From the NCBI RefSeq assembly GCF_947487575.1, contig NZ_CANKXG010000004.1, forward strand, positions 124,001 through 188,000: a DNA stretch of 64,000 bases, written 5' to 3'. Shown piece by piece: positions 1 through 64,000 of the stretch. This DNA is from an uncultured Algibacter sp. (lineage in GTDB: Bacteria > Bacteroidota > Bacteroidia > Flavobacteriales > Flavobacteriaceae). The notes under the pieces were generated by a model. That model was not told where the DNA came from, ran no database searches, and saw nothing but the letters and a program-made list of their open reading frames with translations. The position numbers were made by a program, and so were the translations under genes. Position 1 is the first letter of the stretch; each line of letters starts with the position of its first letter.

Positions 1-2
1 CA

Positions 3-1052
3 TCTTTTGTTATTACACAAGTACACACCTCGTTAATGTTTGCGCCAAATATTGTTGGTACAGCAAATGCAACATCGGCAGGATGGGGAAACCTTGGTGG
101 GGGTGCCAACCGTTTAGGAATGCCAATAATAGCAGCTGCGGTAATTGGTTTTGGAGTTGCTGAAGGTGAAGCTTGGAGATATTCTATGGTCATTGCTGGT
201 ATTGTGTGTTTCACAATGGGTATTATATATTACTTTTTTACCCAAGATACACCACAAGGCAATTTTAAAGATTTAAAGGCTTCTGGTGAAATGGTAAGCA
301 CTAAAAAAGACCAAGTCGGTTTTTCAGCAGTAATTAAAGATTACAGAACATGGATTTTATTTGTAGTATATGCGTCATGTTTTGGTATAGAATTAACGGT
401 TTACGGTACTATGGATGACTACTTACAAAACACGTTTCAATTAGAAAGAGTAACTGCTGGAAACATTGTATTATCATTTGCTTTAATGAATATTTTTGCA
501 AGAACACTAGGTGGTTTCTTTGGAGATAAATTTGGAAAACTAAAAGGCTTAAGAGGTCGTGTATTATTCTTAGCTGCTATTTTAGCAGTACAAGGTGTAA
601 TGTTGATGACGTTTTCTACCACCACTAGTATAGTGGTAGGTATTTGTTTTTTAATACTATTTAGCTTATCAGTTCAAATGGCTGAAGGTGCAACCTTTTC
701 AGTAGTTCCTTTTATTAATAAAAAGGCAATAGGCTCGGTTTCAGGAATTGTAGGAGCAGGAGGAAATGTAGGTGCATTTTTAGCAGCCATGCTATTAAAA
801 TCACAATCGGCTGTTGCAGAAAAAGCAGCCATAGTCGCGAATAAAGGTTTAGGAGAAGATGTTATTAGTGCAGCCCAATCCGCTGCATCAGCTACCGCAG
901 TATCTAGTGGTTACTTCATCATTGGGACCATTGTTGTTATAACTGCGGTAGTTTCTTTAGCCATCCGTTTCTCAGCAGAAGACGAAAAAATAGCTAAAGC
1001 AGATTCTAGCGTTAAGTCAGAAGACTTAATTCCTATTAAGGTAAAAAGCTAA
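3..1052 (+). CDS. narK: NarK-type nitrate/nitrite MFS transporter (5' partial)
   Basis: Inner-membrane major facilitator protein that moves nitrate in and/or nitrite out. The open frame runs back to the window edge, so the N-terminal helices are missing; the internal ATG at 36 is not the start. The Gly-rich stretch NATSAGWGNLGGGANRLG is the nitrate signature of the NarK/NasA family, followed by about seven hydrophobic segments. A second Gly-rich segment (SGIVGAGGNVGAFLA) matches the family's second signature. It lies 126 bp upstream of the assimilatory nitrate reductase on the same strand, which supports nitrate uptake. Family assignment is firm; transport direction is inferred. Confidence 0.93.
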   Translation, partial: SFVITQVHTSLMFAPNIVGTANATSAGWGNLGGGANRLGMPIIAAAVIGFGVAEGEAWRYSMVIAGIVCFTMGIIYYFFTQDTPQGNFKDLKASGEMVSTKKDQVGFSAVIKDYRTWILFVVYASCFGIELTVYGTMDDYLQNTFQLERVTAGNIVLSFALMNIFARTLGGFFGDKFGKLKGLRGRVLFLAAILAVQGVMLMTFSTTTSIVVGICFLILFSLSVQMAEGATFSVVPFINKKAIGSVSGIVGAGGNVGAFLAAMLLKSQSAVAEKAAIVANKGLGEDVISAAQSAASATAVSSGYFIIGTIVVITAVVSLAIRFSAEDEKIAKADSSVKSEDLIPIKVKS

Positions 1053-1178
1053 TTTTAAGCAATGATTTTTATCAAATTTAAAATTGAAAGAGTCTTTTTT
1101 ATGGTATTCAGAATAATGAATTGAGTATTTGTTTTCTGAAATTAAATAATGTTATTTAGTATAAAATGTTAGTCTGAA

Positions 1179-4100
1179 ATGATAAAAAGCGAAGTCAAAA
1201 CAACGTGTTCATATTGCGGTGTAGGTTGTGGTATTATTGTTAAAAAAGATGCTAACAACAACGTGTTGGTTGAAGGCGATAAAACGCATCCTGTAAATAA
1301 GGGTATGCTATGTTCTAAAGGTATGAATTTGCACTACGTAGCTAATGATACTTCCGATAGAATTTTATACCCAGAAATGCGTTGGAGCCGTTCACATCCG
1401 CGTGAGCGTGTAAGTTGGGATGATGCTTTAGATAGAGCTGCTAGCGTTTTTAAATCCATTATAAAAAAACATGGTCCAGATAGCGTTGGTTTTTATGTGT
1501 CTGGGCAAAGTTTAACCGAAGAATACTATATAGCCAATAAACTCACAAAAGGTTTTTTAGGGACAAATAATATTGATACAAACTCGCGTTTATGCATGAG
1601 TTCTGCAGTGGTTGGCTATAAGAAAACCTTTGGCGAAGATAGTGTGCCTGTATCTTATGAAGATATTGAATTGGCAGACACATTTTTAATTACTGGCGCT
1701 AATCCTGCATGGTGCCATCCCATTTTATTTAGGCGTATAGAAAAACGTAAAGAAGACAACCCAGAGGTACAAATTATAGTTGTTGACCCTAGAAAAACAG
1801 ATACTGCTAATTTTGCCGATTTGCATTTGCAATTATTACCAGGAACAGATGTTATTTTATACAACGCTATAGGAAGATGTTTGTACAAGCGTGGTTTAAT
1901 TGATGAAAAATTTATAAACGAACATACTGAAGGCTTTCAGGATTACAAAGATCTAATTTTTAAAACCTCATTAAAGCAAGCCTCAAAATTATGTGGTGTT
2001 GATGAAAAAGATATACGCAAAGCGGCAGATATTATTGGGCTTTCAAAAGGCTTTATAAGTATGTGGGCTATGGGATTGAACCAAAGTGTTGTTGGTACAG
2101 ATAAAAACGTATCGCTTTTAAATTTATCTTTAATTACGGGGCAGGTTGGAAAACCAGGAGCAGGTCCGTTTTCGTTAACAGGTCAACCAAACGCCATGGG
2201 CGGACGCGAAGTAGGAGGTATGGCAAATCTTTTAGCTGTTCATAAAGATTTAGGTAATGAAGAACACCGCAGAGAAGTAGCGCAATTTTGGGGTGTAGAT
2301 AAAATCAATCCGAAACCAGGATTAACGGCAACCGAAATGTTTGATGCCTTAGAAAGTGGTAAAATGAAAGCCGTTTGGATTGCCTGTACAAATCCATTGG
2401 TGAGTTTGCCAAACTTAAATAGGATTGAAAAAGCCATGAAAAACGCAAAGTTTGTTGTGGTTCAAGAGATTTCTCATAAATCGGATACGGTCGCTTTCGC
2501 GGATCTAGTGTTGCCAGCAGCAGCATGGCTAGAGAAAGAAGGAACGATGACAAATTCTGAACGTCGTATTTCATATTTACCAAAAGAAATAGAAGCACCA
2601 GGAGAAGCCAGACCAGATGTTCAAATATTCTGTGATTTTGCGCAACGTATGGGTTTTAGGGGTTTCAACTTTAATAATGCCAGCGAGATATACGATGAAT
2701 ATGCATCTATGACCAAAGGCACAAATATTGATGTTTCCTTTTTAAACTACGATAGATTAAAAAATGAAGGTACCTTCCAATGGCCAGTTCCCGAATATAG
2801 ACACCAAGGAACTCCTCGTTTGTTTGAAGATAAAAAATTCTATACGCCATCACAAAAAGCACAATTTAATTTACCGAGTAGTGTCGTAAATACATCGGTA
2901 TTACCTAATGAAACGTATCCTTTAATTTTAACTACAGGTCGTGTGCGAGACCAATGGCACACCATGACTAAAACAGGAAAGGTATCGCGTTTAAAAACAC
3001 ACTATCCAACACCAGTATTAGAGATTAACCCTGTTGATGCTTATTTAAATAAGCTTAAGGATGGTGATATTACTGACATTAAAAGTGAAAACGGGGTTGT
3101 TAGGGTACGTGTCAGTATTACTGAAAACATCAAAAAAGGTGTTGTGTTTTTACCCATGCATTGGGGAAAACAATTGCAAAGTAATTTAAACAGAGCAAAC
3201 AATTTAACCAATACGCATGTAGACCCAACATCTAAAGAACCAGATTTTAAATTCACGCGTGTATCGGTTTCAAAGTATATAAAAGAAGTAGATAAAATTA
3301 TAATTGCTGGAGCAGGAGCGGCAGCATTTAGATTTGTACAGAACTATAGAGAACAAAATGAAACAGATGAAATTCATGTGTTTTCGAAAGAGCCTAATTT
3401 GTTTTATAACAGGGTGTTATTGCCAGAGTATGTTACTGAAGAATTAAGTTGGGAGCAATTACTTAAGATTAAAGAAAAAGAATTAAATAAACTTAATATT
3501 CATTTGCATCCTGAAATTTATATTTCAAAAATTGATAAAGAAAATAAGGTTGTAACAGATAGTAACGGAGATGCTCACAACTTTAATAAATTAATATTAG
3601 CTACTGGTAGCCGCGCCTTTATTCCAAAGGATGTTCAGATAGATTTGCCAGGACGTTTTACCATGCGTAATAAAATTGACGCTGACAAATTTAAAACATA
3701 TTTAGATGCCACAGGATTGCCACCAGAAGAGCAGCATGTGGTTATTGTAGGAGGAGGTTTGCTTGGTTTGGAGCTAGCAGCTGCGATGAAACATAAAAAT
3801 GCCAAAATTACAATTGTACAACGTGCTTCGCGATTAATGGAACGTCAATTAGATAAAGTATCGAGTAAACTATTGGCTTTGGATGTTCAAGAGCGTGGTA
3901 TTCAAATTTATTTCGATAATGAGGTAAGTACAGTTTTTGATGATGAAGATACTGGTGAATTAAACATCACATTAAAAAGTGGAAAGTACATTACAGCCAA
4001 TGCCATTGTGTATGCCATTGGTACAATTCCAAATATAGATATTGCCAGAGCAAACGGTATCAAATGCAGTCGTGGTATAAAGGTAAATCAGCATTTGCAA

Positions 4101-4700
4101 TCCTCGCATCCAGATATTTTTGCTATTGGTGAAATTGCCGAATTTAATAATCAATTATTTGGAATTACATCTGCAGCAGAAGAGCAAGCTAATATTTTAG
4201 CCAATTTTATTGCAGGCGATATTAGTTGTGCTTATAACGGTTCGGTATTGATGAATATTTTGAAGTTCAACGATTTAAACCTGTGTAGTATTGGAGAAAT
4301 TAATGTTCCTGAAAATGATGATAGCTACGAAGAAATTATCTTTACTGATATCAAAAAGCGCTATTATAAAAAGTGTATTGTAAAAGATGATTTGCTAGTT
4401 GGTGCTGTTTTAATGGGAGATAAAAATGAATTTGCCGAATTTAAAACCATGATTGAAAGTAAGATTGAAATGGCTGAAAAGCGTGATAAATTACTTCGTG
4501 GTTCATCAAATGATGTTCCTGTTTTAGGTAAGTTAGTCTGTTCTTGTAGTCAAGTTGGCGCAGGAAATATTGAAGAAGCCATTGCAAAAGGATGTACCGA
4601 TTTTACAGCCCTATGTAATAAAACAGGCGCAGGTTTAGGCTGTGGAAGTTGTAAAACTGAAGTTAGAGAAATACTTCAAAACTCAAAAGTATTAGCATAA
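1179..4700 (+). CDS. nasA: Assimilatory nitrate reductase fused to FAD oxidoreductase and BFD [2Fe-2S] domain
   Basis: Cytoplasmic molybdoenzyme reducing nitrate to nitrite. Residues 10-17 hold CSYCGVGC and a fourth Cys sits in GMLCSKG (about residue 46), binding a [4Fe-4S] cluster. SRLCMSSAV supplies the likely Mo-ligating Cys. A molybdopterin dinucleotide-binding domain ends near residue 700. Then comes a two-dinucleotide-fold flavoprotein: FAD motif GAGAAAF near 707 and NAD motif VVIVGGGLLGLELAAAM near 860. The last 60 residues form a BFD-like [2Fe-2S] domain (CSCS...C...CGSC). At 1173 aa it is far longer than NarB/NasA and carries an NAD(P)H-dehydrogenase-like module in the same chain. 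No signal peptide. The stop codon overlaps the next ATG by one base, so the two genes are translationally coupled. Confidence 0.93.
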   Translation: MIKSEVKTTCSYCGVGCGIIVKKDANNNVLVEGDKTHPVNKGMLCSKGMNLHYVANDTSDRILYPEMRWSRSHPRERVSWDDALDRAASVFKSIIKKHGPDSVGFYVSGQSLTEEYYIANKLTKGFLGTNNIDTNSRLCMSSAVVGYKKTFGEDSVPVSYEDIELADTFLITGANPAWCHPILFRRIEKRKEDNPEVQIIVVDPRKTDTANFADLHLQLLPGTDVILYNAIGRCLYKRGLIDEKFINEHTEGFQDYKDLIFKTSLKQASKLCGVDEKDIRKAADIIGLSKGFISMWAMGLNQSVVGTDKNVSLLNLSLITGQVGKPGAGPFSLTGQPNAMGGREVGGMANLLAVHKDLGNEEHRREVAQFWGVDKINPKPGLTATEMFDALESGKMKAVWIACTNPLVSLPNLNRIEKAMKNAKFVVVQEISHKSDTVAFADLVLPAAAWLEKEGTMTNSERRISYLPKEIEAPGEARPDVQIFCDFAQRMGFRGFNFNNASEIYDEYASMTKGTNIDVSFLNYDRLKNEGTFQWPVPEYRHQGTPRLFEDKKFYTPSQKAQFNLPSSVVNTSVLPNETYPLILTTGRVRDQWHTMTKTGKVSRLKTHYPTPVLEINPVDAYLNKLKDGDITDIKSENGVVRVRVSITENIKKGVVFLPMHWGKQLQSNLNRANNLTNTHVDPTSKEPDFKFTRVSVSKYIKEVDKIIIAGAGAAAFRFVQNYREQNETDEIHVFSKEPNLFYNRVLLPEYVTEELSWEQLLKIKEKELNKLNIHLHPEIYISKIDKENKVVTDSNGDAHNFNKLILATGSRAFIPKDVQIDLPGRFTMRNKIDADKFKTYLDATGLPPEEQHVVIVGGGLLGLELAAAMKHKNAKITIVQRASRLMERQLDKVSSKLLALDVQERGIQIYFDNEVSTVFDDEDTGELNITLKSGKYITANAIVYAIGTIPNIDIARANGIKCSRGIKVNQHLQSSHPDIFAIGEIAEFNNQLFGITSAAEEQANILANFIAGDISCAYNGSVLMNILKFNDLNLCSIGEINVPENDDSYEEIIFTDIKKRYYKKCIVKDDLLVGAVLMGDKNEFAEFKTMIESKIEMAEKRDKLLRGSSNDVPVLGKLVCSCSQVGAGNIEEAIAKGCTDFTALCNKTGAGLGCGSCKTEVREILQNSKVLA

Positions 4701-6136
4701 TGGAAGAACCGTATAGACTAAGGATAAATGGAGGTGTTTTATCTCCAGGAGAACTAAAATATATTTGTGAAGCTGCTGAAGGTTTAGGGTTAGATGCCAT
4801 ATCTTTTGGTTCTAGACAAGACATTATTTTTCCAGAAGAAATTGATGAAAGCAAGTTTAATCAATTTGATAAAATTCAGTTTGTAAAGCCAAAACGCGAT
4901 GGTGTTGAAAATATAGCATCATCCTATGTTTCTACCGAAATTCTAGCAAGCACGTCTTGGTTAACAAGTGATAGATACTTATATATTTTAGAACAGTTTA
5001 AGCATACGCCTAAGCTCCGTATCAACGTTACAGACCCTATGCAACGTTTAGTGCCATTATTTACTGGAAATGTGAATTTTATAGCTTCTGAACATGAAGA
5101 TTATTGGTATTTGTATTTACGACTTCCAGATTGGAAAAAAACAGAAATGTATCCCGCTTTAATTTACAGTTGGGACATGGATAAGATAGAATTAGCCATT
5201 GAAAATATTTTAATTGAAGAGCCAGAAACTATCGAAATGGTGTTCGATTTAGTAAGTGATGCTACCGATACAAATAACCGAACTGTAGATAAACCTCTTG
5301 AGGTGCCATTTTATCCATTCCCGTATTACGAAGGTATGAATCGTATTGGTCAAGATCGTTATTGGTTAGGATTATATTGGAGAAATAACAGGTATGATAT
5401 CCCGTTTTTGAAAGCCATGTGCGAGTTATGTTCCGAAAATAAGATTGGTAAAATATCTATCACACCTTGGAAATCTTTCATTGTAAAAGGTATTCCGTTA
5501 CACTCTAAATTGCAATGGGAAAAGTTTTTAGGAAAGTACGGTATCAACGTGCGTCACTCCATGCTAGAAATGAATTGGCACCTACCAGTAAACGATAAAG
5601 AAGCCTTAAGTCTTAAAAAATATTTGGTTACAAATTTTGACCAAAACGACATTAGTACCTATGGTTTAACTTTCGGTATTAAGAGTTTTGATAGCGATAC
5701 CTATAACTTCACATCCATTGTTATTGAAAAAAACAGACCGCCAGAAATCAAGGGAGATTTTACAATAAGAGACACCTTTAATTTGTTGTATGCTAAAAAC
5801 TTTGACCCTAATACACGCGAATATATCATGCATGTTCAAGATGTAGATAAACTCGAATTACCAGGATTATTAATGGAATTAAGTCAGTTGTATTTCGAGC
5901 AATTAGGAACCGAAAGAGAGGATAAAACGACTCAAACAATAGTAAAAGAAACTACTGAAGAAGAAGTGCATCAATGTTCAGAATGCATGACCATTTACAA
6001 TGATGTTTATGGTGATGTTACACAAAATATCTCTCCAAATACACCATTTGAAAGCCTACCGGCAGACTACAAATGTTCACTTTGCGAAGCACCAAAAAGT
6101 AGTTTTGAGAAGAAAGTGTTGATTAAATCTTTGTAA
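4700..6136 (+). CDS. Sulfite/nitrite reductase-fold protein with C-terminal rubredoxin
   Basis: The N-terminal half (RLRINGGVLSPGELKYICEAAEGLG) resembles the ferredoxin-like half domain of siroheme nitrite/sulfite reductases. The final 55 residues are a rubredoxin: CSECM and CSLCEAP with the aromatic and Pro residues of that fold. The whole protein has only eight cysteines: four in rubredoxin, one near residue 26, two in MCELC and one in the rubredoxin-proximal set. The paired Cys motifs that hold the [4Fe-4S]-siroheme centre are absent, so it probably does not reduce nitrite itself. Overlap with the nitrate reductase stop (ATG at 4700) makes an electron-transfer partner for that enzyme the most economical guess. 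The true function is unknown. Confidence 0.72.
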   Translation: MEEPYRLRINGGVLSPGELKYICEAAEGLGLDAISFGSRQDIIFPEEIDESKFNQFDKIQFVKPKRDGVENIASSYVSTEILASTSWLTSDRYLYILEQFKHTPKLRINVTDPMQRLVPLFTGNVNFIASEHEDYWYLYLRLPDWKKTEMYPALIYSWDMDKIELAIENILIEEPETIEMVFDLVSDATDTNNRTVDKPLEVPFYPFPYYEGMNRIGQDRYWLGLYWRNNRYDIPFLKAMCELCSENKIGKISITPWKSFIVKGIPLHSKLQWEKFLGKYGINVRHSMLEMNWHLPVNDKEALSLKKYLVTNFDQNDISTYGLTFGIKSFDSDTYNFTSIVIEKNRPPEIKGDFTIRDTFNLLYAKNFDPNTREYIMHVQDVDKLELPGLLMELSQLYFEQLGTEREDKTTQTIVKETTEEEVHQCSECMTIYNDVYGDVTQNISPNTPFESLPADYKCSLCEAPKSSFEKKVLIKSL

Positions 6137-6257
6137 AGTAAAAACCATTCGTCGACACTTATCCGTTATTCAACTATATTAAAACCCAAATTAGCGAAAT
6201 ATTATTCACTTTCCTATTTACTTAAATTAATTTAACCTCTTAAAATTAGGAGAGACT
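6137..6257 (+). promoter_or_regulatory. Upstream region of NO-signalling operon with LytTR-like direct repeat
   Basis: Half-site CCATTCGTC at 6145-6153 and a degenerate partner TTATTCAAC at 6166-6174, 21 bp apart, match the motif found before the polysaccharide genes. The -7 element expected 62 bp on is weak (TCACTTTC at 6206-6213, spacing 61), so the promoter assignment here is tentative. If real, the operon would be autoregulated by its own LytTR protein. A purine-rich ribosome site (AGGAGAG) precedes the ATG at 6258. Confidence 0.5.
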
Positions 6258-6668
6258 ATGAATACATTAAATATATTGCTCATTGAGGACGATATGATAG
6301 AGGTTATGAAATTGAACAGAACAATTTCTAAACTAGAATTACCTCATAACATCGTGGAAGCCAACAATGGCGAAGAAGCTTTAAAAATTTTACAAAAAAA
6401 AGACGAATTACCTGACATTATTTTATTAGATTTGAATATGCCAAAGTTAAACGGCATTGAATTTTTAAGTATTTTAAAGAAGGATGACGTTTTAAAATAT
6501 ATTCCAACAATTATATTAACAACGTCCAATAATCAAAAAGATTTATTGGAATGTTATAAAATAGGTATTGCAGGATATGTTTTAAAACCTTTAAAATATG
6601 AAGATTATGTCTCCAAAATAGAAAAGCTTTTAGGGTATTGGAGCATAAATGAATTAAAGCAAATTTAA
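6258..6668 (+). CDS. Single-domain receiver (Rcp1/CheY-like response regulator)
   Basis: A 136-residue stand-alone receiver domain. The acidic pair is EDD at 10-12, the phosphoacceptor Asp is D58 in LLDLNMP, the Thr/Ser switch lies in ILTTSN, and the Lys is in VLKPLKYED. The slightly long form with the extra loop resembles Rcp1-type regulators that pair with PAS kinases. No output domain is present, so it should pass phosphate on. It is the first gene of the NO-sensing operon (stop TAA at 6666-6668 directly abuts the next ATG) and probably the middle receiver between the kinases and the Hpt protein. Confidence 0.92.
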   Translation: MNTLNILLIEDDMIEVMKLNRTISKLELPHNIVEANNGEEALKILQKKDELPDIILLDLNMPKLNGIEFLSILKKDDVLKYIPTIILTTSNNQKDLLECYKIGIAGYVLKPLKYEDYVSKIEKLLGYWSINELKQI

Positions 6669-7208
6669 ATGAAAGGAATTGTATTTACAGAGTTTTTAGA
6701 CCTTGTTGAAGATAAATTTGGATTGGAGGTTGTTGATAAAATCATCACACAATCTAATTTAGAATCTGGAGGTATTTATACATCTATTGGCACCTATAAA
6801 TTTTCTGAAATGCTACAATTACTTCAGCATTTAAGTGCACATACTGATATTTCTATAGATGATTTACTTCTTGTATATGCTGAACATTTTTTTGCTGTAT
6901 TAGAACAAAGTTACCCAGGGCTGTTAGCCACTTATAAAGACCCTATAGAGATGTTATCTTCAATAGAAAACCATATACACGTTGAGGTTAGAAAAATATA
7001 TCCGGATGCAGAATTACCAACGTTTGAAGTCATAGAGAAAACAGAAAATTCTCTTGTAATGATTTACAAATCTAGTAGAGCCATGCATCATTTTGGATTA
7101 GGTTTGATGAATAAAACCTTCGAACATTTCAACTCTAAAGCAAATATAGTCTTAGAGAAATTGAATGAAGATGGTACTGAAGTTAAGTTTTTGATTAATA
7201 AAAATTAA
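6669..7208 (+). CDS. H-NOX heme nitric oxide sensor
   Basis: Cytosolic heme protein of the H-NOX (HNOB) family, which binds NO and controls a partner kinase. The proximal heme ligand is H104 in NHIHVEVRKIYP, with the usual spacing to the YP pair. The heme-propionate motif YxSxR is Y133-S135-R137 (YKSSR). At 179 aa it is of normal length for a stand-alone bacterial H-NOX. It is immediately followed, with a 1-bp overlap, by a PAS histidine kinase, the usual genomic arrangement for H-NOX and its associated kinase. NO selectivity is expected from the family but not proven by sequence. Confidence 0.93.
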   Translation: MKGIVFTEFLDLVEDKFGLEVVDKIITQSNLESGGIYTSIGTYKFSEMLQLLQHLSAHTDISIDDLLLVYAEHFFAVLEQSYPGLLATYKDPIEMLSSIENHIHVEVRKIYPDAELPTFEVIEKTENSLVMIYKSSRAMHHFGLGLMNKTFEHFNSKANIVLEKLNEDGTEVKFLINKN

Positions 7209-9184
7209 TGAGTCAAGATAAAATTGACATGCTGTTACGTGCGCTTGCACGAGAAAAAGCAGCGCGGAAACAGGCAGAAAAAATCCTTGAAAGTAAGGCT
7301 GCCGAATTGTATGAAACAAATCAAAAGCTAGAGAAATCCTATACAGAATTAGAAGCTTTACTCAATAAAACAGATTCCCAATTACAAGGCGTTTTTGAAA
7401 ACATTGTTGATGCCTATGTTATCATGGATTTGTGGGGGAATATTCTGAAAATGAATGACCCAGCCGTAGAACTATTAGGGTTTTCAAGCACTAAAGAAAA
7501 TGCTAATTTGATGGATATGGTGCATCCTTCAGATTTAAAACTAGTATCAAAAACCTTTAAAAATTTACTTGCTGATGGTGCGGTTACAGATTCTGATTTT
7601 AGAATAATTACCAAGCAAAAAGATGAAAAATTAGTACATGTAAATGCTAGTATTATTTATGATAATGGACAACCTGTTGCAGCTCAAGGTATAGTTAGAG
7701 ATATTACCCAAGCCAAAGCGGCAGAGGTACAACTTATAGAATCTGAAAATAGATTAGCATCACTTGTTCTTAATTTAGATAGCGGTGTTTTATTAGAAGA
7801 TGAAAATCGAAAAATAGTACTCACAAATAATAAATTTTGTGAACTTTTTGATATACAGGAAAGTCCAAAGGAATTAAAAGGAGCTGACTGCAATGATGCT
7901 ACTGAACAAAATAAAATTCTATTTAGTAAGCCTAAGTTTTTTGTTGATAGAATTAACAAAATTCTAAAAGACAGAAAAGAGGTTATTGGTGATGAATTAG
8001 AAATGGTCAATGGTAAAATTTTACTACGCGATTATATACCCATTTTTGAAAATAAAATATACAAAGGACATCTTTGGGCCTATAAAGATGTGACTTTAAG
8101 ACGTAATTATCGTAAAAGTCTAGAAGCGCAAAAACAAAAATATAGCAGCATTATTGCTAATATGAATTTAGGATTAATGGAGGTTGATAATGATGATAAA
8201 ATTTTGATGGTAAATCAAAGTTTTTTAGACATGTCTGGGTATGATGAAGCTGAATTAATAGGAAAAGTAGCTAGCAATACATTTTTAGTAGATACCGATT
8301 CTGAAAAATTAAAAAAAGAAAATACAAAGCGTAGAAAAGGCGAATCCAATTCTTATGAATTAAAAGGAAAAACAAAATCGGGTGAAGTTAGGCATTGGTT
8401 AATTAGTGGCGCGCCAAATTATAATTTAAATGGAGAAGCTACAGGTTCTATAGGGATTCACTTGGATATTACAGATTTAAAAAGTTTACAATTACAAAAA
8501 GAAACTTTACTAGAAAAGCTAGAAAAAAGTAATAATGAACTACAAGAATACGCACATATTGTATCTCATGATTTAAAATCGCCTTTGCGAAGCATAGATG
8601 CTTTGGTCAATTGGATTAAAGAGGATAATCAAGATAAATTGGATGACACTAGTCTTCAAAATTTTAATTTAATTGAGACTACATTAGAAAAAATGGAACA
8701 ACTTATTTCTGATGTGTTGATGTATTCTAGCGTTGGTGCTGAAACTTTAGAAAAACAAACTGTTGATTTGGATGCGTTGATTATAGATTTAAAAACCATT
8801 TTATACGTTCCAGATCATATATCTATTTTGGTGTTAAATCCTTTACCTAAACTAGAAGGCGAAAAAGTTAAATTACAACAGTTATTTCAAAATTTAATTA
8901 GTAACGCTATTAAGTTTATAGATAAAGAGATTGGATTAGTTGAAATTGATGTAAAAGATAATCATACACATTATCAATTTTCAGTAAAAGATAACGGCAT
9001 TGGTATAGAAGAAAAGTTTCATGATAAAATTTTTAAAATTTTTCACGCGCTAAATAAAAGTAAAGATTCATCAGGAATAGGACTCTCTATTGTTAAAAAA
9101 ATTGTGGATTTACATGAAGGCGATATTTGGTTAGAAAGTAAACCAAACGAAGGAACTACCTTCTTTTTTACCCTAAAAAAATAA
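7208..9184 (+). CDS. PAS histidine kinase, H-NOX-associated
   Basis: A 658-residue soluble kinase with no membrane segment. It has an N-terminal charged coiled coil (LLRALAREKAARKQAEK), then about three PAS-like domains (roughly 55-170, 180-300 and 310-430). HisKA follows with phospho-His H454 in IVSHDLKSPLRS, and then the HATPase domain (N box NLISNAIKF, G1 DNGIGI, G2 SGIGLSIVKK). It carries no receiver. The N-terminal Arg/Lys/Ala helix resembles that of NosP/H-NOX-linked kinases such as NahK. It lies between the H-NOX and FIST genes, so either sensor could be its input; adjacency favours H-NOX. Confidence 0.92.
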   Translation: MSQDKIDMLLRALAREKAARKQAEKILESKAAELYETNQKLEKSYTELEALLNKTDSQLQGVFENIVDAYVIMDLWGNILKMNDPAVELLGFSSTKENANLMDMVHPSDLKLVSKTFKNLLADGAVTDSDFRIITKQKDEKLVHVNASIIYDNGQPVAAQGIVRDITQAKAAEVQLIESENRLASLVLNLDSGVLLEDENRKIVLTNNKFCELFDIQESPKELKGADCNDATEQNKILFSKPKFFVDRINKILKDRKEVIGDELEMVNGKILLRDYIPIFENKIYKGHLWAYKDVTLRRNYRKSLEAQKQKYSSIIANMNLGLMEVDNDDKILMVNQSFLDMSGYDEAELIGKVASNTFLVDTDSEKLKKENTKRRKGESNSYELKGKTKSGEVRHWLISGAPNYNLNGEATGSIGIHLDITDLKSLQLQKETLLEKLEKSNNELQEYAHIVSHDLKSPLRSIDALVNWIKEDNQDKLDDTSLQNFNLIETTLEKMEQLISDVLMYSSVGAETLEKQTVDLDALIIDLKTILYVPDHISILVLNPLPKLEGEKVKLQQLFQNLISNAIKFIDKEIGLVEIDVKDNHTHYQFSVKDNGIGIEEKFHDKIFKIFHALNKSKDSSGIGLSIVKKIVDLHEGDIWLESKPNEGTTFFFTLKK

Positions 9185-9187
9185 TAA

Positions 9188-10321
9188 ATGAAAATAGTAC
9201 AATTAAAAAAACATAAGGAAAGTGATTGGGAATATTTGTCACCAAAGCAACCATTATCTAAACCCTTGGTTTTGGTTTTAGGAAACAGGTACTTGTTAGA
9301 AAATGATACTATTTTTGAAGAAGTGAAAACTTTGTTTCCAGATGGGGATATCGTTTTGGGTTCTACAAGTGGCGATATTACTTCAGATGCAGTTGATGAT
9401 GATAGTATAACGATTACTGCCATAGAATTTGAAAAAACAGAGTTTTTAATTAAAACGAGTAACGTTTTAAATTCAGATTTAGACAGTCATAAAACGGGTG
9501 TAGATTTATTAAAGCAATTTCCAGAGGAAGGGCTAAAATATGTTTTTGTATTATCAGAAGGCAGCTTTATAAATGGAAGTGAACTTACTAAAGGGATGAA
9601 CACCTCTACAAGTAATAATGTGTTAATTACAGGAGGATTATGTGGTGATGCAGCTCGATTTGAAAAAACTTTAGCAGGCTATAATGAGAATCCAAAACCA
9701 GGCGAAATTATAGCTATAGGGTTTTATGGTGAATCGTTTGAGGCTTCATTTTCAATTCATGGTGGATGGACACCGTTTGGTCCAGAACGTGTGGTTACCA
9801 AATCAGAATCCAACGTACTTTATGAGTTAGATAATCAACCAGCATTGGACTTGTATAAAAAATACCTTGGTGAAAAATCTAAAGAATTACCAGCTGCAGC
9901 ATTGTTGTATCCTTTAAATGTGAAATCTACGGAAGAAAAACAATCTTTTGTGCGAACCATACTTAACATAGATGAAGCTGATAATACCATGATTTTAGCT
10001 GGCGATATTCCAGAAAATTCTAAAGTACAGTTAATGATGACTAATGTTGATAACATAGCAAATGCATCTGAACGTGCTGCTAGACAAGCTTTAGAATTAA
10101 GAAGCACAAAACCACAATTGGCTATATTAGTTAGTTGTATTGGTAGAAAATTAGTTTTAGATCAGCGTGTAGAAGAAGAAATTGAAGAAGTAGTTGCTGT
10201 GGTAGGGAATGAAACTACAATATGTGGTTTTTATTCCTATGGCGAGATTGCACCCTTTCATGGTGAAAATAATTGCCAGTTGCACAACCAAACCATGACT
10301 ATAACGCTAATAAGCGAATAA
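9188..10321 (+). CDS. FIST-domain sensor, NosP-like
   Basis: FIST_N (about 1-210) plus FIST_C (about 215-377). The C-terminal motif LHNQTMTITLI and the mid-protein stretch IHGGWTPFGPERVV are typical of the family. Some FIST proteins (NosP) are heme-based NO receptors that act on a neighbouring kinase. Here the gene sits between two kinases in an operon that already has an H-NOX, so an NO or related ligand-sensing role is plausible. Which histidine would bind heme cannot be settled from sequence alone. The stop TAA shares a base with the next ATG. Confidence 0.85.
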   Translation: MKIVQLKKHKESDWEYLSPKQPLSKPLVLVLGNRYLLENDTIFEEVKTLFPDGDIVLGSTSGDITSDAVDDDSITITAIEFEKTEFLIKTSNVLNSDLDSHKTGVDLLKQFPEEGLKYVFVLSEGSFINGSELTKGMNTSTSNNVLITGGLCGDAARFEKTLAGYNENPKPGEIIAIGFYGESFEASFSIHGGWTPFGPERVVTKSESNVLYELDNQPALDLYKKYLGEKSKELPAAALLYPLNVKSTEEKQSFVRTILNIDEADNTMILAGDIPENSKVQLMMTNVDNIANASERAARQALELRSTKPQLAILVSCIGRKLVLDQRVEEEIEEVVAVVGNETTICGFYSYGEIAPFHGENNCQLHNQTMTITLISE

Positions 10322-11370
10322 TGAATTCATTACTAAAACGTCAAATACGAAAATATTTATCTGAAGAACAAGTATCTTCTGAGGGTTTAACTGCGTTTTT
10401 AGATGCAATAAACCGTTCATATACTAATTTTGATGAACAGTATGTGATGCAACAACGCGCCATGTCTATCAGTTCAGAAGAATTGTTTATTGCTAATGAG
10501 CAGTTAAAACAAGAAGCGATTGCGCAAAAGGAAGTAATTGATAAGCTTAAACACGTTATTGAAACCCTTAAGTTTTACGAATTACCAGATCATAAAAATT
10601 TAGATAATGTAGATTTAGATGGTTCTAAACTTGTAGATTTTATAGATAATCAAACCAAAGAAATTGTAAAGATTAATAAACAGCGTGAAAAACTTTTAGA
10701 AGAGTTAGGACATCAAAATCAAGAACTAAGTGATTATGCACACATGGTGTCTCACGATTTAAAATCGCCTTTGCGAAGTATTGATGCTTTAACAGCTTGG
10801 ATAAGTGAAGACTATAAAGAAAAGCTAGACGAGAATGGACGTGAAAGTTTAACACTTATTAGAAATAATGTTGAAAAAATGGATACGCTTATAAGCGGTA
10901 TTTTAGATTATTCTACCATTAATAAAAATCAAACTGAATTCTATGAGGTTGATATTGATAAGCTAGTAGATAATATTATGTCTACTATGTTGGTGCCACA
11001 ACATATTACTTTTGAAAAAGCTAATAAATTGCCAGTAGTAAAAGGCGATAAATTTAGATTGCAACAACTTTTTCAAAATCTTATAGATAACGCTATAAAG
11101 TATAATGATAAGTCGGAAGGGCTGATTGAAATAGGTGTTAAAGATGACATTAAGTTTTGGGAATTCTCTATTAAAGATAATGGTAAAGGTATCGATAATA
11201 ACTATTTTGATAAGATATTTAAAACATTTCAAAAGCTAGAAAATAATCCTGAATCTTCAGGTATAGGCTTATCTATTGTCAAAAAAATAGTAAATCTTTA
11301 TGGTGGTGACATTTGGGTAAAATCTGAAATTGAAAAAGGCACAACCTTTCATTTTACATTAAAAAAATAA
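10321..11370 (+). CDS. Histidine kinase without PAS domain, FIST-associated
   Basis: A soluble 349-residue kinase. The start is placed at 10321, overlapping the FIST stop by one base. The ATG at 10273 lies inside the FIST gene and would add only out-of-frame residues. An N-terminal alpha-helical region (FLDAINRSYTNFDEQ) leads to a coiled coil, HisKA with H145 in MVSHDLKSPLRS, and an HATPase domain (NLIDNAIKY, DNGKGI, SGIGLSIVKK). The kinase core is very similar to that of the 7208-9184 kinase, suggesting duplication. It probably answers to the FIST protein and feeds the same phosphorelay. Confidence 0.9.
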   Translation: MNSLLKRQIRKYLSEEQVSSEGLTAFLDAINRSYTNFDEQYVMQQRAMSISSEELFIANEQLKQEAIAQKEVIDKLKHVIETLKFYELPDHKNLDNVDLDGSKLVDFIDNQTKEIVKINKQREKLLEELGHQNQELSDYAHMVSHDLKSPLRSIDALTAWISEDYKEKLDENGRESLTLIRNNVEKMDTLISGILDYSTINKNQTEFYEVDIDKLVDNIMSTMLVPQHITFEKANKLPVVKGDKFRLQQLFQNLIDNAIKYNDKSEGLIEIGVKDDIKFWEFSIKDNGKGIDNNYFDKIFKTFQKLENNPESSGIGLSIVKKIVNLYGGDIWVKSEIEKGTTFHFTLKK

Positions 11371-11373
11371 AAG

Positions 11374-11691
11374 ATGGAACAACCTAATTTATCCTATATA
11401 AACGAATTGTCTGGAGGGGATGATGCTTTTAAAAATAAGTTGATTGCTATTGTAAAAAAAGAATTTCCAGAAGAAAAGGAAGTGTACCTTAAAAATTTTG
11501 AAGGAAAAAAATTTAAGAAAACCGCAGAAAACGTCCACAAACTTAAACATAAAATTAGTATTTTAGGGCTCGAAGAAAGTTATAAAATAGCTGAAGATTT
11601 TGAAGATAACCTAAAAGAAAGTAATATTTCTGGTTATGAAACATTTAATGAGATTCTTCAAAATATAACAGACTATTTAGAGACGTTATAA
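11374..11691 (+). CDS. Hpt phosphotransfer protein
   Basis: A small all-helical protein of 105 aa. The segment around H55 (VHKLKHKISILGLEE) fits the Hpt consensus, with the phospho-His followed by Lys at +3 and a small/hydrophobic turn. No other domain is present. It is 4 bp downstream of the second kinase and 10 bp upstream of the LytTR regulator. It therefore most likely takes phosphate from the 6258-6668 receiver and passes it to the LytTR protein. Confidence 0.85.
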   Translation: MEQPNLSYINELSGGDDAFKNKLIAIVKKEFPEEKEVYLKNFEGKKFKKTAENVHKLKHKISILGLEESYKIAEDFEDNLKESNISGYETFNEILQNITDYLETL

Positions 11692-11701
11692 AGCCACTTT
11701 A

Positions 11702-12412
11702 ATGAATTGTATTATCATAGATGATGAAGCTACAGCTAGAGCAATTATCATTCAGTTGTGTTCAAACATTCCAAGTTTAAATATTTTAGAAGAGTTTCCT
11801 AATGCACTACAAGCAATAAAATATTTAAATCAACATGAAGTGGATTTAATTTTTCTGGATATTCATATGCCCGATTTTACAGGTTTCGATTTTATTCAAA
11901 CCTTAAAAAACCCACCTAAAATCATACTCACAACTTCTGATGCTCAATTTGCTATTGAGGCGTTTGAGTACGATTGTATTGTAGATTATTTAGTAAAACC
12001 TATTGCATTACCACGATTTGAAAAAGCGATTAAAAAAGCTGAATCTTTTGCAGCAACAACTTCAAACACTACTGAAAATGATAAAGTAGAAACTACTTCT
12101 GGTAATGATTTGTATGTGAATATTGATAGACGTTTGATAAAAATAGATATTCCAAGTATATACTTAATTGAAGCTAAAGGCGATTACATATATGTAAAAA
12201 CAGAGGATAAGAATTACACAGTACATTCTACGTTAAAGAAAATAGAAGAAAAATTGCCTAATGATTTATTCTTGAAAATTCATCGCTCATACGTTATTAA
12301 TGTCCAAAAAATCATTGATATTGAGGATAATAGCGTGCTTATTAAAAAAGATGTTATTCCTGTAAGTCGTTCTAACCGACCAGAATTAATGAAGCGATTA
12401 AACTTGCTTTAA
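11702..12412 (+). CDS. LytTR-family DNA-binding response regulator
   Basis: The output protein of the operon. A receiver domain (acidic residues D7-D8, phospho-Asp D53 in LIFLDIHMP, Lys in YLVKP) is joined by a Thr/Ser-rich linker to a LytTR DNA-binding domain. That domain runs from about 135 to 236 (LYVNIDRRLIKIDIPSIYLIEAKGDYIYV and FLKIHRSYVIN regions). LytTR proteins bind paired short direct repeats about 21 bp apart. Such repeats with AlgR-like sequence occur before this operon and before several polysaccharide genes in the window, which makes this protein the prime candidate for binding them. Confidence 0.93.
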   Translation: MNCIIIDDEATARAIIIQLCSNIPSLNILEEFPNALQAIKYLNQHEVDLIFLDIHMPDFTGFDFIQTLKNPPKIILTTSDAQFAIEAFEYDCIVDYLVKPIALPRFEKAIKKAESFAATTSNTTENDKVETTSGNDLYVNIDRRLIKIDIPSIYLIEAKGDYIYVKTEDKNYTVHSTLKKIEEKLPNDLFLKIHRSYVINVQKIIDIEDNSVLIKKDVIPVSRSNRPELMKRLNLL

Positions 12413-12595
12413 ACACATCTTGTCATTTGACAGAACGAAGTATGCGCGACGAGAAATCAAATGTTTTTACGCCAATCAACAGATACTTACTCGAATGAGG
12501 TGTCTCAATCGTGCCTCATTTCGACATGACTAATGTTTCATAGTCATTTCGACGTCAGGAGAAATCACATTCGAGTAAGAAATAATTATTTTAGT
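12413..12595. repeat. Flavobacterial GTCATTTCGAC-type repeats upstream of the GIY-YIG gene
   Basis: A degenerate copy lies at 12419-12464. A unit at 12486-12579 is bounded by an inverted 12-mer: CTTACTCGAATG at 12486-12497 and its complement CATTCGAGTAAG at 12568-12579. Inside are AATCGTGCCTCATTTCGACATGACT-like (12508-12531) and GTCATTTCGACGTCAGGAGA (12543-12562) segments. The same segments recur after the gene and around 16450-16850. Confidence 0.85.
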
Positions 12596-12895
12596 ATGGA
12601 AAACAAATATTTCGTTTACATCATAACCAATAAATACAGAACAACTTTATACATAGGCTTTACTAATAATATTCAAAATAGACTAGCACAACATTATTTT
12701 GATTCTCAAAATGCTAAAAAATCATTTGCAGGTAAGTACGGTTGTGTTTATCTGGTATATTATGAAACGTTTGAATTTCCAAAACAAGGTATTGCAAGAG
12801 AAAAAGAATTAAAAAAGTGGAGGCGGGAAAAGAAGAATAAATTGATTTCAGATTTTAATCCAAAATGGGAAACACTTAATAATGAAGTATTTTAA
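12596..12895 (+). CDS. Small GIY-YIG nuclease (UPF0213/YhbQ type)
   Basis: A single-domain GIY-YIG endonuclease of 99 aa. The GIY element is VYIITN, the YIG element LYIGFTN, then Arg in NIQNRLAQH and the conserved Glu in REKELKKWRR. An upstream in-frame ATG at 12533 would add residues encoded by repeat DNA, so the ATG at 12596 is preferred. The stop codon (12893-12895) runs directly into a GTCATTTCGACG repeat, and another repeat unit ends 16 bp before the start. The gene is therefore embedded in its repeats. Whether it acts on them is unknown. Confidence 0.85.
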   Translation: MENKYFVYIITNKYRTTLYIGFTNNIQNRLAQHYFDSQNAKKSFAGKYGCVYLVYYETFEFPKQGIAREKELKKWRREKKNKLISDFNPKWETLNNEVF

Positions 12896-13130
12896 GTCAT
12901 TTCGACGTTAGGAAAAATTGCATTTTGAATAATGTTATTTTGTTATATATCAATTAAATGAGATGTCTCAATCGTGCCTCATTTCGACATGACTAACGTA
13001 TATTAATTAACTATTCATAGTCTTTTCGACGTTGGGAGAAATCTCATCATGTATATTGTTATTAGGTTTTATATCACACAAATGCGATGTCTCAATCGTA
13101 TCTCTTTTCGACATGACAACACGAATCTTA
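12896..13130. repeat. Two further GTCATTTCGAC / GATGTCTCAATCG repeat units
   Basis: Units at 12896-12995 and 13018-13119 each begin with a GTC(A/T)TTTCGACGTT(A/G)GGA segment. Each ends with GATGTCTCAATCGT followed by a TTTCGACATGAC segment. They have the same order and similar spacing as the unit at 12486-12579, so the GIY-YIG gene has one unit before and two after it. Confidence 0.85.
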
Positions 13131-13455
13131 ATAAAGATATGTCAACTTATCTTACTTCCATTCAGCCAAAATAAATCCTTTTAATTATTTGAATACTATC
13201 ATATACCAATTCTAGCTACCTAATTGCACTAAGACCCATATGGCATAGACGTTCTACAACAATAGTAATGCCGCATTAATCTCAAATAGTAGTAATAAAG
13301 TTGCACTTCATCGGTAAACTTCATGTTTCAACTGTTAAAATATTATGTAATTCAACTAATAAAAAGTAATTACAACATTATAAATAATCTTTTTCGTACA
13401 TTAACATTGTGTTATATAAAATATCATACATTTCAATTTAAACTTAACCATTTAG
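13131..13455. other. AT-rich intergenic stretch
   Basis: No credible coding frame, repeat or hairpin was seen in this stretch. The regulatory region of the downstream T9SS gene begins at 13456. Confidence 0.6.
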
Positions 13456-13525
13456 CCATTCGTCTACAGTAAACTTTCATCTAACGAAAAACAACAAAAC
13501 CCCCTTACCAACCAACCTACATTTG
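13456..13525 (+). promoter_or_regulatory. LytTR-type direct repeat and promoter of the T9SS gene
   Basis: Half-sites CCATTCGTC (13456-13464) and TCATCTAAC (13477-13485) are 21 bp apart and joined by a TACAGTAA spacer. The -7 element TACATTTG (13518-13525) is a perfect Bacteroidetes TAnnTTTG and lies 62 bp after the first half-site. There is no TTG at the -33 position, which suggests activator dependence. Confidence 0.75.
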
Positions 13526-13545
13526 TAGTGTAAAACAAAGAACCC

Positions 13546-16125
13546 ATGAAAAAATTAATACTGTTATTATTTATCACTAGCGCAGTTTACGGACAAGATA
13601 CGCCATTTAACTGCGATTATAACGCCTACTTATTTCAATATAACGATGTATATGCTATCGATTTAGCTTCTGGAAATTCGTACCAAGTAGCTAAAGATGT
13701 AACACAAGGCACTATAAATGCAGCTGCTTATAATCCAGCAGATGGTTATATCTGGGGTTCATTAAGTTTTCCATCAAAATCTATTGTACGCATAGGAAAA
13801 GATTTTTCTACACTTATTTTTTATGTAGATGAATTACCAACTAATGGTCGCTATATAGGCGATGTAAGTGCAAATGGGGTGTATTACCTTAAAGGTGGTG
13901 GTACAACGTATTATGCTATAGATTTAGATCCAGAATCAGAAAACTATGGGCAACACAAAGCTACTTTAGACTTGCCTCTAAACATAAGTATTCACGATTG
14001 GGCATTTAACGCTGTAGACGGGCAATTATATACTGTAGAAAAGAAAACAAACATATTATATAGAATTAATGCTGAAACAGGTACCATTAAAAGTTTAGGT
14101 GAAGTACCAATTTTATCAGGATTAAATTACACATACGGTGCCGTTTATTTTGATGCTTCTGGTCGTTTTTATGTATCTGCTAACCAAACAGGAACTATAT
14201 ATGTCATTCAAAATGTGCAAGATGTAAACAGTGCAGCCGATATGGAATCTAATTTATTTGCTTTTGGGCCATCAAGTTCTCAAAACGATGGCGCACGTTG
14301 TCCTACAGCACCAGTACCACAAGAAATTTGTGATAATGGTATTGATGATGATGGCGATGGTTTAATCGATTGTGAAGACCCATCATGTTCAGGTTACGCA
14401 GGGTGTCCTGTAATTGAAACTTCAATATCATCAAGTGCAAACGAAGGAGGGTTAGAGAGTAATAACAGACTATCAGAATTAATCAACAAACGTAATTTTA
14501 ATCGTGTAAAACGCAATTACAATTTTGATAAAGCAACAGCAAAACGCTTTAAAAAGTCTGCCACATACGGTAAAACGGTCTCAGGAAAAGGCAACGGCTT
14601 TCAATTATCAGATTTCATTCCGTTAGAAGTTGTAAACGAAGACGAAGCCATAGAATCTTCTCCAACAGATTTAATAGGTATTACCAATGCAAAAGAAGTC
14701 TATTCAGTAGATTATATGAAGCATAACGAAGCCATAGCCTCAATTTTATTACTAAAAACAGACAATGGCGTATACGAACACACCAAGTACATCTGCGATA
14801 GGTTATTAGGAGCAGAATTAGTATCAGTATCCACTATAGAAATTAAAGAACAACAATTTATAAAAGCATTAATACGCAATATAGATGGCAGCTTAGAGTT
14901 TGTACTAAGTTTTTCAGCCAAAGCCATAGATAACGATACCAATTTTGCGATAGAAAGTCACTGGAATTTAGATAAATACCAAGAAAATGTAGGCTTTTAC
15001 AATTTCCAAATCTGGTCTAATTCTTTAGACGATTTAGTAAAACTAGGCGAAGAAGTGGTAACGTTATTAGACATTCAAAAACCAGTAACAAGTTATAACA
15101 ATTCTGCGGCACCAACTGTATTTGTTAAATCAGGGAAATACCGTAACGGTAAGTTAGACTTACAAATTGTAAACACTAACAAAACTACAAGTGTAGTATT
15201 TGATGGCGGACTAAGAACAACCGAAACAGAGACTGTAGAAATGGTATCAACTAATATAACATTAGATGAGCATTACATTTCAAATGTAGAAGTAGATGCA
15301 GGAAGTTTATTTGATGTAGGGTTTAGAATAGGCGATGGCGTTAACACACCAGACGATTTATTCCTATCAGACGGTCCCTGGGGCTACGACGATGCACAAG
15401 CCAATGTAACACGTTTTGATGTGGCACCAAATACCACAACATTTAATGAAGACGTATATGCCGTAGAGCGCGACATCACCCTAGAAGCCACAACAAACAA
15501 TTATGTAGCTACCTATCGTGCCTTAACGCCAAAATTTAACCCAATAGATTTATCAGAATTTAACAGCCTAAAATTAGAAGCAAAAGGTACAGGTACGTTA
15601 ATAGTACGCTTGGTAAAAGAAGGCATCAGCAATTGGGAAGCACAGTATAAAACCAGCATTAATTTAACAGATGCCATTACAGAATACAACCTTATGTTTT
15701 CAGATTTCAGATCAACAAACGGTACACCGTTACAAGCCCATGATGTTACCTCAATAGTGTACACCATGCTAGCCGATAATGGCGAAACACAAACCAAAAC
15801 AATGACGCTACAGCAAGTACATTTTGCAAACACCGAAGCGCTATCAGTAAGCGATATAACAGAAAATCAAGGCGAAACCCTATTGGCATCACCAAACCCA
15901 ATGCGCTCAAACACCACCATATTGTTTAACGCAAAAGTTCACGAAACGGTAACCCTAAAAATGTACAACCAAATGGGCGCCTTAGTAAAAGAAATAGACT
16001 ATTCCGTTAACCGCGGAGAAAATAACCTGCCACTAAAAAGAGGACAATTAAGTTCAGGCATGTATTTCTGCAAAATTGTAAGTAGCCAAAACCAGTATCA
16101 AACCCTAAAACTACTCTTAGATTAA
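13546..16125 (+). CDS. Secreted protein with T9SS type A sorting domain
   Basis: An 859-residue exported protein. A Sec signal peptide (MKKLILLLFITSAVYGQ) is followed by a beta-propeller-like region of about 240 residues (repeated small motifs such as LYTVEKKTNILYRI). An Asp-rich calcium-type motif (NGIDDDGDGLIDCEDPSC) comes near 265-285. A carbohydrate-binding-like beta-sandwich lies near 600-760, and a C-terminal type IX secretion signal covers about the last 75 residues (ASPNPM...GMYFCKIVS...LKLLL). A surface or matrix role is likely. The LytTR-type promoter directly upstream ties it to the polysaccharide genes. No enzymatic motif was recognised. Confidence 0.85.
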   Translation: MKKLILLLFITSAVYGQDTPFNCDYNAYLFQYNDVYAIDLASGNSYQVAKDVTQGTINAAAYNPADGYIWGSLSFPSKSIVRIGKDFSTLIFYVDELPTNGRYIGDVSANGVYYLKGGGTTYYAIDLDPESENYGQHKATLDLPLNISIHDWAFNAVDGQLYTVEKKTNILYRINAETGTIKSLGEVPILSGLNYTYGAVYFDASGRFYVSANQTGTIYVIQNVQDVNSAADMESNLFAFGPSSSQNDGARCPTAPVPQEICDNGIDDDGDGLIDCEDPSCSGYAGCPVIETSISSSANEGGLESNNRLSELINKRNFNRVKRNYNFDKATAKRFKKSATYGKTVSGKGNGFQLSDFIPLEVVNEDEAIESSPTDLIGITNAKEVYSVDYMKHNEAIASILLLKTDNGVYEHTKYICDRLLGAELVSVSTIEIKEQQFIKALIRNIDGSLEFVLSFSAKAIDNDTNFAIESHWNLDKYQENVGFYNFQIWSNSLDDLVKLGEEVVTLLDIQKPVTSYNNSAAPTVFVKSGKYRNGKLDLQIVNTNKTTSVVFDGGLRTTETETVEMVSTNITLDEHYISNVEVDAGSLFDVGFRIGDGVNTPDDLFLSDGPWGYDDAQANVTRFDVAPNTTTFNEDVYAVERDITLEATTNNYVATYRALTPKFNPIDLSEFNSLKLEAKGTGTLIVRLVKEGISNWEAQYKTSINLTDAITEYNLMFSDFRSTNGTPLQAHDVTSIVYTMLADNGETQTKTMTLQQVHFANTEALSVSDITENQGETLLASPNPMRSNTTILFNAKVHETVTLKMYNQMGALVKEIDYSVNRGENNLPLKRGQLSSGMYFCKIVSSQNQYQTLKLLLD

Positions 16126-16153
16126 TTAATAGCAAATTAACATAAGTGGTTTG

Positions 16154-16184
16154 AGCGAAAAACGAAAGTTTTTCGCTTTTTTTT
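16154..16184 (+). terminator. Rho-independent terminator after the T9SS gene
   Basis: Hairpin AGCGAAAAAC / GTTTTTCGCT with a GAAA-type loop, followed by a run of T, starting 29 bp after the stop codon. Confidence 0.85.
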
Positions 16185-16208
16185 ATTGTTCGACTTTTAA
16201 AATAATTA

Positions 16209-16360
16209 GGGCGTTACCACAAGGGTCGGGCTTTCTGCTATATCTTTTTTTACGTCATTGCGAGGAGTGAGCAACGTGGCAATCTGTATAATAATAGTTC
16301 TACACTAATTTAGGTCTTTCACAAAAAAAAAGGATGCCGCTACAATCCCTAACGCGGGTT
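16209..16360 (-). repeat. GCGTTAGGG repeat (copy A) with a nested insertion
   Basis: In reverse orientation this copy starts with CGCGTTAGGGATTGTAGC and ends with AAAGCCCGACCCTT and GGTAACGCCC. Its ends are inverted (GCGTTA/TAACGC). Nested inside at about 16253-16286 is a different repeat, GTCATTGCGAGGAGTGAG then CAACGTGGCAATCTG. The other copies are at 47444, 55276 and 58513. Confidence 0.8.
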
Positions 16361-17030
16361 CATCCGCCAAAGCCAATTACTAAAATATAATGTTCTGTCA
16401 TTCCTGCGAAGGCAGGAATCTATAAAAATTGAGTTTCAAAAATTTTTAATTAATCATTTTTATTATAATGCGATTTATCGTCGCTCTTCCGATAACTATC
16501 GGAATCGCTCTGTCGAAATGACAAGGAATGTTAAACAAATTTGTGTTAGTCATGTCGAAATGAGGCACGATTGATACATCGCATAAGAATAAGCATGTTG
16601 GGTTAACAAAAATAATGCGATTTCTCACATAAGTTCGAAATGACTAAGCAACATAAATTAAAAAGCGATTAGTCATGTCGGCGATAGGAGGTATTACATT
16701 TGAGTAAGCAAATACAGTGGGTTATTAAAATAATGAGATTTCTCGTCGCTCATGCTTCGCTCTGTGAAATGACAAAGGCGTGTAAACAAAACAACGTTAG
16801 TCATGTCAACGATAGGAGGTATTACATTTGAGTAAGTACTACACCATAAAACAAAAGCATACAACTGTAAACCCTAACGCGGGTTTAGGACAACTATTTG
16901 TATATTGTATTAAGTAAGAAAATTATAGGTTTTTATGGTATTGTTTAGTATTTTTCTGGCAGATTAATAAAACTTTATATGTATTAAACTTTTGTATAGC
17001 TAACCAAAACAGAGGTATAGGCTTATAAAG
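16361..17030. repeat. Mosaic of interspersed repeats
   Basis: This stretch contains no convincing gene. It holds a palindrome GTCATTCCTGCGAAGGCAGG at 16397-16416. Several reverse-oriented GTCGAAATGAC / GAGATTTCTCG units follow between about 16470 and 16835, including a near-duplicate GATAGGAGGTATTACATTTG at 16685 and 16812. A fragment of the CCCTAACGCGGG family is at 16873-16884. A short frame on the minus strand at 16446-16628 is made entirely of repeat sequence and was not called. Confidence 0.75.
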
Positions 17031-17035
17031 TTCCG

Positions 17036-17060
17036 CATATAAACGAGTTGGCATTCATTT
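17036..17060. repeat. Left cassette-like boundary of the OLD nuclease gene
   Basis: CATATAAACGAGTTGGCATT, then CATTT, ends 10 bp before the OLD gene start. It resembles the right boundary at 19145-19166 (CATATACTAACCGTTTACAT). GTTGGCATT is also the reverse complement of AATGCCAAC at 18969-18977, just after the gene. Confidence 0.55.
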
Positions 17061-17070
17061 AAAATAACCT

Positions 17071-18960
17071 ATGAGACTAATAGAATTACGATTAAAAAAT
17101 TTCAGATGTTATAAAGATGAAGTCAAAATAAAAATTGACGACCTTACCTGTATAATAGGAAAAAATGATATCGGAAAATCAACAATTCTTGAGGCATTAG
17201 ATTGCTTTTTTAATGATAATATTGATAAAGGAGATTTAAGTACCGATTGTGAAAATACCATCATCGAAATAACTTGTTTATTTGACGAAATACCTAAGAT
17301 AATAATTCTAGACTCATCTGTTGAAACAAGTCCAAAAGAAGAAAATATCTTAAACCAACAAGGTCATCTCGAAATTAAAAAAGCTTTCAAAGTCGGGAAA
17401 ACTATTTCAAAAGCAACATATCTAATTGCTGAACATCCTACTCACGAAAAACTAATTAACATTCTTAGTCTTAAAAATACACCTTTAAAAAATCTAGCAG
17501 AAGAAGTTGGAGCAAATTTAGAAGGCATTAAAAAAACTAAAAATCCACCTTTAAGAAAAGCGATTAGAGAAGCTGTTGAAAGTGAAAAACAACTTACCGA
17601 ACTTAAAGTAGATGGTAGCTTAGATTCTGATAATAATCTAAAAACGTTGTGGTCAAAACTCAAAACCTTTTTACCAATCTTTTCTTTATTCAAAGTCGAT
17701 AAAACAATAGATGACAAAGATAAAGATGTACAAGACCCAATGAAACACGCAATAAAAGAATCTCTTGCAGTACCGAGGATTCAACAGTTGCTCTTAGAAA
17801 TTGAGAAAGAAGTTAAAGAAAAATCTACAGAAGTTGCAGAGCAAACTTTAGAAAAATTAAGAGAAATTGATGAAAGTCTAGCTGAAAAAATGAAATCTGA
17901 TTTCAATAAGGTTCCTACTTGGGACAGGATTTTTGACTTGACTTTACTCAATGAAAATGACATTCCTTTAAACAAAAGAGGAAGTGGTGTAAAAAGACTT
18001 GTGTTACTGGCCTTTTTTCAAGCACAAGCAGAGAAAAAGAAACTCGAAAATAATTCACCAGGTATTATTTATGCAATTGAAGAACCTGAAACTTCTCAGC
18101 ACCCAAATCATCAGTTAATTTTAATAAACTCATTAAAAGAACTTAGCGAACAAGATAATATTCAAGTTCTATTTACAACTCATAGTTCTAATTTAGTCAA
18201 AGAAATACCAATTAACTCTTTGACATATATCTACAAGAATGAACACGGAATTAATGTAGATTATGGTAAAAATTCGGAAACAGGAATATTTAACGAAGAG
18301 ACTTTAAATAAAATAATTAAAACTTTAGGTGTCTTACCTAATCCTAAAGATTCTGTTCGTTCTTTACTTTTTGTAGAAGGAAACCACGATATAAATGCTT
18401 TAAAAATATATAGTCGAATATTAAATCAAAATGATGATTCAATAATTAAATTGGAAGACAATTTTGAAATAGGTATTATTATTTCAGGTGGCTCTAGTTT
18501 AAAATTCTACATAGATAACAAATATTTAAATGGACTAGGGAAACCAGAAGTTCATATTTACGACAACGACATTTTGGAATATAGAGCATACGTTACTCGA
18601 ATAAACGATGAAGGAAACCCTTCAAAAAAAGCGTTTAACACAACAAAAACGGAACTTGAAAACTTCTTAACTAAAGAAGCTATAGAAGAAGCCTACGCAC
18701 AAAATGGAACAATAATGACAGTTCCAGAAATAACGGATGAAATGGATGTTCCTAAAACAGTTGCTAAAGCACTATATGAAACGTCAGAAGAAAAAGTCTG
18801 GGATGATTTAGAAGCATCTATGCAAAAAAGAAAAGAATCAAGAGTGAAAAAATTATTAAACACTCAGGCAGTTGAAAAAATGAATATTGATAGAATTAAT
18901 CAAAGAAATGGATTTGAAGAAATTAAACTTTGGTTAGACACATTAAGAGATATTGAATAA
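17071..18960 (+). CDS. OLD-family ATP-dependent nuclease (AAA ATPase + TOPRIM)
   Basis: A 629-residue protein. The N-terminal SMC/RecF-like ATPase has Walker A GKNDIGKST (about 29-37), a coiled coil, a signature-like GSGVKRL and Walker B AIEEPETSQHP near 330. The C-terminal TOPRIM domain (from about 425) has the glutamate in LLFVEGNHD and an acidic HIYDND. This is the OLD overcoming-lysogenization-defect architecture. No helicase partner (as in Gabija) or reverse transcriptase (as in retrons) is adjacent, so it is a lone class-1 type. A phage-defence role is plausible but inferred. It lies in repeat-rich DNA between cassette-like boundaries. Confidence 0.9.
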   Translation: MRLIELRLKNFRCYKDEVKIKIDDLTCIIGKNDIGKSTILEALDCFFNDNIDKGDLSTDCENTIIEITCLFDEIPKIIILDSSVETSPKEENILNQQGHLEIKKAFKVGKTISKATYLIAEHPTHEKLINILSLKNTPLKNLAEEVGANLEGIKKTKNPPLRKAIREAVESEKQLTELKVDGSLDSDNNLKTLWSKLKTFLPIFSLFKVDKTIDDKDKDVQDPMKHAIKESLAVPRIQQLLLEIEKEVKEKSTEVAEQTLEKLREIDESLAEKMKSDFNKVPTWDRIFDLTLLNENDIPLNKRGSGVKRLVLLAFFQAQAEKKKLENNSPGIIYAIEEPETSQHPNHQLILINSLKELSEQDNIQVLFTTHSSNLVKEIPINSLTYIYKNEHGINVDYGKNSETGIFNEETLNKIIKTLGVLPNPKDSVRSLLFVEGNHDINALKIYSRILNQNDDSIIKLEDNFEIGIIISGGSSLKFYIDNKYLNGLGKPEVHIYDNDILEYRAYVTRINDEGNPSKKAFNTTKTELENFLTKEAIEEAYAQNGTIMTVPEITDEMDVPKTVAKALYETSEEKVWDDLEASMQKRKESRVKKLLNTQAVEKMNIDRINQRNGFEEIKLWLDTLRDIE

Positions 18961-18966
18961 AAAACG

Positions 18967-19166
18967 AAATGCCAACAATGTATATAAAAAATAGGGCGAA
19001 AGTGCTTAAACAAAGGCTAGTGTTTTTCTACTAAGTCCGCCATATTTTTAATTTGTATTTTAGATAACGAAAAGATAAAAATAAAATAAAAAATATGGCT
19101 ATGTGCAAAACCGAAAGTAAGTGCTTATCAACCGCCCTACTTTTCATATACTAACCGTTTACATTT
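18967..19166. repeat. Long imperfect palindrome downstream of the OLD gene (attC-like)
   Basis: The outer stem pairs GTATATAAAAAATAGGGCG (18980-18998) with CGCCCTACTTTTCATATAC (19133-19151). The inner stem pairs GCCATATTTTT (19039-19049) with AAAAATATGGC (19089-19099). A direct repeat (GAAAGTGCTTA near 18998 and AAGTGCTTATC near 19119) lies within. The element starts with ATGCCAAC and ends in CATATACTAACCGTTTACAT, a close match to the left boundary at 17036. It abuts the stop codon of the convergent TPR gene. No integrase is present in the window. Confidence 0.7.
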
Positions 19167-21225
19167 ACCTCCTAAACCCAGGAACGCCACTCAAATACCA
19201 CTTAAATCGTACCCCAATTTCATTAAGCGTAAAACCAGCTGCTGTAGCAGAGGCAATATTACTTCGGGTGCCATACAGGTTTAACAACGCACGTTCTGTA
19301 AACTTGTAGCCTAATTTTCCTTGTATGCGGTAGGTGCTTTGGCTGCTATCGTCTTCAATATATTGCAAACCTGTAGCTGCAGTTAACTCGTAAAACCACG
19401 CCTTAGGTTTTGTAATGGCTTCATCTTTTATAATGTTTACAAATACTTCGCCAGCATTAAACTGTTTTGGGCTAAAATAAATGGTTGGTACTTGGTTTTT
19501 AAACGTAATGTATTGGTAGTTTAAACCCGCTTTTAAGGCAGGTTTTGCAAGTATGTTATAGTAAAGCGAGGTAAATAATAAGTTTCTAGCATTATCATCG
19601 TTTTGCCAGGTGTAAAAATACTGTGTAAACCAACCTAAATTAAAATTGGTACTTAGGTTATAATTGGCGTACAAGTTATTCATCACGATTTCTCTGTTTA
19701 ATAATTCGGCATTAAAACTTTGTACGTCGCTTTTATACCCAATATCTAAAACTTGTAATTTAAAGGGTTTGATGTTAAAGGATAAATCGGTTACCAATTG
19801 CGTATAATCGTTCGTATTTGCTTTAGCTGCTGTTACGCCAGCAGTTCCTGTAAAGGTTATGTTTGGTAACAGTTGGTAAGCTAAACCCAATGAAAAATCG
19901 TTTGATGTGGCATCAAAATTAGTAACTTTATTGGTTGTGGTTCTATAACCATAACGCGCCAACCATTTAAATTTTGTTGAGGTTGGAAATTCAATATTAG
20001 TTTGTACTGCAAAGGCTTTGTTATCGCCATTATCAAAAGAGTAGGAGGCTTTAGTTTCCCAAAATGGTGTAAAACTCGTGTTTAAGCTTGTAATAAAATT
20101 GGTGGCATCTTTTTGCTTGTCGTAAAATTTTAAGGTGTTTTCTGCAGATTGGTAGGCGTCATCATATTTCCCTAAAGCTTTTAAGGCATTTGCTTTTCCT
20201 AAATTACCATCAAAAGAGGTGCTATCATTTTCTAAAATACGGTTGTAGTCAGCAACACTCTTTTTAAAATCACTTTTATAAATATTTAAAGTAGCGCGTA
20301 AGGCTAAAATCCAATTTTCGTTGGGTTGCGCTTCATATAATTCATCTATTAAAACTTGAGCCGCTTTATAGTTTTTATTCCAAATAAGCGCTTGTATGTA
20401 ACGTTCTTTGGTGTGTTGTATTAGCGTTGCATCATTTAAGTTTGAAATCGTGTTATACGCGTCCTTACTAATGTTTAAAGCGGCTTTGTCTTTGCTTTTT
20501 AAATGTTTTACTAAGGCTAATCCATTTAATGCTAGTGTTTTGTTTTCTGGAGTGTTGGCTATGGTGTTGTACGTGGTTTCGGCATTATCAAATTTGCCTG
20601 CAATTACATAGAGGTTGGCTAAATTTAAAAGCGTGTCCTTATCATCTTTAAAAAGGGCTAAGTTGTCTTTTAAAAGGCGCTCCGCTTCATCATAATTTTG
20701 AGCTTGTTGATTTTGATACGCATAGCCCAAATAGATATATTTTTTAGAGGTTAAAGCATTTTGATTTCCTGGAGAAACCTCTAACGCTTTATTCACATAA
20801 ACCAAAGCATCAGGATATAATTTTAAGTTAGATAGGGTATTGGCATAACCTAAAAGCGCAGGGAAACTTTTATCATCTTCTTTAATTAAGTTTTCGTAAA
20901 ACGATTTTGCATCTATGTAGTTTTTATTCCAAAGTAAAGATTCTGCATAGTTTAATTTAATTTCAAAATCGTTTGGATAGGTGTTTAATAAGTTAGTAAA
21001 GATACCCACGGCTTTTTCAGAATTACCTAATAAACCAACAGCTCTTCCATAACACAACTTAGCGGTTTTATTTTTTGGATACTCCTTTAATACGGTTTCA
21101 AAAAACGATTCGGCTTCTGCATATTTTCCAGTTTCTAAATAGGTAAATCCTTCTTGCATGTTTTGTGTATATGCTAAAGTAGTAATGAAAAAGGCGATTA
21201 TTGCGCTATAAAATTTAGTACTCAT
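19165..21225 (-). CDS. TPR plus outer-membrane beta-barrel protein (YaiO/PgaA/BcsC-like exporter)
   Basis: A periplasmic TPR superhelix leads into a C-terminal outer-membrane barrel. The start is taken at 21225 (MSTKFYSAIIAFFITTLAYTQ, a signal peptide), not at the upstream ATG at 21276, whose extra 17 residues are polar. About ten TPR motifs fill residues 20-390. The rest alternates short beta strands and ends in an aromatic (FKWYLSGVPGF), like the YaiO barrel. The architecture matches polysaccharide export proteins (PelB, PgaA, BcsC). It lies beside glycosyltransferases and a flippase, so secretion of the polymer is its probable job. Confidence 0.85.
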   Translation of the reverse strand: MSTKFYSAIIAFFITTLAYTQNMQEGFTYLETGKYAEAESFFETVLKEYPKNKTAKLCYGRAVGLLGNSEKAVGIFTNLLNTYPNDFEIKLNYAESLLWNKNYIDAKSFYENLIKEDDKSFPALLGYANTLSNLKLYPDALVYVNKALEVSPGNQNALTSKKYIYLGYAYQNQQAQNYDEAERLLKDNLALFKDDKDTLLNLANLYVIAGKFDNAETTYNTIANTPENKTLALNGLALVKHLKSKDKAALNISKDAYNTISNLNDATLIQHTKERYIQALIWNKNYKAAQVLIDELYEAQPNENWILALRATLNIYKSDFKKSVADYNRILENDSTSFDGNLGKANALKALGKYDDAYQSAENTLKFYDKQKDATNFITSLNTSFTPFWETKASYSFDNGDNKAFAVQTNIEFPTSTKFKWLARYGYRTTTNKVTNFDATSNDFSLGLAYQLLPNITFTGTAGVTAAKANTNDYTQLVTDLSFNIKPFKLQVLDIGYKSDVQSFNAELLNREIVMNNLYANYNLSTNFNLGWFTQYFYTWQNDDNARNLLFTSLYYNILAKPALKAGLNYQYITFKNQVPTIYFSPKQFNAGEVFVNIIKDEAITKPKAWFYELTAATGLQYIEDDSSQSTYRIQGKLGYKFTERALLNLYGTRSNIASATAAGFTLNEIGVRFKWYLSGVPGFRR

Positions 21226-21268
21226 TATGTTGTTTTTGTGATACTGCAAGTTAAAACCAAAACCTGTT

Positions 21269-21298
21269 TCATTCATCTACAGTAATTTGCCACTTACC
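21269..21298 (+). promoter_or_regulatory. LytTR-type direct repeat in the 21226-21420 gap
   Basis: TCATTCATC (21269-21277), the conserved spacer start TACAGTAA, and CCACTTACC (21290-21298) lie 21 bp apart. The orientation is rightward, away from the TPR gene that starts at 21225. No good TAnnTTTG is found 62 bp downstream (AAATGTTA at 21331), so the target transcript is unclear. Confidence 0.5.
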
Positions 21299-21420
21299 GA
21301 TATGTAATTGCTATTCATTGTATATAAGTAAAATGTTAGGTTAATCACCGCATGTGCTAACCCAAAAAATGTTTAGCCAATTTTAAATGGAGTTACTTAA
21401 AAAGGCAAAGTTTATACTTT

Positions 21421-22560
21421 TTATTTATAGTGTAATGCAATTTGCCCAAGCTGCCCTACAATTTTAATAGAATCTTTCATAGACAGTTTAGAACCATCTG
21501 CATGTATCCATCGTTTTAAAGGTTGTTCACAGATGTATGAAATGGCTTTTTTCTTTCCGTAATGCTTTCGCATGCGTATAAAAATCTCAACATCAAAAAT
21601 CCAAGCACTTATAAACTTATCATTAAACATGTGTTTTACAATATCCTTATCCATAATTTTTGCACCACATTGGGTATCGTTAAACGGCATCCCTAATATC
21701 GTTCTTATAATAAGGTTTATGGTTTTACTAATAATTTTTCTGGCAGATTCTTTGGTAATATCTGCACCCATCCGGCTCATTCTAGAACCACTTACAATTT
21801 TAAAATCTGAAGTTTCAATAGTTTTAACCAAATCATCAAAATCTCTAAAATCGGTGGATAAATCGGCATCTAAATAGCCTATATAATCCAATTGCGGATC
21901 TTTGGCTAAATGTAAAACACCTTGCCTCACAGCCTCAGCTTTTCCGCCGTTTTTTTCGCAGTTGTATACACTAATATTAGTTTCTCTATCTTTTTTTAGG
22001 TTATTTAAAACTTCTAGTGTTTTGTCGGTACTACCATCATTTACAAAACACAAATGGTAGCCCAAGTTACTGTCTACAAAATCAATAAACTCTTTACTTA
22101 ATAAACGCTCTTCTTCATTATAACAAGGTATTACTACACCAACACAGCGTTTTTGAAGCATTTGGTCTTTGGTGTCTTTGTTTTGAAGTTTATCTATTTT
22201 AATACCAAATATTCTAGAAATTCTTACGGTAACTTCGTTTAATGATACGGGTTTTTTCATATAATCATCAATACCTAAATCAAAACCATCAATAATAGTA
22301 TCTTCACTGGTATTTCCTGAAAGCACTAATATTTTTACTTGAGATTTTTTTTCGATTCTTATATGTTTAACAACATCTAAACCAGACATGCCATCCATAT
22401 TTATGTCTACAATTACAATGTCGGGTTTATAGGAATCAAATAGTGCTAAGCCTTCTTCTCCTGTACTAGCACATTTGATGCTAAAACCTAAATCGGTTAA
22501 ATGTTTTTCTAATGATAACAGAATTAATTGCTGATCATCAATGGCTAAAATTTTTATCAT
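21421..22560 (-). CDS. Receiver-glycosyltransferase fusion (REC-GT2), copy 1
   Basis: Residues 1-120 form a receiver domain: D8-D9, phospho-Asp D52 in VIVDINMDG, Thr/Ser in LVLSGN, Lys in YMKKPVS. Residues 135-379 are a family-2 glycosyltransferase of the dolichyl-phosphate mannose synthase type: VVIPCYNEEERL, VNDGSTDKT, the DxD motif in YLDADLS, and the GSRM / DTQCGAK / RWIHADGS motifs. Cytosolic, with no membrane helix. Direct fusion of a phosphorylation switch to a sugar transferase implies post-translational control of sugar transfer to a lipid carrier. A close paralogue is at 33383-34576. Confidence 0.92.
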   Translation of the reverse strand: MIKILAIDDQQLILLSLEKHLTDLGFSIKCASTGEEGLALFDSYKPDIVIVDINMDGMSGLDVVKHIRIEKKSQVKILVLSGNTSEDTIIDGFDLGIDDYMKKPVSLNEVTVRISRIFGIKIDKLQNKDTKDQMLQKRCVGVVIPCYNEEERLLSKEFIDFVDSNLGYHLCFVNDGSTDKTLEVLNNLKKDRETNISVYNCEKNGGKAEAVRQGVLHLAKDPQLDYIGYLDADLSTDFRDFDDLVKTIETSDFKIVSGSRMSRMGADITKESARKIISKTINLIIRTILGMPFNDTQCGAKIMDKDIVKHMFNDKFISAWIFDVEIFIRMRKHYGKKKAISYICEQPLKRWIHADGSKLSMKDSIKIVGQLGQIALHYK

Positions 22561-22660
22561 GTTGGTAGGTTTTTGGGGTTGCTATATCAATTTTAAGTTC
22601 AATTTTTTGACCTTAGATGTTGTAAATATAACTTTTTTTTGAAAGAAATGTATTATTTTT

Positions 22661-22691
22661 TTGTATTTTTTATCGACAAATGGTATATTTG
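22661..22691 (+). promoter_or_regulatory. Consensus promoter of the first GT4 gene
   Basis: A TTG at 22661-22663 and TATATTTG at 22684-22691 are separated by 20 bp, close to the Bacteroidetes TTG-N19-TAnnTTTG consensus. Unlike the LytTR-type promoters it has a -33 element and no CCATTCGTC repeat. Confidence 0.7.
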
Positions 22692-22756
22692 TTCGTTTTC
22701 GTGTCAGTTTTTAGCAATTAGAACGAAGATTATTTTAACCCCAAACCAACCATATT

Positions 22757-23929
22757 ATGAAGTTAGCCATTGTAACAGCCTACCCACCAAGTAAAGTAAC
22801 TCTTAACGAATATGCTTACCATTTAGTAAAGCATTTTAGGCAAAAACAAGAAGTTTCAGAATTAATTTTATTGTGCGATTATACCAAAGCCGAAAAAGAT
22901 ATCAACTTTACTGAAGCTGGTTGTAAAATTACCATAAAAGAATGTTGGTCTTTTAATAGTTACAAAAATATAGTGAGCGTTACAAAAGCTATAAATGTAA
23001 CAAAACCCGATGCCGTATTGTTTAATTTACAGTTTATGAAATTTGGTGATAAAAAAGTTGCTGCGGCTTTAGGGCTAATGCTACCTTATGTATGTAAGCT
23101 GAAAAAGATACCAAATATCGTGCTGTTGCATAATATTTTAGAGGAAGTAGATTTAGGAAGCGCTGGTTTTACAACAAATAAAGTTTTAACAAAGTTATAC
23201 AGTTTTATTGGTACCACGCTAACCAAGTTAATTCTTAAAGCAGATGTTGTGGCTGTGACCATGCAAAAGTATGTTACTATATTAGAGAATAAATACAACG
23301 TAAAGAATGTGAAGCTGATACCACACGGCACATTTGAAATTCCTAAAGAGCCTAATTACATAACACCATCAGACCCCATGCAAATAATGGCTTTTGGGAA
23401 GTTTGGTACTTATAAAAAGGTGGAAGCGATGATTGAAGCTGTGGAAAAAGTAAGAAAATCGACTGATTTAAACTTAGAGGTTGTTATTGCCGGCACAGAT
23501 AATCCTAATGTTCCTGGGTATCTAGCTAAGGTAAAAGAAACCTATAAAGATGTACCGCAAATTCGCTTTACGGGTTATGTTGAAGAAAACGAAGTTCCTG
23601 TATTGTTTAATGAAAGTACAGTTGTTGTTTTTCCGTATACGTCTACTACAGGAAGTTCTGGTGTTTTACATCAAGCAGGAAGTTATGGTAAGGCAGTGAT
23701 TATGCCAGATTTGGGAGATTTAGCTCTTTTAGTTAAAGACGAAGGCTATCAAGGTGAGTTTTTTGATCCTAAATCTGTGGATAGTTTAGCCAAAGCTATT
23801 GAGAGTATTGTAACTAATAATGATTATAAAGTTAAGTTAGGACAAATCAATTATAAAGCTGCAACGGCACACCCTATGTCGGATATAGCAGATATGTACC
23901 TTAACACTTTTAAAGCTGTAGGAGCTTAG
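22757..23929 (+). CDS. GT4-family glycosyltransferase, copy 1
   Basis: A 390-residue GT-B fold enzyme. The N-terminal domain begins MKLAIVTAYPPSKVTLNEYA. The C-terminal nucleotide-sugar domain holds VIAGTDNPN, RFTGYVEE and a Gly-rich donor loop (YTSTTGSSGVLHQAGSYGKAV). Cytoplasmic; it transfers a sugar from a nucleotide donor during polysaccharide assembly. Donor and acceptor are unknown. Most residues are identical to the protein at 26194-27411, so the two arose by duplication within this locus and have different promoters. Confidence 0.9.
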   Translation: MKLAIVTAYPPSKVTLNEYAYHLVKHFRQKQEVSELILLCDYTKAEKDINFTEAGCKITIKECWSFNSYKNIVSVTKAINVTKPDAVLFNLQFMKFGDKKVAAALGLMLPYVCKLKKIPNIVLLHNILEEVDLGSAGFTTNKVLTKLYSFIGTTLTKLILKADVVAVTMQKYVTILENKYNVKNVKLIPHGTFEIPKEPNYITPSDPMQIMAFGKFGTYKKVEAMIEAVEKVRKSTDLNLEVVIAGTDNPNVPGYLAKVKETYKDVPQIRFTGYVEENEVPVLFNESTVVVFPYTSTTGSSGVLHQAGSYGKAVIMPDLGDLALLVKDEGYQGEFFDPKSVDSLAKAIESIVTNNDYKVKLGQINYKAATAHPMSDIADMYLNTFKAVGA

Positions 23930-23943
23930 TCTCTATGTTTTAA

Positions 23944-24013
23944 CCATTCATCTACAGCTATGTACAACTGGACGAAATAGGAGAAACGCTTAATGCTTTT
24001 TCCTAGATATTTG
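23944..24013 (+). promoter_or_regulatory. LytTR-type direct repeat and promoter of the STAS-STAS-flippase unit
   Basis: CCATTCATC (23944-23952) is followed by TACAG and a degenerate second half-site (ACAACTGGA, 23964-23972, at 20 bp). GATATTTG at 24006-24013 is again exactly 62 bp after the first half-site, with no -33 TTG. The -7 element lies within what would be coding sequence if the upstream ATG at 23993 were used, so it decides in favour of the start at 24068. Confidence 0.75.
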
Positions 24014-24067
24014 ACCCAGATTAACTTATTACCCCAAACTTATATTAACAAATTAAACTTTAAACTT

Positions 24068-24346
24068 ATGGCACTCAAAATCACACAAAACAAAGAAATT
24101 TTTTCAGTATCAGGAATCATTAATGCTATTACAGCTGCAAACTTCAAAAAGCATATCAGCTTAGGTATGAAAGATGTTGAAGAGTTGGTTATTGATATAG
24201 AGCATGTAACAGAAATTGATTCTAGTGGAATGAAGGCAATGCGATCTTTATATGCAGATTGTATGGCAATAAATAAAAGAGTTTATATTGTTGGAACAGG
24301 GTGCAAAGAAGTGTATGACGATTTGTATGTAAGTAATGTAGCCTAA
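24068..24346 (+). CDS. STAS-domain protein 1 (anti-sigma-antagonist type)
   Basis: A single STAS domain of 92 aa. The phosphorylatable motif is EIDSSGMKAM, with S52 in the position phosphorylated in SpoIIAA-like proteins. The start is placed at 24068 (MALKITQNK) because the promoter's -7 element lies upstream at 24006. It is followed 23 bp later by a second STAS gene and then the flippase. In some polysaccharide loci (Vibrio syp) a STAS protein controls biofilm output through its phosphorylation state; a similar switch is a reasonable guess here. Confidence 0.87.
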   Translation: MALKITQNKEIFSVSGIINAITAANFKKHISLGMKDVEELVIDIEHVTEIDSSGMKAMRSLYADCMAINKRVYIVGTGCKEVYDDLYVSNVA

Positions 24347-24369
24347 TTGTATCACCCTAAATTTATGTT

Positions 24370-24678
24370 ATGATGGATTTCCAGATAGTAAATAATAAAG
24401 GTGTTTATGAAATACATGGTGATTTTACAACTACCAACACAAATGAAGCAGCTCTATATTTCAGTAACTTATTGGATAAGTATTATGAAATAGTGATATG
24501 CTTAAAAAAAGTGAGAAAATTTGATGACAGTGCTTTGAAAGTTATGCAGTTTTTAACTAATAAAGCCACAAGACGAAGTAAGACGCTCTTTGTTCTAGGA
24601 AAAAACAATAAGCGTATTACAAGTTTATTTAACAAAACTAGTTTAAAAGGTATTTTTAGAAATGATTATGACTGCTAA
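24370..24678 (+). CDS. STAS-like protein 2 (degenerate)
   Basis: A 102-residue STAS fold with the site motif changed to FDDSALKVM, where the usual Gly after Ser is Ala. Phosphorylation on that Ser remains possible. The start may be either of two adjacent ATGs (24370 or 24373). It overlaps the flippase start by 17 bp, so the two are probably translationally coupled. It could form a heterodimer with STAS protein 1 or act on the flippase; neither is shown by sequence. Confidence 0.8.
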   Translation: MMDFQIVNNKGVYEIHGDFTTTNTNEAALYFSNLLDKYYEIVICLKKVRKFDDSALKVMQFLTNKATRRSKTLFVLGKNNKRITSLFNKTSLKGIFRNDYDC

Positions 24679-25912
24679 AACCTTACTAAAAAAAATTACG
24701 CCAGAACAGCTATTCATGTTAAGTGTTTTAGCTGTTAATGGCGGTAATTATTTATATAATCTTATTCTTGGCAGGCTACTTGGTCCAGCTGAATTTGCAG
24801 ATGCTGCTGTACTCATTACATTTTTATTAGTATTATCGTTTGCAGCTATGACGTTTCAATTAGTAACTGCAAAATTCTCGGTACTTTTTGAGCATCAAAT
24901 TTTTAAAAGCTTTATAGCAAAAGTTTATAAAAATGCACTTTTAGTTGGGATTTTAATGGGATTACTCATTGTTGTTTTTGCTTCAGAATTACAATCGGTG
25001 TTTAACACCTCGTCATCAAATATGTTTGTTGTGTTTGGTTTTGGTGTGCCTTTGTATTTTTTAATGAGTGTGAATAGGGGCGTATTTCAAGGCAAAAAAG
25101 CATTTAAGCATTTATCGATTACGTATCAATCTGAAATGTTAAGCCGATTAATTATCACTTTAGGATTAATCTTGATTTTTAATATCCAATCTTCAGTAGT
25201 TATTGCCATTGGTATTTTGGCATCTTTTGTATTTGGACTTTTTCCTTTTAAGTCTGAACATGTGTCGTTTAAAAAAATAGTAGCACTTCCAGAAGAACAT
25301 TCAAAACCCATTAAACATTTTTTCATCATAACTGCATTTTATGAATTAACGCAAATCATTATTAATAATAGTGATATTCTATTAGTGAAGCATTATTTTG
25401 AATCTTACGAAGCTGGATTATACGCGTCTTTAGCTTTAATAGGTCGTATTGTTTATTTTATCGCATGGATGTTTGTAATGTTACTACTACCAACTGTTGT
25501 ACAACTCAAAAAAGATGGTAAAGAAACCGCATCAATACTATTTAAATACATCGGTTACATTGCAGCAATATCTATCACAATTATTTTGGTTTGTTTGAGT
25601 TTTCCAGAGCTTATTATTAATATTTTGTTTGGAGAAAGTTATATCGCTATGGCGCCTTTGTTATGGCAGTATGCTATCGCTACTTCTATGTTCGCGATAT
25701 CTAATATTTTCGCGTATTACTATCTGTCTTTGGATAAATATGTGCCAGTCATTATTTCGGGTGTATTTGGGATGCTTCAAATGGTATTGGTGGTCTTTTT
25801 TCATGACAGTTTAGAGCAAGTAGTCCATATGCAAATTATTGCTATGGTGTTGCTTTTAGTCATTCAGATTGTGTTTTTTAAGCTGGATTCTAAGTCTTCA
25901 AAAAAGGTATAA
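24662..25912 (+). CDS. Polysaccharide flippase (Wzx/PelG-like, MOP superfamily)
   Basis: A 416-residue integral membrane protein with about 12 hydrophobic helices and short loops. It starts with a Gly/Asn-containing first helix (LAVNGGNYLYNLILGRLLGPAEF) typical of Wzx-type exporters and PelG. It moves lipid-linked sugar units or the polymer across the inner membrane. The start at 24662 overlaps the preceding STAS gene; an alternative ATG at 24668 is possible. With the TPR-barrel protein it would form the export path. Substrate unknown. Confidence 0.87.
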   Translation: MIMTAKTLLKKITPEQLFMLSVLAVNGGNYLYNLILGRLLGPAEFADAAVLITFLLVLSFAAMTFQLVTAKFSVLFEHQIFKSFIAKVYKNALLVGILMGLLIVVFASELQSVFNTSSSNMFVVFGFGVPLYFLMSVNRGVFQGKKAFKHLSITYQSEMLSRLIITLGLILIFNIQSSVVIAIGILASFVFGLFPFKSEHVSFKKIVALPEEHSKPIKHFFIITAFYELTQIIINNSDILLVKHYFESYEAGLYASLALIGRIVYFIAWMFVMLLLPTVVQLKKDGKETASILFKYIGYIAAISITIILVCLSFPELIINILFGESYIAMAPLLWQYAIATSMFAISNIFAYYYLSLDKYVPVIISGVFGMLQMVLVVFFHDSLEQVVHMQIIAMVLLLVIQIVFFKLDSKSSKKV

Positions 25913-26086
25913 TAAAACCTTTTCTTCAAAATTGATGCGATTTATTGTTGCATATGCTTTGCGTTTTCGAAATGGCTAAGCCATATAAATAAAAGAACAA
26001 TAGTTTTCTAGAAAATGAATACTATTGAAATATTTCATATAAGACAACAATGCTCCACTAAAATTAGCTTAATCTAAGGTAATTTG

Positions 26087-26156
26087 CCATTCGTCTACAG
26101 TAAAATTCCAACTATCTAAAAACACCAGCTTTAGTCTCTACTAAGCTGGATATTTG
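26087..26156 (+). promoter_or_regulatory. LytTR-type direct repeat and promoter of the second GT4 gene
   Basis: CCATTCGTC (26087-26095), spacer starting TACAGTAA, and CCAACTATC (26108-26116) are 21 bp apart. GATATTTG at 26149-26156 is 62 bp after the first half-site; no -33 TTG. Upstream, 25934-25980 holds a degraded GTCATTTCGAAATG-type repeat copy. Confidence 0.75.
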
Positions 26157-26193
26157 TAGTGTTATTATTAAAAATATTTAAAACCAAATCATT

Positions 26194-27411
26194 ATGAAAT
26201 TAGCAATCGTTACAGCATATCCTCCAAGTAAAGTTACTTTAAATGAATATGCATATCATTTAGTAAAACACTTCAGACAAAAAGAGCATATTACAGAATT
26301 GGTGTTACTTACAGATACTACTGAAGGAAAAAAAGACATCAACTTTACAGAAGATGGATGCAAAATTACAATAAAAGAATGTTGGACATTTAATAGCTAT
26401 TTAAATATTATAAACGTTACAAAGGCTATCAATCAAGAAAAACCAGATGCTGTATTATTCAATTTGCAGTTTATGAAGTTTGGCGATAAAAAAGTAGCTG
26501 CTGCTTTAGGTTTAATGTTGCCACTAGTTTGTAAGCTAAAAAAGATACCAAACATTGTGTTATTGCACAATATACTTGAAGAAGTAGATTTAGGAAGTGC
26601 TGGTTTTACTAATAATAAAATCATGCAAAAATTGTATGGATTTATTGGGAGCACACTTACAAGACTTATTCTACAAGCTGATACGGTTGCAGTAACCATG
26701 CAGAAATACGTTGATATTTTAAGTAAAAAATATAATGCGACTAATGTGAAATTAATACCTCATGGCACGTTTGAAATTCTTGAAGAACCAAATTATGATA
26801 TTCCTTTAGAGCCATTTAAAATTATGACTTTTGGAAAATTTGGAACCTATAAAAAAGTAGAAGGTATGATTGAAGCTGTTGAAATGCTTAGAAATGTTTC
26901 AGATTTAAATCTTGAAATTGTTATAGCTGGAACAGATAATCCTAATACACCTGGATATTTAGATGCCGTTAGAGAACAATACAGTCATGTAGAAGGGATT
27001 ACGTTTACAGGTTATGTAGCCGAAGAAGATGTTCCTAAGATATTTAATGAAAGTGCAGTTGTAGTTTTCCCATATACATCTACCACAGGAAGTTCTGGTG
27101 TGTTGCACCAAGCAGGAAGTTATGGTAAAGCCGTAGTGATGCCAGATTTAGGAGATTTAGCACTGTTAGTACAAGATGAAGGGTATAGAGGTGAGTTTTT
27201 TGATGCCGAAAGCCCTAGTAGTTTAGCTGTAGCATTACAGAAAATATTAGAAGATAATGCGTATCGTGTTTCACTTGAAAAAGCTAATTACAAAGCAGCT
27301 ACAGCGTATCCGATGTCTAGAATTGCAGATATGTATATCAATACGTTTAAAGGTATTGTTGATAGCAAATTACCTAAAGTAGCATCGCAACCGCAAGAAA
27401 TTATTCTTTAG
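26194..27411 (+). CDS. GT4-family glycosyltransferase, copy 2
   Basis: A 405-residue paralogue of the 22757-23929 enzyme. The same N-terminal (MKLAIVTAYPPSKVTLNEYA) and donor-site (YTSTTGSSGVLHQAGSYGKAV) motifs are present, with a slightly longer C-terminal tail. It is driven by a LytTR-type promoter, unlike copy 1. The 3' end overlaps the convergent hydrolase gene by 11 bp. Probably adds a sugar in the same polymer, with a function identical or closely related to copy 1. Confidence 0.9.
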   Translation: MKLAIVTAYPPSKVTLNEYAYHLVKHFRQKEHITELVLLTDTTEGKKDINFTEDGCKITIKECWTFNSYLNIINVTKAINQEKPDAVLFNLQFMKFGDKKVAAALGLMLPLVCKLKKIPNIVLLHNILEEVDLGSAGFTNNKIMQKLYGFIGSTLTRLILQADTVAVTMQKYVDILSKKYNATNVKLIPHGTFEILEEPNYDIPLEPFKIMTFGKFGTYKKVEGMIEAVEMLRNVSDLNLEIVIAGTDNPNTPGYLDAVREQYSHVEGITFTGYVAEEDVPKIFNESAVVVFPYTSTTGSSGVLHQAGSYGKAVVMPDLGDLALLVQDEGYRGEFFDAESPSSLAVALQKILEDNAYRVSLEKANYKAATAYPMSRIADMYINTFKGIVDSKLPKVASQPQEIIL

Positions 27412-28915
27412 AAATATATTTAAAAGCAGGCTTAGTCTCTCCGTTTTGGTCGATAAACCCAAAATGCTCTTGAGTCTGTTTTCTCCAAGGAAGTCGTCCA
27501 ACGACTTCCTTTGGTATTTCAGTAAAGTCGTAAAGTGTCCAAGACATAAACGAGATATTATTCGCTTTAAAAATCTTTTGAGCGTCTTTATAATACTCAG
27601 CTTGATTGTCTTCTGAATTTCCTAGTGGATGCCATAATCCTTTATTTGACGACATTCCAAATTCGGTAATAGCTATAGTTGTATTTGGTAATTCAGTTTT
27701 AAGCGTTTTAAATGTAGTATCCAAATCACTTAAATCATCATAGTAATGAAAGCTTACAAAATCTAATTGGTTTGTCAACAGCGTAGCGCTGGCAGCATTG
27801 GACCATCCGATAGTTACAGGATGAATGGTGTCTACCGATTTAACTGTAGCTATCATTTCCTTTAACCACGCAGTTACAAGTGTTTTTCCACGAGAATCAA
27901 AATCTAAATTAGGTTCATTTTTAATATCCCAAGCAAAAAGCGCATCATGATGTTGTAATGCCGAAACAATACCAAGCACATGATGTTGGTTAAGTGACCA
28001 ATTAATAACACTATAATCACCATAAAAATCAAAAAGCGTTACCATAACTTTTAGCTGATGCGTTTGCGCCAAATCGAGTACAGTGTTAAGTTTTTCTAAT
28101 TTTTTAGGATTGATGTTGGCTTTATCAAAATCGTCATACGGTACAAAAATTCTAATGGTATTTAATCCTGCATTTTTTATTATGTTGAAATCTGCATTAA
28201 TAATTGTTTCATCAAAACCATCACCATACATATCCCAAGGCGTGGCCTGCGGATAATAATTTATACCTCTAATATTTGAAACCTGTTTTGGTACTTTTTT
28301 GTCAGAACTCACATAAGGCACACTCTGTTGTTTTATTAAATGCCTAATGCGCCAAAACCCATCTTCTAAAAGCAGAATAATTCTATAGGTAGATTGTTCT
28401 TTGGTTTCTAAAACTAGCAAATCATTTTTATATACGCGTTTATATTCTATAACATTACTATCTGTAAGTACGGCAAGTTGCCCATCTTCACTAAAAAAAT
28501 CTAAATTAAGATGATGCTCTAGAGTCGTGCCATCAATATAAATACTGTCTGCTTTGTTTTTCGATATAATATCAAAAATAGATTGTCGTGCATTTTCGGT
28601 ATAATAATCATCAATACCTTTGGTGGTATTGGTTTTATAAGCAATATGCTTAACGTACCAAGCATCTAAATAATCGGTTTCAATTGTGGCTAAAGTTTGT
28701 GAATCCATAGCGCGACCTTCATTATGTATAGGCGCCCATTCTATTTTTGGTAAGTATTGCTCTATTTTTTTTATCTCAGTGTGTAGCATGTTACTGCGGT
28801 CTGCACCTGTATTGAGGTAAGAATAGATGCTGCCAATGCCTAATATAAGTATCGCTGTTATGACTATATACGACAATACTAAAACCCCACGCAATATGTT
28901 TTTATTAATCCCCAT
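27401..28915 (-). CDS. Membrane-anchored GH5-like glycoside hydrolase with NTF2-like domain
   Basis: A 504-residue protein with one N-terminal membrane anchor (VLVLSYIVITAILILGIGSI) facing the periplasm. Residues 40-190 look like an NTF2-like domain (DYLDAWYVKHIAYKT ... FWRIRHLIK). From about 205 there is a TIM-barrel hydrolase of clan GH-A: GINYYP, acid/base Glu in WDIKNEPN and nucleophile Glu in IAITEFGMS. It could trim or release the exported polymer. Last gene of a three-gene minus-strand operon; its ATG overlaps the previous stop by one base. Confidence 0.87.
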   Translation of the reverse strand: MGINKNILRGVLVLSYIVITAILILGIGSIYSYLNTGADRSNMLHTEIKKIEQYLPKIEWAPIHNEGRAMDSQTLATIETDYLDAWYVKHIAYKTNTTKGIDDYYTENARQSIFDIISKNKADSIYIDGTTLEHHLNLDFFSEDGQLAVLTDSNVIEYKRVYKNDLLVLETKEQSTYRIILLLEDGFWRIRHLIKQQSVPYVSSDKKVPKQVSNIRGINYYPQATPWDMYGDGFDETIINADFNIIKNAGLNTIRIFVPYDDFDKANINPKKLEKLNTVLDLAQTHQLKVMVTLFDFYGDYSVINWSLNQHHVLGIVSALQHHDALFAWDIKNEPNLDFDSRGKTLVTAWLKEMIATVKSVDTIHPVTIGWSNAASATLLTNQLDFVSFHYYDDLSDLDTTFKTLKTELPNTTIAITEFGMSSNKGLWHPLGNSEDNQAEYYKDAQKIFKANNISFMSWTLYDFTEIPKEVVGRLPWRKQTQEHFGFIDQNGETKPAFKYISKE

Positions 28916-30117
28916 TAAAGTGTGATGTTTTTTACAGATTTACTAATACCAGCTGCTTGTACCGTAATAGAATAATTGCCTTTTGGAAATTGATTTGGTT
29001 TTAATTCAAATTGTACATAACCATCAGCACTTGTTTTTCGTAGTGTTTCTACAATTGTATTGCTTCTATAAATTTGAAGCGTGACTTGTAAACCATCCGG
29101 AATCATTTGATTCATGAAACTTTTTAATGGGCCTACCGTAATTTTACGATTAGCGTTAGAAAGTTCTATGTCAAAATCTGAAATTACAGCTTTGTATTCA
29201 ATATTAATTTTATTGCTTTTAGCCATACCTTCAATAAAGGCTTGAATGAACCATTTATCAGCATGGTCAGGATGAATTATTCTAGCAGTCACGATACCAT
29301 TTATAGTTGTACCAGATGTTTTTAAAATATTTTGATTAGCTGTTGTAAGAAAAAATTCTACATAAGTACCATCACTAGCTATATTTTGAAATTCATCTTT
29401 TATAATTGAAGTCGATAAGGTTGTTATTTGGTTGCCATCTGCGAACTCATGATGCCTTTGGTAACTGATTTCAAAATCAATAGGTGTTGTAGGCATAATA
29501 TTAACGGTGTATTCTTTTGAATCGAAACCTAAACATGATGAACCCATTAGCATTCTACCTGTTTTTAATGGTGAAAAAATATTTTTATAACTAATGCTGT
29601 TTTTAATACTGATCGTATCTATTTGTTGCGTATCTAAAAACTGATGTTTTACAGCAACTTTGGTGTTTTCTGCCAATGGATTATCATAAATATCTATAGG
29701 AATAGCAACAAGCATGCTAAAATCTGTTCCACCAGCGGCTATACTCGGTGGCCCTAAATACGTCTGAATAGTAGTAACGTTTTGCTGCGGTATAATGTTG
29801 AATTGCCCTTGTAATTCCTCTGTTTTAGTCAGCAAACGCCAATATACAATACCAGACTTATTAGTTATAGTTTCAGGAATAGGATAACTTAACTTATCTA
29901 GAGTATTAGAAGGCGTTATAACTGTAGAGCCAAAGCTGTTACTTACATAAAGTAAAGGTGTTGTGTTTGTTGTTGTGCTAAATTCTAATACAATATTGCT
30001 CCCTGCAACATATTCAGTTTTAGAGGTGATAAGTGTATAGGTTTCTTTTGCTAAACCATAGGCAAAGGTATATGCTGTTAGCAAAATAATAGTTATATAT
30101 GTTTTTAGTATCTGCAT
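28915..30117 (-). CDS. Secreted Ig-like (macroglobulin/filamin-type) domain protein
   Basis: A 400-residue exported protein with signal peptide (ITIILLTAYTFAYGLA) and a series of beta-sandwich domains. The repeated pattern VxVKxxFxD... / YVEFFLTTANQ / KISADGYVQFELKPNQFPKG resembles bacterial Ig-like or macroglobulin MG domains. No catalytic motif was recognised. Coupled by 1-bp overlaps to the large membrane protein upstream and the hydrolase downstream, so it is probably an accessory periplasmic or surface subunit of the same machine. Confidence 0.7.
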   Translation of the reverse strand: MQILKTYITIILLTAYTFAYGLAKETYTLITSKTEYVAGSNIVLEFSTTTNTTPLLYVSNSFGSTVITPSNTLDKLSYPIPETITNKSGIVYWRLLTKTEELQGQFNIIPQQNVTTIQTYLGPPSIAAGGTDFSMLVAIPIDIYDNPLAENTKVAVKHQFLDTQQIDTISIKNSISYKNIFSPLKTGRMLMGSSCLGFDSKEYTVNIMPTTPIDFEISYQRHHEFADGNQITTLSTSIIKDEFQNIASDGTYVEFFLTTANQNILKTSGTTINGIVTARIIHPDHADKWFIQAFIEGMAKSNKINIEYKAVISDFDIELSNANRKITVGPLKSFMNQMIPDGLQVTLQIYRSNTIVETLRKTSADGYVQFELKPNQFPKGNYSITVQAAGISKSVKNITL

Positions 30118-33100
30118 TAATTTGGGTTTCCTAAATAGGCATTTGTTTCAATCTTTATAAAACTATAAACGGGATGGGTTATAGGTTGCAATTGCGATTG
30201 GGTTTGGTTTTTAATTCTATTAGGTAATACTTTATCAGCAATTGCAGTATTTGGTAATCCGTTTACATAACAGTTTTTCATATCATCATTAATAATTGAT
30301 GCCTTAGTTGTATCAAACGTGTATTCAAAATATTGCTTACGCTGTTGCCTTATGCCTTCTTTAATAAAGGTATGGTCTACCCATAGCAAGGTTTTGTCAG
30401 CATCATAATAACTAATCAATACTTGCGGAATGGTTATTTCTTTTATTCCAGAATTAAATAAAGCTCCTGACATACTTTTTTTAGAAATTTTTAAATGACT
30501 CAACACTGTTTGTTTGTATAAATCAGACCCAGAAACGTTGCCTGCAACTTGTAAATTGAACTTAGTAGGCTGTTCTTCAAACTCAACAGGTGTAAACTCA
30601 TCTGGATTAAATGTTTTAGGAATAGAATCTTGGGTTTTAGACCAGGCTATACCTTCAAAATTAATTCTAAACGCACTTACTTCCTTAGGCATTAATTTAT
30701 GTTTTACTTGGTGTTTTGCGTTATACGTCGCCAGCGCTTTGTTATCATCATTATACAATGTGCCTTTTAAAACCACGTCTGCAGGTACATTATCTATATT
30801 TTGAATTTCGCCAATTAGGGCATAACTCTTATTGTGTTTTACCAATTTAGCTTGCAATATTTCTAAAACAGGTTGCTTTAAAACATCTTCATGATGGGTT
30901 TGTTCTGTGGTAATGCGACGTCTACCTTGGTTAAAATAGTCTGTTGTATTGTTACTGTAAAACTGGTCTGGTGGTAAATCTAAATCTACAGCGTTTGGTT
31001 CAATAAACCATTTCCCATCTACTTTAATTAAAGATTTATAAAAGGTTTTGTCTATTTTTTCTAAAGGTGTAATCCATTTTGTTTTCACAATGGCAGAAGC
31101 TAATGTATCTGTTTGTGTAGTTATTTCGGTATCTATAGCATCTAGCTTAGCGTAAGAACTTAATAGGCCATCTGTTACCGATATTTCCAACATATATTGC
31201 GAAATGGTTAAATCACTTTCTGGATTAATAAGGCTATGTGCTTTTTCATACTGTTTAAAATCTAAGGCGTCATAATAGGCAAGTAGTGCATTTTCTGGAG
31301 TATGATGACTTTCGTTTTTTAAATAGAATTGATACATGCCGAAACCAAAAATAATAGCCAATATTATAGACCAAACATGAGTTGTTCTTAAAACGCCATT
31401 AGAAAATTTTGCATAGTTATTTTTAAAGTTTAAATAATCAGGTACATGTTTTACTCTTGTTTTAAGTGCACGTGCAAATAGTAAATGGATGTTTAAAAAG
31501 AAGGCAATAAGCACCGTTAAAAAAGGTATTGTGCCCCAAAGTATTTTTTGCCATTTAACAACATCATCTTTTGGTAAAATGGAGGATAATGGCGGCACGT
31601 TTAATTTTTCCCAAACCTGTATGCCGTTTTCTAATTGTCGCAAACGTTGCCATCCGCAGAAATACAAAATTGGGTCGTAAAATTTATCGTTAGAAAATAT
31701 GTATTTGAAATTATATTTTTCAGGTGTGGTTAAAAATTGTTGTAAAGAGCCAATACCTTCAACACCTTTAAATTTTGAATTTTCTAAACGCTCAATGGGG
31801 CGTGTGGTTAATTCTGGTAAGCGTCTTGCAGAATGATAATTACCATCAACACTCAAAGCTTTGGTTTGTGCCGATAACCAAGCCATTTGGTCACCAAAAC
31901 CTAAAGTCATATACCGCCATTGGTCATGCTGATCTTGATTTAAGAAATTCACAATAGGTAACATCTTAATTTTTTGAGGTTGTGAGGGCCTAAAATATCC
32001 AAGACTCATTGTGAAGATGGTCATAAAAACGAATAAACCAGCAAGAATACCTCCAATAATTCTGTGGTAAACAGCTCCAAATTTGTTTTGTATTAGTGTT
32101 TTTAAATCACCTTCAGACAATCGGTATACAAATTCTCCAAAAAGCGGAATAGACATAATAGATGCCCACAATGTAAATCTATCTAAAGTTAAAATATTAA
32201 AAGCAGTTTCACCTAAAAATAAACGCGGAATAGGCGTGGTGCCACCCGTACCTAAAACTGTAAGTATGGTTATAGATAGTCCAAAAAAGAGATAGCGTTT
32301 GCTATAATATCTATAAAAAATATAAGGCAATACGATAAGTAATACACCCCAAGGAATTAAAAAGAATACTAAACCTGATGAGGTGATTTCTAAAAAGTTA
32401 TCACGAGAACCATGAGGAATTGGTACTTGGGTTATGGGGTTGTTTTTTGAGTTTATCCAATAAGGTAAAATACAACCAACAATTATAACTAGTGATAGTA
32501 ACCCAAAACTTATAATGCGTTTAAATAGTTTAAAAAAGCTATTTAAGAATACTTTAAAGGTAACGGCTTTCATGTTGCCTACCGCTTCTTTAGAAACATC
32601 CATAAGCACCATGCCAATTAAAGGAAAAATAAAAAATATCATCCCGAATATAGGTGTCACATGGTGTGATGTTACAGTAACTGCAATTAAAGATAAGCAC
32701 GTGCATAAATACCTAAGTTTGCCAGTTTTAAGCCATAAATATATTTCTGGTAAGGCGTGCATTAATACTGATATACCAATAATACTTGGCAATTGTCCAA
32801 ACACATGTAAAGTCTCTACAAATGATGAGGATAACACAGCTAAAATAGCAGCATATCCTGCTACGGTTCTATTCCCTGTAATAAGTAATGAGAATCTATA
32901 CGCTCCAGTTATAAAGAGCACAATACTAATAAGTGCCACCACAAACAAGCCAAATTTTAAACCACCAATAAGCGATAAAGCCGCAATAGATTGATGAACT
33001 AGTGGTGGATAACTCATTACCGTAAAGCCTGTATACCACTTGTAACTCCAAGGTTCAAACCAGCTACCAGCATAGTGTTCTGCAAAAAATAAATGTATTA

Positions 33101-33206
33101 ATGCATCATATGTACTTTCTAAGGTGAAAAATATAGAAGTACCATGAAACGCAATGCCAATAAGCAGCGCAATGATTAAATGTTTATTTGATTTTTTTGG
33201 GTTCAA
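30117..33206 (-). CDS. Large GT-C-like membrane protein (PTPS-related type) with NTF2-like domain
   Basis: A 1029-residue protein with about ten N-terminal membrane helices and the acidic loop ESTYDALIHLFFAEH typical of GT-C enzymes. An extracytoplasmic region follows, then two more helices, and a C-terminal region with an NTF2-like domain (ENALLAYYDALDFKQY ... GKWFIEPN). It resembles the 6-pyruvoyl-tetrahydropterin-synthase-related membrane family. The start codon is TTG (33206-33204): no in-frame ATG was found upstream, and MNPKKSNKHLI follows. A polymerase or lipid-linked sugar transferase role is inferred from context. Confidence 0.78.
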   Translation of the reverse strand: MNPKKSNKHLIIALLIGIAFHGTSIFFTLESTYDALIHLFFAEHYAGSWFEPWSYKWYTGFTVMSYPPLVHQSIAALSLIGGLKFGLFVVALISIVLFITGAYRFSLLITGNRTVAGYAAILAVLSSSFVETLHVFGQLPSIIGISVLMHALPEIYLWLKTGKLRYLCTCLSLIAVTVTSHHVTPIFGMIFFIFPLIGMVLMDVSKEAVGNMKAVTFKVFLNSFFKLFKRIISFGLLSLVIIVGCILPYWINSKNNPITQVPIPHGSRDNFLEITSSGLVFFLIPWGVLLIVLPYIFYRYYSKRYLFFGLSITILTVLGTGGTTPIPRLFLGETAFNILTLDRFTLWASIMSIPLFGEFVYRLSEGDLKTLIQNKFGAVYHRIIGGILAGLFVFMTIFTMSLGYFRPSQPQKIKMLPIVNFLNQDQHDQWRYMTLGFGDQMAWLSAQTKALSVDGNYHSARRLPELTTRPIERLENSKFKGVEGIGSLQQFLTTPEKYNFKYIFSNDKFYDPILYFCGWQRLRQLENGIQVWEKLNVPPLSSILPKDDVVKWQKILWGTIPFLTVLIAFFLNIHLLFARALKTRVKHVPDYLNFKNNYAKFSNGVLRTTHVWSIILAIIFGFGMYQFYLKNESHHTPENALLAYYDALDFKQYEKAHSLINPESDLTISQYMLEISVTDGLLSSYAKLDAIDTEITTQTDTLASAIVKTKWITPLEKIDKTFYKSLIKVDGKWFIEPNAVDLDLPPDQFYSNNTTDYFNQGRRRITTEQTHHEDVLKQPVLEILQAKLVKHNKSYALIGEIQNIDNVPADVVLKGTLYNDDNKALATYNAKHQVKHKLMPKEVSAFRINFEGIAWSKTQDSIPKTFNPDEFTPVEFEEQPTKFNLQVAGNVSGSDLYKQTVLSHLKISKKSMSGALFNSGIKEITIPQVLISYYDADKTLLWVDHTFIKEGIRQQRKQYFEYTFDTTKASIINDDMKNCYVNGLPNTAIADKVLPNRIKNQTQSQLQPITHPVYSFIKIETNAYLGNPN

Positions 33207-33229
33207 TAGGTTCTTGTTTTCAACAATGT

Positions 33230-33259
33230 AAAGATATATAATGGGTTTGGTTACTTCAA
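33230..33259 (-). promoter_or_regulatory. Consensus promoter of the minus-strand GT-C operon
   Basis: On the minus strand TTG (33259-33257), 19 bp, then TATCTTTA (33237-33230). This fits the TTG-N19-TAnnTTTG consensus at five of six -7 positions. It lies next to the LytTR-type repeats at 33262-33291, which could also affect it. Confidence 0.65.
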
Positions 33260-33261
33260 TC

Positions 33262-33352
33262 TTAATCGTCTACAGTAAATTACCATTCGTCTACACAAAA
33301 CATCGTATTAAGCTAAAATAGACTTTTTCTTACGGCAATCATAATACTTTTG
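33262..33352 (+). promoter_or_regulatory. LytTR-type direct repeats and promoter of REC-GT2 copy 2
   Basis: TTAATCGTC (33262-33270) and CCATTCGTC (33283-33291) are 21 bp apart, both followed by TAC. The -7 element TACTTTTG at 33345-33352 is a perfect TAnnTTTG and lies 62 bp after the second half-site; no -33 TTG. This is the only site whose upstream partner is also well conserved. Confidence 0.75.
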
Positions 33353-33382
33353 TCATGTAAATAATCACAAAAACTATTTATC

Positions 33383-34576
33383 ATGAAAATTTTAGCAATC
33401 GACGATCAACAATTAGTATTGTTGCCATTACAAAAACGATTAAACGAATTAGGATACGAAGTTATCGCAGAAACTGATGCCAACGAAGGTATTTCGAAGT
33501 ACAATAGCTTTAATCCAGATTTAGTAATAGTAGATATTAATATGCCAGGAGTTTTTGGTTTAGACATCGTTAAATATATTAGAAATTCTAAAAATTCAGA
33601 AACACCAATCATGGTGTTATCTGGAAATACAGATGATGCCATAATAACTACGGGCTTTGATTTAGGAATTAACGATTACATGAAAAAACCATTAAGTCTT
33701 AATGAAATTTGTGCACGTGTAAAACGATTAATTGGAAGTCCTGAAAATCAAAGTGCAAGTATTGAAACTGATGTAATGATTCAACAACGTTGCGTTGGCG
33801 TTGTAATTCCTTGTTATAATGAAGAAGATAGATTATTGAGTGACGAATTCCTTCAGTTTATTGATAAAAATACGGGATATCACTTATGCTTTGTAAATGA
33901 TGGTAGTAAAGATAATACTTTAGAAGTGTTACATGATTTGCAGAAAGGACGTGAAGATTTCATTACAGTTTACAATTGTGAGAAAAACGGTGGAAAAGCC
34001 GAAGCTGTAAGATTGGGTATGTTACATATGGCTGAAAAATCAGATTTGGATTACATAGGATTTTTAGATGCTGATTTATCTACGGACTTAAAAGATTTTG
34101 ACGATTTAGTATCTACCATCGAAAATTCTAACTTCAAAATAGTTAGTGGCTCTAGAATAAGTAGAATGGGCGCAAATATTACTAAAGAGTCTGCTAGGAA
34201 AATTATAAGCATGACAGTTAATTTCATTATTAGAAAAATTCTAGGTATGAATTTTAAAGACACACAATGCGGTGCTAAAATTTTTAGTAAAGATGTGATT
34301 CACTTAGCGTTTGATGAGAAATTTGTAACCCAATGGATTTTTGATGTTGAAATATTTAAAAGAATGTCTATCCATTTTGGAACCAAACATGCAGCAAAAT
34401 TAATTTGTGAGCAGCCTTTAAAACGTTGGATTCATGCTGATGGCTCTAAACTGTCTATGAAAGATTCCATTAAAATAATTATGCAATTAGGACAAATAGC
34501 ATGGGTATATAGAAAAAGAAAAAATAGTTTGGTTGATAGTACTCAAGTTGAACTAAAATTAGTTCACAAGAGCTAA
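33383..34576 (+). CDS. Receiver-glycosyltransferase fusion (REC-GT2), copy 2
   Basis: A 397-residue paralogue of the 21421-22560 protein. The receiver has D7-D8, phospho-Asp D51 in VIVDINMPG and Lys in YMKKPLS. The GT2 domain has VVIPCYNEEDRL, VNDGSKDNT, DxD in FLDADLS and DTQCGAK. Both acidic and phospho-acceptor residues are kept, so it should be phosphorylatable. Its LytTR-type promoter suggests control at two levels: transcription by the LytTR protein and activity by phosphorylation, perhaps by the same kinases. Substrate unknown. Confidence 0.92.
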   Translation: MKILAIDDQQLVLLPLQKRLNELGYEVIAETDANEGISKYNSFNPDLVIVDINMPGVFGLDIVKYIRNSKNSETPIMVLSGNTDDAIITTGFDLGINDYMKKPLSLNEICARVKRLIGSPENQSASIETDVMIQQRCVGVVIPCYNEEDRLLSDEFLQFIDKNTGYHLCFVNDGSKDNTLEVLHDLQKGREDFITVYNCEKNGGKAEAVRLGMLHMAEKSDLDYIGFLDADLSTDLKDFDDLVSTIENSNFKIVSGSRISRMGANITKESARKIISMTVNFIIRKILGMNFKDTQCGAKIFSKDVIHLAFDEKFVTQWIFDVEIFKRMSIHFGTKHAAKLICEQPLKRWIHADGSKLSMKDSIKIIMQLGQIAWVYRKRKNSLVDSTQVELKLVHKS

Positions 34577-34607
34577 TTTGGTTTAATTTGTTTATGTTTT
34601 TGTGATT

Positions 34608-34637
34608 AAAAGGTAGTGCTTATGTACTACCTTTTTT
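34608..34637. terminator. Bidirectional terminator between REC-GT2 copy 2 and moaA
   Basis: AAAAGGTAGT and ACTACCTTTTTT form a stem with an eight-base loop, flanked by A and T runs. It can serve the plus-strand REC-GT2 gene and the convergent moaA operon. Confidence 0.85.
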
Positions 34638-34645
34638 CATTTTTA

Positions 34646-35653
34646 TTATCCACCAATAGTAATCATACTTCTATTATTGTTATGTAATTTAGGCTCTTGT
34701 AGTTTTTTTAAAGTATCCATACCACCTCGTACTTTTAATTTAGCCAAAACTGCTTTTTGAATCACAGGTTCAATAGATTTCCCCGCTCTAAGTGTTGTTA
34801 ATAAATCTGATTCTCCAGAAGAAAATAAACAGTTTTTTAATTGTCCATTAGCTGTTAAACGTAATCTGTTACAAGAATCGCAAAACGGATTGGTAACAGA
34901 ACTAATAATAGCAAAACTACCTTTGTAGTTTTTAATTTTATAGTTTTTAGAGGTGTCATTAGGAGCATCTTGTAAGCGCTCTATTTTATCTTCCGCGAAA
35001 GCGTTATTAACATAGGTCATTACTTCGGCATACGATATCATTTTACTCATATCCCATTTATTACCATCAAAAGGCATAAATTCTATAAAGCGAATAACTA
35101 CAGGTAAATCTTTAGTGAATTTAATAAAATCGATAATTTCATTATCATTAAAACCTTTTATTAAAACCACATTTACTTTTACAGTAAAGCCTTCTTTTAC
35201 CAATAATAAAATATTATTATAAACCTTTTTAAAGTCGTGTCTGCGAGTAATATGTTTAAACTTACTTTCGTCTAAAGAGTCTAGACTTACGTTAATTTTA
35301 TTGACATTATATTTCTTTAAAATATCAATAAATTTATCAATTATAACAGCGTTTGATGTTATTGACAGCTCCACAGGAAGTGACGCTAACTTTTCTAATA
35401 TAACAGGAATATCTTTTCTAACTAAAGGTTCGCCTCCTGTTAATCGTATTTTTGTAACACCATTATCTACAAATGTTTTAGCGATTTTATAAATTTCTTC
35501 ATAAGTCATTAAATGACTTTTAGGGGATAGAGGTACACCATTTGCAGGCATGCAATAGGTACAACGTAAATTACAACGCTCGGTTAAAGAGATGCGTAAA
35601 TAGGTATGGTCTCTACCGTGTGTATCTTGTAATATGTTTTTGTTTTCACTCAT
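34646..35653 (-). CDS. moaA: GTP 3',8-cyclase MoaA
   Basis: Radical-SAM enzyme converting GTP to 3',8-cyclo-GTP, the first step of molybdopterin synthesis. The N-terminal SAM cluster motif is CNLRCTYC. The C-terminal [4Fe-4S] motif is FCDSCNRLRLTANG with a third Cys in LKNCLFS. The protein ends in the conserved Gly-Gly tail (MITIGG). 335 aa, normal length. It is the last gene of the cofactor operon on this strand, serving the molybdoenzymes at 1179 and 42548. Confidence 0.97.
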   Translation of the reverse strand: MSENKNILQDTHGRDHTYLRISLTERCNLRCTYCMPANGVPLSPKSHLMTYEEIYKIAKTFVDNGVTKIRLTGGEPLVRKDIPVILEKLASLPVELSITSNAVIIDKFIDILKKYNVNKINVSLDSLDESKFKHITRRHDFKKVYNNILLLVKEGFTVKVNVVLIKGFNDNEIIDFIKFTKDLPVVIRFIEFMPFDGNKWDMSKMISYAEVMTYVNNAFAEDKIERLQDAPNDTSKNYKIKNYKGSFAIISSVTNPFCDSCNRLRLTANGQLKNCLFSSGESDLLTTLRAGKSIEPVIQKAVLAKLKVRGGMDTLKKLQEPKLHNNNRSMITIGG

Positions 35654-35655
35654 TT

Positions 35656-35718
35656 CTTTGTTTTGTTTAATTGTTGAATCGTTGAACTGTGAAATCGGTT
35701 AAACGACTTAACAATTCC
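35656..35718. repeat. TTGTTTAATTG-type palindromic repeat
   Basis: The sequence between moaA and moaCB contains GTTTAATTGTTGAATCGTTG and TCGGTTAAACGACTTAACAA, which are mutually complementary. Related copies are at 37040-37076, 38601-38664, 47340-47418 and 58637-58680. Confidence 0.75.
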
Positions 35719-35731
35719 ACGAATAAACATT

Positions 35732-36643
35732 TTAGTCATGTCTTGCACCTTTTAGTATTCTAAAAACATGTAATACGGCTGGAAAAATAGCTTCCATAGA
35801 TTCTTTTGCGCCATTTGTAGAGCCTGGTAATGCCAGAACTAAAGTGTCTCCAATAGTACCTGCAATACTTCTAGATAACATGGAGAACGGCATACGTTCT
35901 TGACCATAACTTCTAATCGCTTCTTCAATTCCTGGAATTCTTCTTTCTAATAAAGGGAGAAGTGCTTCTGGCGTCACATCACGTCCAGAAAGCCCTGTTC
36001 CTCCAGTATATATAACCATATCTATACCTTGTTTTTGGTATGATTTTGCTTTTTGTTGAATAGCATCAACTTCATCTGGAATAATAACATATTCTGATAT
36101 TTTAACATCACACTCTTCAAGCTTGTTAATAATAGCTTTTCCTGCCTTATCTTCTTTATGACCAGCTGAAATCGTATCTGAGCAAACCACAACGGCTGCT
36201 CTTAAATCTTTTCTAAATTTATCTGTAAAATCGGATTTCCCTCCCTTTTTATTCAACAGTTTTATAGCATGAATTTCTATGCCTTTATCAATGGGTTTAA
36301 GCATGTCGTACATGTTTAGTGCCACCACACTTGCTCCATGCATGGCTTCAACTTCTACACCTGTTTTGTAAATGGTTTTTACAGTAAATAAAATGGTGAT
36401 TTCTAATCCGTTGGTTACGTATTCAATACCTGTAAACTCAATTGGTAAAGGATGGCAATCAGGAAGAATATCTGGAGTGCGTTTTACACCTAATAAACCA
36501 GCGGCTTTACTCATAGCAAATACGTTTCCTTTTGGTACCGTATCGTTTTCTATGGCTTGTATTGTTTCTATTTTACTAACCTTTACAACAGCTTGTGCTA
36601 TTGCGGTTCTTAGTGTTGTACTTTTATGTGTTATGTCGACCAT
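35732..36643 (-). CDS. moaCB: Bifunctional MoaC-MoaB/Mog fusion
   Basis: The N-terminal half (1 to about 155) is MoaC, cyclic pyranopterin monophosphate synthase: CHPLPIEF, KTGVEVEAMHGASV and the catalytic DMLKPIDKG region. The C-terminal half (160-303) is MoaB/Mog-like, adenylating molybdopterin: YTGGTGLSGRDVTPEAL and LALPGSTNGAKE. Both active-site regions look intact. Such fusions are known in Bacteroidetes. It lies between moaA and a four-helix-bundle gene. Confidence 0.95.
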   Translation of the reverse strand: MVDITHKSTTLRTAIAQAVVKVSKIETIQAIENDTVPKGNVFAMSKAAGLLGVKRTPDILPDCHPLPIEFTGIEYVTNGLEITILFTVKTIYKTGVEVEAMHGASVVALNMYDMLKPIDKGIEIHAIKLLNKKGGKSDFTDKFRKDLRAAVVVCSDTISAGHKEDKAGKAIINKLEECDVKISEYVIIPDEVDAIQQKAKSYQKQGIDMVIYTGGTGLSGRDVTPEALLPLLERRIPGIEEAIRSYGQERMPFSMLSRSIAGTIGDTLVLALPGSTNGAKESMEAIFPAVLHVFRILKGARHD

Positions 36644-36667
36644 AATGGTGAGGATTCGTTGAGTTGT

Positions 36668-37033
36668 TTATTTTTTTAATTGTGATTTGCGTAATGCATT
36701 TAACTTATTGGAAATTTTTTCAATTTCCGTTCTAAGTGTTTGATAATTATTTTCGTTTATAAAGTTTAATTCTTTGGCTATAATAAGTTGATTAAGAACT
36801 TCCATTAACGAACTAAAAGCCATAGTTGAAAAGTGTGCTTTGTCTTTATTTGTATTTCGAGAAGTACCTTCTGCTAAATTTGAAGCTACTGATATTGAAG
36901 CATGTCTCAATTGATTTGTTAATCCAAATTTTTCTTGACTAGGAAATTCTTTAGTTATTAAATAAATAAGTTTGACTAATTCTTTTGAATCTAACCAAAC
37001 ATTCAATTTTTCAAATGAAAATGTATACGCCAT
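36668..37033 (-). CDS. Four-helix-bundle protein (S23/IVP type)
   Basis: 121 aa, all helical, with the family motifs FEKLNVWLDSKELV and NQLRHASISVASNLAEGTSR. This family is known from intervening sequences of 23S rRNA but also occurs as lone genes of unknown function in flavobacteria. It interrupts a cofactor operon with no evident metabolic link. TAAACA-type repeats lie on both sides (36656-36690 and 37040-37076). A passenger inserted with its repeats is likely. Confidence 0.85.
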   Translation of the reverse strand: MAYTFSFEKLNVWLDSKELVKLIYLITKEFPSQEKFGLTNQLRHASISVASNLAEGTSRNTNKDKAHFSTMAFSSLMEVLNQLIIAKELNFINENNYQTLRTEIEKISNKLNALRKSQLKK

Positions 37034-37039
37034 TTTTTA

Positions 37040-37076
37040 CGATTAAACAGTTAAACTAATTAACAGGTAAACAAAA
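37040..37076. repeat. TTAAAC-type repeat flanking the four-helix gene
   Basis: CGATTAAACAGTTAAACTAA, then TTAACAGGTAAAC, sits between the four-helix gene and moaE. It matches the family at 35656 and 38601. Confidence 0.65.
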
Positions 37077-37081
37077 AATAC

Positions 37082-37525
37082 TTATGTGTTTTTCTTCCAT
37101 TGATGCGATTCATCTTCAAAAATCTCTTTTCCAAAAACAGGAACATCAGCTTTTATGGCTTCAACAATAAATTCTAAAGCTTCAAAAACCACTTTTCGTC
37201 TTGGTGACGATACAAATACGAATAAGCATATTTCACCTGCTTTTACGGTGCCTAAACTATGGTAAATGTGCATGCATGTGAGTTCAAATTTTTCGAAAGC
37301 CGATTCTCTAATGTCATGGGATTTCTGGTTTGCCATATCTTCATAAGCCGTATATTCAATAGCTGAAACTGTTTTACCGTCGATTTCATCAGCTCTTACT
37401 TGTCCTAAAAAAATATTATGAGCACCAATACTCGTTTTGGTTTGGTGTTTATAAATTGAATTGCCAATAAAATCGGATGTTATAGCGCCTTCTTTAAATA
37501 CACTTTTAGGTTTTTTATCTTTCAT
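37082..37525 (-). CDS. moaE: Molybdopterin synthase large subunit MoaE
   Basis: Catalytic subunit that inserts sulfur from the MoaD thiocarboxylate into cyclic pyranopterin monophosphate. Recognised by GQVRADEIDG, the SLGTVKAGE region, RRKVVFEA and the active-site Lys in VPVFGKEIF followed by WKKN. 147 aa, usual length. Its start overlaps the end of the moeB gene by 11 bp, which implies coupling. Confidence 0.95.
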   Translation of the reverse strand: MKDKKPKSVFKEGAITSDFIGNSIYKHQTKTSIGAHNIFLGQVRADEIDGKTVSAIEYTAYEDMANQKSHDIRESAFEKFELTCMHIYHSLGTVKAGEICLFVFVSSPRRKVVFEALEFIVEAIKADVPVFGKEIFEDESHQWKKNT

Positions 37526-38600
37526 TTTGATGATTTTTTATTTTATTTTTTATTTCTGATGCTCCTTCTATTATGCTAAAGCTGTTTTCTATGTTTAATT
37601 CTTGTAGTAATGATACAGCGCGTTTACAGCGTGTTCCAGATTGGCAAAACAGCGCTTTCTTTTTGGGTTTATCTATTTTGTTTAAACTGTTTTCTAGTTC
37701 GCTTAAAGGAATATATGTAATATTTAAATCTTCAATTTTTGGTTGTTCGTGTGTTTCTCTAACATCGATAAACTGAATGTTTTCTTCTGATAAAAAGGCA
37801 TCTATCGAAATAGGAACTACTTCAATTTCACAATTAAAATCAATTTTGGTTTTATGGAAATTAGCTTTGTTTTTTAAAACATTAGCAATGGTCTTTTCAT
37901 TTCTACTAATTTTTAATATTGAATTTTGAAGTGTTAGTGCGTTATAGCAAAACAGTTTTCCCGAAAGGGTAGTGCCAAGTTCTAATACTATTTTTAAAAC
38001 TTCGTTGGCTTGCATGGTTCCAATAATACCCGGTAGTACACCTAAAACACCAATTTCTGAGCAATTTGGAACACTTCCTTTTGCTGGTGCTTCAGGAAAC
38101 AAACAGCGGTAACTTGGACCTTTTTTGTAATTGAAAACAGAAACTTGACCTTCAAATTTATAAATAGCACCAAAAACTAAAGGTTTGTTCGTAATTATAC
38201 AAGCATCATTGACTAAGTATCGCGTTTCAAAATTATCGGTTCCATCAACAATAATATCATATTTATTAAATAAATTGATAGCGTTTTGATGCGTTAATTT
38301 TTCCGCGTAAGCGATAATTGAAATATCACTATTTAAATCTTCTAATCGTTGTTTTGCCGCTTCAGCTTTATTTTTTCCTAACGTTGAGGTTCCAAATAAA
38401 ATTTGACGTTGTAGGTTAGAAATATCTACAGTGTCAAAATCAATAATACCAAGTGTGCCAATACCCGCCGCAGCTAGATATTGTAATATGGGGCAGCCTA
38501 ATCCACCTGCTCCAATAACTAAAGCTTTGGCACTAGAAATTTTATCTTGGCCTGCTTGCCCGATTTCCGATAAGATTATATGTCTGTTATATCTACTCAT
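37515..38600 (-). CDS. moeB: MoeB/ThiF-type adenylyltransferase with rhodanese domain
   Basis: Activates the C-terminal Gly of MoaD. N-terminal E1-like domain: VIGAGGLGCPILQYLAAAG (ATP/nucleotide fold), DFDTVDISNLQRQ, zinc-type cysteines and the adenylation region. C-terminal rhodanese domain (about 265-361) with catalytic Cys in FCQSGTRCKRA, which could supply the sulfur. 361 aa. Close neighbour of moaD and moaE. Confidence 0.94.
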   Translation of the reverse strand: MSRYNRHIILSEIGQAGQDKISSAKALVIGAGGLGCPILQYLAAAGIGTLGIIDFDTVDISNLQRQILFGTSTLGKNKAEAAKQRLEDLNSDISIIAYAEKLTHQNAINLFNKYDIIVDGTDNFETRYLVNDACIITNKPLVFGAIYKFEGQVSVFNYKKGPSYRCLFPEAPAKGSVPNCSEIGVLGVLPGIIGTMQANEVLKIVLELGTTLSGKLFCYNALTLQNSILKISRNEKTIANVLKNKANFHKTKIDFNCEIEVVPISIDAFLSEENIQFIDVRETHEQPKIEDLNITYIPLSELENSLNKIDKPKKKALFCQSGTRCKRAVSLLQELNIENSFSIIEGASEIKNKIKNHQNER

Positions 38601-38664
38601 TAATTGTTGAATTGTTTATTTGTTGAATTGTTTAAACGGATAAACACATCAACGATTAAACAGA
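38601..38664. repeat. TTGTTTAATTG-type palindromic repeat
   Basis: TTGTTGAATTGTTTAAACGG and AAACACATCAACGATTAAAC between moeB and moaD form an imperfect palindrome. Confidence 0.75.
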
Positions 38665-38666
38665 AA

Positions 38667-38900
38667 TTATCCACCAGCAAAAGGTGGTAATAAAGCAATT
38701 TCTTGTCCTGTTATTTCTGTTTCGTTAGAAACTAATTCTTGATTTTGAGCAATTTGAAAATCTTTGTTTATTAGTTTGCTGTATTTTTTATTAAGCACTT
38801 CTATTAAATCGGAAACTAAACTTCCAGAAAACTCTAAAGACTCTTCTTCTAGTTTTGTAACTTCTGCTATTTGCCCAAAATATTTAATGGTTATTTGCAT
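38667..38900 (-). CDS. moaD: Molybdopterin synthase small subunit MoaD
   Basis: A beta-grasp ubiquitin-like sulfur carrier of 77 aa ending in the Gly-Gly tail (LLPPFAGG). That tail is adenylated by MoeB and converted to a thiocarboxylate for MoaE. It overlaps mobA by 17 bp, a coupled arrangement. Confidence 0.95.
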   Translation of the reverse strand: MQITIKYFGQIAEVTKLEEESLEFSGSLVSDLIEVLNKKYSKLINKDFQIAQNQELVSNETEITGQEIALLPPFAGG

Positions 38901-39468
38901 CTTTAATGGCTTTATATTCGTTTTGAGTATTCACGTTTGTTGTAGAAAACTCTAGTTCTTTTTCTAATATTATATTTTTCGATTTACAACTGTTAATAGC
39001 CACTCGCAAACGTCTTTCATCATTTTTTAAAAAGGTGTTAAACGTATTTAATACATTGCTTTTGTACAATGCAATTAAAGGCATGCTTTTTCCGTTGCTT
39101 TCAGCTTGGATAATTTGAGATGTATTATCTATATTATCAATTAACTTTTGAAGTATTTCGGTTTTAATTAAAGGGATATCGCAACTTAATATTAAGTTAT
39201 ACTCGGTTGATGATGCTTCTAATCCAGAGCATATTCCAGAAACAGGACCAGCATCTTTTGTAATATCGTTGATACGTTTTAATCCAAAAGAGTCATATTT
39301 AGAATCATCAGAAACAATCAAAATTTCAGAAACTAAAGGTTGTAAAGCCTCAATGCTATATTGTACAAAGGGTTTGTTATTTAATATTAAAAACCCTTTA
39401 TCAGAACCCATTCTAGAGCTTTTTCCCCCAGCTAAAATAATGCCCGTTATGTTCGTTTTGTTTATCAT
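38884..39468 (-). CDS. mobA: Molybdenum cofactor guanylyltransferase MobA
   Basis: Joins GMP to molybdopterin to make the MGD cofactor needed by both nitrate reductases in this window. N-terminal nucleotide-binding motif GIILAGGKSSRMGSDKGFL and metal-binding SCDIPLI. 194 aa, usual length for MobA. It starts one base after the TauE/SafE stop. Confidence 0.95.
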   Translation of the reverse strand: MINKTNITGIILAGGKSSRMGSDKGFLILNNKPFVQYSIEALQPLVSEILIVSDDSKYDSFGLKRINDITKDAGPVSGICSGLEASSTEYNLILSCDIPLIKTEILQKLIDNIDNTSQIIQAESNGKSMPLIALYKSNVLNTFNTFLKNDERRLRVAINSCKSKNIILEKELEFSTTNVNTQNEYKAIKDANNH

Positions 39469-39469
39469 T

Positions 39470-40210
39470 TTATGTAAACATAAGTTTAGCGCAAGCTATG
39501 ATTAATACAAAGGCTAAAATATACCGTAAACGTTGATTGTTGATTTTTTTGCTGCCATAATAGCCACCTAATATCCCGCCAATAAGTGCAATAGCAACTA
39601 ATAAAAATGATTCTTTTTCTATGGTAACACCAACGCTAAATTGTCCTATTAATGCCGAAACCGAATTAACCCAAATAAATAGCGCGGAAACAGCAGCAGC
39701 TTCCTTCATTTTTCCCCAATGGAATAATAAAATTAGAGGTGTTAATATAATACCGCCTCCAATTCCGATTAATCCAGAGAAGAATCCGATAACAGCACCA
39801 ACTATAAGTCCTTGCCAAAGTTTTATGCCTTTAATAGTATCATTTTCTTTTCCAAAAACATTCATCATTTTTAAGATGGCAAATATTAATAAGACCGCTA
39901 ATATTTTTTTATATAAAGACGCATCAATATCAAATCGACCACCTAACAAAGAAAAAGGAATGGATGATATGGCAAATGCTAAAAATAGTTTTTTATTAAA
40001 ATGCCCTGCTTTGTAGTAATAGTAAAACGAAATACCAGCCACAAAAATGTTAAGGAGTAGGGCGGTAGGTTTCATGCTTTCTGGAGCAAATGAAAATAAT
40101 GCCATAAGTGCTAAGTAGCCACTAGCTCCGCCGTGTCCCACACTAGAGTATAAAAACGATACTATTGGGAGTATGAGTAAAAAGATGTATATGTTTTCAG
40201 TTTGTAACAT
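39470..40210 (-). CDS. TauE/SafE-family membrane exporter
   Basis: 246 aa with about eight hydrophobic helices and the family motif VGHGGASGYLALMAL. A second Gly-rich repeat (SGLIGIGGGIILTPL) lies in the middle. The family moves sulfite or organosulfur anions. Its position in a molybdenum cofactor operon, one base before mobA, is common in Bacteroidetes and hints at an anion role linked to molybdenum/sulfur handling. Substrate not predictable. Confidence 0.88.
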   Translation of the reverse strand: MLQTENIYIFLLILPIVSFLYSSVGHGGASGYLALMALFSFAPESMKPTALLLNIFVAGISFYYYYKAGHFNKKLFLAFAISSIPFSLLGGRFDIDASLYKKILAVLLIFAILKMMNVFGKENDTIKGIKLWQGLIVGAVIGFFSGLIGIGGGIILTPLILLFHWGKMKEAAAVSALFIWVNSVSALIGQFSVGVTIEKESFLLVAIALIGGILGGYYGSKKINNQRLRYILAFVLIIACAKLMFT

Positions 40211-40262
40211 AAAGTGTCTAAAGTGTCTAAAGTGTAAAGTATTTAAAGTTAAATGTGCTCAA
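40211..40262. repeat. AAAGTGTCT tandem repeat
   Basis: Three to four copies of an AAAGTGTCT-type unit (TAAAGTGTCTAAAGTGTCTA and on) lie just beyond the pseudogene's 3' end. Complementary ACTTTAGGCA units lie at its 5' end (40624-40660), so the pseudogene sits between inverted repeats. Confidence 0.7.
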
Positions 40263-40267
40263 CATAT

Positions 40268-40624
40268 TTAAAGTTTGTTTGCTATAGATGTAAAAAGTGC
40301 CAAAAGTTCTTTTGCTTCTTTCGTAATAGAACTTAATTTGTCTTTTTCAATCCAATTCATGTCATTTATTATTTCTAACCAATATTATGTTTCACTTGCT
40401 TCACTTTCTGATATTTTAATTTTATTTTTAAAATCTCTTTTACTCCGAGACCTGTTTACTTCACGATAGTTAGCACCTACGCTTGTGCCTGACTTTGTAA
40501 TTTGGTTTTTAATAACTCTGGCTTCAATTGTATTAGGAAGAATTGCCGATAATTTGATAATTGATATTCCAAATTGACGTGTTCTATATTCTAGTTTTTT
40601 AGCAAATTCTTTATTATCCATCAC
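40268..40624 (-). pseudogene. Four-helix-bundle gene broken by an in-frame stop
   Basis: Starting at 40624 the frame runs for 79 codons to TAA at 40387-40385. It then continues in the same frame as YWLEIINDMNWIEKDK up to a normal stop at 40270-40268. The family consensus at this point is ETQYWLE, so a single CAA to TAA change explains the break. No frameshift. The full product would be about 118 aa, the usual length. Probably inactive unless the stop is read through. Confidence 0.82.
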
Positions 40625-40659
40625 TTTTTAACTTTAGGCATTTTAAATATTTTAGGCAC

Positions 40660-40998
40660 TTATAAACTTTTAATCTTCTCCAACTGCTCATCCAAAAACT
40701 TCCAACAATTTTTATTGATTTCATCAAAGGCTTCAATCAAAGATTTTCCGTATTCTGTAAGTTCAGCGCCACCACCACCTTTACCACCAATAATATTTAT
40801 GGTTACAGGTTTTTTAGCAGATTTGTTTACAGAGTCTAATAATTGCCAAGCTTTTTTATAGGATATTTTCAAAGATTTTGCTGCTTTTGATAATGAGCCT
40901 GTATCATCAATAGCTTTCAATAAATGCACTCTGCCTTCGCCTAAAAGCACATTGTTATCAGATTCAATCCAGATTCTACTTTTTATTTTATAACCCAT
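40660..40998 (-). CDS. ModE-like winged-helix DNA-binding protein
   Basis: 112 aa equivalent to the N-terminal half of ModE, with helix-turn-helix SLSKAAKSLKISYKKAWQLL and the Gly-rich loop GGKGGGGAELTEYG. It lacks the molybdate-binding Mop domains, so molybdate sensing, if any, would need a partner. Located between moeA and the broken four-helix gene; it probably regulates cofactor or molybdate genes. Confidence 0.9.
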   Translation of the reverse strand: MGYKIKSRIWIESDNNVLLGEGRVHLLKAIDDTGSLSKAAKSLKISYKKAWQLLDSVNKSAKKPVTINIIGGKGGGGAELTEYGKSLIEAFDEINKNCWKFLDEQLEKIKSL

Positions 40999-41007
40999 AA
41001 TATTTAT

Positions 41008-42186
41008 TTACGCAGGTAATTGTATCACTTCAATACTGTCGCCTTTTTCTATTTTAGTAACGTTTTCAGGAGCAAACACCAAAGCATTTGATAACGCAAA
41101 TGTTTGCAACATGGAGGAATTCTGTCCGTCTAAAATTTCAACTTGTCCGTCTTCATAAATACCTTTTAAAAACTGCGGTCGGTCGCCTTTCTTTTCAAAA
41201 TTAGAAATAGATTTTGCCATAACCCGAGGTAATTCTAAATTTTCTCTGTTCATTAACTGCTGCAAAACGATATACACATACACGTAAAAGCACGATAGGG
41301 CAGCAGCAGGATTTCCTGGTAATGCAAAAATTTGAGTAGTATCCTTTTTTCCATAGAATAAAGGCTTTCCAGGTTTTTGTTTTACCTTATAAAATAGTTC
41401 TGAAACTTGTAATTCTCTTAATGCTTTTCCAACAAAATCGTAATCGCCAACCGATATGCCGCCTGTAATCATAACTAAATCATTATCATTTATGGCTGTA
41501 TTAAGTGTTTCAACAGTTTTATTATAATCATCTTCAACTTTATAAAGTGTTACATCGTAATATCTTAAATTGTATAAAGCGCTCAGTAACATTTTAGAAT
41601 TGCTTTCGTAAATTTTACCATATGGTAAATCTTGTCCAGGTTCAATTAACTCGTTACCTGTAGTTACAATGGCAATATTTGGTTTTTTAAAAACAGAAAC
41701 TTCGGTAATCCCCAATGAAATTAAATACCCAATAGCAGCAGGAGTTAGTTTCGTCCCTTTTTTTAGAGCTATTTCTCCAGTTTTTACTTGTTCGCCTAAT
41801 GGGCGTATATTTAGTTCTAGTTTAATTTGATGAGATATAGTAATAGTATTTTCATTTACAGTAACTTTTTCTTGCATCATAACGGCATTTGCAGAATCTG
41901 GTACAGGAGCTCCTGTAAAAATGCGAATAGCTTCACCCTTTTTTAAAATAGGTTGATGACCATCACCAGCTTTTACTTCTCCTTTTAATTTATACGATAA
42001 ATTATCATGTATATTTAAAGCATATCCATCCATAGCAGATTGCCTAAATGGTGGCATATTTATAGGAGATAGTATGTCTTTAAATAAGATATAACCTCCA
42101 GCTTTTTCAACTTTTTTTGTTGTTTTTTTTAATAAAGGTTTTCCGTTGTTTTTTAGTATTGAAATAGCTTCGGAAATTGTAATCAT
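41008..42186 (-). CDS. moeA: Molybdopterin molybdenumtransferase MoeA
   Basis: Inserts molybdenum into adenylated molybdopterin. Motifs include MPPFRQSAMDGYA, the substrate-binding IFTGAPVPDSANAVMMQEK, and the MoaB-like fold region TGGISVGDYD and ALPGNPAAALSCF. 392 aa, usual length. First gene of the minus-strand cofactor operon, with a strong consensus promoter at 42210-42239. Confidence 0.96.
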   Translation of the reverse strand: MITISEAISILKNNGKPLLKKTTKKVEKAGGYILFKDILSPINMPPFRQSAMDGYALNIHDNLSYKLKGEVKAGDGHQPILKKGEAIRIFTGAPVPDSANAVMMQEKVTVNENTITISHQIKLELNIRPLGEQVKTGEIALKKGTKLTPAAIGYLISLGITEVSVFKKPNIAIVTTGNELIEPGQDLPYGKIYESNSKMLLSALYNLRYYDVTLYKVEDDYNKTVETLNTAINDNDLVMITGGISVGDYDFVGKALRELQVSELFYKVKQKPGKPLFYGKKDTTQIFALPGNPAAALSCFYVYVYIVLQQLMNRENLELPRVMAKSISNFEKKGDRPQFLKGIYEDGQVEILDGQNSSMLQTFALSNALVFAPENVTKIEKGDSIEVIQLPA

Positions 42187-42209
42187 AGTAAATTATCGTT
42201 ATGTATTTG

Positions 42210-42254
42210 CAAATATAGCGATAATGCTTTTTATTACAACATGACAAATGTCAT
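42210..42254. promoter_or_regulatory. Divergent moeA/napD control region with Crp/Fnr-type palindrome
   Basis: The moeA promoter on the minus strand is TTG (42239-42237), 19 bp, TATATTTG (42217-42210), a perfect consensus. The palindrome ATGACAAATGTCAT (42241-42254) directly abuts its -33 element. Rightward, GACTTTTA at 42277-42284 lies 29.5 bp after the palindrome centre, the same geometry as at nrfH and the porin gene. One site could therefore serve both operons. Confidence 0.75.
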
Positions 42255-42303
42255 ATAATTACATGCTAAAAAACAGGACTTTTATATCCGAAATAAAAAA
42301 AAT

Positions 42304-42540
42304 ATGCCAATAAAAAGTTATTTAGCACATCCAAAAACAGGAGAAAAACAAACACTTATTAATGCGTTAAGTCTTTTAAATGGATGTGAAGTAATACCCG
42401 CTACAAATCAAGATGTGGTTGTGGTAGTAACAGAAACATCAGACGACGCTTCTGATGTCATTCTCAAAGACAAGATAGAACATATAGATAGCCTAAAACT
42501 ACTAGCATTAGTTTCTGGCTTTAATACTCCACAAAACTAG
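42304..42540 (+). CDS. napD: NapD-like maturation protein
   Basis: 78 residues with the small ferredoxin-like fold of NapD: PIKSYLAHPKTGEKQTL, GCEVIPATNQDVVVVVTE, DSLKLLALVSGF. NapD binds the NapA signal peptide before export. It lies 7 bp upstream of napA, which supports the call despite modest similarity. Confidence 0.8.
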   Translation: MPIKSYLAHPKTGEKQTLINALSLLNGCEVIPATNQDVVVVVTETSDDASDVILKDKIEHIDSLKLLALVSGFNTPQN

Positions 42541-42547
42541 CACACGT

Positions 42548-44875
42548 ATGTACAATTCATTATCAAGTAGAAGAAATTTTATTAAAAAAATGGCGCAACT
42601 GTCTGCAATGACAGCAGCTGCCGCCATGTTTCCGGGTATATTGTTTGCTAGCGAGCAAGAAGCGGGAATTCCTAATAGTGCCAATTTAGACTGGAAAAAA
42701 GGGCCTTGTCGTTTCTGCGGTGTAGGCTGTGGTATTCTTGTAGGTACTGAAAACGGAAAAGCAGTTGCTGTAAAAGGCGACCCTAATTGTTCAGTTAATA
42801 AAGGATTGCTTTGTGTGAAAGGCTATCATCAAACCATGTGTATTCAATCTAAAGATAGATTAACCCATGCTTTGGTAAAAAAGAATGGGAAGTATGTAAA
42901 AACACCATTAAATGAAGCTTTAGATATAGTTGCTAATAAAATGAAGTCTACTATTGAAGCTCATGGAAAAGATTCTGTAGCTATGTATACGTCTGGACAA
43001 TCTACTATTCCAGAAGGTTATGTGGCCTCAAAATTAATGAAAGGTGCCATTGGGACTAATAACTTAGACTGTAACGCCCGTTTATGTATGGCGAGTGCTG
43101 TGGCTGGTTTTTTAACCACTTTTGGTGCAGATGAGCCTATGGGATGTTATGAAGATATAGACCATGCAGACTACTTTATAACTTGGGGAAATAATATGGC
43201 AGAAATGCACCCTGTGTTATTTTCTAGAATGTTAGAGCAGAAAACAAGGAGAGGTGCGAAAATTATAGATTTTGCAACTCGTACATCTCGTTCAAGTACA
43301 GCATCAGATAGGTCTATTTTATTTGAACCACAAACCGATTTAGCAGTTGCAAATGCTATTTGTTATGAGATTATTAATAACGGATGGGTTAATAAATCCT
43401 TTGTTGAAAAACATTGTAATTTTAGTAAAGGACTGACTAATATTGGCTATGGAACAGAAGATAAATTCAATTTTAAAGATAAACCCGAAAAAATAGACTT
43501 TGCTGCTTTTAAAGCGTTTTTAAATGATTACACACCAGAGAAGGTTGAAAAATATTCAAAAGTATCTGCTAAAGATATCAAGTATTTGGCTTCTATTTAT
43601 GGAGACCCTAATAAAAAAGTAGTGTCTTATTGGTGTATGGGGATGAACCAGCATACCAGAGGAACATGGATGAATAATTTAGTATATAATATTCATTTAC
43701 TGACAGGTAAAATATCACAACCAGGAAATGGCCCATTTTCATTAACAGGGCAACCTTCAGCATGTGGAACAGCTCGTGAGGTTGGAACGTTTACACACAA
43801 ATTACCAAAAGGTGTTGTAATGAATCCAAAACATAGAGCATTAGCTGCTAAAATATGGAAAGTGCCTGTAGAACGCATTCCTGCGAAGCCAACTTATCAT
43901 GCTACTGAAATGTTTAGAGCCGTAGACCGTGGCGATATTAAATTTATATGGACACAAGTTACTAATCCATTAGTGTCTTTACCTAAAACGAGTCGATATC
44001 GACCGGCTATGGAAAAAGACTCTTGTTTTGTGGTGGTTTCAGATGTGTTTCCAACACCAACGTCTGATGTGGCCGATGTTATTTTACCAGCATCATGGCA
44101 TATTGAAAAAAGTGGATTATACGGAAATTCAGAACGTCGCACTCAACATTGGGACAAAATGGTAGAAGGTCCAGGAGAAACCACACCAGATGCGTGGATG
44201 ACTATTGAAGTTGCAAAACGTATGGGCTATGGCGATTTATTTCCATATAGCGAAGAAAATCATGTTGAGGAAATTTATAACGAATACCGTCAATTCCATG
44301 AAGGAGCAAAACATGGCATGGCACCTTTAGAAGTTTTAAAGAAAGAATCAGGAGCCATTTGGCCATACGTAAATGGAAAATCTACACAATGGCGTTTTAA
44401 CGCAAAATATGACCCAGCTTGTAAAGAGGGTTCTGATTTTGATTTCTACGGAAAACCCGATGGAAAAGCGGTTATTTGGCAACGTCCTTACGAACCTGCT
44501 GCAGAATCTCCAGATGCTGAATATCCATTCTGGTTAAACACAGGTCGTGTAATTGAGCATTGGCATACTGGTTCTATGACTAGGCGAATTCCAGTACTAC
44601 ATAAAGCAATGCCAGAAGCGTATATAGAGTTTCATCCAGATGATGCTAAAGCATTAAAAATTAGGGATGGCGAAAATATAAAAGTAACATCAAGACGTGG
44701 TTCTTGCGTATTGCCAGCATCGGTAAATAAAAGAGGTCTGCCAACAAGAGGTCAGGTTTTTGTACCGTTTTTTGATGAGAATATGTTGATAAACGATGTG
44801 ACTTTGGATGCTTTTTGTCCAATCTCCAAAGAACCAGATTATAAAAAATGTGCTGTTAAAGTTGAAAAAGCTTAA
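42548..44875 (+). CDS. napA: Periplasmic nitrate reductase catalytic subunit NapA
   Basis: Molybdoenzyme reducing nitrate to nitrite in the periplasm. Twin-arginine signal SRRNFIKKMAQLSAMTAAAA, then a [4Fe-4S] motif CRFCGVGC with a fourth Cys in KGLLCVKGY. The Mo-ligating Cys is in ARLCMASAV. 775 aa, close to the usual 830. C-terminal MGD-binding motifs (NTGRVIEHWHTGSMTRR) are typical. It sits directly between napD and the cytochrome gene. Confidence 0.96.
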   Translation: MYNSLSSRRNFIKKMAQLSAMTAAAAMFPGILFASEQEAGIPNSANLDWKKGPCRFCGVGCGILVGTENGKAVAVKGDPNCSVNKGLLCVKGYHQTMCIQSKDRLTHALVKKNGKYVKTPLNEALDIVANKMKSTIEAHGKDSVAMYTSGQSTIPEGYVASKLMKGAIGTNNLDCNARLCMASAVAGFLTTFGADEPMGCYEDIDHADYFITWGNNMAEMHPVLFSRMLEQKTRRGAKIIDFATRTSRSSTASDRSILFEPQTDLAVANAICYEIINNGWVNKSFVEKHCNFSKGLTNIGYGTEDKFNFKDKPEKIDFAAFKAFLNDYTPEKVEKYSKVSAKDIKYLASIYGDPNKKVVSYWCMGMNQHTRGTWMNNLVYNIHLLTGKISQPGNGPFSLTGQPSACGTAREVGTFTHKLPKGVVMNPKHRALAAKIWKVPVERIPAKPTYHATEMFRAVDRGDIKFIWTQVTNPLVSLPKTSRYRPAMEKDSCFVVVSDVFPTPTSDVADVILPASWHIEKSGLYGNSERRTQHWDKMVEGPGETTPDAWMTIEVAKRMGYGDLFPYSEENHVEEIYNEYRQFHEGAKHGMAPLEVLKKESGAIWPYVNGKSTQWRFNAKYDPACKEGSDFDFYGKPDGKAVIWQRPYEPAAESPDAEYPFWLNTGRVIEHWHTGSMTRRIPVLHKAMPEAYIEFHPDDAKALKIRDGENIKVTSRRGSCVLPASVNKRGLPTRGQVFVPFFDENMLINDVTLDAFCPISKEPDYKKCAVKVEKA

Positions 44876-44878
44876 GAC

Positions 44879-45574
44879 ATGAAAAAAAGACTCGGAATTA
44901 TTTCACTTTTTGTATTGCTCTTCATCGCTTTTATAACTATTTGGAATTTTAGTTATCAACAAGGTTTAGAAGAAGGATACATTCCAGTTGAAGAAAGTAC
45001 GTCTAAACATTATCTTCCGTCGGAAGCAGGTGTTTTTGAACGGTCAGAATATGCTGTTGAATATTCTAATATGCCTGTTGATAAAAATCATCAACGATTA
45101 TTAAAAGATTATTACAAAAATAGAGCCTACCATGGTGCACCTCCAAGTATTCCACATCCTGTGAAAGAGATGAATCTAGGAGAAAACACCTGTTTACAAT
45201 GTCATCAAAATGGAGGATTTGTAAATAAATATGATGCTTATGCACCTGTTACGCCGCATCCAGAGATGATTAATTGTCGTCAATGTCATGTGGCACAAAA
45301 TAGTAATACGTTGTTTAAACCTGCAAATTTAGCACAGGTTAAGGCGCCAAAAGTGGGTGTAAATAATGCGCTAATAGGAACACCGCCAATGATTCCGCAC
45401 CAAATACAAATGCGAGAAAATTGTTTGTCTTGTCATGCAGGACCAGCTGCACCTAAAGAAATTCGGGTAACACATCCAGAGCGTGTTAATTGCCGCCAAT
45501 GCCATGTGCCAACCGATAGAGTAGTTTCAGATATAGCGCCTTTTACAAGAACTAAAAGTGATAACAATGAATAG
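44879..45574 (+). CDS. napB: Tetraheme NapB-like cytochrome c
   Basis: 231 aa with an N-terminal anchor/signal. It has two NapB-like modules, each with the PPxIPH motif, a CxxCH, an HPE/HPER and a second CxxCH. Module one has CLQCH and CRQCH; module two has CLSCH and CRQCH. Canonical NapB has one such module and two hemes. The second module matches canonical NapB best. It should carry electrons to NapA. The extra hemes are seen in the sequence; their job is inferred. Confidence 0.88.
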   Translation: MKKRLGIISLFVLLFIAFITIWNFSYQQGLEEGYIPVEESTSKHYLPSEAGVFERSEYAVEYSNMPVDKNHQRLLKDYYKNRAYHGAPPSIPHPVKEMNLGENTCLQCHQNGGFVNKYDAYAPVTPHPEMINCRQCHVAQNSNTLFKPANLAQVKAPKVGVNNALIGTPPMIPHQIQMRENCLSCHAGPAAPKEIRVTHPERVNCRQCHVPTDRVVSDIAPFTRTKSDNNE

Positions 45575-46202
45575 GAAATACGATATACACATTTTAGCAT
45601 GTACGTTTTTGGTAGTACTTTTTTCTTGTAAGCATAGCGAAGGCGAATATCATAACTTAAATGATAAGATAGAAGCTGAAAGTAAGAACTATCACGGTAC
45701 AGCGATATCTTCTGAAGGATTGATTGACGGAGTAAAAACTGTTGAAATTACCGAAGGCGAACACACATTTTTAATTCCAGAACGTAAGAGTCAGATAAAA
45801 TCATTCGCATGTATTGAGTGTCATAATACTGGATTAGATAAACTACAAAGTAAAGATATTAAGAAAGCCCATTGGGATATTGCTTTGGCGCATGCCGATG
45901 AAAATACAATGAATTGTGCAACTTGCCATAATGGAGATGAAATGAACTCTTTGCATACCTTAACAGGTAATAAGATTGATTTTAATAACAGTTATAAGCT
46001 TTGTGCACAATGTCATTCTTCGCAGTTTGAAGATTGGAAAGGTGGCGCACACGGTAAAAAAGTAGCAGGATGGGCACCACCAAGAGCATCGTATACGTGT
46101 GTGAATTGTCATAATCCGCACGACCCAGGTTTTAAATCGAGATGGCCATCGCGCTATAATACAGAACAAGTTGAAGCACCTCAAGCAGAGTCAGGTCATT
46201 AA
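45567..46202 (+). CDS. Tetraheme cytochrome c lipoprotein
   Basis: 211 aa with a lipoprotein signal ending at VLFSC (lipobox LFSC). Four CxxCH motifs: CIECH, CATCH, CAQCH, CVNCH. The start is taken at 45567 (MNRKYDIHI), overlapping the NapB stop by 8 bp. Membrane-tethered in the periplasm, so it may pass electrons between the NrfD-like quinol oxidase and NapB. It has no membrane helix like NapC. Not recognised beyond the multiheme class. Confidence 0.82.
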   Translation: MNRKYDIHILACTFLVVLFSCKHSEGEYHNLNDKIEAESKNYHGTAISSEGLIDGVKTVEITEGEHTFLIPERKSQIKSFACIECHNTGLDKLQSKDIKKAHWDIALAHADENTMNCATCHNGDEMNSLHTLTGNKIDFNNSYKLCAQCHSSQFEDWKGGAHGKKVAGWAPPRASYTCVNCHNPHDPGFKSRWPSRYNTEQVEAPQAESGH

Positions 46203-46212
46203 AAATTAAGGT

Positions 46213-47331
46213 ATGAGTGAGAAGAAAAAATGGTATTCGCTAGATTTAGGTTTGAACAGAAAAAAGTCTGACACAACTTGTGGTTGTGGAAAAACTGAAG
46301 GCGGTTGCGGGAGTCATAAACCAGAAATGACAGACGACGCTTTTCTAGAAGCTGCTGTAAATGCATCAATAGGCGAAGAGGTTCGAAAAGATGGATTTGA
46401 GCAGGTTTTTGATGTGAAGATGGACAGACGTTCTGCTTTTAAAAAGTTAACTGCTAGTTTATTAATAGGCGCAGGAGCAGTAAGCACATCATGCAGTGTT
46501 ATAAGTGGAGATGATTCTAAAGAAAAAGCACAAATAGATTGGGAAGAGCAGTTTAAGGGCAACTATAAACTGATGAATGATGATGAGAAAAAAGCAACTG
46601 TAGATAGATTGATGCGTTCTTATGAATTAAGAACGGGTAAAAATATAAGCATGACTGCTGAAAATGCAGCTGATGATGTGTTGTTTGGTTATGCGTTTAA
46701 TATATCGAAGTGCCAAGGGTATATGGATTGTGTAAATGCTTGTGTTGAGGAAAACAACCAAGATAGAGATTCGCAAATGCAATACATCCGTATACATGAA
46801 ATGAAGGATGGAAAAGGTTTTAATTTTAATGAGGCCGATGATAATTATTACCATGAAGTGCCTGCGGAAGGTCATTTTTATATGGGAACACAATGTTTTC
46901 ATTGTGATAACCCACCTTGTGTTGAGGTTTGTCCGGTGTCGGCCACTTGGAGAGAAGATGATGGTTTAGTAGTTATTGATTACGATTGGTGCGTGGGTTG
47001 CCGTTATTGTATGGCGGCTTGCCCTTATGATGGTAGACGTTTTAATTGGAGTAAACCTGAAGTTCCTGAAGCTGAAATTAACAAGAATCAGCATTATTTA
47101 GGCAATAGAATGCGTAAAAAAGGCGTGATGGAAAAGTGTACATTTTGTGTGCAGCGGTCTAGAAAAGGACAAAATCCAGCCTGTGTTGAAGCCTGCCCAA
47201 CTGGAGCTAGAATTTTTGGAAATTTATTAGACCCGAAGAGTACCATTAGATGGGTTTTAGAGAATAAAAAGGTATTTAGATTAAAAGAAGATTTAGGTAC
47301 GGAGCCTAAGTTCTGGTATTTTATGGATTAA
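46213..47331 (+). CDS. NrfC/DmsB-like four-cluster ferredoxin with internal TAT-like signal
   Basis: 372 aa. Four [4Fe-4S] motif groups: CQGYMDCVNACVEEN, CFHCDNPPCVEVCP, CVGCRYCMAACPY and CTFCVQRSRKGQNPACVEACP. An RR-containing, hydrophobic TAT-like segment (DRRSAFKKLTASLLIGAGAV) begins near residue 73, preceded by a Cys/Gly-rich stretch (CGCGKTEGGCGSH), so its export route is unusual. It would take electrons from the NrfD-like membrane subunit encoded downstream and deliver them to the cytochromes. Confidence 0.85.
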   Translation: MSEKKKWYSLDLGLNRKKSDTTCGCGKTEGGCGSHKPEMTDDAFLEAAVNASIGEEVRKDGFEQVFDVKMDRRSAFKKLTASLLIGAGAVSTSCSVISGDDSKEKAQIDWEEQFKGNYKLMNDDEKKATVDRLMRSYELRTGKNISMTAENAADDVLFGYAFNISKCQGYMDCVNACVEENNQDRDSQMQYIRIHEMKDGKGFNFNEADDNYYHEVPAEGHFYMGTQCFHCDNPPCVEVCPVSATWREDDGLVVIDYDWCVGCRYCMAACPYDGRRFNWSKPEVPEAEINKNQHYLGNRMRKKGVMEKCTFCVQRSRKGQNPACVEACPTGARIFGNLLDPKSTIRWVLENKKVFRLKEDLGTEPKFWYFMD

Positions 47332-47339
47332 ATATATGT

Positions 47340-47418
47340 TTATTCGTTGATTTGTTTATCTGTTGAATTGTGTAATCGGATGGTTTTCGATTAAACGTAT
47401 AAACAAATCAACAATTAA
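47340..47418. repeat. TTGTTTAATTG-type palindromic repeat
   Basis: ATTCGTTGATTTGTTTATCT and its approximate complement AACAAATCAACAATTAAAT form a hairpin within the nap operon, next to the GCGTTAGGG repeat. Confidence 0.7.
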
Positions 47419-47443
47419 ATAAAGAGGAATTGGCAAGTACGCC

Positions 47444-47537
47444 ACGCGTTAGGGATTGCAGAGGAAAGCCCACAGCCCGACGAAGTAGGTGCGAGGACTT
47501 GTAACGGAAAGCCCGACCCCTTGTGGGTAACGCCCAA
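47444..47537 (+). repeat. GCGTTAGGG repeat (copy B)
   Basis: Starts CGCGTTAGGGATTG and ends GGGTAACGCCC. The interior is GCAGAGGAAAGCCCACAGCC and GTGCGAGGACTTGTAACGGA. It shares that interior with copy D at 58513. Located between the ferredoxin and nrfD genes of one operon, so it is transcribed. Confidence 0.8.
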
Positions 47538-47577
47538 AATATAAAATTGAAGTGTAAAAATAGAAATTCACATTCGG

Positions 47578-48804
47578 ATGAGACGATTAAAAGTTTTTAA
47601 AAATTTAGTGATTGATAGCTTGGATGCGATTACGAAAGGGTCGCGCAAATACCATATTTGGATGGCGTTTTTAACGTTTGTGATGTTGGCGGGCATGTAT
47701 TGTTATTCGATACAATTGAAGGAAGGGTTGAGCGTTACAGGGATGTCTGACCGTGTGAGTTGGGGCTTATATATATCTAATTTCACGTTTTTAGTTGGGG
47801 TTGCTGCGGCAGCTGTAATGTTGGTAATGCCTACCTATGTGTTGAAAGATATTGATTTTAAACGCTCGGTTTTAATGGGCGAAGGTTTAGCAGTGGCGGC
47901 GTTAATTATGTGTTTAGCGTTTGTGGTTGCAGATATGGGAGGCCCATCGGTTTTGTGGCACATGATACCTGGAATTGGGGTGTTTAATTTTCCGAATTCT
48001 ATGTTAACTTGGGATGTTATTGTGCTAAACGGCTATTTGTTTTTGAATTTAAGTATTCCGTTTTATATTTTGTTTAGACGTTACCAAGGCAAGGTACCAA
48101 ATCCTAAAATTTATGTACCTGGAGCTATTTTGTCTGTGTTGTGGGCAGTAGCTATACACTTGGTTACAGCGTTTTTATATCAAGGGTTGCAGGCGCGTCC
48201 GTTTTGGAATAATGCCTTGTTAGGGCCTCGATTTTTAGCATCGGCTTTTGCAGCAGGACCTGCTTTAATTATTTTGGTTTTGGCTGTAATACGTTCGTTT
48301 ACCGCTTTTAAAATTGAAGATAAAACCCTTAATAAAATTTCTATGATTGTGGTGGTTGCGGCGCAAATAAATATAATTATGTTGATTTCTGAGCTTTTTA
48401 AAGAATTTTACGCACCAACACACCATAGTGAAAGTGCCTATTATTTATTTTTTGGACTAGACGGAAAAACAGCTTTATTACCTTGGATTTGGACAGCGAT
48501 AAGCATGAACGTTGTTGCTACAGTAATACTTACTATTGGTAAGCTGCGTAGAAATTTAAAAGTACTCTATTTCTGCTGTGCACTATTGTTTGTTGCTATT
48601 TGGATAGAAAAAGGTTTTGGACTTATTGTTCCTGGCTTTATTCCAGGGCCATATGGTAAAATAGTTGAGTATTTACCAACTGGAATAGAAGTAGGGGTAA
48701 CCATTGGTATTTGGGCTATGGGCGCTTTTATTTTTACCATTTTAGCGAAGACCGCTATTGGTATTGAGTTGGGTACGTTGCGGTATAAGAGCAGGAAAGA
48801 TTAA
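47578..48804 (+). CDS. nrfD: NrfD/PsrC-like membrane quinol-oxidising subunit
   Basis: 408 aa with about nine or ten hydrophobic helices and no cofactor Cys pattern. Conserved NrfD-type segments include DRVSWGLYISNFTFLVG and PNSMLTWDVIVLNGYL. NrfD-type subunits oxidise quinol and hand electrons to a ferredoxin partner, here the 46213-47331 protein. It replaces the NapC or NapGH proteins normally seen in nap operons. The 246-bp gap from the ferredoxin gene holds two repeats but no terminator. Confidence 0.88.
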   Translation: MRRLKVFKNLVIDSLDAITKGSRKYHIWMAFLTFVMLAGMYCYSIQLKEGLSVTGMSDRVSWGLYISNFTFLVGVAAAAVMLVMPTYVLKDIDFKRSVLMGEGLAVAALIMCLAFVVADMGGPSVLWHMIPGIGVFNFPNSMLTWDVIVLNGYLFLNLSIPFYILFRRYQGKVPNPKIYVPGAILSVLWAVAIHLVTAFLYQGLQARPFWNNALLGPRFLASAFAAGPALIILVLAVIRSFTAFKIEDKTLNKISMIVVVAAQINIIMLISELFKEFYAPTHHSESAYYLFFGLDGKTALLPWIWTAISMNVVATVILTIGKLRRNLKVLYFCCALLFVAIWIEKGFGLIVPGFIPGPYGKIVEYLPTGIEVGVTIGIWAMGAFIFTILAKTAIGIELGTLRYKSRKD

Positions 48805-48833
48805 TGAATTTTAGTTGATAAAATTTAATTTAT

Positions 48834-48877
48834 ATGACATATATCATCTTATTTTAATACAAATTGTTTAAAATTTG
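48834..48877 (+). promoter_or_regulatory. Crp/Fnr-type site and promoter of nrfHA
   Basis: The palindrome ATGACATATATCAT (48834-48847) has its centre about 29 bp before a TA-N3-TTTG -7-like element (48869-48877). It matches the sites at 42241 and 60409. Confidence 0.65.
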
Positions 48878-48981
48878 TACCTTAGTTAAAAGTAGATTTT
48901 TAGATTAAAATAATGGATTGAATTTTTCAAAGTAATAATAAAGTGTTTTTAGACTATAAATCCAGATAGAAATTTAATAGC

Positions 48982-49581
48982 GTGAATCTCAAAAAAAATA
49001 TTCTACCAGAAAAAAAATCAAGATGGCGATCTGTTGCTATCTTTTTTATTGCAGTAATAACCGGACTAGGTTTTTTTATGGCTAAAGAGGCCGAGTTAGT
49101 CTCTTACATGTCTGATAAACCAGAGGCTTGTGTTAATTGTCACGTTATGACGCCTGTATATAATAGCTGGATGCATAGTTCGCATCGAGAATGGGCAAAT
49201 TGTAACGATTGTCACGTACCGCATAACAACATCTTTAATAAGTATTATTTTAAGGCTAAAGATGGATTATTTCACGCTTCAGTTTTTACTTTAAGAGCAG
49301 AACCCGAAGTTATGTTTATGCGTGAAGAATCTCAGGAAGTTGTTCAAAATAATTGCATTCGATGTCATGTACAACAGGTTACGCAAACTAAGTATGATGG
49401 CTGGATTGATGACCATGCAAAAAACCGAACAGAACGCCAATGCTGGAGTTGCCATCAAGAAGTCCCACATGGAACTGTACATGGTATTTCTACTATAAGA
49501 AGTAATATAGCACCACTTCCAACAGACACACAAGAGGCTGTTATTCCGGATTGGTTAGAAAAACAAATTGAAGACAAATAA
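48982..49581 (+). CDS. nrfH: NrfH, small subunit of cytochrome c nitrite reductase
   Basis: Membrane-anchored tetraheme quinol dehydrogenase passing electrons to NrfA. It starts with GTG (48982), one N-terminal membrane helix (VAIFFIAVITGLGFFMAK) and four heme motifs CVNCH, CNDCH, CIRCH and CWSCH. 199 aa, usual length. It lies 14 bp upstream of nrfA, the standard order. Confidence 0.95.
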   Translation: MNLKKNILPEKKSRWRSVAIFFIAVITGLGFFMAKEAELVSYMSDKPEACVNCHVMTPVYNSWMHSSHREWANCNDCHVPHNNIFNKYYFKAKDGLFHASVFTLRAEPEVMFMREESQEVVQNNCIRCHVQQVTQTKYDGWIDDHAKNRTERQCWSCHQEVPHGTVHGISTIRSNIAPLPTDTQEAVIPDWLEKQIEDK

Positions 49582-49595
49582 ACCATAATTAAAAA

Positions 49596-51092
49596 ATGAA
49601 AAACAAAGTATTATTTATCGTTACCGCAGTAGTCGTATTTCTGCTTGGTATGTTAGCTTCTAGTATTGTTAACAGAAAGAATGAAGCTAAGTACAAATAC
49701 GTTCCGAAAGTTGATATTAGTGAAAATGAGCCTAGAAATGAAGAATGGGGAAAAAACTTCCCAGCTGAGTATCAATCATTTTTACAAACAGCAGAAACTG
49801 ATTTCGCATCACATCAAGGTGGTTCTGCCATGAGGGATGTTTTACATGAAGATTCACGGTTAGTTGTGCTTTGGGCAGGATATGGTTTTTCTAAAGACTA
49901 TAATCAAGGTCGTGGGCATCAATATGCTATAGAGGATTTAAGAAATTCTTTGAGAACAGGAGGGCCAAAAGGAAAAGGAGATGGCCCTATGCCAGCTACC
50001 TGTTGGACTTGTAAGAGTCCGGATGTACCACGTTTAATGAATGAAAATGGTATTGCAGAATTTTATTCTGGCAAATGGGCTGATAAAGGAGCAGAAGTGG
50101 TTAATCCAATAGGTTGTGCAGATTGTCATGATTCTAAAACGATGAAGTTGAAAATTTCTAGACCTGCTTTAGTTGAAGCGTTTCAAGAAATGGGGAAAGA
50201 CATCAATCAAGCTACACACCAAGAAATGCGTTCTTTAGTTTGTGCTCAATGTCATGTCGAATATTATTTTGATAAGAAAATACCAGGAAAAGAAGGTGTG
50301 CCATATTTAAAGTTTCCTTGGAAAAATGGTATGTCTGTTGAAGCGATGGAGGAATATTATGATGCTATTGAGTTTAAAGATTGGACACATAAGTTAAGTC
50401 GTGCGCCTATGCTTAAAGCACAGCATCCAGGTTATGAAACCTATTTAACAGGTGTGCATGCTGATAGAGGCGTGTCTTGTGCAGATTGCCATATGCCTTA
50501 TAAAAGTGAAGGTGGTCAGAAATTTACAGATCATCATATACAATCGCCTTTAAATAATGTAGCCAATGCATGTCAGGTTTGCCATAGGGAAGATGCTGAT
50601 AAATTAAAGCAAAATGTATATGAGCGTCAGAAAAAAGCGGCTGAAAATAGAATAAAATTAGAAGACTTTATTGTTAAGGCGCATATTGAAGCTAAAAAAG
50701 CTTGGGACTTAGGCGCTACAGAAGAGCAGATGAAAGACATTTTAATGGATATTCGTCATGCGCAATGGCGTTGGGATTATTCAGCTGCAGCACATGGTGC
50801 ATCATTTCACTCTCCTGTAGAAACAGCTCGTGTATTGGGTAGTGGTTTTACAATCATTCAAGAAGGGCGTATAAAACTAGCGCGTTTATTATCTGATTTA
50901 GGACACAATAAACCTGTAGAGATGCCAGATATTTCTACTAAAGAAAAGGCTCAAGAGTTTATTGGTTTAGACGTTGAGAAAATGAAAAAAGATAAAGCTG
51001 AATTTAAAGAAAATCTAGTTCCAAAATGGTTAGAAGAAGCTAAAGAGCGAGAAGCTGGATATGATACTAAAAATGTATCGATGAATAATTAA
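49596..51092 (+). CDS. nrfA: Ammonia-forming cytochrome c nitrite reductase NrfA
   Basis: Periplasmic enzyme reducing nitrite to ammonium with six electrons; it can also reduce NO. The catalytic heme motif is CWTCK (Lys ligand). Four other CxxCH motifs: CADCH, CAQCH, CADCH, CQVCH, giving the expected five hemes. Signal peptide at the N-terminus. 498 aa, usual length. A terminator follows. Confidence 0.98.
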   Translation: MKNKVLFIVTAVVVFLLGMLASSIVNRKNEAKYKYVPKVDISENEPRNEEWGKNFPAEYQSFLQTAETDFASHQGGSAMRDVLHEDSRLVVLWAGYGFSKDYNQGRGHQYAIEDLRNSLRTGGPKGKGDGPMPATCWTCKSPDVPRLMNENGIAEFYSGKWADKGAEVVNPIGCADCHDSKTMKLKISRPALVEAFQEMGKDINQATHQEMRSLVCAQCHVEYYFDKKIPGKEGVPYLKFPWKNGMSVEAMEEYYDAIEFKDWTHKLSRAPMLKAQHPGYETYLTGVHADRGVSCADCHMPYKSEGGQKFTDHHIQSPLNNVANACQVCHREDADKLKQNVYERQKKAAENRIKLEDFIVKAHIEAKKAWDLGATEEQMKDILMDIRHAQWRWDYSAAAHGASFHSPVETARVLGSGFTIIQEGRIKLARLLSDLGHNKPVEMPDISTKEKAQEFIGLDVEKMKKDKAEFKENLVPKWLEEAKEREAGYDTKNVSMNN

Positions 51093-51117
51093 GCTTAGTA
51101 TAATTATTATAATTTGT

Positions 51118-51159
51118 AAAAGATAGCATTAGTTGTAAAATCGCCAATGCTATCTTTTT
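51118..51159 (+). terminator. Terminator-like hairpin after nrfA
   Basis: AAAAGATAGCATT and AATGCTATCTTTTT pair across a 15-base loop and end in T, 25 bp after the stop. The ccsBA gene follows only 22 bp later, so some read-through is likely. Confidence 0.75.
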
Positions 51160-51180
51160 CTTTTCTAGTTAAACACCATC

Positions 51181-54100
51181 ATGCAAAAAATATATAAATT
51201 CTTTTCATCATCAAGTTTGGCATTATTGCTCTTATTAGTATTTGCAACAGCCATGGCAACAGCAACGTTTATTGAAAATGATTTTGGTACAGCTACAGCT
51301 TGGGATACTATTTACGATTCTTGGTGGTTTGAAGTTGTGATGTTAGGGTTGACCATTTCTTTTATAGCTAATATTTTTAAGTACAAACTTTTGCGAAAAG
51401 AAAAATGGGCAATTTTATTATTTCATCTATCATTTATTGTTATTGTATTAGGGGCTGCAATTACAAGATATTCATCTTATGGTGGTATTATGAGAATTCG
51501 GGAAGGCGCATCATCTAATATTGTAATCTCAGACACTAATTTTTTAACATTAAGCATTAGTGATGGTACAGATACGAAGACTGTAAAAAAGAAGCTATCC
51601 TTTTCTCCTATAAAGAATAATGATTTTACTTTAAAAACAGATTTTAAAAATCAACCTATAAAGGTATCTTATCATAATTATATAGCTGATGCTATTCCAG
51701 AAGTTATTCATGATGAAGCCTCTGGAGAAGCACTTTTAGAAATGGTAGTCACTGTTGGAAATGGTAGGAACACCGTTTATCTAAAAAAAGGCGAAATCGA
51801 AAAAATAGGTGAACATCAGCACGAAATTGGCTTTAACTCAAACAAGGCTGGTATTATAAACATTGTTGAAAAAGATGGTGCTTTCAGTATTAAAACACCA
51901 CACGATTTAGATTTTTTCATTATGTCCTCGCAACAAGCAGGAAAAATAACAAAAGATAGTTTACAAGCTATAACATTAAGAACTCTTTACAGAGACGGTG
52001 ATATATCTTTCGTACCATTAGTTTACCACGAAAAAGGAAAATTTCAATTAATAAGCGATTCTGAAAAGGTAAAGGATAATGATAATACTAAAGATGATGC
52101 TTTAATTGTTGATTTATCAGTTAATGGCAAAACGGAACCAGTTAATATATTATATCGCCAAGGATTTTTACCAATGCATCATCAAACAGATATTGAAGGT
52201 TTAAAAGTAACATTGTCTTATGGAGCAAAAGCTATAAAGACACCCTTTTCAATTCAATTAGATGATTTTCAACTAGAACGCTATCCTGGATCTTCAAGTC
52301 CTTCGGCTTATGCCAGCGAAGTCACAATTTTAGATGATGATGTAAAAACACCATTTAGAATTTTTATGAATAATGTTTTAGATTACAAAGGTTATCGTTT
52401 TTTTCAAGCCAGTTATGATACAGACGAAAAAGGGACTGTACTTTCAGTAAACCGCGATAAGATAGGCACATTTGTCACCTATTTAGGCTATTTATTAATG
52501 ATGTTAGGCATGTTTTTTACACTCTTTGGAAAAACATCACGTTTTCGATTGATTAATAAAAAGTTAGGGCAACTTAAAAAGAAATCTAAAGTGGCAATAG
52601 TAGCTGTATTGTTGTTAAGTATATCAAATATTTTTGCGCAAACAAAAGCGGATTCTTTAACAGTTGCTGTAGAAAAGTCTATTGAATACCAAGCTGTAGA
52701 CCAATACCATGCAGAGGTTTTTGGACGCTTACTAGTTCAAGATTTAGATGGTCGTATCAAACCCATCAATACATTGGCATCGGAATTTCTTAGAAAAATT
52801 TCCAGAAAATCAAAGTTCAGTTATCCCTTGCCTGATAAAAAAATAACTCTAGATGCAAATCAAACCTTTTTGGCTATGCACATGTCTCCTCAAATTTGGC
52901 AACATGTTCCTATTATAAAAGCAGATTTTGTAAAAACAGGCGATGTATTTGATGGTGTTTCAAAAGGTAAAAATAAGCTGTTAGCATTTTCTAGTTTATT
53001 AGACGAAGCAGGGGAGTATATACTTACTAATCAGGTAGAAGAAGCTAATAAAAAGAAACCATCAGAGCGTGATGAGTTTGATAAAGAAGTTTTAAAAATA
53101 GACGAACGTTTTAACATCCTTTACAATGTATTTTCGGGTAATTATCTAAAGATTTTTCCAAATAAAAACGATAAAAATAATACGTGGTTTAGTTATACAC
53201 ATCATTTTAAAGATTTCCCTGATGAAGATGGTCAATTTGCTAAAACCATACTAGCTAATTATTTTAAAGATGTATCTGCTAAAAATTATACCAATGCTCA
53301 CGATAAACTCATGTACATCAAGAAATATCAAGATGTATTAGGTGCAGAAGTTATTCCTACTCCAGAGCGTATTGAGGCAGAATTGTGGTATAACAAAGCC
53401 AATATTAATTTCTGGCTATTTCAAGTCTTTTTTACACTAGGTTTTGTTTTATTATTGCTCGCTATCGTTAAAATGTTTTCTTATAAAAGATGGATTGAGT
53501 TTATAAATAATACATTCATTATTTTAACTTTAATAGCCTTTTTATGTTTTACAGGTAATATTCTATTACGTTGGTATATTGCACAGCACGCCCCTTGGAG
53601 TAATGGATATGAAATGCTCATTTTTGTAGCCTGGGTTCTTGTTTTGTGTGGTCTAATTACCTTTAGAAAATCAGACTTTTCATTGCCATTAGCCACCTTA
53701 TTTTCAGGCGCGTTATTGTTCGTTAGTTACTTAGATTGGTTAAGTCCAGAAATTACCAACTTGATGCCAGTATTAAAGTCGTATTGGTTAAAAATTCACG
53801 TAGCAACCATCGTAAGTAGCTATGCACCCTTAGCACTATCTTCAATTTTAGGGCTTATGGCTTTGTTATTATTGATTTTTAGAACAAACAAAACTAAAAC
53901 TATAATAGATATAAAAATAAAAGAGCTTAGTTACATCAATGAAATAGCCATGACTATTGGCTTGTTTGTATTAGCAGTAGGTACTTTTTTAGGTGGTGTT
54001 TGGGCTAACGAGTCTTGGGGACGCTATTGGGCTTGGGACCCTAAAGAAACTTGGGCTTTAATAAGTATTATAGTATATGCTATCGTTCTACATTTGCGAT

Positions 54101-54327
54101 TTATACCAAAATTAAATAATGTTTATGTGCTTAATGTGGCTAGTATGTTTGCATTTTGGTCCATTATTATGACGTCTTTTGGTGTTAATTATTACCTCTC
54201 AGGATTACATAGTTATGCAGCAGGAGATCCGTTACCTATACCAACATTTGTTTATGTTTTAGCGATATTTATGATTTTTATTGCAGTGTTTGCAGCTTTA
54301 AAGTATAAAAAACATCAAGTGAGCTAA
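51181..54327 (+). CDS. ccsBA: Fused system II cytochrome c biogenesis protein CcsBA (ResB-ResC)
   Basis: Exports heme and attaches it to apocytochromes, as needed for the 17 heme sites encoded upstream. The N-terminal part is ResB/CcsB: membrane helices around 10-100, a large periplasmic domain, and another helix near 430-450. The C-terminal part is CcsA: multiple helices with the heme-handling Trp-rich segment ESWGRYWAWDPKETWALI. 1048 aa, typical of the Bacteroidetes fusion. Directly follows nrfA. Confidence 0.95.
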   Translation: MQKIYKFFSSSSLALLLLLVFATAMATATFIENDFGTATAWDTIYDSWWFEVVMLGLTISFIANIFKYKLLRKEKWAILLFHLSFIVIVLGAAITRYSSYGGIMRIREGASSNIVISDTNFLTLSISDGTDTKTVKKKLSFSPIKNNDFTLKTDFKNQPIKVSYHNYIADAIPEVIHDEASGEALLEMVVTVGNGRNTVYLKKGEIEKIGEHQHEIGFNSNKAGIINIVEKDGAFSIKTPHDLDFFIMSSQQAGKITKDSLQAITLRTLYRDGDISFVPLVYHEKGKFQLISDSEKVKDNDNTKDDALIVDLSVNGKTEPVNILYRQGFLPMHHQTDIEGLKVTLSYGAKAIKTPFSIQLDDFQLERYPGSSSPSAYASEVTILDDDVKTPFRIFMNNVLDYKGYRFFQASYDTDEKGTVLSVNRDKIGTFVTYLGYLLMMLGMFFTLFGKTSRFRLINKKLGQLKKKSKVAIVAVLLLSISNIFAQTKADSLTVAVEKSIEYQAVDQYHAEVFGRLLVQDLDGRIKPINTLASEFLRKISRKSKFSYPLPDKKITLDANQTFLAMHMSPQIWQHVPIIKADFVKTGDVFDGVSKGKNKLLAFSSLLDEAGEYILTNQVEEANKKKPSERDEFDKEVLKIDERFNILYNVFSGNYLKIFPNKNDKNNTWFSYTHHFKDFPDEDGQFAKTILANYFKDVSAKNYTNAHDKLMYIKKYQDVLGAEVIPTPERIEAELWYNKANINFWLFQVFFTLGFVLLLLAIVKMFSYKRWIEFINNTFIILTLIAFLCFTGNILLRWYIAQHAPWSNGYEMLIFVAWVLVLCGLITFRKSDFSLPLATLFSGALLFVSYLDWLSPEITNLMPVLKSYWLKIHVATIVSSYAPLALSSILGLMALLLLIFRTNKTKTIIDIKIKELSYINEIAMTIGLFVLAVGTFLGGVWANESWGRYWAWDPKETWALISIIVYAIVLHLRFIPKLNNVYVLNVASMFAFWSIIMTSFGVNYYLSGLHSYAAGDPLPIPTFVYVLAIFMIFIAVFAALKYKKHQVS

Positions 54328-54486
54328 TAGAATGATTTAGATAGTATTTTGAAAACTCCATTACTTAATGCATTTGCTTTTTCACAATTTCGTATGCTTA
54401 ATTTATAAGATGAACAAAAAAGGCCTCTATTTTTTATTAAGGTCGTAAAAGTTGTTTCTAGTGTTTTAAAACTAAGTATTATTACT

Positions 54487-54494
54487 TAATTTTG
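54487..54494 (+). promoter_or_regulatory. -7 element before the Fnr-like gene
   Basis: TAATTTTG, a perfect TAnnTTTG, ends 26 bp upstream of the proposed TTG start. No TTG is found at the proper -33 spacing, and no clear Crp/Fnr palindrome is seen here. Confidence 0.55.
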
Positions 54495-54519
54495 AATACA
54501 TCAGAATACGTTTTACTTT

Positions 54520-55251
54520 TTGAACAGCAACAAAACAATATTAAATTTAGAAGGCTTATGCAATGTATGCAACAGTCCAGGGTGTCTTGTGAACAAACAT
54601 AGTAACCTGTTGTTTGATAATAGATTATCACAAAGCAATACTGTGTTAAAATGCAAAAAAGGACAGCAATTTATTATAGAAGGAGCACCTGTAAACGGGC
54701 TTTTTTTTATAAAATCAGGTACTGTAAAAGTATTTAGGACAGGTATAAACGGGCGCGAGCAAATCGTACGGTTTGCAAAACCTTGCGAAATTATTGGACA
54801 TCGAGGTTTTGGCACACAAGAATACTATTCTATTGGAGCCATAGCGTTACAAGACTCCGAATTGCATTATTTTTCAAAAGAACATTTACAAGAAGCTCTA
54901 TTAGAAAACCCTAAGTTTACTTATGATATGATGCTGTTTTACGCCAACGAGCTAAACCGAAGCGAAAACAAAGTCAAGTCCATTTCACAAATGACGGTAC
55001 GCGAGCGAGTCATTGACACCCTATTATACATCCACCGAAAATTTGGTGACTTACTCGGGTATATTAATTTACCACTTAGCAGAAAGGAATACGCAGACTA
55101 CGCTGGTACAACCGAAGAGCAAGTTATCCGCATATTCTCAGCACTAAAAAAAGAAGGACTCATTACCACAAGAGGCAAAAAAATAAGTATCGTAAATGTC
55201 TCAAAACTCAAAACCGAAATTAGCGAACACAACTATTTTCTAGATACTTAA
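54520..55251 (+). CDS. Crp/Fnr-family regulator with N-terminal cysteine cluster
   Basis: 243 aa: an N-terminal cyclic-nucleotide-type sensor domain (EGAPVNGLFFIKSGTVKVF) and a C-terminal winged HTH (LSRKEYADYAGTTEEQVIRIFSALKKEGLI). Cysteines C14, C17, C22 (CNVCNSPGC) and C45 resemble an Fnr-like [4Fe-4S] set, though spacing differs from E. coli Fnr. The start is probably TTG at 54520: an in-frame TGA lies at 54493 and no ATG is available before the domain. It is downstream of nap-nrf and is the likely binder of the ATGACA-type sites. Confidence 0.87.
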   Translation: MNSNKTILNLEGLCNVCNSPGCLVNKHSNLLFDNRLSQSNTVLKCKKGQQFIIEGAPVNGLFFIKSGTVKVFRTGINGREQIVRFAKPCEIIGHRGFGTQEYYSIGAIALQDSELHYFSKEHLQEALLENPKFTYDMMLFYANELNRSENKVKSISQMTVRERVIDTLLYIHRKFGDLLGYINLPLSRKEYADYAGTTEEQVIRIFSALKKEGLITTRGKKISIVNVSKLKTEISEHNYFLDT

Positions 55252-55275
55252 TTTAAAAAAATTAATGTTTATTTG

Positions 55276-55428
55276 AGCGCTACCAAAAGGGGGCGGGCTT
55301 TACGCTATATCTTTTGTTTTTTGTCATTCTTCCGCCGGCAGGAATTCATAACACATATATTCGTTGCATTCTTCTGTTTTTTTTAATAAGACAAACAAAG
55401 GATGACGCTGCAATCCCTAGCGCGGGTT
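55276..55428 (-). repeat. GCGTTAGGG repeat (copy C) with nested insertion
   Basis: In reverse, it reads from the CGCGCTAGGGATTGCAGC end to the GCCCGCCCCCTT / GGTAGCGCTC end. A GTCATTCTTCCGCCGGCAGG palindrome (55323-55342) is nested inside at the same position as the insertion in copy A. Confidence 0.75.
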
Positions 55429-55662
55429 AATCCGCTAAAGTAGGTTCTGTAGTTATATATATAAGGTCAATATATAAATTACATAGATTTTAACTACGTA
55501 GTAAAAAGTCCAAAATTCAATCTATTTTCGTTTTTTTTATTAAAAGTAGGATTAAACAAACCAAAAAATATTAAAAGAATACCTGTTTTACGCATACTAT
55601 TACGTAGCCTCATGGTTTACTTAGTTTAATTTAAGTGTTTATTAATGAGTTGCTTATGATGC

Positions 55663-55688
55663 AAACCTGTTTTATAACAGGTTTTTTT
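55663..55688 (+). terminator. Terminator-like hairpin upstream of nrtA
   Basis: AAACCTGT and ACAGGTTT pair across a short TTTATA loop, followed by a T-run. Confidence 0.75.
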
Positions 55689-55801
55689 ATGGAACAAAAA
55701 GAGGTTTTTATATGGGTAACAACATGAGTTAAAACTAAGACTACTTATATATTTGTCAAAAAAATAAGTATATATACTTAGTAATTCTAAAAACAATTAA
55801 A

Positions 55802-57193
55802 ATGAAGTCTCTACTAAAAAAATCAACTTGGATGTTACCCTTAGCAGTATTGCTATTTGCTTGCGGTGGCGAAAAAAAGAAAGATGTAGCCGAAGTTGCG
55901 GTTGCAGAAACATCTAAAACAAAAACATTAGATATTGAGAAACCACAATTAACATTTGGTTTTATCAAATTAACAGATATGGCGCCTTTAGCCATTGCAA
56001 AAGAAAAAGGATTTTTTGAAGATGAAGGGTTGTTTGTTTCTGTGGAAGCACAATCAAACTGGAAAAACGTTTTAGACCGTGTTATTGATGGTCAGTTAGA
56101 TGGTTCACATATGTTAGCGGGTCAGCCCATTGCTGCAGGAGCAGGGTTTGGTCGTCAAGCAGATTTGGTAACACCATTTTCAATGGATTTAAATGGTAAT
56201 GGTATTACGGTTTCAAACGATGTTTGGAGTAAAATGAAACCAAACGTACCAAAAGGAGCAGACGGAAAGCCTATTCATCCTATAAAAGCTGAGGTATTAA
56301 AACCTGTTATTGCAGAATATAAAAACTCTGGTAAAGCTTTTAAAATGGGTATGGTATTCCCTGTATCTACCCATAACTACGAAATACGCTATTGGTTAGC
56401 AGCAGCAGGCATACACCCAGGAATGTACACAGCGGATAATGTACAAGGACAAATTGATGCTGAAGTTTTACTTTCTGTAACACCTCCACCACAAATGCCA
56501 GCTACTCTTGAGGCGGGAACTATTTATGGATATTGTGTAGGTGAACCATGGAACCAACAAGCGGTTTTTAAAGGTATTGGTGTCCCAGTAACTACCAACT
56601 ATGATATCTGGAAAAACAACCCAGAAAAAGTTTTTGTAATGACAAAGAAATTTGTTGATGATTACCCAAATACTGCCATTGCTGTAACTAAAGCATTAAT
56701 TAGAGCTGGAAAATGGCTAGACGAACCAAGTAACAGAGCAGAAGCTGTAAAAATATTAGCGATGTCTCAGTATGTTGGTGCGCCAGAAGAAGTATTAGCA
56801 AATTCTATGACAGGTACATTTGAATTTGAAAAAGGCGATAAACGTGAGATGCCAGATTTCAACGTATTCTACAAATACAATGCAACTTATCCGTTTTACT
56901 CTGATGGTATTTGGTTTTTAACTCAAATGCGTAGATGGGGACAAATTCCTGAGGCTAAAGCAGCAGATTGGTATGCAAGCACTATTAAAGATATATACAG
57001 ACCAGATATCTGGACAAAAGCAGCAAAATTATTAGTTGAAGAAGGAAATATTCCTGCTGGAGATATTCCAACAACAGATGGTTATAAACCTGCAACTGCT
57101 GATTTTATTGACGGAACATCTTATGATGCTAAAGACCCAATTGCTTATATCAACAGTTTCAAAATTGGAAACAAAGATAAAGCTGTACAATAA
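55802..57193 (+). CDS. nrtA: NrtA-type nitrate ABC transporter substrate-binding lipoprotein
   Basis: 463 aa lipoprotein (lipobox LLFACGG) of the NrtA/CmpA/SsuA-like family. N-terminal segment [19 protein letters not shown], typical of the family. It binds nitrate or nitrite in the periplasm for the permease and ATPases downstream. A hairpin at 57211-57242 separates it from the permease gene. The nitrate specificity is inferred from neighbours and similarity. Confidence 0.92.
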
Positions 57194-57210
57194 TATATAA
57201 TTGATATCAA

Positions 57211-57242
57211 TCAACCTGTCTCGAAAACTCAGGACAGGTTGA
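57211..57242 (+). promoter_or_regulatory. Intercistronic hairpin nrtA-nrtB
   Basis: TCAACCTGTC and GACAGGTTGA form a 10-bp stem with a 12-base loop 18 bp after the nrtA stop. It is followed by a short A-run rather than T, so it may stabilise the upstream mRNA or reduce downstream expression rather than terminate it. Confidence 0.7.
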
Positions 57243-57274
57243 TAAAAAACGAGTAACACTAAAACAAAGCACTG

Positions 57275-58381
57275 ATGAAGCAAAGTTTAACATTAGGAAA
57301 AGTAACCAAATTTATGGGTTTAGGTTTTCTAACCACAATAAAAGACCTGTTTACTGGGAAGCTAGAAAAGGAAGATTTTAAAAACTTTCTACGTAAAGTA
57401 GTCGTACCAATTGCTTCCATTTTATTATTTATTGGTTTGTGGCACATGGGCTCTAAGAGTTTGTATAACATTGAAGCCGAATTTAAAATTGAAAAAGCGC
57501 TAAACGATCAAGGTCCTGCAGCTGCAGAAGCTTTAAGAACATGTATAGCATCTGGAGATTCTAGTTGCCAACCTAATACGTTGCCATCTCCTAGTCAAGT
57601 ATGGAGTTCCTACCAATCGTTATTAAGAGACCATAATATTATTAGTGCAGATAAAGCGGCTTTTATTGAAAAGACTGCGGCTTTAAATGAAAAGCGTTTA
57701 GCAGAGGGAAAAGATGCAATTGTATACACAGGAAGACCATCTTTTGTCGACCAAATTTTTAGAAGTTTGCAAACGGTTTTTGCAGGATTTTTATTAGCCT
57801 TATTAATTGCGGTGCCTTTAGGAATTTTTATAGGATTGAGCCCGACGTTGAAGAGTTCGTTCAATTGGTTTATTCAGATTTTCAAACCAGTTTCACCTGT
57901 TGTTTGGTACTTATTAGTATTCATGATTGTGAAAACATTATTGATTGGTTCTAGTGAGGATAGCTCGTTTACCATTTCGTTTATAAGTGTTGGTTTATGC
58001 TCGATGTGGGCAACTTTAGTGAATACAGCTATGGGCGTTTCATCGGTAGATAAAGATTACATTAATGTTGCTAAAGTTTTAAAATTAGGACCTTTTCAGA
58101 AGATATTTAAAGTAGTATTACCATCGTCTTTACCATTAATTTTTACAGGGTTGAAAATTACCTTATCGGTAGCGTGGATGGTTTTAATTGCTATTGAATT
58201 ATTGGCACAAAGTCCGGGATTAGGATTGTTTGTTTGGGAAGAATTCCAGAATGGTGCGAACGACTCTAATGCTAAAATAATTGTTGCCATGTTTGTGATT
58301 GGTATTATTGGTTTCTTGTTAGATAGGTTGATGTTGACGATTCAGAACTGGGTTAGTTTTGATAAGACGGATGCGATTTAG
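57275..58381 (+). CDS. nrtB: NrtB-type ABC transporter permease
   Basis: 368 aa. One N-terminal helix, then a hydrophilic insert of about 90 residues, then five helices of the BPD permease domain with the EAA-type loop (VAKVLKLGPFQKIFKVVLPSSLPLIFTG, read as segments VAKVLKLG and VVLPSSLPLI). It forms the membrane channel for nitrate with the two ATPases. The large insert between helix 1 and 2 is long for the family. Confidence 0.92.
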   Translation: MKQSLTLGKVTKFMGLGFLTTIKDLFTGKLEKEDFKNFLRKVVVPIASILLFIGLWHMGSKSLYNIEAEFKIEKALNDQGPAAAEALRTCIASGDSSCQPNTLPSPSQVWSSYQSLLRDHNIISADKAAFIEKTAALNEKRLAEGKDAIVYTGRPSFVDQIFRSLQTVFAGFLLALLIAVPLGIFIGLSPTLKSSFNWFIQIFKPVSPVVWYLLVFMIVKTLLIGSSEDSSFTISFISVGLCSMWATLVNTAMGVSSVDKDYINVAKVLKLGPFQKIFKVVLPSSLPLIFTGLKITLSVAWMVLIAIELLAQSPGLGLFVWEEFQNGANDSNAKIIVAMFVIGIIGFLLDRLMLTIQNWVSFDKTDAI

Positions 58382-58683
58382 ATGAGTTGGAATTTGGAAG
58401 CACGAAGACCGAAGACAGAAGACAGAAGTTAGCTTGTTTGCGAAAAAAAGCAAATAATAAATAAAGCAAATGAGTAAGAGTTCCCCTCCTTTGGAGAGGT
58501 TAGGGGAGGCTTCCGCGTTAGGGATTGAAGTGGATAGCCCACAACCCGACGTAGGAGGTGCGAGGACTTGTAACGGAAAGCCTGACCCCTTTTCGGGGTA
58601 ACGCCCAAAAATATAAAGTTTAATTATGTAACCGTAATAATTGACTAAACAACTAAACGAATTAACGAATAAACAGCAGTAAA
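58382..58683. other. nrtB-nrtC gap with repeats
   Basis: This gap interrupts the transporter operon. It holds a GAAGACAGAAGACAGAAGT tandem stretch, a palindrome TTCCCCTCCTTTGGAGAGGT (58481-58500), the GCGTTAGGG repeat copy D (58513-58607) and a TTAAC/AAAC-type repeat (58637-58680). No promoter or terminator was convincing. Confidence 0.75.
58513..58607 (+). repeat. GCGTTAGGG repeat (copy D)
   Basis: Starts CCGCGTTAGGGATTGAAG and ends GGGGTAACGCCC. The interior GGTGCGAGGACTTGTAACGG is shared with copy B. Like B it lies between two genes of one operon. Confidence 0.8.
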
Positions 58684-59532
58684 ATGGCCTATTTAGAATT
58701 AAATAATATATATAAAACGTACGAACAAGGCGGGAGCGAAACCGAGGTGCTTTCTAACATTAATTTGACGATAGAAGAGGGTGAGTTTGTAGCGATTGTT
58801 GGGTTTACGGGGAGTGGGAAAACGACGCTGGTAAACTTGATTAATGGCTTGCTTGAACCGACTAAAGGCGAAGTTTTGTTTAAAGGGAAACCTGTGCAGG
58901 GGACCAGCCATGAGCGTGGTGTAATTTTTCAGAATTACTCCTTGTTGCCTTGGTTAACCGTTGGACAGAATGTGTATATGGCTGTGAAGGAGGCATTCCC
59001 TAAGAAGTCTAAAAGCGAGTTGAACGCTATTGTTGCGGATTACGTGGAGATGGTTAGTTTGACGCCTGCAATTAATAAACGTCCGAAAGAATTATCGGGT
59101 GGGATGCGTCAACGTGTGGCGGTTGCACGTGCTTTGGCCATGAAACCTGAGATGATTATTATGGACGAACCGCTTGGGGCTTTAGATGCTTTAACGCGTG
59201 GAAATTTACAGGACGAAATTCTTAATATTTGGGGGAAAGAGAAACGTACAGCGTTACTCATTACCAATGATGTGGATGAGGGGATTTATATGGCAGACCG
59301 TATTATTCCGTTGCGTCCAGGGCCAAATGCAACGTTGGGGCCTGAGTTTAAAATAGATTTAGATAGACCTCGCGATAAAACCGAAATGAACGATAACCCG
59401 AATTTTAAGAACACACGAAATGCGATTATTGAGTATTTGATGGATATAGGCGCAGAGCGAAAAGTTGAGGCTAGTGAAGGATTTGTGCTTCCAGAATTAA
59501 CTCCGAAAGATTTTGTTAACCGATTTAAATAA
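58684..59532 (+). CDS. nrtC: NrtC/D-type nitrate ABC transporter ATPase 1
   Basis: 282 aa ATPase with Walker [10 protein letters not shown], signature LSGGMRQRV and Walker [13 protein letters not shown]. The switch segment reads [10 protein letters not shown], with Asn where most ABC ATPases have His, as in some NrtC-type subunits. No C-terminal solute-binding domain. Pairs with the next ATPase (8-bp spacing), giving one normal and one modified site. Confidence 0.92.
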
Positions 59533-59540
59533 GCATCAAG

Positions 59541-60368
59541 ATGAGTACTATAATTAAAAATAAAACAAAAATTATTACGGAGACATCTGGATTTCCTTCT
59601 AAGGATGTGATGCTAGATTTAAAGGATTTAAAGAAAATATACCCAACGCCAAAGGGCGATTATGTGGTGCTTGAAGATTTAAATCTTCAAATTCGTAAAG
59701 AGGAGTTTGTGACGATTATTGGGCATTCGGGTTGTGGTAAAACAACAATGCTCTCTATGATTGCGGGATTGAACCCTATTTCTGGCGGTAATATTTCGGT
59801 GCTTGGAAAACATATTAAAGGCCCAGGACCAGATAGAGGCGTTATATTTCAAGCGCCTAGTTTAATGCCTTGGATGACGGCGTTACAGAATGTGCTTTTG
59901 GGTGTAAATCAGGTGTTTCCTGATGCTACAAAAAGTCAACGTAATGATGTTGCAAAGTACTATTTGCAAAAGGTTGGTTTGGAAGATGCTTTTAATAAGC
60001 GTGCTTCGGAATTATCACAAGGAATGCAACAGCGTGTTGGGATTGCTAGAGCATTCGCCATAAAACCTAAAGTGTTGTTATTAGATGAGCCTTTTGGAAT
60101 GTTAGATTCTTTAACACGTGGTGAACTTCAAGATATCCTAATTGAAATTTGGAATAAAGAAAAAATTACCGCAGTTATGATTACGCACGATGTGGATGAG
60201 GCTATATTTTTAGCAGACCGTGTTGTGATGATGACTAGCGGACCTAAAGCGAAAATTGGAGATGTTTTAGATATCGATTTTGAAAGACCTAGAACTCGAA
60301 AATCTGTATTAGAACACAATGATTACTACAAATATAGAAAACATTTAATTGACTTTTTAGAGCATTAA
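59541..60368 (+). CDS. nrtD: NrtC/D-type nitrate ABC transporter ATPase 2
   Basis: 275 aa ATPase. Walker A GHSGCGKTT, signature LSQGMQQRV (Gln in place of the usual second Gly), Walker B VLLLDEPFGMLD and a normal switch His in MITHDVDEA. It complements the His-less first ATPase. Both are needed for a heterodimeric motor driving nitrate uptake. Confidence 0.92.
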   Translation: MSTIIKNKTKIITETSGFPSKDVMLDLKDLKKIYPTPKGDYVVLEDLNLQIRKEEFVTIIGHSGCGKTTMLSMIAGLNPISGGNISVLGKHIKGPGPDRGVIFQAPSLMPWMTALQNVLLGVNQVFPDATKSQRNDVAKYYLQKVGLEDAFNKRASELSQGMQQRVGIARAFAIKPKVLLLDEPFGMLDSLTRGELQDILIEIWNKEKITAVMITHDVDEAIFLADRVVMMTSGPKAKIGDVLDIDFERPRTRKSVLEHNDYYKYRKHLIDFLEH

Positions 60369-60408
60369 ATAATAAACAAGATAAAAATATCTTTTTAGAT
60401 TATGAAAC

Positions 60409-60452
60409 ATGAGAAATGTCATAATCTTAGGATAAGTACAACCATATATTTG
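60409..60452 (+). promoter_or_regulatory. Crp/Fnr-type site and promoter of the porin gene
   Basis: ATGAGAAATGTCAT (60409-60422) has its centre 29.5 bp before TATATTTG (60445-60452), a perfect TAnnTTTG. This places the site near -41 of the expected start, the class II activator position. Confidence 0.75.
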
Positions 60453-60511
60453 CATTACAAATTAGATATAATAAAATAATTAACAGAAAATCAATATTAA
60501 AAACAAGTAAA

Positions 60512-61783
60512 ATGAAAAAACAATATGTATTAATAGGTTTGATAGCATTGATAGTTCAATTTGCACAGGCGCAGTTTACATTAGATGGAGAATTTAGACC
60601 AAGGACAGAATACCGTAACGGATTTGGAAGCATTATTCCTAAGGCTTTAGAACCAGGCTTTGGTATTTCAACTAGAATACGCCTAAACGCAGGTTATGAA
60701 GTGGATGCGTACAAATTTTATGTGAGTTTTCAAGATGTATTGGTTTGGGGTGAAAACAGACAAATTTTACCATTTGACCAAAATAATTCGTTTGCTGTTT
60801 TTCAAGCTTGGGCAGAATTAAATTTAGGTTCTGGCTGGTCTACAAAATTAGGACGTCAGGTATTATCTTATGATGATCAACGTATTCTTGGCGGATTAGA
60901 TTGGGCTCAACAAGGGCGTAATCATGATGCTGGACTACTAAGGTATAAAAAAGACAAATTTGCATTGGATGTGGCATTGGCATTTAATCAAGATTACTCA
61001 CATCCAACAGGGTTTATTTCGGTAGCAAATGTGTATAACACATCAGGATTCTTTTCTTATAAAACGATGCAAATGGCTCATTTAAGTCAAGATTGGAAAA
61101 ACTTTTCTGGTAGTTTACTATTAATGAATAATGGTTTCCAAAACGATGCAGCTGGTTTAAATGATGTTGCTAATTTACAGACTATTGGAACACATTTAAA
61201 ATATAAAAATGGTGCGTTTGGTGCAGCAGCAAATGTTTATTTACAAACTGGTGAAGCTATTTATGGAACATCGTATAAAGATGTTAGTGCATCTTTGTTA
61301 GGTCTTGATTTAACATTTAAAACATCTGATAAAGTTACTTTAGGAGCAGGGCTAGAAATTATTAGTGGAAATGATGAGACAGATCCAACAAAAACAGGTG
61401 CCTTCTTCCCGTTATATGGTACTAATCACAAATTCAATGGTTTTATGGATTATTTCTATGTAGGTAATCATGCTAATAATATAGGTTTAGTTGATATTCA
61501 TGCTAGTGCTAACTTTAAACTAAGTGATACTTCAAGCTTATTAGTAAAAGCTTTAAACTTTAGTGGAGAACAAGATTTGCCAAGCGGAGAAAGTGCTTTA
61601 GGAACAGAAATAGATTTAGTTTTCAAAAAGAAATTTAAAGGTTATGCTTTAGTTGTTGGATACTCACATATGTTTGCTAGTGATGGTATGTATGAACTTA
61701 AAGGTGTTACTGAAGAAGTAGCAGCTGATATGCAAAACTGGGCATGGGCTATGTTAGTTTTAAAGCCAAAATTTTTAAATTAA
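60512..61783 (+). CDS. Alginate-export-family outer-membrane porin
   Basis: 423 aa with signal peptide (QYVLIGLIALIVQFAQA). Beta-barrel strands run throughout, with the family segments GEFRPRTEYRNGF, KLGRQVLSYDDQRILGGLDWAQQGR and an aromatic C-terminal end (LVLKPKFLN). AlgE/alginate_exp-type porins pass anions or polymers across the outer membrane. Its place after nrtABCD and a Crp/Fnr-type promoter suggest a channel for nitrate/nitrite, though polymer passage is not excluded. Confidence 0.88.
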   Translation: MKKQYVLIGLIALIVQFAQAQFTLDGEFRPRTEYRNGFGSIIPKALEPGFGISTRIRLNAGYEVDAYKFYVSFQDVLVWGENRQILPFDQNNSFAVFQAWAELNLGSGWSTKLGRQVLSYDDQRILGGLDWAQQGRNHDAGLLRYKKDKFALDVALAFNQDYSHPTGFISVANVYNTSGFFSYKTMQMAHLSQDWKNFSGSLLLMNNGFQNDAAGLNDVANLQTIGTHLKYKNGAFGAAANVYLQTGEAIYGTSYKDVSASLLGLDLTFKTSDKVTLGAGLEIISGNDETDPTKTGAFFPLYGTNHKFNGFMDYFYVGNHANNIGLVDIHASANFKLSDTSSLLVKALNFSGEQDLPSGESALGTEIDLVFKKKFKGYALVVGYSHMFASDGMYELKGVTEEVAADMQNWAWAMLVLKPKFLN

Positions 61784-61852
61784 ATAAAAATTATAAACAA
61801 TCATCGGTGAATTGATAGTAATGTAGTGTTACAAATTTTTATTTCAATTCAT

Positions 61853-61880
61853 AAAAATCCCGCCTTGGCGGGATTTTTTT
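61853..61880 (+). terminator. Terminator after the porin gene
   Basis: AATCCCGCC and GGCGGGATT form a GC-rich stem with a TT loop, followed by eight T. Confidence 0.92.
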
Positions 61881-61983
61881 TATCTCTATATCTCAATAGC
61901 TAATAGGGATATTTTCTATGTCCTATTTTAAATCATGAAATATTCCAAATACATTTCTTACATTTAAGCAGTAAATAAAAAAT

Positions 61984-63519
61984 ATGCTTAAAAAAGTTTT
62001 TGCTAGTGCCGTTTTTGGTGTTGAAGCGTCTACAATAACGGTTGAGGTAAACGTAGATAAAGGTGTTGGTTATCATTTAGTTGGGTTGCCAGATAATGCT
62101 ATTAAAGAAAGTAATTTTAGAATTGCAGCAGCGCTTCAAAATAACGGTTACAGAATTCCAGGAAAGAAGATAATTATAAACATGTCGCCAGCAGATTTAC
62201 GAAAAGAGGGCTCTGCTTACGATTTAACATTGGCAATTGGTATTCTAGCATCCACAGACCAAATTAAAGCTGAAGATTTAGATAAATATTTAATCATGGG
62301 CGAATTGTCTTTAGATGGCAGTTTACAACCCATAAAAGGGGCTTTACCCATTGCTGTTAAAGCTAGGGAAGAAGGTTTTAAAGGGTTTATCCTGCCAGCT
62401 CAAAATGCTAAGGAAGCAGCTATTGTTGATAATTTAGAAGTTTATGGTGTAGATAATATTGAGCAAGTCATTAATTATTTTGATAAAGGAGAGCCTTTAG
62501 AACAAACTATTATAAATACAAGAGAAGAGTTTGAAAAGAGTTTGGATTTTCCAGAATTTGATTTTTCAGATGTAAAAGGACAAGAAGGTATAAAGCGTTG
62601 TATGGAAATTGCAGCGGCAGGCGGGCATAATATTATTTTAATAGGCCCACCGGGGGCTGGTAAAACGATGTTGGCAAAACGCTTACCTAGTATTTTACCG
62701 CCAATGACTTTGCATGAAGCCTTAGAAACCACAAAAATTCATTCTGTAGTTGGGCGTGTTAAAGACTCTGGATTAATGGCGCAGCGGCCTTTTAGGAGTC
62801 CTCATCACACGATATCAAATGTTGCTTTAGTAGGAGGCGGCAGTTATCCACAGCCAGGTGAAATTTCAATGTCGCATAATGGTGTTTTATTTTTAGATGA
62901 ATTACCCGAATTTAAGCGAGAAGTTTTAGAAGTGATGCGTCAGCCTTTGGAAGATAGAGAAGTAACTATTTCTAGAGCGAAGTTTACCGTTACTTATCCG
63001 TCGTCATTTATGTTGGTAGCGAGTATGAATCCGAGCCCTAGTGGTTATTTTAACGACCCAGATTCTCCTGTAACATCAAGTCCTGCTGAGATGCAACGTT
63101 ATTTGAGTAAAGTTTCTGGTCCGTTGTTAGATAGAATTGATATTCATATTGAAGTCACACCTGTACCTTTTGATAAACTTTCGGATGATAGAAAAGGGGA
63201 GACTTCTGTTGAAATAAGAAAACGAGTAACTAAAGCTAGAGAAGTACAAACCAAACGTTTTGAAGATTCTGATACTGTACATTACAACGCCCAAATGAAC
63301 GTCAAACAAATTAGAAAACACTGTGTATTGGATGACGTTTCCAAAGAACTCTTAAAAACGGCTATGGAACGTTTGAATCTCTCTGCACGTGCTTATGATA
63401 GAATATTGAAAGTATCTAGAACAATAGCTGATTTGGAGGGTGTTGACGATGTAAATGGTTCTCATATTAGTGAGGCTATTCAGTATCGTAGTTTGGATAG
63501 AGAAGGGTGGTTAGGGTAG
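61984..63519 (+). CDS. comM: YifB/ComM-family Mg-chelatase-like AAA+ ATPase
   Basis: 511 aa. N-terminal Lon-like domain (about 1-170; MSPADLRKEGSAYDLTLAIG), AAA+ with Walker A GPPGAGKTML and Walker B VLFLDELPEF, and a C-terminal Mg-chelatase-related domain (YRSLDREGWLG end). ComM acts as a helicase-like factor in branch migration during natural transformation. The function in this organism is inferred. Confidence 0.92.
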   Translation: MLKKVFASAVFGVEASTITVEVNVDKGVGYHLVGLPDNAIKESNFRIAAALQNNGYRIPGKKIIINMSPADLRKEGSAYDLTLAIGILASTDQIKAEDLDKYLIMGELSLDGSLQPIKGALPIAVKAREEGFKGFILPAQNAKEAAIVDNLEVYGVDNIEQVINYFDKGEPLEQTIINTREEFEKSLDFPEFDFSDVKGQEGIKRCMEIAAAGGHNIILIGPPGAGKTMLAKRLPSILPPMTLHEALETTKIHSVVGRVKDSGLMAQRPFRSPHHTISNVALVGGGSYPQPGEISMSHNGVLFLDELPEFKREVLEVMRQPLEDREVTISRAKFTVTYPSSFMLVASMNPSPSGYFNDPDSPVTSSPAEMQRYLSKVSGPLLDRIDIHIEVTPVPFDKLSDDRKGETSVEIRKRVTKAREVQTKRFEDSDTVHYNAQMNVKQIRKHCVLDDVSKELLKTAMERLNLSARAYDRILKVSRTIADLEGVDDVNGSHISEAIQYRSLDREGWLG

Positions 63520-63536
63520 AAATGATTTATGATTAA

Positions 63537-64000
63537 ATGAATAAAAAACTGAGTAATAAAAACCATTTAAAGAATTGGTATTTTATAGCAAAAAATAATA
63601 TTGCTATGATTTTATTGATACCAACTTTAGTAGGTGGCATTTGGCAGATTTTATCTCTATTAACTTTAGGGTTTGAATATATTAGGTTTTTTTCGGTAAG
63701 TCAATTGGTTGCTGATGGGTTATTAATGATAATAGTTATTCCAATTATAGTTTTTTTTCCATTTTTAATCTATCATATGTTCAAGTCAATTATGGGTGAA
63801 ACTATTAAAAAGAAAAATAAATATTCATTCTTAAGAGAGCTCTTTTTTTTGCTAATTTCTATGTTTTTTCTCGTTTTGTTGATTTACCATTATATGAATG
63901 GTAATGGTAAACCGAGTTCGTTTTTCTTGTTTTTAACTATAATGATATATATACCATTAATTGAAACTTATTATATTCTCGGGGAAAGAATTGAAAAAAA
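63537..64000 (+). CDS. Hypothetical membrane protein (3' partial)
   Basis: The open frame starts at 63537 (MNKKLSNKNHLKNWYF) and remains open to the window end (154 codons). It contains about four hydrophobic helices (MILLIPTLVGGIWQIL, LLMIIVIPIIVFFPFLI, LFFLLISMFFLVLLI, LFLTIMIYIPLI) joined by Lys-rich loops. No family was recognised. It starts 17 bp after yifB, so it may be co-transcribed. Confidence 0.72.
   Translation, partial: MNKKLSNKNHLKNWYFIAKNNIAMILLIPTLVGGIWQILSLLTLGFEYIRFFSVSQLVADGLLMIIVIPIIVFFPFLIYHMFKSIMGETIKKKNKYSFLRELFFLLISMFFLVLLIYHYMNGNGKPSSFFLFLTIMIYIPLIETYYILGERIEK

Follow-up and report, generated by a model that had tools for sequence, protein, structure and literature searches.

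The tandem repeats that stand ahead of genes in this locus are, with a probability of about 0.8, operators of the REC-LytTR response regulator encoded at 11702-12412, which, judged from sequence, would be the output of a phosphorelay and would rule both the operon that encodes it and a locus for surface glycans (Table 1). Positions are counted from the first letter of the window, the whole stretch of 64,000 nt. For comparison, we used the loci of the best 80 of 571 relatives, picked via the LytTR protein alone (the best-80 set); the counts, all drawn from related species, are not independent.

Table 1. Repeat arrays, signalling genes, and putative target genes of the window
Feature	Position	Strand	Evidence
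Triple array (6145, 6166, 6187), ahead of the signalling operon	6145..6199	+	PWM 37.3; same place in relatives
Single-domain receiver (REC) that opens the operon	6258..6668	+	Pfam Response_reg
H-NOX haem sensor protein	6669..7208	+	Pfam HNOB, 137 bits
PAS-containing histidine kinase	7208..9184	+	Pfam
FIST_N/FIST_C protein, NosP-like	9188..10321	+	Pfam FIST
Second histidine kinase (HisKA-HATPase)	10273..11370	+	Pfam
Hpt phosphotransfer protein	11374..11691	+	Pfam Hpt, 22.7 bits, just below the cut-off of 24.6
REC-LytTR response regulator, putative array binder	11702..12412	+	Pfam Response_reg and LytTR; phyletic association
Two-copy array with -7 TACATTTG at 13518, ahead of the T9SS-sorted surface protein	13456..13525	+	Profile E 8.4e-7
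859-aa DUF6923 protein with T9SS sorting tail; putative target	13546..16125	+	Pfam
TPR outer-membrane protein, weakly PgaA-like; putative divergent target	19165..21225	-	Pfam TPR
Array at the divergent outer-membrane gene	21269..21302	+	PWM 36.8; profile E 7.7e-6
REC-GT2 fusion, in the cassette between arrays 21269 and 23944	21421..22560	-	Pfam; synteny
GT4 glycosyltransferase	22757..23929	+	Pfam
Two-copy array with -7 GATATTTG at 24006, ahead of the STAS-STAS-flippase genes	23944..24013	+	Profile E 0.002
STAS, STAS, polysaccharide flippase; putative targets	24068..25912	+	Pfam; start codon
Two-copy array with -7 GATATTTG at 26149, ahead of GT4 26194-27411	26087..26156	+	Profile E 2.5e-6
GT4 glycosyltransferase; putative target	26194..27411	+	Pfam
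Triple array (33262, 33283, 33304) with -7 TACTTTTG at 33345, ahead of REC-GT2	33262..33352	+	Profile E 0.127
REC-GT2 fusion glycosyltransferase; putative target	33383..34576	+	Pfam

In the best-80 set, the operator is a direct repeat, CCATTCGTCTACA-N8-CCATTCATCGAAA, in which a 13-bp, CCATTCGTCTACA-like half-site recurs every 21 bp in two or three copies. The PWM describes the layout as a 9+12+9 direct repeat, CCATTCGTC-N12-YCATYCATC, which agrees with the published definition of LytTR sites as a pair of imperfect 8-13-bp direct repeats separated by about 12 bp (PMC4064291). With up to one mismatch, the half-site had 213 distinct matches in the best-80 set (matches with identical 75 bases counted once) compared with 4 for the reversed half-site, while the 34-bp PWM, trained on the same loci that it scanned, gave 383 matches against 2 in shuffled sequence. 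Only 5 of 311 arrays fell within open reading frames of at least 200 aa on either strand, though such frames make up 77% of the DNA, and the arrays lie approximately 90-125 bp upstream of start codons.

Promoters of Bacteroidota are of the -33/-7 type, with TAnnTTTG as the -7 consensus. Of 133 occurrences of this element, 130 began at +61/62 or +82/83 and the other three elsewhere within 45-109; the phased cases span about ten target clusters of proteins that are mutually unlinked at E<1e-15. The last copy of the array, which has C(G/T)AAA at its end, begins 40-41 bp ahead of the -7; its signature shifts from +21 to +42 as the -7 shifts from 62 to 82. NAnnTTTG, a Bacteroidota -7 by its letters alone, occupied the phased place in 199 of the 311 arrays. 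It was absent there from 112, of which 70 precede REC genes, and among arrays ahead of REC genes it was phased in only 12 of 82. The repeat layout and the phased -7 support the proposal of an earlier note on this DNA that an AlgR-like LytTR operator sits at a fixed promoter distance.

Within the window, the half-sites which that note had placed at 13456, 23944, 26087, and 33283, and their 62-bp distances to the -7 element, proved exact. A TAnnTTTG-type -7 had been claimed for all four; it is present at 13518 and 33345, but the elements at 24006 and 26149 are GAnnTTTG, with one mismatch. The half-site at 33283, which had been assigned to the REC-GT2 promoter, is real but is the middle copy of three, because the best dimer is 33262/33283 and a weak third copy follows at 33304. 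The array at 21269-21302 had been overlooked. The copy reported ahead of the signalling operon at 6145 turned out to be a triple array with a degenerate -7 (TAATTTAA at 6228) and without NAnnTTTG at the phased place; 78 of 79 loci in the best-80 set have an array 40-250 bp upstream of the operon's REC gene. On the minus strand, TAACTTGC runs from 21253 down to 21246 and begins 15 bp beyond the edge of the 21269 array, a distance common to 37 of the 39 arrays for which a divergent gene was mapped. An element at 15 bp was also seen in 16 of the 272 remaining arrays. The promoter at 22661 (TATATTTG, TTTG upstream), which serves the GT4 gene 22757-23929, has no array.

The genome-wide scan suggested earlier, CCATTYRTC-N12-NYA, revealed no enrichment (17 matches compared with 18 in the control), the pattern being too loose, and CCATTYRTC with up to one mismatch occurred in the window at chance level (52 seen, 47.6 expected). 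The longer half-site is specific: followed by N49 and TAnnTTTG, with up to one mismatch, it was found four times in the genome, always in this region, and four of the five exact genomic copies of CCATTCRTCTACA lie here as well. For a 34-bp profile, 92 sites scoring above 24 were picked outside the window, with no target cluster giving more than 14, and 88 of them were used. Two of the four sites removed were of the 21269 type, so that the E-value of 21269 comes from a profile without such sites. Among the 150 of 2056 first-look candidates that were scored, it detected six genome sites at E<=0.13, all inside this 27-kb region.

The array was present in 29 of 30 genomes with a LytTR orthologue of at least 61% and in 2 of 69 without (71 candidates scored per genome, with stricter filters), and 67 of 81 array matches lay no more than 40 kb from the gene for LytTR. 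The link to the LytTR protein, which the earlier note had offered as inference, is supported by this distribution and by the array ahead of the regulator's own operon. In G001, which carries the operon with a LytTR of 61%, nothing array-like scored above 8.7, and G012 and G040 carry a weak site and lack the orthologue. Four more proteins of the genome itself match LytTR at E<=1e-30 (the two listed at 40% identity), and binding by the operon's LytTR is a prediction, so a paralogue or a different DNA-binding protein might occupy the arrays and the linkage be coincidental. We consider this unlikely: the array is missing from 67 of the 69 orthologue-free genomes, even though a more distant LytTR match is present in 42 of these 69, and where the orthologue occurs the array mostly lies close to it and precedes its operon.

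Two other readings of the repeats are very improbable. The local concentration of the motif and the paralogy of two GT4 genes would fit a promoter element that was mobile or duplicated and spread by copying, without any regulator, but the repeats precede about ten unlinked target clusters, maintain their 21-bp phase across two- and three-copy arrays, and are conserved across 80 loci (the best 80 of 571). A role in RNA, as a leader or attenuator, would suit their distance from the start codons and is equally hard to credit, as the -7 element follows them; this candidate was dropped after a search of the window with Rfam at gathering thresholds returned only Flavo-1, at 16220-16364 on the minus strand.

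The putative binder scored above the Pfam cut-offs for Response_reg (65.4 bits) and LytTR (76.1 bits), which makes it a REC-LytTR protein. Its best NCBIfam match was BtsR (120 bits, below the cut-off of 246), and a search of solved structures gave chiefly receiver-domain matches, 3d6w being the only LytTR-region match of weight; a term search of PMC4227749 turned up no contact residues for AgrA. The putative NO-sensor side of its operon had gone unmentioned in the earlier note. By tblastn, in the best 80 of 571 loci, Hpt was matched in 80, the first REC in 79, H-NOX in 78, and the FIST protein in 51 (5 of them weak). H-NOX proteins are recognized by a proximal His and a YxSxR motif. The HVEV His was found in 78 of 79 aligned rows (one gap), and YxSxR was retained, with Y in 78, S in 79, and R in 74 of the rows and K for R in 5. 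The FIST protein reached 60 bits against NCBIfam NosP NF041558, below the cut-off of 450, and is called NosP-like here. When the 30 LytTR genomes were searched for H-NOX, it was not found in G014, G055, and G056 (in G056 with a piece at a contig end, L230), and in G020 it was present but unlinked; the regulon is therefore not always H-NOX-dependent. A search for GGDEF proteins found them in 0 of 60 genomes, including this one, compared with 8 of 14 controls.

The genes behind the arrays bear out the earlier description of the targets (T9SS protein, STAS/flippase, GT4, REC-GT2) as a surface and polysaccharide group. Across 81 loci, the DUF6923 surface-protein cluster accounts for 72 arrays, spread over 64 of the loci, and the GT4 cluster of 26194-27411 for 32 arrays in 32 of them. 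Two surface-protein homologues on other contigs (G011:C6 and G035:C1) are likewise preceded by an array. Of 30 relatives examined, 13 have an array ahead of a gene resembling REC-GT2, and in six of the 13 the first open reading frame is a 123-aa REC only. The TPR outer-membrane protein, whose start we revised from 21276 to 21225, matched PGA_TPR_OMP at 39 bits against a cut-off of 367, and the listed STAS start at 23993 precedes the -7 element, so 24068 is the likely start. The two GT4 genes of the window are paralogues.

We hypothesize that H-NOX, joined in over half of the loci by the NosP-like FIST protein, acts upon the two kinases, and that these would signal through REC and Hpt to LytTR, as the gene content suggests. 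LytTR would bind the array and, since the last copy starts 40-41 bp before the -7 element, would be placed beside the -33 contact and activate in a class II-like manner. It would control its own operon, the linked T9SS surface protein, the STAS/flippase/GT4 genes, REC-GT2, and, in the divergent direction, the TPR outer-membrane protein. There is about an even chance that in marine Flavobacteriaceae, where GGDEF was not found, NO acts directly through an H-NOX/NosP-like multi-kinase relay and LytTR, which would read the 21-bp-phased tandem operators (one of them two-faced) and thereby switch an entire locus of surface-glycan export in a c-di-GMP-free pathway.

The sign of control and the signal could differ: LytTR might repress from the -33 region, with phosphorylation releasing or tightening it, and the signal might be redox or another gas. 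This is a minority reading, though clearly likelier than binding by a paralogue. The last half-site adjoins the -33 region, and on the side of the divergent outer-membrane gene only 15 bp separate the edge of the array from the -7, which puts it where -33 contacts fall. Helical phasing to the -7 element, however, is typical of contact activation. The -7 elements of the STAS and GT4 promoters are off consensus, as for activated promoters. The same holds for the scarcity of TTG at -33, which the earlier note had reported as absent from its four promoters: TTG beginning 23-27 bp upstream of the -7 was rarer in 194 distinct array promoters with NAnnTTTG at the phased place (15; window excluded) than in 82 intergenic TAnnTTTG control sites (12), but the test is weak, partly because the control set itself has little TTG signal. 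As to the signal, one account states that H-NOX proteins may respond to signals other than NO (PMC8738867).

We compared the predicted system with known ones. AlgR of Pseudomonas aeruginosa is also a LytTR-family regulator of exopolysaccharide, and its core CCGTTCGTC, as given in PMC4064291, differs from CCATTCGTC by one base; the main consensus has 8 of its 9 bases, and the exact box occurs in a few relatives, such as G020 and G027. According to that source, AlgR sites need not be direct repeats with a 12-bp gap, and their positions vary and may be far upstream (PMC4064291), whereas here two or three tandem copies keep a strict -7 phase. At P2 and P3, the AgrA sites likewise consist of a pair of imperfect direct repeats that precede the promoter and have about 12 bp between them (PMC4064291, PMC4227749); unlike them, many promoters here have a third 21-bp-phased copy, the last copy lies about 40 bp upstream of a Bacteroidota -7, and a two-faced array lies between the outer-membrane and STAS genes. 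In HqsK-LuxU and VpsS-LuxU, too, H-NOX or NosP acts on kinases that feed a relay of the Hpt type, and the output is biofilm or gene expression (PMC8738867, PMC6769237). In contrast, the output here would be a regulator of the LytTR family that controls a glycan locus nearby, in genomes where no GGDEF protein was found. The Shewanella Hno system is another H-NOX phosphorelay. The word "LytTR" does not occur in PMC8738867, and among the matches listed for titles and abstract openings, with most subscription journals outside that coverage, we found neither a described H-NOX-LytTR system nor a LytTR operator in Flavobacteriaceae.

Taken together, these results place an operator, its -7 phase, a regulator, and what is probably a gas sensor in a single conserved locus of common marine Flavobacteria, and control of surface polysaccharide by NO without c-di-GMP therefore becomes directly testable. 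The locus offers a clean system for LytTR action on a promoter where the 21-bp helical phase is fixed, and it supplies a target-gene list for a Bacteroidota regulon. In marine Flavobacteria, a conserved repeat tag at fixed promoter distances would thus mark surface-polysaccharide genes for one regulator, which is probably tied to an NO sensor.

The earlier note had described four half-sites at 13456 (T9SS-sorted surface protein), 23944 (STAS-STAS-flippase), 26087 (GT4) and 33283 (REC-GT2), each 62 bp from a TAnnTTTG-type -7 element. On re-checking the window sequence, the four positions and the four 62-bp distances were exact; the elements at 24006 and 26149 read GATATTTG. The loose pattern proposed for these sites (CCATTYRTC-N12-NYA) proved to be at chance level genome-wide, with 17 matches against 18 in the control, as was the short half-site in the window (at most one mismatch; 52 seen, 47.6 expected). 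The longer string CCATTCRTCTACA occurs exactly five times in 3.5 Mb, four of them in the window region; the fifth, on contig C1 (C1:469826), has no full array (no matrix score above 14 in its locus, L264). With two mismatches, CCATTCRTCTACA gave 153 matches against 95 in the control. The half-site followed by N49 and TAnnTTTG was found four times in the genome at up to one mismatch, every time in this region, and seven times against two in the control at up to three. A profile search of this genome, in which 150 of 2056 candidates were scored, returned six matches at E ≤ 0.13, all in this region, the next ones having E values of 0.7 and 1.4.

For comparison, 80 loci were fetched with the REC-LytTR response regulator alone (the best 80 of 571 relatives); by title they are Flavobacteriaceae or Flavobacteriales, for example Algibacter, Winogradskyella, Lacinutrix, Aquimarina and Dokdonia. 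In these loci, CCRTTCRTCTACA with at most one mismatch gave 213 distinct matches against 4 for its reversal. A 34-bp matrix with the consensus CCATTCGTCTACACTTAATTGCCATTCATCGAAA, a direct repeat of 21-bp period and 9+12+9 layout, scored above 15 at 383 places against 2 in shuffled sequence; because it was trained on the loci it scored, the CCRTTCRTCTACA count against the reversal is the fairer test. The matrix yields 311 arrays in 81 loci (the 80 and the window), only 5 of which lie within ORFs of at least 200 aa on either strand, although such ORFs make up 77% of this DNA.

The arrays keep a fixed phase to the promoter. TAnnTTTG lay at offset 61, 62, 82 or 83 in 130 cases, with 3 more at other offsets within 45–109; when the first base was left free, the counts were 199 and 15. 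In arrays with the -7 element at 61/62 (n = 123), the second copy is the last one, of C(G/T)AAA type (mean match 7.5/8 at +21, 3.5 at +42); in those with the element at 82/83 (n = 76), the third copy takes this place (6.5/8 at +42, 5.9 at +21). Two array classes account for the offsets, and the last copy therefore starts 40–41 bp before the -7 element in both. About ten target clusters, mutually unlinked at E < 1e-15, share this phase, including the surface protein, STAS, GT4, flippase, CAP-domain protein, nucleotide-sugar dehydrogenase and outer-membrane efflux protein; some small clusters may be kin to one another. In STAS and GT4 promoters, C or G replaces the first T of the element. The exception is the arrays before REC genes, of which 12 of 82 have NAnnTTTG at a phased place and several others show, as judged by eye, TAnnTTG-like variants near 82.

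Array and regulator occur together. Of 99 genomes, this one included, 30 carry a LytTR orthologue with 61% identity or more. With a profile from 88 sites (arrays called at E ≤ 0.01; some sites from the same species as the genomes searched), an array was found in 29 of the 30 and in 2 of the 69 without the orthologue (Fisher 1.5e-21, relatedness ignored); within genus and family the figures were 29/30 and 2/30. A composite pattern independent of the profile gave, summed over the 99 genomes, 72 matches against 10 in the control. Of 81 profile matches, 67 share a contig with the LytTR gene and lie no more than 40 kb from it; several of the remaining 14 come from short contigs. Two arrays without such linkage (G035:C1 and G011:C6) are both upstream of homologues of the same surface protein. 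Among the named loci having the operon's REC gene, 78 of 79 carry an array 40–250 bp upstream of it. Genome G001 (L160) has the REC-to-LytTR operon with H-NOX and a 61% LytTR protein, yet no array was found there; its operator may have diverged. G012 and G040 have the site and lack the orthologue. Strong arrays also occur on other contigs at L251:2187 (G009) and L252:2052 (G005), with the -7 element at 61, before 330- and 320-aa ORFs.

An array at 21269, absent from the earlier note, adjoins the TPR outer-membrane protein gene. Many relatives have this gene next to STAS1 in divergent orientation, an array lying between the two, and the gene's TAACTTGC-type -7 element starts exactly 15 bp beyond the array edge in 37 of 39 such regions, the window included (-7 at 21253). 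Here a REC-GT2/GT4 cassette now parts the two genes, with one array per side. No forward-direction -7 element was found at 21269 or its counterparts in relatives, and together with the 15-bp placement this makes the array appear two-faced; it may activate or repress the outer-membrane gene.

The AlgR box CCGTTCGTC is one base off the half-site here, and LytTR operators have the same repeat layout (PMC4064291); AlgR's own sites need not follow it, according to the same paper. Among the papers listed in our literature search, none was on this system. The protein kind and the operator kind are already known; their combination and geometry appear new.

Other features of the window.
Feature	Position	Strand	Remark
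Nitrate/nitrite reductase-like genes	1179-6136		directly upstream of the probable NO-sensor operon
Flavo-1 RNA	16220-16364	minus	46.4 bits, exceeding the gathering score of 42
AAA_15 ATPase	17071-18960		
TPR outer-membrane protein	19165-21225	minus	
Receiver-GT2 fusion proteins (two)	21421-22560 and 33383-34576		
Two proteins, 400 and 1029 aa	28915-33206	minus	
MoaA-, MoaC- and MoaE-like genes	34646-37525		

One of the two receiver-GT2 fusions is under an array, and these glycosyltransferases may be controlled by phosphorylation. Arrays precede a REC-GT2-like gene in 13 of 30 relatives read, the first ORF being a 123-aa receiver alone in six of the 13. The AAA_15 ATPase, which is OLD-nuclease-like, had no tblastn match in the 80 loci, which extend at most 10 kb past LytTR, and is perhaps recent cargo within the regulon. 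The 400- and 1029-aa proteins matched no Pfam or NCBIfam family at the thresholds used; relatives are present in some of the loci.

The signalling operon runs REC, H-NOX, PAS-kinase, FIST protein, kinase, Hpt and REC-LytTR. By tblastn, the kinases, Hpt and LytTR were each found in all 80 loci, REC in 79, H-NOX in 78 and FIST in 51 (five weak). The H-NOX protein retains the HVEV histidine and YxSxR. Of the 99 genomes, 33 encode an H-NOX, and 27 of these belong to the 30 that have the LytTR orthologue. The FIST protein matched NosP weakly (60 bits, under the cut-off of 450). A c-di-GMP output, known for H-NOX in other systems (PMC8738867), seems unlikely here, since GGDEF was found in none of the 60 genomes searched (this one included) against 8 of 14 controls. 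We infer that NO is the signal of the operon. The reductase-like genes upstream encode a molybdopterin oxidoreductase with a pyridine-nucleotide part, then NIR_SIR plus rubredoxin, the latter with tblastn matches in 16 of 80 loci, and nitrite reduction supplying NO may be the physiological link to the sensor operon.
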